Below, piece by piece: positions 1 to 49,501 of a stretch of DNA of 49,501 nucleotides. This DNA is from Amylostereum areolatum (lineage: Eukaryota; Basidiomycota; Agaricomycetes; Russulales; Stereaceae): NCBI GenBank assembly GCA_012932865.1, contig SAXG01000150.1, positions 1 through 49,501 of the forward strand. The letters are read 5' to 3'. A model generated the notes under the pieces. It saw only the letters and a list, made by a program, of their open reading frames with translations, did no database searches and was not told the DNA's origin. Numbering within the stretch: the first letter of the stretch is position 1; every line of letters starts with the position of its first letter. The translations under genes were made by a program, and so were the position numbers.

Positions 1-1785
1 CCAAGCCCTCGTGCCGTGCGCCCCGCCCTCCCGCCCTCCTCTCCTCCTCTCACCCACCACCCCCTCCACAGCACTCGCAAAACAGACCCAGAACCCCGCC
101 CCACCGCCCGCCAGCTGCTCTCCGAAAACCCGTACACCCCCACCTCCGCCCTCGCCCAGGCCGTCATGCACGCCTCCCGCACCCTCTCCGAACTCGTCGT
201 CGTCCGCGAATGGCTCCACGACACCGCCCCACCCCCGCCCGCCCCGAGCCCACCACCGGCTACTGGCGCTTCACCCAACACCGCCTGATGCACGCCCTGC
301 GCACCGGCAACAGCGGCAAGGCCGTCGACGGCATCGTGAAGGAGATGGATCCCGACGCGGTCGCGCGCGAGGGCAGGGCGCTCGCGGCGGACGACGCGGT
401 CAGTGGTTCGCTTGTCACAGCAAACCTGGGGCCATCGGCCCTGACGGGGAAATGCGGGGGGAAAGGGTGACGGAAAAGAAAAAGATACCTGACTTGGTTG
501 CACAAAGGGGGAAAGGCGCAGAAGTGCATATCCCGATCGAATAATCTCAACCTTTTCCTGGAGTGCGCCTTTCCCCCTTTGTAAAGTGTCGGACTTTCTT
601 CTTTTCCTTCACTCTTTCCCCTCGCCTTTCCCTATCAGGGCTAATAGCCCCAGGTTTGCTGTGTGTGCCCGTTGGCGGGGACTGACCGACGCACGCCCAT
701 TCAGAATCACGAAAAGGCGCTCGCCCAGACGCTATACGCGTACGTGCGCGCAGGAAAACTGGACGCCGCCGTCGAGCTCTGCAGGGAGGTCCACCAGCCC
801 TGGCGCGCGGCCAGCATCCGCGGCGCCCTCCTCTTCTCGTGGCGAGCGATAGGTCCGTCCTCCCGTTGCTCGTCCACCGGTGCCGTCTGACCAAGGTGCC
901 AGCCACCGAACCGCGCGACGAAGACGACGAGCAGGAGGAGACCGCCCTCTGGCAAGGCAACCGCTGGCGGAACCTGTGGAAGACGGCCTGCACACGCTGC
1001 CGCCTTGGACGTGCGTCCCCCCCGCTCATGTCCTCCGCCCGCTTGTTGACGTTCGTTCCCCAGCCCCATCTCCCGGACACCGAACGCGCGCTCTACGCGG
1101 CCCTGGCCCCCTCCGCCTCCACCGCGGGCGTCCTCGAGGCCGCATGTCGGACCTGGGAGGACAACATGTGGGCGCAGGTCAGCATCCTCTGCGAAGACAA
1201 GCAAACCGCCACCGTCGCGTCCCTCGGCGGCGGGTTCTGGGAAGGCGGGCGTGCCGGCGGTCGAGACCGCGCTCGACTTGGCCGATGGCGTGGACGAGGA
1301 GCGGGAGGAAGAGGCGTGGCGCGCGGAGGTCGAGGAGGCGCTGCAGGCGTGGCCACCGTCACCGTGGACGATGGGCGAGTGCTTTCCTCTCTCTTCTTTG
1401 AAGCGGCTTGCTCACGACCGTGTCAGTCTTCCCGCAGACAACGCGTTTCCACATGTCCCAGCTCCACATCATCTTAGACCGCACGGACGCCCTGCTGGAC
1501 GACTTCGCCGTCCGTCTACGAGATGGGCTGTACGACCCGACGTCCTCCGAGTACGTCCACCCGTCGCGTCCCTCTCCACCCGGTTTCCAACCGTGCGCGA
1601 CAGATACCCCACCATGACGCGCTTCTTCGCGCACCTCTGCCTCTTCCTCCAAATGATCGACATCCAGGTCTCCCCGCTCGCCACCGAAACCATCCTCGAA
1701 GCCTACCTGCAAGTCCTCGAGGTATGCGCCCCGACCCGTTCGCGTTTTCTCGCGCTCATGTGTTTTCCTCACAGGCCGCGGGCCA
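1..1785 (+). pseudogene. Truncated 5' part of a Nup107/Nup84 nucleoporin gene
   Basis: This stretch aligns almost base for base with 8577-10373 of the complete Nup107 gene in the same window, including introns. It enters inside the first exon (window edge) and stops twelve bases into exon 8, after which similarity ends abruptly. Compared with the full copy it differs mainly by single-base indels: one base lost near 241, one gained near 999, one gained near 1247, one lost near 1346 and one gained near 1449. Each breaks the frame, so no continuous nucleoporin can be made. Substitutions are rare except in the last intron (1722-1774), which is strongly diverged from its counterpart at 10299-10360. 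The 5' end lies outside the window. I infer a partial duplication product rather than a functional gene; homopolymer sequencing errors could account for some indels. Confidence 0.85.
416..663. mobile_element. Foldback MITE-like element inside a Nup107 intron (copy in truncated gene)
   Basis: A 248-bp element whose two halves are long inverted repeats of about 100 bp. The ends read CACAGCAAACCTGGGGC and its reverse complement, and it is flanked on both sides by TGT, a possible 3-bp target duplication. It lies wholly inside the intron following the exon that ends in the Asp-Ala codons near 398. The same insertion occurs in the full-length gene at 8994-9241, so it predates the duplication. There is no coding capacity. 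The CACA start and 3-bp duplication recall CACTA-type transposons, but that class assignment is inference. Confidence 0.8.
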
Positions 1786-2279
1786 GCTCTCGGCCCGCGC
1801 ATCGGATAAGCCACCGCACGCGCGCGCCTTGGACCCGAACTCCAACCCGAACGCCTCACCACCAGATCCTCCCTCCCCCCGATGACGTCGGCCGCGTTCG
1901 ACCGTCCCGCCGCATCTGTTCTCCCGCGCACCTGCTTGGCATGGGCCACCTCGGGCGCGTTCCAGGATGTGTTTGGGTGGATAGCGGGCATGATGGGGAT
2001 TGGCGGGGACGTTCGACGGCGCGGGCAGCGCGCGCGCGTACGGGAGCACAGGAACAGACGGGGACAGGCCCGACGGTCTTGGGCGGGACGTGGCGCCGGG
2101 GCGGGCGGGTGCGTTCGGTGTGTGGCGTTGACGGGGACGATGATGTCGTACGATAGGTTTGAGGCTGGTGTATCACGACGGTACTTAACCAGCTCTCACG
2201 GGCTCTTCTCGTATTCCTCGAAAACATGTGCGGCAGTCCGCGAGCGTGCAAGGCAGGCGTGGGTAGCCGCGTAGGAGAA
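1786..2279. other. Unassigned segment between the Nup107 fragment and the repeat element
   Basis: About 490 bp with no similarity I can see to other parts of the window. By analogy with the GH31 locus, where a fragment of the upstream neighbour's tail lies at the equivalent junction, this could be the tail of whatever gene precedes Nup107 outside the window. A plus-strand open frame (1882-2274) is present but carries no motif I recognise. Confidence 0.3.
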
Positions 2280-3483
2280 ACCAAAGTCAGAAAACTGCGT
2301 GAAAACGCGTCTTTTCAATCCGTCTCTCTTCCGTTCCGCCTCTTTCCTCACTCCTCCCCTTCTCCTTCCCGCCATCTCCTGCCCCACGACCTTTTCTGTC
2401 CAGGCCATATTCGCAGAGAACGAAGGCGCTTCGGAACACGCACACAAACACTGTGAACCGAGGTGAGTTTGCAGACCCGCGCGTCCAATCCCCGAGTCTC
2501 TCCCTCGCAGCGTCCCCACCGTCGACAAACCTGACTTCAAGCCTTCTCGCGGGCCCACGTCCGTTCCGTTGCGCGCGCGCATCCACACTGCCGTGAGAGC
2601 GGTCAGCGGAATTCGAAGGTGCGTAGAGATAGGACTTGTCTTTGAAAGGCAGAGCGTCGGCAGGAGCAGGGGGGGAAACGGCGTGAACAGGTGAGTTTCC
2701 CGTCCGTCTGCACGAGCAGCAGCGCTCACCCTTCTTTCGCCTCCCGCTACAAACACCTCCGCCCTTCCCTTGCCCACGCTCTGTCCCTGTGAAGCCGTGC
2801 ACTTGCATGCGACGGATTTGTCATCGACGTACGCGACCTCTCGTGTACATTCGTGCGCCGCACGATGCGAGACGGAGGTCGAGTCGGACGTGACATGTGA
2901 AGACGGGAGCCGTGTCGGTGGCCCTGACATCTGAACCCTGATAAGCGGTAAGTAAGCCGCTCTCCCGACGGACCTGCCGCTTACCCACTGTTCACGACAG
3001 ATGACGCGGTCAAACCACATTCGCCGCCTGTGTGTGTACCGAGGACTTGATACAAAGGCCCTGGGCGCACAAAGTGTGAGTAGACACTTCATCTGTACCG
3101 AAAGGAGACCTGCAGGGATATGCGTAGGTGTACTGATGCCTCACTGGTCTTGTCCGTCTGAAGTCACGCATGGAGCATATTCCGGAATAGAGAAGTGGGA
3201 CCAAAATTCACCGCTGCTGACACTGCGAGCAAAGGATGGGTTGAAAATGTGGTCCATTCCATCCGCACTGTACAGCACTTAAAACCAGAGATCATTGTGG
3301 TGACCTTCTGCCTCCCACCCTCACATGCTTATTCCTAATAAAAATTCCTGCCGTCGGAGGGAAAGCATGACTACGAAAGAAATATGGACCACGAGCGTAA
3401 CCAGTCTGGGACGTAAGGCGAGGATAGAAAGGTGAGGAGGAGAGGCAGAAGGCGGTGAGGAATTTTGGGGGGAGAGCTGGGGT

Positions 3484-3490
3484 TTATATA
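3484..3490 (-). promoter_or_regulatory. TATA box of the second unit in repeat element copy A
   Basis: On the minus strand the sequence GCCTATATAAACC is preceded by a block conserved with copy B (the stretch from 3600 down to 3495 matches 30015-30120). The identical TATA context at 30124-30130 suggests a conserved polymerase II promoter. The following 150 nt is a pyrimidine-rich leader in both copies. Confidence 0.5.
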
Positions 3491-4945
3491 GGCTCTGCCT
3501 CTCGGAGCTCGATCCGGTCACCAATGTGCCGGCTCCATCTCCAAGCATCCACCGGGGTGACTCCGGTCGCCATGTGTGATGCGAAGAACGAGGCCTAGGC
3601 CGCTCCGAAGCCGCCTCCGTGGCAGTTGATGGAAGCCCAAGAACCTTCAGGATAATTTTGGACTCTTCGGCCCCGGATGCAGCTGTTTTGCGGGAAAGGC
3701 GGTCCTCTTTGCCCTTTGTATGACATTTGAAGCAGCCTTGCTCCATTCTCGGAAAGCAATATCTAGCCAGAATTTGCCGCAGAAGTGAAAATCATTGTTG
3801 CTCTGATGCCGGAGACGTGCAAGCCTTTCGACGATGCTTGCCCTCTGCCAAAGACCACTTTCCCTGCACCATCTTGCATAACCTGGAAAGGAGCAGAAGT
3901 ACTTCACTGTGCAGATGGTGCTTGCGTTGGCAGCGGTGATCTGCATGATTGGGGTTCACTTTAGTTCATCTCCGAGTCACTTTCATTTCATTCCGAAAAC
4001 CAGTCCACTATTTCTGCGGGTTCTGTGCTGTTGCACGTAACCTGAATGGGGATGGGAATATGTGCAAATTGCACAAGACAGTCATGCAGAACACTGTTTC
4101 CAAATTCAGAACATCGCATAATCATCTGGAAGCAAGCCTTGAACAGACCTGCCAGTGGTTTCCAACAAGCTCACAAAAATAAACTGGAAAGGGACAGAAA
4201 TGAATGAGCCAAGCACAGGAAATAATTTCAGACAAGAGACAAGCTTAGGGGTAGATTGTCTTCTGCGGTACAAACACAAAAGGGAGAAAGACCGTGTAGC
4301 ATACAAGTATCGTACCAAGATGGATAAAGTTCAAGTACTGATATAGAGAACACCCCAATTGCGAAGAGGTTGAATACAAAGTGTAAGGAACATACTCAAC
4401 AGGCTTGGTCTCAGAGACGGTCACTGGAACATCCCCCCGCAAGATAATGCAAAGGCAGGATCTACAGAAAGTCAGTGGCACATCCAACATGAGAACGACA
4501 GGGAGCCGAAATCCCGCCGTCCGCCGGTCGAGCCTGTTCTACTCGGCTAAGTGAGCGGGCACTTTCCTTGGCGACGTACGTACATTCCTCCGGTCCCCCG
4601 AAGCGCGCAAGTATAACTGAGTTCTGCTCGAAGCCTCCGAGCGGCCTCTCCGCCAATCCCCCTCCCGCCGGCATGCTCCCGCATCGCCCCTTCTGAGCCC
4701 CCCGTCCGTCTACACCTTCCGCTGCGACACTCGCGAACGGGAGGTGCGTTTCGGTCGACGACTTGTAAAGGCGTCGTGCCATTTTTTTGGTGAGCGGCGC
4801 CGCATGCCCTGGTCTTCCCGTCGAGGCTGACAGCCTGCAGCGCCGGCAGGAGTCGAACCAGGGAAGGACGCGCGGCACCGCCGCGTGGCCGTCGGCCGTG
4901 TTTCCGGTGAGTTTTCTTGCCCTCGCGAGAGCGACGCGGACTGAC

Positions 4946-7005
4946 CTGGCGTTCGCAGGGTGCGTGCTGCGGCCGCAAACGAACGCCTGCACGAGCCTCG
5001 ATTTTCTGAGGCTCCGGCCCCGCGGCGAGCGACGCCCCATGCGCCTAGAGGGAGCTCGATGTGCCCGGCGACGCCGTTGTGGGGTAGCGCGGCGTAGCCG
5101 CGTGCATGTTCGCGTTCTGGCGGTGGCACGGTAAGTTTTCATCCCCGTTTCAGACGGGGGGAGCGGCTCGCTTACCGTTTCGTGACCACAGGCCCTGCTT
5201 CGGGCGCACGGTCGACATCGCACGCGTCGAGGACGTGCTGCGCGCGCACAATGGCACGCAAACGGGCCTCGATTTTTCGAGGTCCAGGCCGCGCGGCGAG
5301 CGCACCACCCCGTTCACGCCACACGAAGACGACGTCAAGCACGAGGTGGGGAGCGCGGGGCGGCCGCGCGGAAGTCTGGATGTGTAATGGTAAGTTTTCA
5401 TGCGGTCGATCGAGGGGGGTTCGTGCTTACCAAGTTTCCACCAGGGTATTTCCCATGGCGTGGCAACGCCACGCCGCCTCCCGTCCTGCCCTCCGCCCTC
5501 CCACCGCGCCCCCCGCAAGGCTGCTGCGGACGCAAAATGGCACCCGAAAGGACGTCGAATTTTCGAGGTCCAGGCCCCGCGGCGAGCGCAACACTCCGCT
5601 GACGATGCGCGGAGACGGCGGCAACGTCGACGCGCCACGGCGTCGACGTTGGGTGGGAGGGAGAGCGCGGCGCAGCCGCGCGGACGTCTAGACGCGTGAT
5701 GGTCAGTGTTCACATAGTTCGTCCGGGCGGCGTCGTGCTCACCAGGATTCCTCTAGGGTACTTCCTATGGCGTGGCTTCGCCACGCCGCGTCCCATCCCG
5801 TATCCCGCGCCTCCTTTCGTAGGACCCCCCGCTTGATCACCCCGCCACCGGAAAGGGAGCTGCGGGCGCAAGATGGCGCCCGAAAGGACCCCGAATTCTC
5901 GAGGTCCAGGCCCCGCGGCGAGCGCAACACCCCGCTCACGCTACACGAAGGCGGCGTTGACGCCGACGCTGGGTGGGAGGGGGAGCGCGGCGCAGCCGCG
6001 CGGACGTCTGGACGTGGGATGGTGAGTTTTCCGTCTGTCCGTCGAGGCGGTTTCGTGCTCACCAGCTCCGCTCCAGGTTACTTTGCATAGCGTGGCTTCG
6101 CCACGCCGCCTCCCGTTCCGTCCCCCGCGTGCTCCCCCGCCCCCCGACAGGGTGCTGCGGATGCAGGATGGCCTCCAAAAGGACCTCGAAAATTCGAGGT
6201 CCAGGCCCCGCGGCGAGCGCGACGGCTCGTTCGTGTCGTGCGAAGACGGCGTAGACATCGACGCCGGGCCTGCGTCGACGTTCGCGTGGCGGGGGTGGGG
6301 GCGGAGCGCGGCGTAGCCGCGCGCAGGTCACTGGCAGTGGCATGGTGAGTTCTTTTCCGTCCGTCGAGGGGACCGTGCTTACCTTTTCTCCCCAGCGTCT
6401 TCCCCGATGCGAGGCGTGGCGCAGCCACGCCGTCTTCCATCTCGTCCTCGGCGCGCGCTACCCCCGCCTGCTCCTCCTCCCCTCGCTGCCCTTGGTGAAG
6501 CGGAACGGGTGCTGCGGACGCCAGACAGCGTCCACCGAACGCTCAAAGCATCAAGCTTTTGGCCCCGCGGCGAGCGGTACACCCGCCCTCGCGGGGGCGG
6601 GATCGGCGTGGACGTCGACGGCGTGTCGACGTTCAGGGCGCACGGAGCGCGGCGTAGCCGCGCGGATCCCTGTGGGATTTCGCCAGGTCAGTGTGTGTCT
6701 CGACGCAGGCGCGGAATGACTTACCGAGCATTCCGTCCACAGACCCGACCTCCACGTGCGTCCCGCGCGCTCGACCTGGATGGCAAAGACCTGCTGCGGA
6801 CGCAGACGGGAGGCCGACAGACCCTCGAAACTTGGAGGATCCGACCCCCGCGGCGAGCGGACCACCCGGCCCTCGGAGGAGAGGGGCGTGCGCGGGGACC
6901 CCGCGTGCACGGGATGGCGGGGGCTGACGGGGGCGCAGCGCTGTGAAGGGTCTCCTGGACAGAGAGGTGAGTGCGAGGGCGCGTGGCAGCGGCGGGCATG
7001 CTCAC
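4946..7005 (-). repeat. Array of exon-like GC-rich modules with short introns (copy A)
   Basis: Read on the minus strand, introns of 51-59 nt with GTRAG(C/T) donors, CTTAC or CTCAC branch sites and AG acceptors occur at 6955-7005, 6670-6724, 6331-6382, 6008-6062, 5688-5742, 5376-5430 and 5117-5175. Most following modules open with ACGTCCGCGCGGC or a close variant. Between the introns lie modules of 230, 287, 268, 265, 257, 200 and 171 nt that resemble each other. Several contain a hairpin such as CGTGGCTTCGCCACG, a palindrome of the type CCTCGAAATTTCGAGG and a second GC hairpin. Stop codons and shifted frames prevent a single translation across modules. The donor-like GGTAAGT seen on the plus strand is the complement of the branch-site block, so I read the transcription strand as minus. 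Confidence 0.7.
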
Positions 7006-8113
7006 TGTTTTGCCGCGCGCAGGTCTCCGAGCACGGACGCGCCTCCCGTAAGCACATCGCAAGACGCGAACGACGGTGTCGGCACGTGCGACGCACGCGT
7101 GTACGCCGACGTTCGCGTGGCGCGTGCGCTGAGGCGTGCGTCGGGGGAGGGGGCGGCAGTGTCAGGAACGATGTGCGCGCGGGGGACGCGGAGGAGGTGA
7201 GCCTGTGCGAAGGTGCCGCGTGCGGATGTATGCGTGGCTGATCTTTGGGCGTTTCGTAGGCCTGGCCGGCGCCCCTCGCCTGGTTTCCCTCCATCCGGCT
7301 GTCTCACGTCGCGAGGGCGTTGGCGAACGTCTCTGGCGGGGGACGGTAAGCGAGACGCGCAAACGGGAGTGGCGAGGTGCCCGCTCACCGTGTGCGGCAA
7401 CGTGTACGTGGGGGCGCGGCGGGCGACTGCTTGGGCAGGTCCGCCGCTTTCCGCCGTTTTCGTGGACTTTGCGTTGACGACGGGGTCGCAGCGGATGGCG
7501 GGGAGGATGCGGCGATGGTGCGGTCGGTGGCGGATGTCTGCGGCGCGAGATCTGCCCCGGATGTGCGCAGGCGGGGCACGAAGGCGGCGGACTGTGCGGA
7601 CGAGGTGAGCGAGTGCGAGGGCGTGGAGGCGGACGGACGGACGGAGGGAAGAGGGAGCGGAAGCTGGATGGCGGAATGTAAATGTACGCACGTACGGATG
7701 TCGCGAACGGCGCAAGTTGGCGGGCCAGGCAGATGGGCGGGATTCGGCTAGATGGCGGGGGTGATTGAGTGAAAGGGAACGGAGGGGAGACGGCGACACG
7801 CACGTGGGACGACCGAGAGCGGGAATGCGAGTGCTCGGTGCTATAGAGCACAGGGAATGCGCGTCGTCGGTGCTTAGGCAAATGGGACAGAGACTGAGTG
7901 CTCGTTTTATCAGTGAACGCGTTTTGCCTGCGATGCGGCGGGCGAGCGCGGTTGGGCGGGGGCAGACGGGCGAGGGCGTGGAGGGCGTGGGGGAGAAGGT
8001 GAGAGGTGCATGGGAAGTGGGCCTTCGGGACTTCGCCGTCGCCTCGGAAGTTTGCATTTTGCATGTTGAATTGAAGTCGGCCCGGCGCTTGTCCCTCACC
8101 CACAACCTTCACA

Positions 8114-8152
8114 ACGACCTCGACGACCTCGACGACCTCGGCGACCTGCACG
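8114..8152 (+). repeat. Short GACCTC-type tandem repeat in the Nup107 5' flank
   Basis: A run of imperfect nine-base repeats based on GACGACCTC lies about 160 bp upstream of the Nup107 start codon, in the short space between the Nup107 start and the 5' end of repeat element copy A. No function is visible. Confidence 0.5.
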
Positions 8153-8301
8153 ATTTTCTTTTCGAATCGACACTCACGCCGACGAGGCGCATCAAATACC
8201 GCCCTTGAGCTCGACGAGCACGAAAAAATCCGAGGTCGCGCCCCTCACGTTCTTCATTGTTCAACTCCCCGCCGTTTCCCACCTCCAAGTCGACAAACGC
8301 C

Positions 8302-11300
8302 ATGTCGACGACGCTCTACACGTCCTGCGCAGACGTCCTCGCGCTCTGCCAAACCCACAAGGACGACCTCGCACTCTTGCTCGACCCCGAGGCCGGGTTC
8401 GCGCCTCGCATCCGCCAGATATGCCTCGACCAGCTGCGTTCCCTCCTCGCCGTCCTATCCCACTTTCTTACATTGTTGTCTCTCTTCTGCAGCTTGATCG
8501 ACTTGGAAGCGAACGCAGAGGCCTCGCAAGACGAAATCGACGCCCTTCGGATGGAATCCAACACCTGGGGCCTCCTCCAAGCCCTCGTGCCGTGCGCCCC
8601 GCCCTCCCGCCCTCCTCTCCTCCTCTCACCCACCACCCCCTCCACAGCACTCGCAAAACAGACCCAGAACCCCGCCCCACCGCCCGCCAGCTGCTCTCCG
8701 AAAACCCGTACACCCCCCACCTCCGCCCTCGCCCAGGCCGTCATGCACGCCTCCCGCACCCTCTCCGAACTCGTCGTCGTCCGCGAATGGCTCCACGACA
8801 CCGCCCCACCCCCGCCCTGCCCCGAGCCCACCACCGGCTACTGGCGCTTCACCCAACACCGCCTGATGCACGCCCTGCGCACCGGCAACAGCGGCAAGGC
8901 CGTCGACGGCATCGTGAAGGAGATGGATCCCGACGCGGTCGCGCGCGAGGGCAGGGCGCTCGCGGCGGACGACGCGGTCAGTGGTTCGCTTGTCACAGCA
9001 AATCTGGGGCCATCGGCCCTGACGGGGAAATGCGGGGGGAAAGGGTGACGGAAAAGAAAAAGATACCTGACTTGGTTGCACAAAGGGGGAAAGGCGCAGA
9101 AGTGCATATCCCGATCGAATAATCTCAACCTTTTCCTGGAGTGCGCCTTTCCCCCTTTGTAAAGTGTCGGACTTTCTTCTTTTCCTTCACTCTTTCCCCT
9201 CGCCTTTCCCTATCAGGGCTAATAGCCCCAGGTTTGCTGTGTGTGCCCGTTGGCGGGGACTGACCGACGCACGCCCATTCAGAATCACGAAAAGGCGCTC
9301 GCCCAGACGCTATACGCGTACGTGCGCGCAGGAAAACTGGACGCCGCCGTCGAGCTCTGCAGGGAGGTCCACCAGCCCTGGCGCGCGGCCAGCATCCGCG
9401 GCGCCCTCCTCTTCTCGTGGCGAGCGATAGGTCCGTCCTCCCGTTGCTCGTCCACCGGTGCCGTCTGACCAAGGTGCCAGCCACCGAACCGCGCGACGAA
9501 GACGACGAGCAGGAGGAGACCGCCCTCTGGCAAGGCAACCGCTGGCGGAACCTGTGGAAGACGGCCTGCACGCGTGCCGCCTTGGACGTGCGTCCCCCCC
9601 CGCGCATGTCCTCCGCCCGCTTGTTGACGTTCGTTCCCCAGCCCCATCTCCCGGACACCGAACGCGCGCTCTACGCGGCCCTGGCCCCCTCCGCCTCCAC
9701 CGCGGGCGTCCTCGAGGCCGCCTGTCGGACCTGGGAGGACAACATGTGGGCGCAGGTCAGCATCCTCTGCGAAGACAAGCAAACCGCCACCGTCGCGTCC
9801 CTCGGCGGCGGGTTCTGGGAAGGCGGCGTGCCGGCGGTCGAGACCGCGCTCGACTTGGCCGATGGCGTGGACGAGGAGCGGGAGGAAGAGGCGTGGCGCG
9901 CGGAGGTCGAGGAGGCGCTGCAGGCGTTGGCCACCGTCACCGTGGACGATGGGCGAGTGCTTTCCTCTCTCTTCTTTGAAGCGGCTTGCTCACGACCGTG
10001 TCAGTCTTCCCGCAGACAACGCGTTCCACATGTCCCAGCTCCACATCATCTTAGACCGCACGGACGCCCTGCTGGACGACTTCGCCGTCCGTCTACGAGA
10101 TGGGCTGTACGACCCGACGTCCTCCGAGTACGTCCACCCGTCGCGTCCCTCTCCACCCGGTTTCCAACCGTGCGCGACAGATACCCCACCATGACGCGCT
10201 TCTTCGCGCACCTCTGCCTCTTCCTCCAAATGATCGACATCCAGGTCTCCCCGCTCGCCACCCAAATCATCCTCGAAGCCTACCTCCAAGTCCTCGAGGT
10301 CTGCGCCCCAATCCGTTTGCTTTTTCCCGCGTCCTCCTTCGCTCACTGTTTCACTTACAGGCCGCGGGCCAGCGGGACCTCATCGCGATGTACGCCGGCG
10401 CGCTCGGCGACAACGCCGTGGAGCGGTACGCGCTCTTCCTGACCTCCCTCGAGCTCTCCGCCGACGTCGCCGAGCGGCGTCTGGCCCTGACGCGCGCGCG
10501 CGAGCACGGGCTCGACGTCGAGCGCGTCGCGGTCGTGACCGCCGAGCGCACGATCGAGCACGCGTTCGCACTGCTCCCGCCCGCGCTCAAGGGGCCGCTC
10601 CCGCGCATCGCCGCGGGCAAGGACGAGCAGCCGAGCGCGGCCGAGACGCTGCTGCTGCGGTCGATCGAGTGGACGGTGTTCGGGGAGGGCACGTACGCGA
10701 CCGCGCTCGAGCAGACGAACGTCATCCTCCGGTTCTTCCTCGGTAAGGCCCCCGCCCCCGCCTCCCGCCGTTCGTTCCGCGTGCGCTGACGGCCGTGTGC
10801 ATTCTCCAGCGTCCGGGCGCGTCCAAGTGGCCCGTCTGCTCTTGCGGATGCTGCCGCCCGAGCTCGCGGCCATCCAGGAGCCGGAGGAGCGCGCGACGGA
10901 GTACCACCAGTACCGGCAGTTTTTCGATATCTGGGAGGGCATGGAACGGGCGCTGGAGACGCGCGCGCTGGAGGCGCCGCAGATGACGCGGGACACGCGC
11001 GCGCAGTGGCTGGCGGATTACAGGGTGCGGGCATCGTGTTCTCCTCTACTCATGTGCCCTTCTGACGCGGAGGGCGGAGCAGGGTTGCGTCGACTACGCG
11101 AGGGAGAAGATCGTGAAGCTGCTCACGACGGACTGGCTGATCCCGGACTCGGAGGACGCCGCGCCGCGTACGTGTTCCCCGCTTTTCTTCTCCGTCTCGT
11201 CGCCCCCGTCTGACCCCGCGACCGTCCCGCAGACGAACGCCGGTTGCGCGAGATGCGGCGCATCCGCCAGCTCTACGTCCCCGAGTTCATCTTCCGCCTA

Positions 11301-11595
11301 CACGCGCTCCTCCTCGACTCCCGCGCACACATCCCCGAGTACGTCGCGCCCCCTCTTCCCCTTCCTCGCCTCGTCCTCCGCCCACCGCTCACCCCCTTTC
11401 TGCCTTGCTTCCAGAAACGTCAAGCACGCGCTCCTTCTGGCCAACGTCGTCGCGGACTCCCGGTACCGGCTCTACGAAGACTTCTCCGGCCCTGGCGGAC
11501 GAAGGCTGGGCGAGTATCTGGACAGGGTGCGCGGGGCGGTGTGCGCGGGGCTGGAGGGGGGTGGCTCGGATCCTTTGAGGGCTGCTTCGGTGTGA
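8302..11595 (+). CDS. NUP107: Nup107/Nup84-type nucleoporin of the Y-complex
   Basis: Structural nucleoporin of the Nup107-160 (Nup84) complex that scaffolds the nuclear pore. My exon model is 8302-8591, 8648-8976, 9283-9430, 9481-9587, 9642-9952, 10005-10127, 10181-10298, 10361-10742, 10810-11024, 11083-11167, 11233-11338 and 11415-11595, giving about 797 residues, close to family size (yeast Nup84 is 726). Family hallmarks include an early segment with acidic, Glu-rich helices, an LCREVHQPWRAASI motif and a long alpha-helical C-terminal half. The model closes in frame throughout except for one extra C in a six-C run near 8709 (five in the truncated copy), which shifts the frame after the PYTP residues; this is either an assembly error or a real lesion. 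The intron after 9952 appears to be a GC-AG intron. The second intron holds a 248-bp foldback element. The transcript start faces repeat element copy A head-to-head. Confidence 0.88.
8994..9241. mobile_element. Foldback MITE-like element inside a Nup107 intron (copy in full gene)
   Basis: Same 248-bp palindromic element as at 416-663, with matching CACAGCAAACC termini and TGT on both sides. It occupies most of the 306-nt intron 8977-9282. Removing it and one TGT leaves a 55-nt intron with a CTGAC branch site and AG acceptor, the usual size for this gene, which supports insertion into a pre-existing intron. Confidence 0.85.
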
Positions 11596-12624
11596 ACGCG
11601 GCGCGGCTGGGGGTGTACGACGATACGATTGCTGTTACCTGTACTTTGCTCTCATGCGGCTCCGTATTCTATGTAACCAAGTGAGGAGGATAGACGGTCG
11701 GGGTGACCCCTGGCTCGAGACTGCATATGCATGCACCAACTCAACCGCGATTCTTCTTCTGTAGCCAGTTATTCAAGTTATCTAACACCAACTCCATATT
11801 GACACACTGGCACGCAGTATCGTAAGTGTTGTGCACATCCATGTTTGACCTTTACAATCGCGAAATCCTCCTCCGTCCATCTCCCACCGACAGCTGAGTC
11901 CCCATGATCAGCTACGCACGTCGAGCTACGGGCGCTGGGCCTCGCCGGGGGTTCAGAGAGGCGATCGGGCGCTGTGATATGTTCCTTGCGTACGCCCGGG
12001 GGGGGGGGGGGGGGGGGGGGGGGCTTTCCACCACGTCAAAAAATTCTTTCGAGAGGTCGACGGATGTCGATATGCGCGCATCGCTCACTGCTCTGCGCTG
12101 CATGTCGATCGATCGACGCTCGGGGCCCTGATTCATGTCATCGAGCGTCCAACCGTGCAAGCCGCTCGGTTTCAACATGATCTGCGCAAGGACGGCGGAG
12201 CAGCGAGCGCTGCATTCGTCCGTTTAGGGAGGCGTTCCGCCCGCCGCCCGCCCTCCGCTTTCCTCGAGGGCTGAGGCGCGTTCCTTCGATTCTTCAAAGA
12301 CGGTGGCCAGGTCGGCTTGTCAACGGTCAAGCCTCAGCGGCACGTTGCGTCCATCCGCATTGACCTGCAGGTCGCGTATAATGAACCGGTCATGCCTCGC
12401 TCGTGTCGACCCCGAACTTAGTATGTCTTGCTGCTCCAAGCTCCAACATACTTACCGTCGGTGGATTGGGCCGGCATTCGGTGCTCGATCCGCGGGCGCA
12501 CTCTGAGAATTATCGACGACCCAAGCTTTTCGTGAACGGCATGTATCCACGGGGGTCAAGGACGAGCACAAGTGAGAGTCAACGCGGCCTACAGCTTTGA
12601 GGCGCAAGCGGGATTGCCGTATAT
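11596..12624. other. Intergenic region downstream of Nup107
   Basis: About 1 kb without a gene I can support. It holds the Nup107 3' end and a run of 26 G (11998-12023). Short open frames on both strands show no family motif. Confidence 0.5.
11998..12023. repeat. Poly-G run of about 26 bases
   Basis: An uninterrupted homopolymer of G within unremarkable intergenic sequence. Long G runs can form quadruplexes, and are also typical places for assembly-length error or gap joining. The true length may differ from what is shown. Confidence 0.85.
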
Positions 12625-12818
12625 GAACTGCTTTCATACAAAATCAACAAAACATACCAGTTTGGGACCAAATACGGACAATAAATGAATGGCGCGCGGG
12701 CGCTTACGTGATTGTATTGTCTGTTTCTGGCCACGAAGGCGGAACAATAGGCCTCGAGGCTTTCATTGACCACAACGCCCTTGTCTTTCCTATGGCCCCC
12801 TCCTTTCGTCGCCGAGGT

Positions 12819-12828
12819 CTATATAACC
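12819..12828 (+). promoter_or_regulatory. TATA box of AA9 gene 1
   Basis: CTATATAACC lies about 150 bp upstream of the ATG at 12975 and is duplicated in the inverted copy. The stretch between contains a pyrimidine-rich leader with CACAC and TCTCT runs, as expected of a strong basidiomycete promoter. Confidence 0.6.
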
Positions 12829-12974
12829 CTCCGGGGGCTCCTTTCGGATTCCTCCCACTCTTGACGAGCTCCCGTTTCCTGTTCTCCAGTTTGACGCATT
12901 GCCCACACACTCTCTGCCTCTGCACACATTCTCTCTAACTGCATCCACGCTCTCAACCAGCTATACATCCTGCA

Positions 12975-14106
12975 ATGCAACTCATCGCGCTTCTCCCGCT
13001 CCTGCTCACACTTCTCCCCGGCGCCGCCGCCCACGGCTTCATCGGGGCCATCACCGTCGACGGCAAGGAATACAAGGGCTTCGAGCCCGGCGCGTCCTCC
13101 AAGGCGGGCTCTGCCATCCGACAGGTGGACACGATCGATCCGCTGAAGGGGGCGACGAACAAGAACCTCGGGTGCGGGTCGAACGCGAAGAACGCGAAGC
13201 TGCAGGCGACGGCGAAGCCGGGGAGCAAGATCGACGTCGCGTGGACGGACGCGGGCGGCCAGGCGGTGCGTTTGGATGCGTGTGGGCGGTTGTGTATGTG
13301 GGCGGCGTGTGCTTATGTTGATCTGTTGCAGTGGCCACACAACATCGGGCCCGTGCTGACGTACATGGCGGAGTGCACGGGCACGGCGGACTGCACGACG
13401 TTCGACACGGCGAACGCGCAGTGGTTCAAGATCGACGAGGTCGGCCTCAAGTCGGACGGCGCGACGTGGTTCCAGCAGGATTTCCGTGCGTGCCCTCCCC
13501 CCTCTTCGCCTTGTGCTGGCTTTGGCTGACGCGCGCGCGCGCGCGCGGGCTGTGTGCAGAGGACGGCAAGACGCTGCCGGTGACGCTGCCGGCGGACCTC
13601 AAGGCGGGCAACTACCTGTTCCGGTCGGAGATCATCGCGCTGCATCTGGCGGACAAGAAGGGCGGGGCGGAGTTCTACCCCGGGTGCGCACAGCTGCAGG
13701 TGACGGGCGACGGTGCGGGCGTGCCCGCGTCGACGGTGGCGCTCCCTGGCGCGTACTCGGACACGGACCCGGGCATCTTGGACCCTAGCGTGCGTTCTTC
13801 CGTGTTTTCCTGCGTCGGCGGCGACTCGTGTTGACGCTCGACGGGGGACAGGTGTTTGACCAGGGCGCGAAGTACACGTTCCCGGGCCCCGCGCTGTCGA
13901 ACCTCGTGGCTTCAACTGCGAACGCGACGTCGTCTGGGTCGCCGTCCGCGAAGAAGGCGGCCTCGGCGTCGTCGTCCGCCTCTGCGACCGTCTCTGCGTC
14001 GTCTGCGCCGGCGTCCTCGACCGGGGCGTCCAAGCAGTGCCGGAGCAAGAAGCGGGAGCCCCGCGCGCAGAGCAGCCGCCGCCGTTTCGCCCGCGATCGC
14101 ACCTGA
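12975..14106 (+). CDS. AA9-type lytic polysaccharide monooxygenase, gene 1
   Basis: Copper enzyme that oxidatively cleaves cellulose or related glucans outside the cell. Exons 12975-13265, 13332-13485, 13560-13789 and 13852-14106 join in frame to 309 residues. Residues 1-19 form a signal peptide ending in GAAA, which leaves His20 as the mature N-terminus for the copper histidine brace. The second brace histidine is in WPHNIGPV, and the axial tyrosine in GGAEFYPGC. Two positions differ from the usual family pattern: RSE instead of RHE in FRSEIIALH, and Glu instead of Gln before FYP. After the domain comes a Ser/Ala-rich linker and a basic C-terminal tail with one Cys (KQCRSKKR); there is no CBM1. 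The gene forms one arm of an inverted repeat with 17953-19080. Substrate and activity are not deducible. Confidence 0.9.
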
Positions 14107-14480
14107 TGCGTCGACGCTCTTCTCCATGCACTCCCGTCCCCGACCCGGCGTCGTTTCCGCTATCCTCATTCCACCCTTTTTTTTCATCCTCTTGGGCTGC
14201 CAGTGGTCACTGTATCCATATCCCCCCGTCTCTCTCTCTCTCTCTCTTCGCGACCTCGGCCGTGCCGCCGTTCGCATCTCTCCTGTTGTACTGCATACTC
14301 TTACGATGTGTTTTCCCCTCTGTCTCTCACTCATAACGCCCACTGTAGCCATGACGCTAGACGCCTCGTTCTCGTACGGTAGAGCTGTATACGTATCTCC
14401 CTAATCGTGCTGTATTGCCTTGGGGATGTGGCCCGAGGGCACGTCTATTCTGTTTGTAGCTTACAGGAATTGAATCATAA

Positions 14481-15447
14481 CTTTCCTCGACCACGTTCTC
14501 AAATTACTCGATCGCCTCGATCTGGGTTGTTTAACCTTCAGATCCACGTCCGTTCTGCCCTGTGCGATCTATTTTGAGAAACAGCTTCAGCGAAGGTACC
14601 TATAGAAGTTATGTAGCGACAGAATCGAGCCGTTCCTTCAAAGAGCGCTCTGGTCATCCTCCTCAGCGGAAGCCGCGCAAAACTAAAAGTCGATGTCAAC
14701 GGCTCGAGCTAAACGGCGATGCACGCCGCCGCCGCCCGCGTATATTGGACGGCAACGACGCGGCCTGAGGCCTGATCCTGTTCGTGTGGCATGTGGAGTG
14801 CGCGCGACGTAACCCGTACCGCGGGCGGTGCCGTTCACTTTCACTGCTGGGTAGCTCCTTCGACTCCGTCGTGCTAGAGAGCTGGGCGTTGGAGGCGTAA
14901 ATAAGGAGAATAGATGGTCCAGATTTCCGGGCACTTCACACAAGGACCGGGTTCGCCTCAGTCCAGCGGAGGCTAGCGGAGCCTGTTTTCTTCTTAGAGG
15001 AGCGGCCGGGCGTGCTCCACACGCGTGTGGACGGTCGCGTCGATCCGAATCTAACCTATCCCGACCCCCTTCAACGTCGCGGAAAACGCGCTTTCATTTA
15101 CAGTTGTTCGCGCTGGTCCGAGGGTGAACAAAGGAGAGGTGCGACTTGGGGTGCGACGTCGCGAGGAATTGTAAGCTGTAACAATAGGCACCACGGCCGC
15201 TTTGTTCTCATCAATGCCATCATGCATTGCGACGGCGTGAGCCAGATCGCGTTCGCGTTCACGCTAATGACTGTATCGCCGCCGCGTCGTACATGTGGTC
15301 GCCGCAGACGAACGGGGCAAAAGGCGGCACAGAATTGCGATGAAGGACGGTGGAGAGGAGTGGCCCGAGCGGTGATTTGCATGACGACTCAGTCGAAGGC
15401 GGCAACAGGAACCGAAAGCGCGGCGCGGACTGGCCATGCCATCAACG
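14481..15447. other. Intergenic region between AA9 genes 1 and 3
   Basis: About 1 kb between the left inverted-repeat arm and the TATA box of AA9 gene 3. Only short open frames are present and none carries a recognisable motif. It presumably holds upstream control sequence for the gene at 15661. Confidence 0.5.
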
Positions 15448-15457
15448 TTTATAAACC
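15448..15457 (+). promoter_or_regulatory. TATA box of AA9 gene 3
   Basis: TTTATAAACC lies about 210 bp upstream of the ATG at 15661 and is followed by a long pyrimidine-rich leader (15475-15645), a common feature of highly expressed fungal genes. Confidence 0.55.
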
Positions 15458-15660
15458 TGCACAGACTCGCGTTTTTCCCTTTTCCTCCCCATCTCCTCGA
15501 GATATTCCCGTCTCCCCCCTTCCTCCCGCCCGCCTCCCCCTCTTTCTTTTCTTTTCTTTTCCTCGTTGTCTCTGCGTGGCCCGCCTCGCCTCTTCACGCT
15601 CCCTCAGCACTTCTCCCTCTTTAACAGGATCCACTTGAACGAGTCTCCTATTTCCCCATC

Positions 15661-16800
15661 ATGCGTTGCGCTGCTCTCGCCCCGCTCTCCCTCGCCCTCC
15701 TCGCGCTCATCCCCTCCGTCGCCGCCCATGGCGCCCTCATGAAGATCGTCATCGACGGCAAGACCTACAAGGGCAACGGCCCCGGCGGCGACCCCAAGAC
15801 CACCGTCATTCGCCCCATCAAGGAGTACGAGGTCGGCCCCGTCAAGGGCGCCTCCAACCCCGACCTCATGTGCGGCATCGAGTCCAAGAACGCCGCCCTC
15901 GTCGCCGACGCGAAGCCCGGCAGCAAGATCGACGTCCTCTGGGCCGCCGAGGATCTCAGCCACGTGCGTCTCTTCCCTCTGTCCATCATCCGCGCCGAAC
16001 GCTCACCGCGATCGCGCAGTGGATCCACAAGGTCGGCCCCGTCCTCGCCTACATGGCCGAGTGCACCGGCGTCCCCGACTGCACCACCTTCGACCCCGCC
16101 GACGCCAAGTGGTTCAAGACCGACGAGCTCGGCCTCAAGCCCGACGGCACCACCTGGTGGATGGAGGACCTCTTCGACAGCAAGACCGTGTCCACCACCA
16201 TCCCCAAGGACCTCAAGGCCGGCAACTACCTCTTCCGCTCCGAGGTCATCGCCCTCCACAACGCCCTCACCGAAGGCGGCGCCGAGTTCTACCCCGGATG
16301 CGCCCAGCTCAAGGTCTCTGGCTCCGGCACCGGCACCCCCTCCCCCACCGTGTCTATCCCCGGCCTGTACTCCGACACCGACCCCGGCATCGTCGTCCCC
16401 GACGTGCGTTCCCCCTTCCGTTTCCTTCTTCGCGCGCTGACCCCGCCTCCAGATCTTCAACCCCGGGTTCAAGTACGACTTCCCCGGCGGCGTCGTCGCC
16501 TCCATCGGCGGTTCCTCGAGCTCGGGTTCGTCCAGCGGCGACGACTCCGCGTCCTCCTCCGCCAAGCCGTCGTCCACCAAGGCCGCCGCGTCCACGAAAG
16601 CGGCTGCTTCGACCAAGGCCGCCACGCCCAAGTCCACCGCGCCCGCGTCCTCCAGCACCGACGCCGCCGAGCCCGCCACCACCTCCGCGTCCAGCTCCGG
16701 CTCCGGCAAGACGTGCAAGAACAAGAGACGCGACGCCCGTCGCAGCCGCTCCCTCAAGCGCCACGCCGCCGGCATGCGCGCCGTCCACCGCCACTCATGA
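15661..16800 (+). CDS. AA9-type lytic polysaccharide monooxygenase, gene 3
   Basis: Secreted copper-dependent polysaccharide oxidase, paralogue of the flanking inverted pair. Exons 15661-15963, 16020-16403 and 16453-16800, all phase 0, give 344 residues. Signal peptide residues 1-22 end in SVAA, exposing His23 as the mature N-terminus. The second copper histidine is in WIHKVGPV, and the tyrosine in GGAEFYPGC. Like its neighbours it has RSE and AEFYP where most AA9 enzymes have RHE and AQFYP. The C-terminus is a long Ser/Lys/Ala linker with repeated SSTKAAA-type units followed by a basic tail with one Cys (KTCKNKRR) and many Arg and His. It has two introns, against three in the pair, because the middle intron is absent. 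Codons end mostly in C, unlike the G-rich usage of genes 1 and 2, which suggests strong expression or a different history. Confidence 0.92.
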
Positions 16801-17584
16801 TCCCCCCCCTCCCCCCCTCTCTCTGTCTCTGTCTCTCCCTTCCCGTATCTTTATCCCGTTTTATCAGTTATCCCCCCACCACGCTACTCACGGCCTAGCG
16901 TCCCCCCGCGTCCGTGCAGGGCGGCGCGCCCCCGGTGCGCGCGTCGCGACGTTTTCCCCGCCTCCGCTCTCCTGCCCGCCGTTGTGTTCTCCCCCGCATT
17001 TTTGCCCAGCCTCGCGTCGCGCTTTCTTTCTCTCTCGGCTTGTCCCGCGTATCTGCGATGCGCGCCCGACCTGCAACGCGCGAACGCGGATGGGCCCGGT
17101 TTTTGCGGGCTTGGTTTCGAGTGCGCCCGTGCTTAGCTTAGGTCCTTTGTACGGTGTCTTGTTTTCGCTGTGGAATGCTATCGGTTTCGTAAACACATCG
17201 TGGTGGACGTCGACCGGGGGCGGTCGGTGGAAGGAAGGGGGACGAAAACCGAACTTGACAAATTCCGCGCTCCAAAGCAGCAGACGAAAATCGCTCAGTT
17301 CGGCGGCTTCAATGGCGTGAAGGGTGGGCTACGAGAGATCGCCGGCACCCCGGTCGCCTCGTATTCTCTCCCTCCCGGCCTCCTCTTCTCCTTGCAAAGC
17401 ACGGGTCGAATCTGTCGTCAACTTCTGTGTGTATGTAAGTATGTTCGAACTTGTTTCTCGAAATAGATCCCTGCTCGTATATTTATGTATAGCACAGGGC
17501 AGAACAGACGCAGATCCAAAGCTTATCACAAACCACCGGGATCAATTTCGATGGAGCACCTCGAGGGCGATGTCAAGGGAAAGA
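16801..17584. other. Intergenic region downstream of AA9 gene 3
   Basis: Holds the 3' end of AA9 gene 3, starting with a CT-rich tract, up to the right inverted-repeat arm. No gene is supported. The convergent AA9 gene 2 terminates in the following arm. Confidence 0.5.
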
Positions 17585-17952
17585 CAACTATGATTGAATA
17601 TTGAATTCCTGTATGCAAGCTACAAACGGAACCAACGCGTGCCCTCGGGCCACATGCCCAGATGCTACAGCGCGATTAGGGAGATACGTATACAGCTCTA
17701 CCGTACGAGAACGAGGCGTCTAGCGTCATGGCTACAGCGGGGCGTTATGAGTGAGAGACAAAGGGGAAAACACGTTGTGACAGTAAGCAGGTGCGAACGA
17801 CGGCAAGGCCGAGGTCGCGAGGAGAGAGAGAGACGGGGATATGGATACAGTGACCACTGGCAGCCCAAGAGGATGAAAAAAAGGGTGGAATGAGGATAGC
17901 GGAAACGACGCCGGGTTGGGGACGGGAGTGCATGGAGAAGAGCGTCGACGCA

Positions 17953-19080
17953 TCAGGTGCGATCGCGGGCGAAACGGCGGCGGCTGCTCTGCGCGCGGGG
18001 CTCGCGCTTCTTGCTCCGGCACTGCTTGGACGCCCCGGTCGAGGACGCCGGCGCAGACGACGCAGAGGCGGTCGCAGAGGCGGACGACGACGCCGAGGCC
18101 GCCTTCTTCGCGGACGGCGACCCAGACGACGTCGCGTTCGCAGTTGAAGCCACGAGGTTCGACAGCGCGGGGCCCGGGAACGTGTACTTCGCGCCCTGGT
18201 CAAACACCTGTCCCCCGTCGAGCGTCAGCACGAGTCGCCGCCGACGCAGGAAAACACGGAAGAACGCACGCTAGGGTCCAAGATGCCCGGGTCCGTGTCC
18301 GAGTACGCGCCAGGGAGCGCCACCGTCGACGCGGGCACGCCCGCACCGTCGCCCGTCACCTGCAGCTGTGCGCACCCGGGGTAGAACTCCGCCCCGCCCT
18401 TCTTGTCCGCCAGATGCAGCGCGATGATCTCCGACCGGAACAGGTAGTTGCCCGCCTTGAGGTCCGCCGGCAGCGTCACCGGCAGCGTCTTGCCGTCCTC
18501 TGCACACAGCGCGCGCGCGCGCGCGTCAGCCAAAGCCAGCCCAAGGCGAAGAGGGGGGAGGGCACGCACGGAAATCCTGCTGGAACCACGTCGCGCCGTC
18601 CGACTTGAGGCCGACCTCGTCGATCTTGAACCACTGCGCGTTCGCCGTGTCGAACGTCGTGCAGTCCGCCGTGCCCGTGCACTCCGCCATGTACGTCAGC
18701 ACGGGCCCGATGTTGTGTGGCCACTGCAACAGATCAACATAAGCACACGCCGCCCACATACACAACCGCCCACACGCATCCAAACGCACCGCCTGGCCGC
18801 CCGCGTCCGTCCACGCGACGTCGATCTTGCTCCCCGGCTTCGCCGTCGCCTGCAGCTTCGCGTTCTTCGCGTTCGACCCGCACCCGAGGTTCTTGTTCGT
18901 CGCCCCCTTCAGCGGATTGATGGTGTCCACCTGTCGGATGGCAGAGCCCGCCTTGGAGGACGCGCCCGGCTCGAAGCCCTTGTATTCCTTGCCGTCGACG
19001 GTGATGGCCCCGATGAAGCCGTGGGCAGCGGCGCCGGGGAGAAGTGTGAGCAGGAGCGGGAGAAGCGCGATGAGTTGCAT
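17953..19080 (-). CDS. AA9-type lytic polysaccharide monooxygenase, gene 2
   Basis: Near-identical inverted copy of AA9 gene 1. Exons on the minus strand are 18790-19080, 18570-18723, 18270-18499 and 17953-18207, which join to 309 residues with the same signal peptide, mature N-terminal His20, WPHNIGPV histidine and AEFYPGC tyrosine. Visible changes are Asp to Asn after the VDTI residues and Val to Ala in the Ser/Ala-rich linker. The reading frame is intact, so both copies probably encode active enzyme. Its promoter, with a TATA box at 19227-19237, is also copied, which points to duplicated dosage. Function and reservations are as for gene 1. Confidence 0.9.
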
Positions 19081-19226
19081 TGCAGGATGTATAGCTGGTT
19101 GAGAGCGTGGATGCAGTTAGAGAGAATGTGTGCAGAGGCAGAGAGCGTGTGGGCAATGCGTCAAACTGGAGAACAGGAAACGGGGGCTCGTCGAGAGTGG
19201 GGGAAATCCAAGAGGAGACCCCGGAG

Positions 19227-19237
19227 GGTTATATAGG
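19227..19237 (-). promoter_or_regulatory. TATA box of AA9 gene 2
   Basis: On the minus strand CCTATATAACC lies about 150 bp upstream of the start codon at 19080, in the same place as in the inverted copy at 12819. Confidence 0.6.
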
Positions 19238-19387
19238 CCTCGGCGACGAAAAGAAGGGGCCATAAGAAAGACAAGGGGGTTGTGGTCAATGAAAGCCTCG
19301 AGGCCTATTGTTCCGCCAGAAACAGACAATGCAATCACGTAAGCGCCCACGCGAGGCCCCGTTATTGTCCGTATTTGGTTGTATATT

Positions 19388-19403
19388 ATCTATCTATCTA
19401 TCT
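19388..19403. repeat. ATCT microsatellite in the right inverted-repeat arm
   Basis: Four ATCT units lie in the distal promoter of AA9 gene 2 and are missing from the matching place in the left arm. The arm ends about 50 bp further on; the remaining sequence to the GH31 stop (19456-19762) shows no gene. Confidence 0.7.
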
Positions 19404-19762
19404 GGTCCCAAATTGGTATGTTTTCGTTGATTTCATATGAAAGCAGCTCACAAGGGGAGCCGGCCACAACGTCCTAAACGAAATGTCTTGACCAAGTGTC
19501 CGTAGGGGCCAAGGCTTGCCTGTCAGCGGCCACAACGCCAACAGATACATAATGAGCCTCAGAGGGCGGCACACCTTCGAAGAACAACTCAGTGTATTTC
19601 CCCAGTGCGTGTATGTACATCCTTTCTCTCAGCCTTAGGAGCTGGTGAATGTTTCGACGACGGTACCAAAGGTGTCGTCTGCGCGCGACGTTCGTCGTCC
19701 AAGAAAGACCACCCCAAATTCACGCCTCTGCCTCCATCGCAACGACCTCACACCAAACGACC

Positions 19763-22700
19763 TTACGCCCACCGTATCGTCGTCGCCTCATTCAAATCCA
19801 CCGCCAGCCCCTGCACAACAAGCCTCTGCACCTCCGCATCATACACCACCGTGACGTCGTCCGCCCCGCCCCCGCTCACGCGCACTTCCGCCGGTGCGCT
19901 CCCGACCCCCAACACCGTCACCTTCGCCAGCGTCTGCCCCACCGTCCACTCGCCGACGCTCTGCACGCGCAGCGCGCCCTCCTCCGCCGTGAACCGGAGC
20001 GTGCGGTTCGCGAGGCCGTCCGCGCCAGGCATCGTCGCCCCGTCGTCCACGTACGCCGTGCCGAACGCGGCGCCCGCCGCGTCCAGCGAGACCAGCAGCG
20101 CGTACGGCCCCGCGCGCGTCTCGCGCGTCGTGTACGCGGGCCGCGCGTGCAGGAGGAGCACCGCGCCCGAGCGGACGTGCACGGGGATGTGCCCCAAGGG
20201 CGCGTCGACGGGCGTCGGCTCTCCGGAGCGCGCGGGGACGGGCGCGTGCGTGTACCAGTCGCGCCAGGTGACGGTGCCGCGGCCGGGGAAGACGGCGGAG
20301 ACGGCGGAGACGTTCGGGGCGAGGACCGGGGTGACGAGGATGGCGTCGCCGATCATGAACTGGGTGTCGATGCCGAAAAGCTCGGGCTCGTCCGGGAACT
20401 CCCAAAAGAGCGCGCGCACCGGGGGCGTGCCCGCCGTGGACGCGTTGGCGAAGAGTGTGTACTGTAAGAAGCGTTGGTGCGGGGGGGCTGAGGCGACGGA
20501 GAGGAGAGCGTACCCAGTATGGAAGCATCGAGTACCGCACCGCGATGGCCGTCCTGCTCGCGTTTGCGACGCTGTCCCAGACATAGGGCTCCTGCGAGAT
20601 CGACCCGCGGACGTTGTGGTTCCTGTAAAACGGTGTGAAGGCCGAAAGCTGCATCCAGCGGTTGCAGAGTTCTTCGTCCGAGTTTCCGTCTACCGCGGGA
20701 AGGGGCTCATGAGAGGCAAAGTATCGCACGCCAGAAGAAAGACGCACTGAAGCCGCAGGTATCCGCGCCGACCATGGGGATCTGGAAGAGCTGGAATTGG
20801 AGCACGCCCTGGATGTTGTACTTGAGGTAAGACCACTTGCTGAAGTTGTCCCCGAGCTAAGCAGAAAAAAATGAACCCCTCTCGTCAAAAGCAACCATGT
20901 AGAACCACGCACCCAGTGCCCTGACCAGTGCCCCGTTCCAGGGAAGGTCGAGCGCGAGATCAAGAACGGACGCTCGTTGGGCCGGTCCTCCAGGAGCGCG
21001 AGATGCGTCGCGCGTTCTTCCATATATCCGAAAAGGTTGTGGGTATCGAGCTCGGCGTATCCACCCGCATGGGTTGCATTAGGAGACACGGTGTGGATGG
21101 ATAGACGGCCAAAAGCTGGTGGGGAAGAAGTGTCAAAGGCAGTCGACCGTAGGTACGATCGGACCCACCGTTGTGGATGGCATACGGAGGCGTGTTGAGC
21201 TCCGCGTTGGGATCACCACCCGCACCGACGCCGCGTTTGGGCAATGTGCGGAACAGGCCCGTGCTGGGCGGTACAGAGCCGTAGGTCAACGTCCCATTGA
21301 TGGTCATGTTCCCGCTGGATCCCCAAAGTGTGGCATTGTACCTGCGCCGCCCAAGGTGAGATCAGAACGAGAAAACATCGACAAGCATCTAGCAAACATA
21401 CCCTTCTGGATAGTCGGTGACGAGGTTGCTTGGCTCACCAGGGAGGATGATCGGGGTGGTGACATTGTTCAAGTCGACGCCCGTGCCGCTGCCGGAGGGA
21501 CGCCTATGGTTGGCGGTCTGCTCGACGAAAGGGACAAGAGGAGGACGCGCACCAGGAGCCATCGCAGAACGAACTAGGTTCGTTCATGTCCAACCACAGT
21601 CCCGAGAACTCGATGCCTGAAGCAGTCCAGTTCTTGATGGCGTCCGCCCACCACTGCTGCACGTTCTCCGCAAACCAATCAGGGAAAACCTGCCCGTCCA
21701 CCATAAGCATGCCGCGCACGACTGAGAGGGGTCGAAAAGCGTACAGTGTACCCTGGCCACACCTGACCGATGTAGGTCGTGTTGTCCGAGTTTTTGATGA
21801 ATACGTCCCTACAGGTTGGATCGGATGGGCTTTCCAGATAACGAGGTCAGGAAAACCTACTGCTCGGTGCCGCGGATGAAGGGATAATACTATAGGAAGG
21901 TGCAAATCAGCAAGGTCGAAAGTCACGGTCTTCGCAGAGCTACCCACCAAATCGGAATCATTGGCTTGGTGTGGGATGGCAGCATCGACGATGGGAATGT
22001 CTGTGGCCCTCATCAGCAGGAACTAAGACCAGGAAACGAATCCCATATACGAACAATGCTGCCCTTTCGAAGCCTGCACACGCATCGCTCTCAGTATAGC
22101 TTAACAACGAGAAAACAAATGAAGACACACAAGCTCGCGGATGAACGTGCGCATCCCGTCGCCGGGAAAGCTCACAGGGTCGGATGTGAAGTCGCGCCTG
22201 TTATCGTACAAGTCGATGTCGTTCCACATAACTATGCACACTCCACCGTCAGTGATCCGCAAGACCCGCACAGACCCGAGCAACAAGCACGTACCTTCGA
22301 GCGGAATATCCGCCGCGCGCATCTTTTCAACCACAGCCTGAGTCTCCGACAGGTTTGCATATCCCCACCTAACCCCCCTCGCCATCAGTGTTCTTCCAAA
22401 ACGGAGAGGTAAAAAAGAAAACCCACCTGCACAGCTGGAAGCCGAACCCCCACATCGGCTGCCAGGTCGGCAATCCGACGACGGCGCCGTACTGCTCGAC
22501 GACGCTCTTCGGGTCCGGGCCCGCGAAGAAGTACAAGTCGAGGGTGCCGCCGAGGAGACGGTATTGGACGAGGGAGGCGTTGAACCCCGGAGGGGTCGCG
22601 AGGACAACGTCCGCACCGGCCGCACTGGGTCGCTCGGTGTCAGTCGCATGAAAGGGAGAGGAGAGAGCGCGCGGCCAACGCACTTGGAGAGGAAGACGCC

Positions 22701-23662
22701 ATGGGACTGGGAGAGGTTGTTCGAGGCGTTGAACCGATGCTCGAGGTAGACCGCGTGCGCGCCGTATCTGTCCACGGAAACGCGTCGGTAGAAAGATCGG
22801 GGGGGGGAGGACGGACGGACGCACAAGTTTTCGTTTTCCGGGTCTGCGTCGTCGCGCGCCCACATCGTCTGCACGGTGCCGTTCTGGCCGATATCGCGCC
22901 TGAACCCGCTCGTGGCGACGGCCTCGCCGAGCCCATACACGTTCGCGTCGCGCGGGAGCGCCGAGGTGAGCTGCAGGTACTGGTCCTCGAACACGGTCTG
23001 AAACCCGTCAAACGTGAGGTTGTCGCTCGTACCCGAGGACGCCGGGGCAGCGGGCAGCGACGCGGTCCTGGTGTCGAAGAGCGGGTCCGCGGCGGGGTCG
23101 GCGCGGCGGGTGATCCAAAAGGCGAAGGGCGAGGACGCGTGGTTGAAGACGAGGTCGGAGGTGTTGAGCAGGGAGGGCGCGGCGTCGGTCGGGGCGTCCG
23201 GGCGGGGGAAGTACTCCGGAGGGAGGGTGAATTGGCGGGCGGCGGTGTCGGAGATGTGGACGTGCAGTCTGGGTGGAGGGCCAGGATGAGCGAGTGGAAG
23301 AGGGAATCGTGTCCGTGCACTGACCTGGATTGGGTTTCGTACGTGACCTCGATCGTGAGGTCGGCGATGTCGATGCCAAAGGCGTTGCAGGCGGGTCCCG
23401 CGAGGGACAGGTGAGCGACGAGGCCATGCGTGGTCTGTCGCACCGCTCCCAAAGTGTAGCCTAGAAGGAGAACAAGGCGCACATACATTAACATTCAGCC
23501 AACAAACAAGCAGGCAGGCGCGCGCGAAGCCGTACCGGGACAAGTCGACACATTCAGCGAGAGTTGGGTGCCGTTTGCGGCCGCTACAAGACCCGGCGAC
23601 GCGACGCTACCCGCGTACGCGGTCGCAAACGAAAGAAGGGCGTATGTGATCCCTCCCAACAT
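19763..23662 (-). CDS. Secreted GH31 alpha-glucosidase
   Basis: Exo-acting glycoside hydrolase releasing glucose from alpha-1,4-linked oligosaccharides, probably extracellular. I start translation at 23662 because it opens a signal peptide (MLGGITYALLSFATAYA) just after a probable 5' intron. Many short introns interrupt the gene; exons could be joined in frame across the stretches I checked, for example through the GFNGNSDEELCNRW region near 20690-20770. Landmarks are WNDIDLYDN near 22200-22235, the nucleophile motif LWLDMNEPSSF at about 21565-21600, the acid/base region GADTCGF near 20755-20785, and a C-terminal beta-sandwich with GHIPVHVRSGAVL before the stop at 19763. Total length is about 900 residues, typical of fungal enzymes such as Aspergillus AgdA. 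Its 5' half is duplicated at 30822-32675, and repeat element copy B begins just upstream, head-to-head. Confidence 0.9.
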
Positions 23663-24149
23663 GGTTGCCGCGATGAAGAGGAGCTGAATTTGAAGCCTGG
23701 AGGAAGGGGGAGAGGTCAGGGCTCCGGTCAATCCACCGAAGGTATAAATGCGAGGAGACGTACCATCGATGGCGAGGGCGCGCTCCTCGTGAAAATGCAC
23801 GTCTGCTGACCTCGTCGACGTCTGATTTGATGCCCATTTCGACCCGCCGAGGGGCGTCACTTGGTCAGTCGTGTGGAGAGTCTGGAGACTCAGTGGAGAC
23901 TGGAGAGAGGGTGTCTTGGTGTCTTGGAACTCGATGTCAGGCGGTCGGCGGCGTCGACGTCCTGGGTCAGGTCGACAAGGGCGGCTGGGTGAGCGTCGTC
24001 GACGTTGAGAAGGTCGAGAAAGTCGCCCGCATGTTTCGCGCGTGGGGTCCGTGGGGAACCGTGATGAGAAAGGCATTGGAGAAGCGCAAAGACGTAAGGC
24101 GGCTGGCGCGCGCGTGCTTACCACCAAGCGCGTTCGAGGGTGCGCGGGC
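23663..24149 (-). promoter_or_regulatory. 5' leader and promoter region of the GH31 gene
   Basis: A probable leader intron (donor GGTACGTC near 23763, acceptor TCCAG near 23700) separates the coding start from an upstream exon. Up to about 23825 this region is almost identical to the truncated copy (32166-32330). Beyond that, to about 24125, similarity to 32340-32675 drops to scattered blocks such as GGGGTCCGTGGGGAAC. The upstream open frame could encode an N-terminal extension, but its sequence is not conserved between the copies, so I treat it as untranslated. Confidence 0.5.
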
Positions 24150-25239
24150 TCTCTCCCTCCCACTCGCCGTCGCCCAATCCGCTCTCTCCGCCGCATCGCA
24201 GGCAAGACGCGTTCACCGATAAATCGAGCACTCAGTCTCTGTTCCACTCTCTACAGCACCGACGGAGCGTCCGACGGCACCGACCACTCGCCTTCCCGCT
24301 CGGTCCTGCCCCCGGTGCGCGTCTCTCCCCTTCCTTCACGCCGTCCCTCACGCTATCTAGCCGAAACCCGCCCATCCGCCTGGCCCGCCAACTTGCGCCG
24401 TTCCCGACATCCGTCCGTGCGTTTATGTACATGTAGCCATCTCGTCCGCGCCCTTCTCCCTCCGTCCCTCCGTCCTGCTCGTCCCGTCCCCCGCCCCCGT
24501 CCCCGCCGTCGCGCCCCAAGACGCGTCCTGAGACCACGCGAGGTCAGTCGATGCACTCCCTACGCGATCCCAAGTCCTCACCTCGTCCGCCGTCTCCAGC
24601 TTCCCCCGCGGTCTACCAACGAAAACGCGCAGGGCATCGCGGGGCGGACTCGCCCTCGCTGCCCTAAGATCGGCCGCGGATCTCGTCTGCCGCGCCCTCA
24701 GCCTTCCGTCCGCCCCACTCCCATCGTCCCCTGCAACGACACCGTCAACGCAAGCCACACAAGGAACGGCAGAAAACGGCGTCCCGTCGGCACGGACTCG
24801 CTACGGCGCGGAGGTGTGCGAGCACCTCGCCATTCCAGTTTACGCCTCCGACTTACCGTTCCCCGCCCTAGACGTCGCCAGCGCCCCCGCAACCTCAGGA
24901 ACATCCGCCCGCGCTCGACGCGCGCTCCGGAGGGGACAACCGAACGCAGGGGAACTGGTGGAGGGGGCAGCGGGCAGCGCTACGAAATGCGCAAAGGTGA
25001 GTCCACACGCATATATCGACCGCATCGTGAATGCTCACCTCCTCCACACCGTCATCGTCCCGCGCCCGAACGTCCTCCGCAGCCCCGGCCTCTCCTCCCC
25101 CGACGGACGCCTCGGCACACGCGCCACGCGAACGACGGCGTACACGCGTGCATCGCACGCGGCGACATCGTCGTTCGCGTCAAGCGCTGGCCTTGCACGG
25201 CACGCGTTCGCGCTCGGAGGGCTGCAGAACAACAAAAGG

Positions 25240-27294
25240 TGAGCGTTCTTGCCGTTGTCACGCACGCTGGCACTCACATCGATGTCCAGGACACCCTGCC
25301 CGCCTGCGCCGCGCTCCCTCCCACCCCGCCACGCCGTCGACGCAAGGCCCACGCGCACGCACGTCACCTCCTCCGAGAACGGGATGGTCCGCTCGCCGCT
25401 GTGAGCCTCAGCCTCGAAAGCCCGAGGTTCTGGGGGCGCGCTTGGTGCGTGCGCGGCACGCCTTGCAGGGAACGGATGTGCGGGGCATTGTGCGAGGCAG
25501 CGCCTGGTAAGTCGATCCTCGCCTGATCGGGGGAGAAAACTAACCTGGTCAAATGCCACAGGGATCCGCGCTCCACGCGGCCTGACCGTCGAGGGCGACA
25601 CTCCTCCTCCCTGCCAGTGCGAGTGCGCTCCGCGCCGCGGGGCCAAAAGCTCGGAAGATCGAGGGTCGGGCGGACGCGATTGTGCGTCCGCAGTACGCGT
25701 TGCGCGTCGCCAACGCCGGTGCGGGGAGGAGCAGGTGGGGGGGAGCGCGTGCGGAGGACAGGATCAAAGACGGCGTGGCTGCGCCACGCCTCGCGTCGGG
25801 GGAGAACCTGGAAAGGAAAGGTCAGTGCGATCCCTTCAATGGACGAAAAACAACTCACCGACACATTTCCAGACGTCCGCGCGGCTGCGCCGCGCTCGTC
25901 ACCCGCCTCATGGACGCCGATGCCGTGCCCGCATCAACGTCCACGCCCTCTTCGTACGACACGAGCGAGCCGTTGCGCTCGCCGCGGGGCCTGGACCTCG
26001 AGAATACGGGGCCCTCTCGCTGGCCATTTTGCGTCCGCAGCACGCGTTCCGCGTCGCTAACGCCGGTGCGGGCAGGAGGAGCGGGAGTGGGGACCGCGTG
26101 CAGGGGACGGGATGGAAGGCGGCGTGGCTGCGCCACGCCTCGCATCTGGGGAGAAGCTGGGAGGAAAAGGTAAGCGTGATCCCTTCAATAGACGGAAAAG
26201 AAAACTCACCATCGCGGCAGACGTCCGCGCGGCTCCGCCGCGCTCCACGCCCGCCACATGCACGCCGACGCCGTGCCCGCGTCGACGTCCACGCCATTTG
26301 CGTGGGACACGAGCGAGCCGTTGCGCTCGCCGCGGGGCCTCGACCTCGAGAATCCGAGGTCCGTTGGCAGGCCATTTTGCGTCCGCAGCACCCTGTTGGG
26401 TAGCGCGGCGGGCAGGCGTGGGGGACGAGGCGGGAGCATGGGAAACAACCTGGAGGAAAAAAGCTGGTGAGCACAAACTCGCCTCCATCAACTGCATTGA
26501 AACTTACCGTAACACATCTAGACGTCCGCGCGACTGCGCCGCGCTCCTCCTCCCACCCAATGTCGACGCGGTGGCGGCGTCGCCGTTGCCGTCGTCTTCG
26601 TGCAGCGTGAGCGGGGCGTTGCGCTCGCCGCGCAGCCTGGACCTCGAAATTTCGAGGTCCTTTTGCGTGCGATTCTGCGTGCGCAGCACGCTGTTGGGTG
26701 GCGGGGGGTCGTACGAGGGCATGTGCGGGGGACGGGAGGCGGCGTGGCGAAGACGCGCTACGCGACAAGACCTGGGGGAATTCTGGTGAGCACCCACTCG
26801 CCCCAATCGACGACATCAAAGCTTACCATCGCACGTCCAGACGTCCGCGCGGCTGCACCGCATTCCTCCCAACGTCGACGCCGTGGCGGCGTTGACGTCG
26901 TCTTCATCCCGCATCCCGTGTGAGCGGGTGGGGCGCTCGCCGCGCGGCTGAACCTCGAGAAATCGGGGTCCGCTTGCGTACCATTTTGCGCGCGCAGCAC
27001 ATACTCGGCGCGTGCGATGTCGACCGTGCTCCTGAAGCCGAACCTGTGGTCAGGAAACGGTAAGCGAACCGCTCCCCCCACCTGAAACGAAGAGAAAAAC
27101 TTACGATGCCACCGCCAGAATATGAACGGCATGCGCGCGGCTTCGCCGCGCTGGTCCTTCCACGGCGTCGTCGGGCTCGTTGAGCTCCCTCTGCAGGCGC
27201 GTGGGCGTCGCTCGCCGCGTGGCCGGGGCCTCAGGAAATCGGGGCTCGTGCTGGTATCGGTTTACGTCCGCCGCACGTATCCTGCGAATGCCAG
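25240..27294 (+). repeat. Array of exon-like GC-rich modules with short introns (copy B)
   Basis: Introns at 25240-25290, 25507-25561, 25821-25872, 26170-26220, 26467-26522, 26786-26840 and 27060-27118 have GT donors, CTTAC, CTCAC or CTAAC branch sites and AG acceptors, and several are followed by ACGTCCGCGCGG. Modules measure 216, 259, 297, 246, 263, 219 and 176 nt and correspond in order to copy A modules of 230, 287, 268, 265, 257, 200 and 171 nt. The size differences (14, 28, 29, 19, 6, 19, 5) are mostly not multiples of three, so a conserved protein is unlikely. One frame repeats a HERAVALAAGPGPR-like peptide in several modules, but other frames are equally repetitive because the DNA itself is. 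Confidence 0.7.
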
Positions 27295-27604
27295 GTCAGT
27301 CCGCGTCGCTCTCGCGAGGGCAAGAAAACTCACCGGAAACAAGGGTGACGTCCGCCCGGCGGTGCCGCGTGTCCTAGTTCCCCTGGTTCAATACCTGCCG
27401 ACACTGCAAGCTGTCAGCCTCAATGGGAAGACCAGGGCATGCGGCGTCGCTCACCGATAAGATGGTACGACACTTTTCCAAGTCGTCAACCGAAACGGAC
27501 TCCCCGTTCGCGAGCGACACAGCGGAAGGTGTAGACGGACGGGGGCTTAGAAGGGGCAGTGCGGGAGCATACCGGCGCGAGGGGGGTTGGTGGAGGGGCT
27601 TCGA

Positions 27605-29097
27605 GTATCACTTAAATATTTAGATACTAGCATAGACCCATGCATTGCACTCATTCAAGTAGCAAGGCTGTGGTGATTGTATTCAAATAAGCAACAAATA
27701 AGCATAACTAAGTACTAAGCATGAAGTGTAGAAGATTCAACTCGCAGTCCGATAGTAGGAAAACTGTAGCCGGGATGCCTAGAGGGGTTTGTGACGGTCC
27801 CAAATGCTCTCGCTCGTGTCGGGCTCTCTTGGCAATCTGCCATTTCGATAGCAGAGTGGGTTGTTCTGTTCCTTGAGGGTTCAGAGCTGGAGTCCTTGGG
27901 GGCGTAGGAAGCAAGTCGCTGAGGGCCGAGTAGGCCTGCGAATATGCAATGTCGATGAGGACATATCACCTGTGATATGGATAACAAAAGGATCAGTAAA
28001 GCCTTTACTATCACATTGATTGATACTGTATGCACGTACCATCTATGAAAGCTCCGTTCGAGGCTTGCTGGTTGGTTGGGTTCTTGCATTATCGTGTCGC
28101 CTGTCGTTGATTCGGACGTGGACGACACAATACAATGCTGTTGCGGACCTTCAGGATCCTGAGGATGTCGTTGTGCTCGCACTCAAGACCGGCGGTGGCC
28201 AATGGCGTCAGCCGAGGAAAGCTGTAGACAACAATATAGTAAGCAAGGACATTGATCAGTTTGTTAAGGTCAGTCATACCTGGACGGCCGTGTTCTCGTT
28301 CGCTTGCGAGGAGGTTGAATGGGCACTGTTTCTGGGGGCTGCATCTTGGACGGAATCAGTGGACCTGCGTTCCTGCTCGGTGCACCATCCCAATGGCCAG
28401 CCAATGTCACCCCCAACTCGCATAGATTCTTCTGCACAAATAGTACATGTCAGTTCGTCTCGCAAGAGAGAAAGAAAATGCGCACATGATCCAGATGAAT
28501 GCACCGAGATGCACTGGATGCAGATGACAGGGTGTGCTGTACTGTGTCGTGTCGGGTCGTGTCGTGTCGTACATCACTCGAGCTCGGGACCACCACGCCT
28601 CATCCGAGCACCGAGGAAATTTCCCGAAAAATCTCTAGATATATAAATAAATCCAATCAGGGGGGGTGGGAGCGACGCGGTCATCGTGACCGAAGCGACA
28701 AAACACGTCCGTGTTGCTGCACAAACATTGCTTTGGAGGAAAATTGATTTGAATTTGTTTTCTGATATACAAAGTAAAAGGTATAAGTAGGGCTGTGCCA
28801 TGGAGGCTACTTTGACGCTAACGGCGGTGCGTAGAGGTGCCATAGAGAGTGGGAAGGTATGACGGTGGCCAAGTACGTGGTGGAGGTCAAGACGAAGAGC
28901 GACGCGGCGACCCGGCCGACGCGCAAGCCTAGGATGACGCAAGCAGCCACGTGCATTTGTCAACGCGACCTGTCACGTGTCGCGTTACGATGACGTGGCT
29001 GTTGTCCCACAACCAATCAGAAAGCTCACTTGTCTCGCGGTTTGTGTCGTGACGTGACGCAGCGCTCCACCGCGTCTCTCTTTGTATTAAAGGATAC
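27605..29097. mobile_element. 1.5-kb insertion with short imperfect terminal inverted repeats
   Basis: Copy A runs without interruption from the module array into the TATA-containing part (around 4600-4620). In copy B these parts are separated by 1.49 kb beginning GTATCACTTAAATA and ending with the reverse complement of GTATCCTTTAATAC, which look like imperfect terminal inverted repeats. The interior is AT-richer and holds several small open frames (for example minus strand 27715-28182) without any motif I recognise. A target-site duplication is not obvious. A non-autonomous DNA transposon is the simplest reading; deletion from copy A is the alternative. Confidence 0.5.
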
Positions 29098-30123
29098 TTG
29101 CGCGCTCCGGCGGACCAGAGGAATGTACGTACATCACCAAGCAAAGTGCCCGCTCACTTAGCCGAATAGAACAGGCTCGATCGGCGGACAGATTTTGCGC
29201 GCAGGATGTCGGCTCTGTGGTCCGTGTGTCTGGTGCGCCACTGACTCCGATTTGCCTTCCTATCTTGGAGTGACCGTTTTTGAGACCCAAACTGTGATAT
29301 CTGCACCATGCGTCCACTCTGGTTGAGACCTGCTAATCTTGAAATGATCTTCTGTGTTTGGCTCATACCTTTCTGTCGCTCTCCGGTTTCCAATGCATTT
29401 GTTTTTGCAGGCTCGTCGGAAATCGGCTGTCCAATTTCTGGCTTGGTTCATGATTGCTATACTGTCAAGTATCCCATGTAGTGCTCCGACCTTGGAAAAT
29501 TGATCTGCGATGATTTTTGCATTGCTCCGCACAACTCTGTTGTGCAGCTTGAAAAACAGGACACTCTCATGGGCACTCGCAAAAACATTTGCGCATATCC
29601 TCATCCCTATGCAGGCTATGTGCAACAGCATAGAGATCTTGCACTGGCTTTCGAAACTCAGGTTGTCGGGTTCGACTCGGGATGCATGAAGCACCGCATA
29701 AGAATATCACTTATTTTTCCAGGTTATGCAAGATGGCACGGAGAAAGACTTGCACGTCTCTAGTACTAATTGGAGTAATGGAGTAACAATGATTTCCACT
29801 TCTGTATAAAATTCCGGTGAGATGTCTTGGAAATATTGCTTTCCGAGGATGTTGTATCTAAGAATGTAGCAAAGTTGCTTCTCATGTCACACAAAGGCAA
29901 ATGAGGGCAACCTTTCCTGCCAAAAAGCTGAACTTGGTGCCAAAGAGTCCGAAATCAGCCGTAAGGTTCTTGGGCTTCCATGCCCGCAACTGCCACGGAG
30001 GCTGCTTCGAGCAGCCTTGGCCTCGTTCTTAGCATCACACATGGTGACCGGAGTCACCCCGGCGGATGCTCGGAGATGGAGCCGGCACATTGGTGACCAG
30101 ATCGAGCTTCGGGAGGCAAAGCC

Positions 30124-30130
30124 TATATAA
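30124..30130 (+). promoter_or_regulatory. TATA box of the second unit in repeat element copy B
   Basis: GCCTATATAAACCCC, embedded in a block conserved with copy A (30015-30135 against 3600 down to 3475), is followed by a pyrimidine-rich leader. Its conservation between otherwise diverged copies suggests a used promoter. Confidence 0.5.
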
Positions 30131-30727
30131 ACCCCAGCCTTCCGCCTTGAAATGCCCATCCCCTCCCACCTCACCTCCTTCACTCGTCTGCACTTGCCTC
30201 ACATCCCAGTGTCTTTCACTCTACCAGTCACTTCTTTCCGTACAGAGGCCGTCCTTAAGACGGCAGGAGTGTTTACCTGGGATGAGTACATCTGAGTCAC
30301 CGAGTGAGTGTGAGAGACGGAAGATCACAACAATGATCTCTGTTTATGAGTGCGGTATGACATGACCTGGATGTAGTCCCAGTGTAGGCGGCAAGAAATC
30401 TTGAAGTCAGGTTTGTCGACGGTGGGGACAGCTACGAGGGAAACTTGGTAAGCACATAGGATTGGACATGCACATGTCGGAAACTCACCTTGGTTCACAG
30501 TGGCTGTGCACATGCCTTGGAACATGTTTGTTTTCTGAGGAGCGGGGGAAGGAGAAAGCAGGTGAGCGCAGATGCAAAACGGAAGGGACACAAAGTGCTG
30601 CGTGCTGGCGGCTTTGTTCTCATGCACATCCCGCACACACTAGAGACCTCATTGATTGCAGTAAACATAGCTTTCATTCGGAACGCAATTGTTAGCTTAG
30701 GGTACAATGTGATCCTTCCACCTTGCG

Positions 30728-30822
30728 CACGACGCGCTCGTGCTCGCTGCGGTCGAGAACCCGCTACTGGTGGGTCCGCCACCCGCAGCACCACCAACGC
30801 CGATGTCCGCGTTCGCGACCCC
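30728..30822 (-). pseudogene. Fragment of the intradiol dioxygenase gene tail
   Basis: About 95 bp matches the 3' coding part of the dioxygenase gene (about 33047-33178) in the same orientation, with a gap of about 25 bp and scattered substitutions. Shared blocks include CACCAACGCCG and CGCGTTCGCGACCCCGCC. It directly abuts the truncated GH31 copy and is fused to it out of frame. It encodes part of the Gly/Ser-rich tail and has no function of its own. It marks a duplication breakpoint. Confidence 0.75.
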
Positions 30823-32675
30823 GCCATCTCTTCGGCCACAGCCTGAGTCTCCGACAAGTTTTCATATCCCCACCTAACCCCCCTCGCCATCAGTGTTCTT
30901 CCAAAACGGAGAGGTAAAAAAGAAAACCCACCTGCACAGCTGGAAGCCGAACCCCCACATCGGCTGCCAGGTCGGCAATCCGACGACGGCGCCGTACTGC
31001 TCGACGACGCTCTTCGGGTCCGGGCCCGCGAAGAAGTACAAGTCGAGGGTGCCGCCGAGGAGACGGTATTGGACGAGGGAGGCGTTGAACCCCGGAGGGG
31101 TCGCGAGGACAACGTCCGCACCGGCCGCACTGGGTCGCTCGGTGTCAGTCGCATGAAAGGGAGAGGAGAGAGCGCGCGGCCAACGCACTTGGAGAGGAAG
31201 ACGCCATGGGACTGGGAGAGGTTGTTCGAGGCGTTGAACCGATGCTCGAGGTAGACCGCGTGCGCGCCGTATCTGTCCACGGAAACGCGTCGGTGGAAAG
31301 ATCGGGGGGGGAGGACGGACGGACGCACAAGTTTTCGTTTTCCGGGTCTGCGTCGTCGCGCGCCCACATCGTCTGCACGGTGCCGTTCTGGCCGATATCG
31401 CGCCTGAACCCGCTCGTGGCGACGGCCTCGCCGAGCCCGTACACGTTCGCGTCGCGCGGGAGCGCCGAGGTGAGCTGCAGGTACTGGTCCTCGAACACGG
31501 TCTGAAACCCGTCAAACGTGAGGTTGTCGCTCGTACCCGAGGACGCCGGGGCAGCGGGCAGCGACGCGGTCCTGGTGTCGAAGAGCGGGTCCGCGGCGGG
31601 GTCGGCGCGGCGGGTGATCCAAAAGGCGAAGGGCGAGGACGCGTGGTTGAAGACGAGGTCGGAGGTGTTGAGCAGGGAGGGCGCGGCGTCGGTCGGGGCG
31701 TCCGGGCGGGGGAAGTACTCCGGAGGGAGGGTGAATTGGCGGGCGGCGGTGTCGGAGATGTGGACGTGCAGTCTGGGTGGAGGGCCAGGATGAGCGAGTG
31801 GAAGAGGGAATCGTGTCCGTGCACTGACCTGGATTGGGTTTCGTACGTGACCTCGATCGTGAGGTCGGCGATGTCGATGCCAAAGGCGTTGCAGGCGGGT
31901 CCCGCGAGGGACAGGTGAGCGACGAGGCCATGCGTGGTCTGTCGCACCGCTCCCAAAGTGTAGCCTAGAAGGAGAACAAGGCGCACATACATTAACATTC
32001 AGCCAACAAACAAGCAGGCAGGCGCGCGCGAAGCCGTACCGGGACAAGTCGACACATTCAGCGAGAGTTGGGTGCCGTTTGCGGCCGCTACAAGACCCGG
32101 CGACGCGACGCTACCCGCGTACGCGGTCGCAAACGAAAGAAGGGCGTATGTGATCCCTCCCAACATGGTTGCCGCGATGAAGAGGAGCTGAATTTGAAGC
32201 CTGGAGGAAGGGGGAGAGGTCAGGGCTCCGGTCAATCCACCGAAGGTATAAATGCGAGGAGACGTACCATCGATGGCGAGGGCGCGCTCCTCGTGAAAAT
32301 ACACGTCTGCTGACCTCGTCGACGTCTGATTTGATGCCCATCATGATGACTTTCGACGGGGCGTGGGGCCAGGGGGACTCTTTTCTGTGAGGTCGACGTC
32401 ACCGAGTCCGGAACGCGAGTCGGTCGATGGAGGTGATGTCTTGGAATTGGAGCCCGTCGCGGTCGGAGGCGTCGAGAAAGAGCAGATGGGCGGGACGTTG
32501 TCGGACTCGTCGTCGACGTGGTCGAGGTTGAGAGCTGAAGCTGAAGAAGGCTCATGCTTGAGCGTGTGGGGTCCGTGGGGAACTGTGACGAGAAAGGCAT
32601 TCATGGAGAAGCGCAAAGACGTAGAGCAACTTGAAGGCTGCAGGCGTCCACAGGCCCACGTGCTTGCCACAAAAC
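30822..32675 (-). pseudogene. Truncated 5' copy of the GH31 alpha-glucosidase gene
   Basis: Near-identical to 22333-23825 of the GH31 gene and more distantly related across the promoter region (32340-32675 against 23825-24125). It contains the start codon at 32166, signal peptide, introns and about the first 300 codons, but stops before the catalytic domain: the DMNEP nucleophile and the acid/base region are absent. The frame is open through its own exons, then runs into the dioxygenase fragment out of frame. A secreted N-terminal beta-sandwich fragment could in principle be made, but hydrolase activity is impossible. Confidence 0.85.
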
Positions 32676-32962
32676 GCCATCCTCAAGTTTGAAACAAATT
32701 GAAACTCGCCATCGCGCACAAAGAAGGAGGTAAACAGATTGATTCTGCATTACCGCATATCCACTGAACCGACGAGGGAAAAAGTCCATGCGTATATAAC
32801 GAAGAGTACGTGTGAACGACAGAGCGCTGCGCTACAAGGAGGGTGGGAGTATACATTTGGTTCTATAAGGAAGGGAGGGAGTACACAGAGTGGTAGAAAG
32901 ATCCAAAACCGAGATAAGAGGTGGTGAGAGTAGTGGTAAGTATACAGCGATGAGTGAGTGGC

Positions 32963-34436
32963 TCAAGCAGTCGTGCTGGAGCTCGTCTTGCTAGACGTGG
33001 CGGTGGTCGTCGCGGTCGTGCTGGCCTTGGTGGATGTGCTGGCGCTGGCCGACGCGGTCGTGCTGGCCGCGGTCGACGGCGCACCCGAGAATCCAGAGGG
33101 GAAGCCGCTGCCGGAGGGCGCGCCGCCCGCGCCGCCACCAACGCCGCTGTTCGCGTTCGCGACCCCGCCGTCCTCGGTGAGCGTCGCGGCGGACGAGACG
33201 TCGTACGAGGCCGTGACGTTGATGCCCATCGCGCCCCACGCGAAGATGCCGTCGGACACGTCCTCGCCGAGGAGGACGTACTCGAGCACGGGGTCGATCG
33301 TGCCCGCCTCGGAGGACAGGATCGAGTCCTCCGCGTTCGTGGTGAGCGTCTGGGTGTTGGTCGCGTACGGCGAGGTGGCCTCGACCTGGGTGATCAGGTC
33401 CTGGTCGAAGAAGAACTGGCCGACGTGCTTCACGTCCGAGGCTTTGTACGTCCCGTTCGCGAACGTCGTCCCGTTCTCCTGCGCGAGGATGTGGATGTGG
33501 GTCGCGCGCGAGGTGTAGTGGCCCGGGAAGACGGTGAGGAACTGCGCGACGCCGTCCGCGTCCGTCTCCTGGATTCCGCGCAGGAAGGTGGAGTTCTGCG
33601 AGCCAAGGAGGGTCAGCGCGATTGCACGAACACGCGACGTGGGGGCCCGAATACGTACCAAGTTGCTTGCGTCGTCGCTGTTTCCGTTCCCGTTCGCGAC
33701 GATGCCGGCGTACACGCCGGTGGAGTTGGCTAAGGGAGGGAAGAAAGTTTTGGTTGGACATGCGCAGGGATGCGGAGGGGCGCGGAGACGTACCGTGCCA
33801 GAAGTCGATGAAGACGTTCGAGACGGGCTCGCACGTGGTGACGTCGATCAACTGGACGTCGACGTACAGGTCCACGCCCGCCTGGTCTTCGCGGAGGTCG
33901 TAGCGGACAAATTCGCCGTCGACGTCTAATGAAGCGTCAGCGGGCGGTCTCGAGCATCCGGAGGTGATTGAGCGTACAGTAGGGACCCTGGGTCGTCTCG
34001 GGCGCGAGGATGCAGGAGCTGTTTCCCGTGAAGAGGGTCGAGGCGTCGGTGTCGTTGGTGATGCCGGTCAGGTTGGAGAGATGGGTGGTGTCGAGCACGG
34101 TGTCGAGGTCGCGCTTGAACACGCCGCGGGCTGATCGTCTCTGTCAGTTGAGATTCTTTCCGAACCAAAGGGAAGGTACTTACGCATGGAGATGCCGAGG
34201 TCGCGCCTGGCCTTGTGCGCGAGGGCCTCGCGGCGGGCATGCGCGCGCTCGTACACGCCCCCACGCTTGCGGAGCTGGTCCTGGCAGTTGCCGAGCGAAC
34301 GGCGGGCGATGGTGTTGAACCGCTCAAACTTGACGGCCTCGAAGGAGCCGGGCTTGGGGGCGGGATGAGCGGTGACGAGACCGAAGGAGGACGCGGCGAC
34401 GGCGGCGGCGGAGAACACGGAAGAGATGAGGACCAT
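32963..34436 (-). CDS. Secreted intradiol ring-cleavage dioxygenase
   Basis: Non-haem Fe(III) enzyme that cleaves catechol-type rings between the hydroxyls; secreted fungal members act on lignin-derived aromatics. Minus-strand exons 34184-34436, 33978-34130, 33794-33925, 33659-33729 and 32963-33595 join in frame to 413 residues. There is a signal peptide of about 23 residues ending in LVTA, then a typical propeptide-like basic region (RRSLGNC). The APETTQGPYYVDGE motif spans the third intron. Likely iron ligands are the tyrosines in FWHANSTGVY and FPGHY and the histidines in the HIH of SRATHIHIL. The C-terminus is a Gly/Ser stretch followed by a Ser/Thr/Ala-rich tail, probably O-glycosylated. 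A TATA box lies at 34557. A fragment of this gene's tail is found at 30728-30822. Confidence 0.92.
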
Positions 34437-34556
34437 GTTGGAGTGTCTGAGTGAGAGGGTAGCTGAGTGGGAAGAGAGGTTGGAAGAGCGATGAAGAACT
34501 TGAGAGAAGAGAAAGGAGGAGCTGTATTGTAGAGAGAAGGGTTGTCCGCGGCCTGC

Positions 34557-34563
34557 CTTTATA
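34557..34563 (-). promoter_or_regulatory. TATA box of the dioxygenase gene
   Basis: On the minus strand GGGTATAAAGGC lies about 125 bp upstream of the start codon at 34436, followed by an AT- and CT-rich leader. Confidence 0.6.
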
Positions 34564-35554
34564 CCCTCCTAGCCCCGGCGCAAAAAGGAGGTGAAGAACA
34601 GTTGGCCCATCCGCAGTGAAAAATGAGCAAACGACGCTTGAGCCATGCTGTGGAGTCTCCGAGTTCGCGCACGGCGGTTTGGGGTGCGGTGTTCACTGTC
34701 TCTACTGCGCGCGAGCGCGAAAGGTTCGCGTTTTTCGCCCTGGACGCGACTCAGGTTGCGTGACCGTCCGTAGGCGCGACTGCGGTGGGACGATCGTCCG
34801 TATGTAAAGCGCGGGCTGTGTTTGGCTGGAGAGATTCCACCGTCGACTGCGAGTTTGCCTGGGTTGCCTACCGACAATGAGCACTTCACGAAAAGCGTGA
34901 CGACTGGCTACTACGCACCGTCCTCTTACACCGCCTCCTCCTCTCCTGATCTTCTGAACGACCCGCCCTTCGGAGAACAATCTAGAGCCACGGAAAAAGG
35001 AGTGTCTTGCGCAGCGATAGGAGCAGGCATGCGGCGGATGGAGACAAGCCACCCTCCTGTGTGTGGTGCATGCCATCCGATGTCCGACTCCTGGAGGCGT
35101 TGTTTCGGAAGCAAATGAGGATGGAAGCCCGCATCTTTACCCTATTAAATTTGCTTAGGGGCACTGCCGATGAGACGATGGTCTCGGTAAAGACTCGCAT
35201 AACAGATCTCGGTACATTGAGATTTCGCTGCGGCCTGCGAAGACTCCGCGAGGAGGAGGAGGCTCAGGAAGGGATGTTGTTCTTGTCAGGCACGACTTTT
35301 CGGTTTCGGCAAAATCTCGGCTCGTTCCGTGAAGTGTTGACAGACTCGGCCAAACATGGCCCAGATCCATAGCCACTGTTGTCCGCGGCGGTGGCGTGGC
35401 CCGGTTTGTCTCATTTTGCCCAGAGACTGCTTATCGAGATTCGATGCTGTTGCACAGACCAGTCTCTGTAGCCGATCTTATACAGAAGATAGTCGTTGTG
35501 TATTTATTTAAGGACGAGACGAAGTCTTAGGAGCTCCTGATGAGGACAGATGTG
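34564..35554. other. Intergenic region between dioxygenase and phosphatase genes
   Basis: About 1 kb upstream of the dioxygenase and downstream of the phosphatase stop. Plus-strand open frames (34822-35118, 35007-35372) overlap in different frames and have no recognisable family features. I do not call a gene here. Confidence 0.45.
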
Positions 35555-38452
35555 CTACCTCCCTCCATACGAAGAGACATTTCGCGTCTGCCCCAGTCCC
35601 AGCGCGTCCGCGATCTTGAAAAATATGTCGACGGAGCTATACATCGAGCACCGTCATTCATTATCAAGGGTGAAAAGAGGACGGAAAACCAACGCACTTA
35701 TATACCCCGCGGAACGCTTCCGACCCGGGTCCGTTCGCATACACCGCGACGTCTGTGACCGGGCGAGAGGCGAGGTCAGCCATCGAAATAGCATATCTGC
35801 TCCAACGGAAACGCGAACGCACCCGTCAGACTATGCACGCCCTGCGTATCCTCGACAGGCAAGTTTCCTATGTAACGTCCACCGCTATGAGCATACCATC
35901 GACGTGCACGCACGCACGCACGCACCAGAAACTGTGAATCCACCCTGCCCGTCCGCCGGATTCGGCGCTGCCGCTCCACTGGCCCCCGCAACCGCAGGCA
36001 CGCGCGGGCCCGTGCGCACGAGTGTGTAGTTCTCCCTGTGGTCCATGTTCGCCACGACGCCGGCCGCGAGCGCGTAGCGCGGGTCCCACTGCACGGGGAA
36101 GTTTGGGCCCTGCGCGCCGACGACGGCGGTGCGGTTCGTCGGGAGCGTGCCGGGCGCGACGGTGTATCCCGACAGACCCGAATTGGCATACACGCCAACC
36201 GCGGTCCGCTTTTGGGCGTCTGTGGACTGTGAGGCGAGGTATTGGGTGTCGACGCCGCCACTGCGAAAGACCGTGTTGGTGAGAGGTAAGAAAGGGAGAG
36301 GGAGGGGAAAGACGCACTAGACATCGAAGCCATGCCCGTGATCGGCGGTGACGACGATCAGCGTGTCCTCGTATGCGCCGATTTGCTTGAGGTGCGCTAT
36401 GGACGCACGCACGGTGTCGTCGAGCTCGAGGAGCTCGCCGAGAGCGCGGGGATAGTCGAGGACGTGCATCTACAAATGATGGTACGCGCTCCGTTCGGCT
36501 ACCGATGGGGAACGAACATGGGCGGGACATACCATTTTATCTGGGAGATGGATGGATAGGTAAGCGTGACGACGAAAGCACGGTGAGAGGAGAAGCATAC
36601 CGATGGATGCTGCTTCGCTCATGAGAAGCCACCCTTCATTGCCCTTCGCCCGCGCTTCGAGGACGTCAATTGCCTACCGGACCAGTTAGAAAATGAGTGT
36701 ATGAGACCGCCCAGAGCACCCACCTTCAGCGTCATGTCTTTCAGCCCAGGCTGGTCCGTGGCGTCCGTGCCATCCCCAGTCGGCGAGTTCGCCAGGCCCC
36801 GAAGGTTCTCCGGGTGCACCTCGCGGTCGACCCACTTGGCCTTCATCACGTACAACGACGGTCAGAGACAGAACACGAGTGATCGAGTGATAAATGAACA
36901 ACACACCAAGTTACTCTTGGAGAAGATGCCGAGAGCGCGGTGCGAGGTGTCCATCGTCTTGAGGGCCGTCTTATTGTGCACGACGTTGTACCCGGCCTCC
37001 GCGAAAAGATCGTAATAGTTGCGCCCGCCAAGGGAGCCTCCTGGAAGAAAGTTTTCCGCGCCACCCCCGAAGAGCACTGTCAAGCCCCGGTCGAGTTATG
37101 ATAAATCAGCTGTGAAGATAGACGAAAACCTTACCGTCCACCCCGTCCATCTTCGTCCACGAGTAATTCGCCGTGCCATGCAGAAATGTGTCGACAATCT
37201 CTGCGCTGCGCCCACGATCACGAGTGTGCGCGACGAGCGCGGCGGGCGTCGCGTCCGCGATGAATGCGGTGCTGACGATCCCGATGCGTCCGCCGTGGAT
37301 CCTGCGAAAGAGCTCTGCAAGGGTCTCAAATTTGGGGTCGTCGAATGGGTCCGCAGAGCTGCATAGACGATTTCCGTCGGATTACATATGCGGGAACTCC
37401 AGAAGGAAACGCACCTATCGACGTAAACGTTGAGAGCGTTGACGGTAGACTTGTGACCTGTGTTGAGCGCGGTCGCGCTGTTGGCGGAGTCGGTGATGAA
37501 AGAATCGATAGAGTGGGTCATCTTGAGCCAGTAACGCGGTCAGGCCAAGATATGTGTGGATAAGTTCGATGACACGCACCTGATGTCCCAGGTTATCCAT
37601 CTGCACACGTCCAACTTTCGATGAGTAGACGGACCCTTGGAAGGACCGCGAGCACGAACCTGATCCAGCTGTCGGAGAAAGCACGTCAGAACATTCGGTA
37701 CTAGCAGAGTATGGGACCATGATGCTCACCTGAAGCAGAGATTGATATTTTCCGTTGATGCTCTTGTGGGCAAGAAGCCGCGCGGCAGACTGCGTGGATA
37801 TCGTCATCCCGTCGCCGATGAAGAACAGCACGTTCTTCGCCTTGCGTCTCGTCGACGCGGGGCGTACATGCCAGTGCGCAACGGTCTGCTGTCCACCGTA
37901 ATAGCTGGATATGCATTTCAATCATCAGTGATGCGAGCAGGTTGAAGATATGGTGGCAGGCGTACTGGAGTGTTGCAAGGTAATCGCCTGGTTCATAGAG
38001 CGCGACTCGGCGGTAGGCTTTTGCGGCGACGTTCACGAGCACGGGTGTCCCAGCTTGCTTCGCGAAAAGGTCCTCGTAGTACGTGAAGTTCCACCTCTCG
38101 ATCTCTGCGCCGCATTCCATTATTCAGATCCTCGTCCTGAGCTGAAGATTAAACAACACGCACGCGGCTCTGAAAGACCAAAGAACGCGGAGGCCTTGAC
38201 AGCACGTCCACCGGTCTTCTGGACCTCCAAGTAAAAGGTGTCATCTGGCTTGCCTTCCGCATACGCCTCCGTACCGTTGACGGGGGCGTGGACCTCGATG
38301 CGGACGTCGAACGCCTGGCCCGGGAGAAAGTCGGCTTGGTCGGGCGGGAAAAGGCAACCGAGATCAGGGCAGGTACCAAGGCGTTGGAACGTCTGAGCTG
38401 ATACGCAGGTGACCAGAGAAAGAGGAAGGACAGAAAGCGCGAAAAGGCGCAT
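35555..38452 (-). CDS. Secreted alkaline phosphatase
   Basis: Metal-dependent phosphomonoesterase that releases phosphate from organic esters. The start at 38452 gives a signal peptide (MRLFALSVLPLSLVTCVSA). Many short introns break the gene. In order the translation shows a family-specific N-terminal region, NVLFFIGDGM with a metal-binding Asp near 37800-37830, the catalytic serine motif SFITDSANSATAL near 37470-37505, a GGAENFLPGG segment near 37040, the metal-ligand motif VVTADHGHGFDVFGG near 36320-36355, and a C-terminus that I extend through three further introns to a GVHSLTDVAVYANGPG segment and a VDIFFKIADALGLGQ ending, closing with TAG at 35555-35557. These last exons match the usual C-terminus of fungal enzymes. 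The assignment is firm; individual exon edges are less certain. Confidence 0.88.
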
Positions 38453-38966
38453 CTTGGTCGACGTCGAGACACGCTGCAAGATGGGCCTGCATGTACGAGA
38501 AAAACCCGTCGGGTTTTATGGTTCTCCTCCTCCCTTGGCAGGGCGCTTACAGACATACAGGGCGACAGTGAACCTGGCGGGATCGCTGAACGTGGGCAAT
38601 GCGCAAATCAACACCACGTCCACCACGACACGAACGTGCGTCGCTCGATGGCGGGGCCGCGGGGGTAGCCCAAACCTGCGACAGGGCCTTGCTTTGAGCT
38701 CCTCGTGCATTCGCAAGAAGAGATATGTTCGGGCCTAGGAACAGGTCTATGGATAGATTTGCGAAAGGGTTGTCCGCGGCGGATCTCCAGCGGACAATGG
38801 TCGTTCGGAACGGGATATTGATGTATGTCGGAGCTTGAATAGAGCCGGCGTTATCCGAGCCTATACTTCGGGTTCTTCAGAAAGCGTTGTTCGTTCTCAT
38901 AAGTTCGTACCGAAGCCTACATCGATAGTGTATCGCAACCACTGCCTGGATATCGTACACAGAATT

Positions 38967-40474
38967 TCACATATCGGAGATAGATCCCTTCTCCCATTCC
39001 AATCCCTCTCCAGATGCGCCGCCTTTCTTCACCACCAATTCACACCGCCCGCCCTTTCTCACAACGTCCCAGCGCACGGTTGTTGGTTCGGGCCCATCAT
39101 ATCCAGATGAGATATCGAGGGAGACTTGTGCCAGCGTCGGAATTCGGTTCGCAAGCTGCAGAGCCACTTTCTCGCGATCGACCTCGTCAACTTCGTCTGT
39201 GAGCCAGGGATCAATGTCATTTGAGAACCGCATGCCGAGGTGGAAGGACGAGACGGATATTGTTTCGGATAGCGCATATATTTGAGTCTATAAAAGTGAG
39301 CACGTTAGTTAATGTGAGTGAGAAAATCAAAGCTGGGGTGTGTACATACCATCAGTATAGTTGGTGAGACAAAGTACGAAGAGAGATCGAAGTGGAGAGC
39401 GAGCCGGGGTACATTCGTTCCTTCCGGAAGTATGCGATGAAGCTGCTCGGACTCCTCGTCCCAGTCCTCGGGTGAGAAATGAAGGATCAGCGCGTCTTTT
39501 GGACAGGCTCGGCTGAGGATGCCCTTGATCTGTCTTCTACCATAATCGTCGCACTCGATGTTGCCGATGACGAGACGGCCGACTGGACAAGACACGCCGT
39601 AAAAGTGGAGCGACAGCATCTTTCCTGCGAGCGATTCCAAACTCGACCATCCACCCACAGCCTCCCGCTGCTCGTCGGGCTCCATATATATGACGTCGGA
39701 TCCCTCGGTCCAGCGGGAAAGCATGTGTTCGATGCACAAGTCGTTGGATGCGGAGAAGTGGCGTAGGTTGGGGAAGGAAAGCATGATGGGCTCTACGTCC
39801 GTGCTAAAGCAGTCGCGCAGGTGGAGGGTGTGAACGTGGGGGAAGACGACCTGGGGGTCTAGAAGCTTGGCATGGCGTAATTCGAGCTTTTGAAGCGTAG
39901 AGGAGTACGGCGCGAGGGCCGAAAGTGGATCCAGTGCCAGGTGGAGTGGGCGTTCTGTGGGGACACACCAAGAATTGATTCGTACGTTGAGAAGGAGAGA
40001 GCGCATGCTTTTCAGAAAGTCGGTGGCAGTGGGTTCACCGATAGACACCTCGAGACGCTTTACGTTGGGAAGTGCGCCGATAGCGGCGGATAAAGCGGGG
40101 GACCCGAACACGCCGCCTTCGCGGAGGGCGTTGGAGAGCACCAGCTCCTCTACGTTCGACGCTCGGGAGACGACTTGGGTCAATGGGCCGAAATCCTCAG
40201 GACTATGTCTGTCGTCGGTATCAACGAGTTCAAGTCTTCGTAGCAGAGGAATTCGTCCAGGGCCGTCAGCCAGCATGAAGCAAGCAAACGATGCGATGTC
40301 GTCGCGGCCGCCACAGCCCTCCCGGTGGAGAACGACCTTGTGTCTGAGAAGACAAAGGGCCCCGTATTCCTGATATCTTCGACAGGTCTTGAGGAAGGAA
40401 AGCAATGTGTCGCGGTCTATCAGAGAGTCGATGATGTGAAAGACGTCGAAGGGGAAAAGCGACTGGCGAGGCAT
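38967..40474 (-). CDS. F-box-like protein with leucine-rich C-terminal region, paralogue 1
   Basis: Probable substrate-receptor type protein. The N-terminus (FPFDVFHIIDSLIDRDTL) fits the F-box-like helical pattern seen in large Agaricomycete families. Exons 39350-40474 and 38967-39287 join in frame (intron with a perfect CTAAC branch site) to 481 residues. Central repeats such as VVFPHVHTLHLRDC resemble degenerate leucine-rich repeats. It is paralogous over its whole length to 45286-47161. The latter has an additional N-terminal exon; here a similar upstream exon was sought between 40480 and 41060 but none joins in phase. Target and partner are unknown. Confidence 0.78.
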
Positions 40475-42045
40475 GTCGGCGGCAGAGCTGTTACTGTGAG
40501 CAGGGTCACGTCGTCAGCCAATTCAGCTACATGCGTAGAATACATGCATACCTCGACGTGAAAGTCGTGAAAGTCGCCCAATGGGTGGGAAATTACAGCT
40601 GACTTGAAGCGTCGGGGGGAAAGGTTGAAATGCCCGGAAGAGCCCACTACATATATACTCACCGCGAACAATGCCTTGTACGCGAGATAAGCCGAGGCGC
40701 CGCCATTGTCCTCCTCGCCTAAATACTTGTCGGCTCTTTTTCCCATCGATATCCCGGTGTCGTAGATCCTCGTGGGCCGTGGCACGCCGCACAGGTTGCC
40801 ATGAGACGAGACGAGACATCGTTGACGTACTGAGATCGTAACTTGCTGCTTTCGGGATGATGCGTGGTGTTTGTGACCATGAAGGGTACGCGTCGTGAGC
40901 GCGTGAGCCACGAGCCACGACAAAGACAAAGGAGAGGTGGCACCGCCGATCGCGCGACGCAGCGACGATTTGTAAGCGAACGGAGCTCCGTGATTGGCTT
41001 TGGGTCTCGAACGAGCTTCGTTTTGTAACTTTGTGCTTTCTAGGCCCTCTGGACGAGCTCGCACGCCAGTGAGAAAGCTGAGGTTCTAGCTCCTAGTCGG
41101 TTTCCCCCTTTGGAAGAACATATCAATCCTCTCACGCAGGTCCCAATCCAGGCGGTCAGCGCGTCAGCCTCGAGGAGCTGAATCTCTGATAGGTTGACCT
41201 GGCACGTTCTCGTGAAACACCAAGAGCTGGATGAATCTAATATCGATGCTGCGTAACGCAGTAGGTGCTCTTGCAGCGTTCCCTCTGAGATTCGTAGCTG
41301 TCGGGTTCATCGGAAGTACAGAGAGAAGGCTACATGTCGAGTAGTACAGGATATCTACGCACTTTGTCCGCCAATCTATAATCAAAATTATTGCCAGAGA
41401 ACTTTTGAACACGGTGGGAGTCGACTTTCTCGGTCAGTACAATAGACTGGCGATCTCTGACTCGTGATCAGGCTACGAAGGTTAGGCCCGTTGCGAATTC
41501 CTTTGATCCCAGTCCACAGTTCAGCTGCCGGGAGGAGGTGGCCCGGTGTTCGGTTGTGGTCGTGCGCGTTCCGTTTGCGCGCTCTGCCTTTTTCCTCGTC
41601 ACTTTTGATGTACTTCATCGTCTCAAACCTATACGAAAGTTACATCATCGTGATCGTTGGGATGTAAAGAATTGTCTGGTGTAAAAACTATGTCGACACG
41701 TGTAGCCGTATTTGCGGTGGAGAGCAATTCATGCAAAAAGCGTCGCGGATTTCGCGTCGCGTCGTTGAATTAAATAACAGTTTACATCTATTTGTTCCAG
41801 GACTCTCCCAGCCTCACGAAACCAATGATTGCGAGCGCAGCGAGCAATCATCGCGCTTACAGGAATCGAAAATATGGAAATCTTCCGCCAAAGAACGCGC
41901 CGCTGTGGAGATTGTCGGGAAAATGTACTCTCCTCTCGCCAAAGCATGTCTCTCCTTCTGGCCACTGCGCTGGTGGGAGTCAATATGGATCCATGACATC
42001 GGATAATAAACCCCCTCCCCCTCCCTCCATTCGTTTTCGGATACC
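40475..42045. other. Intergenic region upstream of F-box-like paralogue 1
   Basis: About 1.5 kb with small open frames only. A minus-strand frame ending in AYLAYKALFA before a good donor (GTGAGT near 40660) could be a 5' exon of the F-box gene or of a lost gene, but I could not link it in phase. The rest shows no recognisable feature. Confidence 0.4.
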
Positions 42046-42958
42046 ATGAAAGGACTCGAATTATTGAATGTCTGGTTCTGGAAGGCAGCCGTCGTCTTCC
42101 CGCACGTCCACCTGCTTCAAGTTCGTCTGGTCGACTCAGGCTGTTCCGGCCACGATGTTCAAGTCCTCGTCACTGCATCTTTCAATCCCCGACATCTCAC
42201 GACAAGTAACAACGTCAACATCAAGCACAATGCCGCCGCCGACGCAGACCACAAAGATATGGAAGACATATACCGCGACCGAAATTGGAACGAGGTACAC
42301 TAGAGTGGCCCAGGCTGGAATCGTTGTCGGGCACTCCGACGCCGCCGCCTCTAAACCATTGGCCAGTCCTGCGTCGTGGATAGATTATATATTCACAGGT
42401 CCCAATGCGACGGGTCCTCGACGAACTTCATTTGCAACATCATTGGCCTTGCTCAACCAGACTCGGCGCGAATCGATGTCAAGGCTAGTTCCGACGCAGA
42501 TCTCGAGTCCCTTCAACCCACCGTCATATTGCCCTCTACTTGCTTATCGCGACCTGACCTTCGCTGTTTTGCGATGCGAAGTGGAAGGTACGATGTGTCG
42601 CAAGCCTAGACGATGGTAAGCATCCTTCCTTAAGTTTTACATGCGTTAATGCGACACTTATCTAGGAGCGCATCTGAGAATGATCTCCTATCGTCCTTCC
42701 ACGTTTTCTTGGATGTCGGATGCATTGGGGGGTCGTCGATGCGATGGTCACGGGGAAGACTCTACTCGGTGGGTCCTCGAGAGAGACATAGATTTGCGGA
42801 GGGGCGTGATGGGTAACACGTCGTCGCCCGACCTTACCATTCGAGTTTGCTTAAAGTGGCCCCGCGTAAACGCGGTTGGTGATATGGAGACTAGAGAAGG
42901 ATTGTCAACGACATTCGTGAGATTCACCTATGAGTTACCTCCTAACCCTGTAACATGA
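42046..42958 (+). pseudogene. Remnant of an F-box-like family gene
   Basis: Pieces of the family occur in changing frames: VVFPHVHLLQVRLVDS near 42090-42135, EWPRLESLSGTP near 42300-42335 and IIGLAQPD near 42440-42470. These match VVFPHVHTLRLH, WPRLESLSGSP and VIAGLVPVD of the intact paralogue at 45286-47161 in order. The F-box start is missing, and stop codons and frameshifts separate the blocks. A possible intron (GTAAGC near 42617, ATCTAG near 42666) leads to a final open frame 42680-42958. It is oriented opposite to both intact paralogues. Confidence 0.7.
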
Positions 42959-43527
42959 CGGAGAACCACCTAGTTCGCGTCTCAAAGCCTGGACTCGGCG
43001 ATAAAGAAGACGTACCCGAATGGACTGTCAAGTTGGTGGCATGCGTATGAGGACACTGTACATGTGCGCTCGGGATCTGCAGATCGTCAGAAAAGGGGCA
43101 GCATGCCCGTGTACACGCCATCACCGTTGGGGGTGACATGTTATGGTGCATATCCTTTGCTCAGCTGGCGACATACAGAGGCGATAAGCGCTTAAGCAGT
43201 CATGTCAGCAACTCCCGCTGGTGCAGATGACCGCGGTCCGCCAGTTGGCCCGGCGCATCTGTATATAAGTAGCGTTGACACCATCGGGAAGCTGAATGAG
43301 CACGAGCATTGAGTCAGTGCAGATAGTTATTGTTTTAGGCCTGAAGTTTCCACATCGTACCTCGTAAATAGTGTTCAATGGCTTCCTTGTGCCTACAAAA
43401 GTGTCGCAATCAACTGCTGAGATGAGTACATGGTCAGGCTGACCGACGACAAAGCGACAGTTCGCCCATGCTCGTCCGAGGAAGACCGAGATAGCTGTTA
43501 TCTTTCCCCAGGCGCCTGTCGGTTAAG
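42959..43527. other. Intergenic region upstream of the oxygenase gene
   Basis: Contains a second TATA-like sequence (TGTATATAAGTAG near 43260) with no gene that I can attach to it, and otherwise only short open frames. Confidence 0.4.
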
Positions 43528-43536
43528 TATAAAATA
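43528..43536 (+). promoter_or_regulatory. TATA box of the 2-oxoglutarate oxygenase gene
   Basis: TATAAAATA lies about 100 bp upstream of the start codon at 43632. Confidence 0.55.
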
Positions 43537-43631
43537 TAGAGAGCAAGTAGGGAAGAAGACTCATACCCCCCCGCTCTTCATCCATACCGTCGCCGAGCTG
43601 GTCGTCGCGTCAAGTCAAGCGTATTCGGAAA

Positions 43632-45170
43632 ATGCCGGTTCCAGTTGCTCTCGGTCAGCCGCGTCCGTCTCCTCCTTGTTACGTGCTCTTATCTCTTCCT
43701 CACAGGATCTTACTCGTTTGTCCCGGAGACAAAGGAAAACCTTCCATGGGCCGACCTCGTCACTCTCGACCTCTCACTCTACGACACCCCTGAGGGCAAG
43801 AAGGAGCTCGCGGCATTCCTCATCACGGCCCTCCGTGAGAAAGGCTTCTTCTACGTGAAGAACTTCAACATCTCCCAGGAGGCCGTCAATCGCCAGTTCG
43901 CGCTTGGCAAGGAGCTATACGAGCTTCCGCTAGAGGAGAAGCTTAAGTACGTGCCGGAGGGGCTGGGTACGTTCTCGTCACTTGCATGTCGAGTGTACTC
44001 TGACGATGAGCCTTCCGCAGACGATGGGCAGTTCAACGGATATGTACCCGCCGGCCGCCGTGTGTATGTCTCCATCTCAGCTCTCTGATCCATACTCACC
44101 ATCATGTAGTCACGACGAAAAGACGAATTTGCGCGATCGCACCGAGGTCTACAACATCCCTAGTACGTTCACCGTTGGTTGCTCTTATCTAGCCACCGTC
44201 GAATTTCGCCGTCACACAGAATTCAACGGGTTCTTCGAGCATAATCACCCCGACATCGTCGCCGAAAACATTGCCGAGGTCGAGCAGTTCGCAAGGTCAC
44301 TCCACTCCGAAATCCTCGACCCGATCTTCACTCTCCTCGCCATTGGTCTCGAACTTCCCGAAGATCGCTTTACCAACATCCACAAGTACGAGGTCAAGAG
44401 CGAGGTCTGCTTTCTCTCCCTCACGGAGTAATTGACCAAGGCTGACTGCTTCATCAGGACCACCTGCGCTACATGAAATATTCTAAATACACACCTGAAG
44501 AAAACATCCGTCTCAATGGTCTCTGGGGCGGCGGCCACACCGACCTCGGCAGCTTCACCCTCCTCTTCCGTCAGCCTGTAGCGGCGCTCCAGATTCGCGA
44601 CCCTATCCACAACGAATGGCATTGGGTCAAGCCACAGGACGCTACTGTGACCGTCAACGCCTGCGACATGATATCGTTCTTGACTGGTGGATACGTCAAG
44701 AGCACCGTTCATCGGTGTGTCTTATCATCCCTACGCGATGTTCTCACAGCTTATGTTCATGTTAGTGTCGCGGCGCCTCCGAAGGATCAGCAGCATGTCG
44801 ACCGTCTCGGCCTGCTTTACTTCTCCCGGTACGTGCACAGCTCCCGTGTCAGTTCACCGCTCTTATCAAGCCATACTACAGTCCTCACAACGACGTTGTC
44901 CTCCACACCGTCGCCGAGTCACCCGTCCTCCAGCGCGAGGGCTTCACGCAAAACGACTTCGAGAAGTCTGGGAACCCCGTACCCACCGTCGAACGTATGT
45001 CGTCCAGCTCTTGGCCTGTATTCGTTGCATGGGTCTGACCGTACTTTTTTTTTTCAGAATTCACGTTCGCCAAGCAGAAGTGGCAGCGCACGAAGAACGT
45101 CAAGCGGGACGATGTCACGCACAGGACTGCTACGATCTTGCCTGGCTTCCAGGAACAAGTGTACGTTTAG
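43632..45170 (+). CDS. 2-oxoglutarate/Fe(II)-dependent oxygenase, isopenicillin N synthase-like
   Basis: Small-molecule oxygenase of the plant and fungal 2-oxoglutarate dioxygenase family, with an N-terminal DIOX_N-like part and a C-terminal jelly-roll. Nine exons (43632-43653, 43706-43966, 44021-44063, 44110-44162, 44220-44404, 44458-44714, 44766-44828, 44882-44994, 45058-45170) join in frame to 369 residues with no leftover base. The first exon is only 22 nt. Iron ligands are His and Asp in GGGHTDLGSF and His in KSTVHRV. A downstream arginine for 2-oxoglutarate is probably in LLYFSR. No signal peptide is present, so it is probably cytosolic. Its 3' end converges with the F-box-like gene 116 bp away. 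Substrate unknown; there are no obvious secondary-metabolism neighbours. Confidence 0.9.
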
Positions 45171-45285
45171 ACGGGTGCAGGATTGGACAAGGTGTAACCG
45201 ACAGGATTCAAATTGTAAACTACATGTGTAAAACAATACAGTGTACGATGGATTATGCATACTATACAGTGCAATTTTCCTCCTT

Positions 45286-47161
45286 TCAATTGAGTGCGGC
45301 CAGCGGTAAATCTCCCATGATGCTATCCCGGACGCTGGCGTCTTTTTCCACGACCGCGCCTCCTCCTGTGGTCTCCCAGCACGTTGTGTTCATCTTGGTC
45401 TTTTGGCATCCGACTGTCAAGAAGACGTGCTTCAGTTTCGGCATCAATTTCGCAAACCGTCGCGCGACCGCCTCGGGGTCGAAAGTCTGAAGGAACTGTT
45501 GATGTATTTTTCGGCCTTCATCTCGCCCAGGATATCCGGGACATAGGCATTTCATCACGAGCTGGAACGAGGTTACGGATATCGACCCGGCGAGTTCGTA
45601 TAATTTCTCCTGTGAGCAGCAACGTTGAAAACACTGTCAGGCGCACGGTACACGACAGTAAGAGTTGGTGGGTCTGCTTACGATCGTGCCCTCGGGTGCC
45701 AGCTCATTGTTGGAAGAAGACATTGAGATGTTGATGACGAGCCTCTCGAAGCAGCGGGAGACGGGTATGGCTAGGTGGATGGACTCCTCCGTCGCCGAGT
45801 CGACTATGGCATCGAGTCGGAGCACGACTGTGTCTACGGGAACCAAACCAGCGATGACATTATTCGTTTGCGAGCAGTTGTCCTCGTTGCGGCTGGGACC
45901 GTAGACCGTGAGACGACCGATGGGGCAAGACACGCAGAGGATGCAAAGTGTCAGGGGCGAGCCGGACAAGGATTCCAGCCTGGGCCATGAAGGTGTTTCT
46001 CTGTTCTTCCTGAACTGCTGCCTGTAATCTTCGGCAGTGATTGTCCACATTATGCAGCGGTTGATGATCGGGTCGTTAAATATGTCCAAATTCCGGAGGT
46101 TGGGGAAGGTGGCGACGAGAACTTTTAGGTCAGAGTTATGGGAGCGGTGCAACCGTAGCGTGTGGACGTGCGGAAAGACAATGGTAGCGTCTGTAATCTG
46201 GACGTTCATGAAATCGAGCTCTTGAAGTGTGGATGCGTGGGTGTAGAGGGAGGACAGCGGGCGCAGTAGTCCAAGGGTAGGCAACATGCGTCCCGTATAC
46301 TTGTCGTCCGCTCGGAACCGAACCTTGGTCAAGGAAGAGCTCATTTTTTCGGCGGCAGGGATGCAGGCGAACTTGTCAGTCTCTACGTCAAAAATTTTGA
46401 CGAAAGGGAGCGCTTCGATGGCATGGAGCAGCTCGGGAAATTGACTGATGCCCTCGTCGAAGTCGGGGAGATGCAATTCTGCGATATTGGATGCCTGCGT
46501 CAGTAGCTCTGTCAACAGCTGGGCATGTTCCCTATTGAGTTTGCTATTGTCGTCACTATAGAGCTCGAGTTTCCGCAGCATAGGAATACGATGAGGCGCA
46601 TCGGCGAACATGAAGCGATGAAAGGAGGGAATTGCAACTTTGTCGCTACGGTCATCATCTTCAGCTTCGAGGTAGATATCGACTTTCCTCGCGAGGAGGC
46701 ATATTACGCCATATTCGTGGTATATGTGGCAGGTTCTTGCGAGCGTCGACAAGGTTGAACGGTCGAGGAGAGTGCCAATAGCATGGAAGACGTCGAATGG
46801 GAGGGACGGAGCGACAAGGGTCGAGGACTTGAGTGATTTATGCTGGAGCCACACACGATATCATCAGCACGATTAACGGGATATAGACGGACATTATACG
46901 TACCTTCTTCACAGGATTAACAAGGAGATTAGCCTCCTCATCCTCGAGGGAGATTTCTGAAGAGGTCCTCTTTTTATAACTAGAGCCGGAAGACAGTGAA
47001 TCGTGCTTGACCGCGTTAGGTTTGGAGGGTCGCGAAGTTGCGATGGCCTTGCTAGAGGTAGCTTTGTCGTTCGTTTGGCCCTTGAGGCGAGCAGACCGGC
47101 GTAGAGCTTCACCATGGGTAGTATCGGAAGTACTTGATTCTGTTGAAGAGTTACGGCGCAT
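45286..47161 (-). CDS. F-box-like protein with leucine-rich C-terminal region, paralogue 2
   Basis: Exons 46904-47161, 45682-46842 and 45286-45609 join in frame to 580 residues. The first exon encodes a hydrophilic, Ser/Lys/Arg-rich segment with basic clusters (RRSARLKG, VKKHK) that could act in nuclear localisation. The F-box-like segment LPFDVFHAIGTLLDRSTL follows, then irregular leucine-rich repeats including IVFPHVHTLRLHRS. The C-terminal exon is shared with paralogue 1, including the PxLxxVxLxx pattern. It is probably an SCF-type substrate receptor, inferred only from the F-box-like segment. It is convergent with the oxygenase gene. Confidence 0.82.
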
Positions 47162-47572
47162 CGCTTGGGATGTTTGATTCTAAAGAGCAGACGCGAGGCT
47201 GTCGTTGTCGTCGTGGTTGAACTTCAACTTGTGCAAGAAAAGTCGAGGATATCGATGCGCATAATAGAGATTCTGAATACCACGTGATCCCTTGTTCAAT
47301 AAGTACCATTTTGTCCACCAACTGTCACCAAGTCTCGCAGTCGGAGCACGAGCATCTCTGAGTTATCGCATAAAAAAATGACACTTGATTACTTAGTCCA
47401 AGAGAGTCCCAAATTCCCTACGTATCCTACTACCCAGAATGTTTTACTAATTATATCGAACCAAATATCGAAAGAGGAAAGGAGAGACTGCTGATGACTG
47501 GAGACGGCGCGCGGAGGCCAGACCATGTCTGTATGCGCCGAATCGCCACAGTTGGAAGAGGCGCGTCAGTCT

Positions 47573-48301
47573 TTAAGAGTGCTGCACCTGGACGAACCAG
47601 CGCTGATCGTCAGCAACACAGTTACCACCATGCGCGTTCTGCGTCGCCTGGCAGTTCTGCGCGAGGTAGTTCGTGAGCTCGCTCTGTGAGAAGAACGTAT
47701 CAGTATCAAATGAGAGAAGCAAGAATGATCGCATAGTGCGTACCCAAGCAGTGCGGCAGTACTGGAGAGGTGTGCCAGCCTGATTGAGGATGAACGTCTT
47801 GCAGCTCTGGTACTGCATCGTGATCATCGTCGTGTTGTTCTGTTTGGGTTCACCGTCGCGTTCAGGATCCGAGCGTGAAGAGAAGGGAGCAAAACTTACG
47901 GCCGGGTCCATCGTAAAGAGCGCGCCGACGTTCTGGCTGTCGTACAACAACGCATCTGCGATGACCGCGCACTGGTTCGGGTCGGGGCCTGTTCCAACAG
48001 CACCGGGGAAACAGTTCGTAGCGCCTTGTACCGGGATACAGGGTCAGTGAACGGACAGGAAGAAATATACGGAAACAATCTTACAAGGAGCGCCGCAGAC
48101 ATTGTCCTGCCGCTTCTCAAAGCGCAAGACTTGCGACTGGGCGCGGATCGAGTCCGCGTTCGAGCAGTGCAAATACTCGACCTGTACCTCGCCATCCTTA
48201 CCAGCGGTTGCGGTCGACAACGTGGTGGGGTTCTCGCACACGAACTCGGCGCGAGCGAGCTGAGCAAGGACGAGAGAGGCGGCGACGAAGAAGAAGCGCA
48301 T
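47573..48301 (-). CDS. Small secreted cysteine-rich protein
   Basis: Four exons (48085-48301, 47900-48024, 47744-47839, 47573-47683) join in frame to 182 residues. The start gives an 18-residue signal peptide (MRFFFVAASLVLAQLARA). The mature part has ten cysteines, including VCGAPC and NCFPG, and ends in ADDQRWFVQVQHS. No transmembrane segment or known catalytic motif is visible, and I do not recognise the family. It looks like a secreted cell-surface or effector-like protein of basidiomycetes. A TATA box lies about 100 bp upstream. Confidence 0.82.
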
Positions 48302-48400
48302 GCCTGTGTGTAGCTTGTTAGAAGCGGGGAGAGTTGTGCAAGTAGAGAGTGGAGAACGGGGTTCGAGACGATCTGACGAAATGGCTCAGTCCATGGACGT

Positions 48401-48407
48401 CTTTATA
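48401..48407 (-). promoter_or_regulatory. TATA box of the small secreted protein gene
   Basis: On the minus strand AAGTATAAAGAC lies about 100 bp upstream of the start codon at 48301. Confidence 0.55.
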
Positions 48408-48724
48408 CTTCGCAGGCTCGGAGAGATTGAGACGGCGGGGGCACCATGGCCGTGGTGGTAAATGGTCAGCTGACGAGGTCGCGGCAGTGTGGATGTGGAC
48501 CCGAACCAGCGGCGGCGAAATGGTCAATTGAGTCACAGGCATGCGGTCGAAAAGGCCGAGAGCTATGCACACCTTGATGTCATATCTTGTGGTGGCCCTC
48601 ATTTCTCCCATAAATGTAGTTCGTTCCTCGTTGATGTATTGTCGTAAGTACTTGCGTCTCCCTCGTGGTCATGACTGACATGCGCGTTATACAGCTCAGA
48701 GATCCACAGCAGAGATGATGGCAT

Positions 48725-49020
48725 CAGGAAAACCTCCCTTACTAAAAATCTACTAATTAGAGGGGGACCTTCCTAATTTCCCTGTTCCCGCTGCCAACCT
48801 GCAAGGCACTTACGGTCGACGTAGGTCCCTGTCACCCTTCTGGCCTCAACTTATGTATTTGCAGTGCAAATATGAGGTCCAATGTCGACCGACGGTGCAT
48901 CCGAAATGTGGGTACGGGGTTTTTGTGAGAATAGAGGCCTGTTAGTCACTTTAGGAAGGTCCCCCTCTAACTAGCGCTAATTTGCTGGATTTGTTGATTT
49001 TAGTAAGGGAGGTTTTCCTG
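48725..49020. mobile_element. MITE-like element with long terminal inverted repeats
   Basis: A 296-bp stretch begins CAGGAAAACCTCCCTTACTA and ends with its reverse complement. A second inverted block (TTAGAGGGGGACCTTCCTAA and its complement) lies inside each arm, giving arms of roughly 50 to 70 bp with a spacer in the right arm. AT flanks both ends and may be a 2-bp target duplication. There is no coding capacity. It is unrelated in sequence to the foldback element in the Nup107 intron. Confidence 0.8.
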
Positions 49021-49022
49021 AT

Positions 49023-49501
49023 GGGCCGGGTTGAGAGAGGGGTCTGAGGTCGTAAGTGTTACGTCCTGAGTTCTCCGAGAATTCAAACGAATCGCCGGTC
49101 AGTCCCAAGACTCAGACTTCGGGTGCACTCCCGAGAATGAAGAAAGACGGACCTTAGCCATAATATGAACCTGATATGAATATGGCAGGCGACGTCCCCG
49201 AGACATCGAAGCGGTGATTGAGACGCCCCTGACGGCCATACAGCGAGTTTTAGACGTTAGCGTCCCGACGACGGCAGGGGCCTTTGGCGCCAATTTCGAA
49301 AAGGGTGCTCGTCCATTGTCATCTCTGGGGGTCAACTCTCCGGCCAAATACGGTTGGAAACTAGGGGTGAAGATAAAGAGTGCAGGTGCATGTAAGTCTT
49401 GAACCGGAGAGGGCATGGATACGGTGAAGTCGATTCTGGGCATTTCAGATTCTCTTGAACGGCAATAATGCGTGGCGCGAGCCCTAACATCAACGTCCGT
49501 A
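49023..49501. other. Right-end sequence without a supported gene
   Basis: Nothing recognisable up to the window edge. A minus-strand open frame (49099-49443) has no family motif. Confidence 0.4.

Follow-up and report, generated by a model that had tools for sequence, protein, structure and literature searches.

The window analysed here is a whole contig (C57; 49,501 nucleotides) of the Amylostereum areolatum assembly, which comprises 57.1 Mb in 182 contigs, and it raises the question of why the same repeat element should stand between a partial and an intact copy of a host gene twice, at two unrelated genes. The two arrays are mirror-oriented: on the left a Nup107 fragment, element A and Nup107, and on the right GH31, element B and a GH31 fragment. 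The original prediction of this layout was borne out by direct repeats across both elements. At Nup107, positions 1–1787 match 8577–10373 with 98.1% identity across element A, and at GH31 the region 22313–24096 matches 30819–32623 with 93.4% identity across element B, the best-matching part being 22313–23837 against 30819–32341 (99.3%). The 47,102 bp of neighbouring sequence examined as background contained no direct repeat of at least 500 bp. Pfam confirmed the Nup84/Nup107 and GH31 identities; in a protein search the best match to Nup107 came from Hericium alpestre, at 47% across 81% of the query length, and was followed by matches from Suillus, Termitomyces, Dichomitus and others. All loci described below come from this one assembly, at the level of contigs rather than reads.

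The Nup107 5′ fragment (1–1787, plus strand) is cut by the contig start, as C57 begins inside it. On C121, a contig that carries element A with both Nup107 copies and is 99.4% identical over window positions 1–12023, the same duplicate runs ∼600 bp further outward (297975–300360 against 306553–308958; 2.4 kb). The duplicated segment of the intact copy occupies 7981–10373 (plus strand), Nup107 matches continue to ∼11.6 kb and an intron is retained in the duplicate. Element A (2512–8005, minus strand) has its 5′ end near 8005, a conserved 5′-terminal 33-mer found by pattern search at 7901–7933 (minus strand), a tandem array in which five modules could be aligned (4956–6681, minus strand), every one carrying the palindrome GCGCGGC-NNN-GCCGCGC or a close variant of it, and a conserved 3′ motif at 2512–2538. 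Window positions 4231–4401 were considered as a conserved part of the element and rejected as LTR-like. The inner end of the fragment is a diverged arm (E′; 1501–1787, plus strand), the last 100 columns of which are 76% identical to the intact copy, and we infer that this arm is a foreign version of Nup107. It is followed by a locus-specific 3′ tail of the element (1788–2511, minus strand), which matches an upstream piece of the C121 locus: positions 1789–2162 match, inverted, C121 294421–294998, ∼3 kb upstream of the Nup107 duplicate, in two pieces of 78.7% and 85% identity. The tail and the arm are similarly diverged, and look as if they came from one donor.

The GH31 locus is also present without the element or the duplicate, as an empty allele on C96. 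Window positions 19916–23837 match C96 226000–222080 (99.5%) and 30822–38420 match C96 223600–216001 (99.1%), and the two matches overlap by ∼1.52 kb. The intact gene (19839–23837, minus strand) contains the duplicated segment at 22313–23837 (1.52 kb). The GH31 duplicate had been proposed correctly except in its extent: identity ends at the start codon (∼23837), and beyond it lies a diverged upstream region, P′ (23838–24147, minus strand), which abuts element B on the 5′ side of the element. The 23838–24096 part of P′ is 70% identical over 196 columns to the native region at 32434–32623; a genome search with P′ returned itself and the native region and no other match, and thus no donor. Element B (24148–30429, plus strand) has its 5′ 33-mer at 24196–24228 and its 3′ motif at 30403–30429, and is followed by a 3′ tail (30430–30818, plus strand), by the GH31 5′ fragment (30819–32341, minus strand), of which the last ∼45 bp (30819–30866) are the diverged inner arm, and by the native GH31 upstream region (32342–32623, minus strand), which is left with the fragment and is continuous with C96. 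Element B is a repeat element as proposed, but 27612–29097 within it is a separate, young high-copy repeat: 28000–29097 occurs with 100% identity at no fewer than 39 other places (the best 40 of 153 candidates were scored), and a 99.7% copy of this repeat stands in the C45 element. A direct match between 30757–30819 and 33101–33163 was not used, as it adjoins a GC-rich tandem repeat (32998–33075).

The left part of C57 matches C121 and the right part C96, and the two parts meet at an inverted AA9-gene repeat. C57 may be a join of two loci, and the adjacency of A and B in the living genome would then depend on the assembly. Since A is also found on C121 and the empty allele of B on C96, each of the two stands alone as a case. 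Elements A (minus) and B (plus) align over 4644–7976/27599–24155 (70%) and, in a second block, over 3271–4614/30357–29094 (64%); an identity of ∼70% over the best part indicates that the element lineages at different genes are old.

Alignment of A, B and seven further 5′ ends gave a conserved 5′ end, and a 33-letter pattern (up to three mismatches) is found at 12 places in the genome, compared with none for the reversed control; ten of the 12 served to build the pattern and accordingly have zero mismatches. When the allele-like contigs C57/C121 (element A), C155/C140 and C113/C150 are merged, nine loci remain. The genome searches score the best candidates only, and copy counts are lower bounds. 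The elements form a family, roughly 5 kb in length, standing at the starts of host genes. Their modules lie mostly ∼260–560 bp apart (24 matches in six elements, 22 of which were aligned) and carry a near-invariant GC palindrome. The 3′ motif GAAGTCAGGTTTGTCGACGGTG, exact or nearly so, is present in five of the six elements, and in these five the tail between the motif and the inner edge varies from 390 to 1611 bp. Several short genome matches (L024, L027–L029, L032 and L036) have neither the 5′ motif nor modules and were rejected.

Six-frame Pfam searches recognised no element protein domain in the stretches scanned, which lie in five of the six elements, all but that of C45: A 2489–7480, B 24148–30421, C155 143184–148181, C121 182552–185621 (in C121b, the second C121 element) and C172 196623–199780. 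These stretches, which take in most of A and B (A up to 7480, short of its last part to 8005) and parts of the C155, C121b and C172 elements, showed no homing endonuclease, transposase, reverse transcriptase or Rep/helicase. A Sha_B_N match in B (27605–30421; E 0.018) was set aside, its 15.7 bits lying below the cut-off of 24.4. The tail of the C155 element contains a TSR2 match (PF10273; E 8e-17), which was not seen in the 1.8 kb adjoining the intact malate dehydrogenase copy at that locus. A coding element was rejected on the flat substitution phases between A and B, gap lengths that are not multiples of three and the Pfam scans; spliced or unrecognised proteins are possible, and a nuclease may act from elsewhere, in trans. 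Rfam gave no match in the window and none in 3200–8200 at E up to 1, and none of 11 predicted pairs showed compensatory change across 22 modules; an RNA element was rejected on these grounds. As for terminal inverted repeats, five of the six elements have no end-to-end inverted match and the C155 element has a weak one (66% over 94 columns).

If insertion and duplication are linked, further copies of the element should also be accompanied by duplicated genes. This genome-wide check had been suggested with the original prediction, and we ran it by using the flank at the 5′ end of each element to search for a second copy. Seven of the nine loci were tested (C126 and C154 stand outside the count), and at six of the seven, 1.45–3.07 kb of the adjoining gene is present again, in direct orientation, on the far side of the element. 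The genes, with names from Pfam where it gave one, are Nup107 (A; 2.4 kb), GH31 (B; 1.52 kb), PRPP synthetase (C45; 1.45 kb), a gene to which Pfam assigned no name in the part examined and which we take to be MINDY-like (C172; 3.07 kb), a Yippee-like zinc finger (C121b, at 186 kb on C121; 27.5 bits, the cut-off being 27; 1.8 kb) and malate dehydrogenase (C155; 1.48 kb). On C140, which is allele-like to C155, the second copy is ∼139 kb away because ∼132 kb stand inside the element. The exception is C113/C150, where there is no nearby second copy and the flank contains dispersed repeats. The orientation expected from A and B, with the 5′ end of the element towards the 5′ end of the intact gene, is found at all six duplicated loci (chance 0.03), and in five of the six the start codon, placed by eye, is ∼45–311 bp from the conserved 5′ end of the element. 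The second copy is a truncated 5′ copy, as had been proposed, at several loci; at C45 and C155 the duplicate takes in almost the entire gene, and at C172 the duplicate extends into the neighbouring frame. Insertion of the element and duplication of the host gene are thus linked.

The edges of the duplicates bear on how this linkage arises. Compared in 50-bp steps, the duplicates are ∼98–100% identical in the middle, and they diverge at the inner edge in five of six loci. The first 50 bp at the inner edge have identities of 68% (A), 70% (C121b), 90% (B), 92% (C155), 94% (C172) and 100% (C45); the divergence at C172 is slight, and that at C45 is found only beyond the inner edge and not within it. 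At the outer edge divergence is clear in C45, lies just beyond the identical stretch in B and is absent from C172 and C121b. The polarity of the differences was followed in A and B. The outgroup for A was a paralog on C110, a Nup107 relative at about 81–90% identity. The inner ∼286 bp of A (using the C121 fragment) hold 32 substitutions, at which C110 agrees with the intact copy in 25 cases, with the fragment in four and with neither in three; over the last 100 columns the native sequence is 93% identical to C110 and the fragment 74%. At the outer edge of A the corresponding counts are two, none and five for seven sites in the first 150 bp, and three, five and six for 14 sites at positions 450–600. 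In the last bins of the inner edge of B, compared with C96, ten sites differ; the odd sequence is the fragment at seven of them and C96 at three. At the outer edge of B the odd one is the upstream piece of the intact copy, the upstream region of the fragment being continuous with C96. This polarity suggests that, at the inner edge of A and at both edges of B, the element adjoins DNA other than that of the resident copy. A diverged version of the host gene, brought in together with the element, is the probable source of these edges.

The explanation that we favour, with a probability of roughly 55%, is that the element carries diverged pieces of its target gene and uses them to enter that gene by homologous recombination. 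The donor molecule would have the form P′–element–tail–E′, in which both ends are diverged stretches of the target, P′ from its upstream region and E′ from its interior or from downstream. It would pair ends-in with the resident gene, by single-crossover or gap-repair integration, and the product would be the native 5′ part ending in E′, then the element, then P′ leading into the native gene. The gene would be kept complete behind a new upstream region, leaving a working copy, and the old 5′ part would remain with the native promoter as the fragment. Later exchange between the direct copies would make the middles alike. The layout, the orientation, the empty GH31 allele and the edges are the observed part of this model. 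It also accommodates the host pieces found in the tails, namely the inverted Nup107-upstream piece in A and TSR2 in the C155 element. Against it we count C113/C150, which lacks a nearby duplicate, the absent or slight divergence at the inner edges of C45 and C172 and the lack of it at the outer edges of C172 and C121b, the outer edge of A, where the polarity does not support it, and the fact that neither a donor sequence nor, in the scanned parts, a nuclease was found. Of the two mechanisms originally put forward, a homing-like element with a carried gene portion would fit the diverged edges better than replicative insertion. A broader view, which we hold tentatively and regard as possible rather than probable, is that these are non-coding, gene-targeted nuclear selfish elements with one lineage per target gene, which home between diverged lineages by means of the carried pieces and re-fit the gene with a new upstream region, making the insertion harmless.

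The identical middles could also stem from an old local duplication at each locus, with the element standing at the joint, gene conversion keeping the middle alike and the junction-side edges drifting. In favour of this account, edges near junctions generally escape conversion, and exchange between the direct copies is continuing: in one 150-bp bin the intact Nup107 copy of C57 has the fragment state at 16 of 16 substitutions, and the intact copy of C121 is native. With such exchange, identical middles are expected under one-step gap repair or later conversion and by themselves do not choose between the two. The arm of A argues against drift, as changes are found at 3 of 67 exon positions compared with 14 of 53 intron positions (p = 0.001) and an unchanged piece of exon lies right at the junction, beyond the diverged intron; this contrast suggests that the arm evolved as part of a working gene. 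GH31 is still polymorphic for the element, yet P′ is at 70% over 196 columns, a divergence too old for drift in a young insertion, and the other host pieces in the tails also speak against an old duplication, which we consider rather unlikely.

Direct duplicates flanking the element at six of the seven tested loci, in lengths that vary, could be read as the very long (1.4–3.1 kb) target-site duplications of ordinary transposition or replicative insertion. The inexact edges and the variable tails led us to reject a transposon target-site duplication, and with the general lack of end-to-end inverted matches and the absence of transposase and reverse transcriptase from the scanned parts they make this mechanism quite unlikely. 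A variant of the favoured explanation is a free circular form, holding the element and a whole captured gene, that integrates by one crossover and for which the array might serve replication; the layout is that of single-crossover integration and palindromic modules are present in all six elements, but no free form was seen, and we consider it very unlikely. The misassembly objection raised at the outset, that haplotypes of a dikaryon were joined and one gene is shown twice, is highly improbable, for although C57 looks mosaic and C140 differs from C155 by ∼132 kb inside the element, the layout and orientation are alike at six unrelated genes on several contigs, at two loci they are found on two allele-like contigs (for A, each with both copies), and C88, C110 and the intact copies all fail to match the edges of the fragment in A.

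Elements that copy their own target on insertion would let mobile DNA invade essential genes while the host survives. A version of this kind in the nucleus, with many targets and apparently without a nuclease, would imply homing-like spread without an encoded endonuclease, or with an endonuclease supplied in trans. It would also account for housekeeping genes that occur as one broken and one intact copy, as well as for upstream-region swaps, in fungal genomes. The presence of filled (C57) and empty (C96) versions of GH31 in one assembly makes the homing idea testable by a cross.

Ends-in (single-crossover, gap-repair) integration of plasmids in yeast yields a truncated copy, the insert and a complete copy, with edges derived from the insert; that is a laboratory procedure, whereas the present case is a natural element family. 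A DNA transposon with terminal inverted repeats would leave a short exact target duplication, in place of which we find duplicates of 1.45–3.07 kb with inexact edges. A Helitron would have Rep/helicase, or TC...CTRR ends with a hairpin, and captured pieces away from the parent gene; Rep/helicase is absent from the parts scanned, and the GH31 and Nup107 copies are at the parent gene. An LTR or non-LTR retrotransposon is disfavoured by the absence of reverse transcriptase from those parts and by the intron kept in the Nup107 duplicate. Our literature search returned no report of such an element, and it is on that search that any statement of novelty rests. The mitochondrial mobile ORFs with foreign C-termini (Allomyces atp6; Glomus atp6, atp9, cox2 and nad3), as described in the sections of PMC3630166 drawn on here, likewise bring in a diverged part of a host gene and displace the native part, but they encode an endonuclease, are C-terminal and are short, whereas the present elements are nuclear, affect the 5′ side and go with duplicates of 1.45–3.07 kb. 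The WHO elements of Torulaspora and Lachancea, in the portions of PMC7282813 used here, are nuclear and stand between a complete host gene and its fragment, and the gene portion adjoining the element is proposed to be donor-derived. The same source describes an intein-like endonuclease with zinc fingers, replacement of the 3′ end, mainly of FBA1, and insertions that bring along pieces of further genes; of five new insertions in T. globosa, two have duplicated a portion of a different host gene. Like WHO as described there, the present element has a complete gene on one side and a partial copy of that gene on the other at six of the seven loci tested, the second copy being nearly the whole gene in two of the six. 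Unlike it, the 5′ side is duplicated, the gene differs from locus to locus, there is a module array and no endonuclease was found in the parts scanned. As no endonuclease was found, we do not file the family as WHO or as homing elements but describe it as working like one. By analogy with what those portions report, its layout resembles the published WHO model, mirrored to the 5′ side of the gene.

The element between the two GH31 copies contains a young repeat of ~1.5 kb (window 27612-29097), part of which (28000-29097) returned 100% matches at at least 39 other places in a genome search (best 40 of 153 candidates scored); the related element at the PRPP synthetase gene (contig C45) holds a 99.7% copy. 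A search with window 2521-2556, which overlaps the conserved 3' motif of the element family, gave 94% matches at C163:45732-45767 and C92:9740-9775, and these are possibly additional element ends. The malate dehydrogenase element lies on C155 and on its allele-like counterpart C140; inside it, C140 has ~132 kb (26000-158471) at the place where <0.5 kb stands on C155 (144544-145026). This difference may go back to a giant insertion or to loss by deletion, or may result from a mis-join.

The AA9 (LPMO) gene region forms an inverted repeat (window 12624-19450), with arms that are 90% alike and a third related copy between them. The window contig switches here from resembling C121, which carries both Nup107 copies, to resembling C96, the GH31 locus without the element. 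C121 also has a stretch (286409-288859) with 69-75% identity to the GH31 gene, ~9 kb from its Nup107 duplicate.

Window 4231-4401, within the Nup107-side element, is 72-79% identical to copies on C13, C164, C156 and C150, the last adjoined by gag/pol-like frames, and is LTR-like. Nup107 itself contains an imperfect palindrome of ~250 bp (window 416-663 and 8994-9241); the genome search found dispersed relatives of it, and it appears MITE-like.
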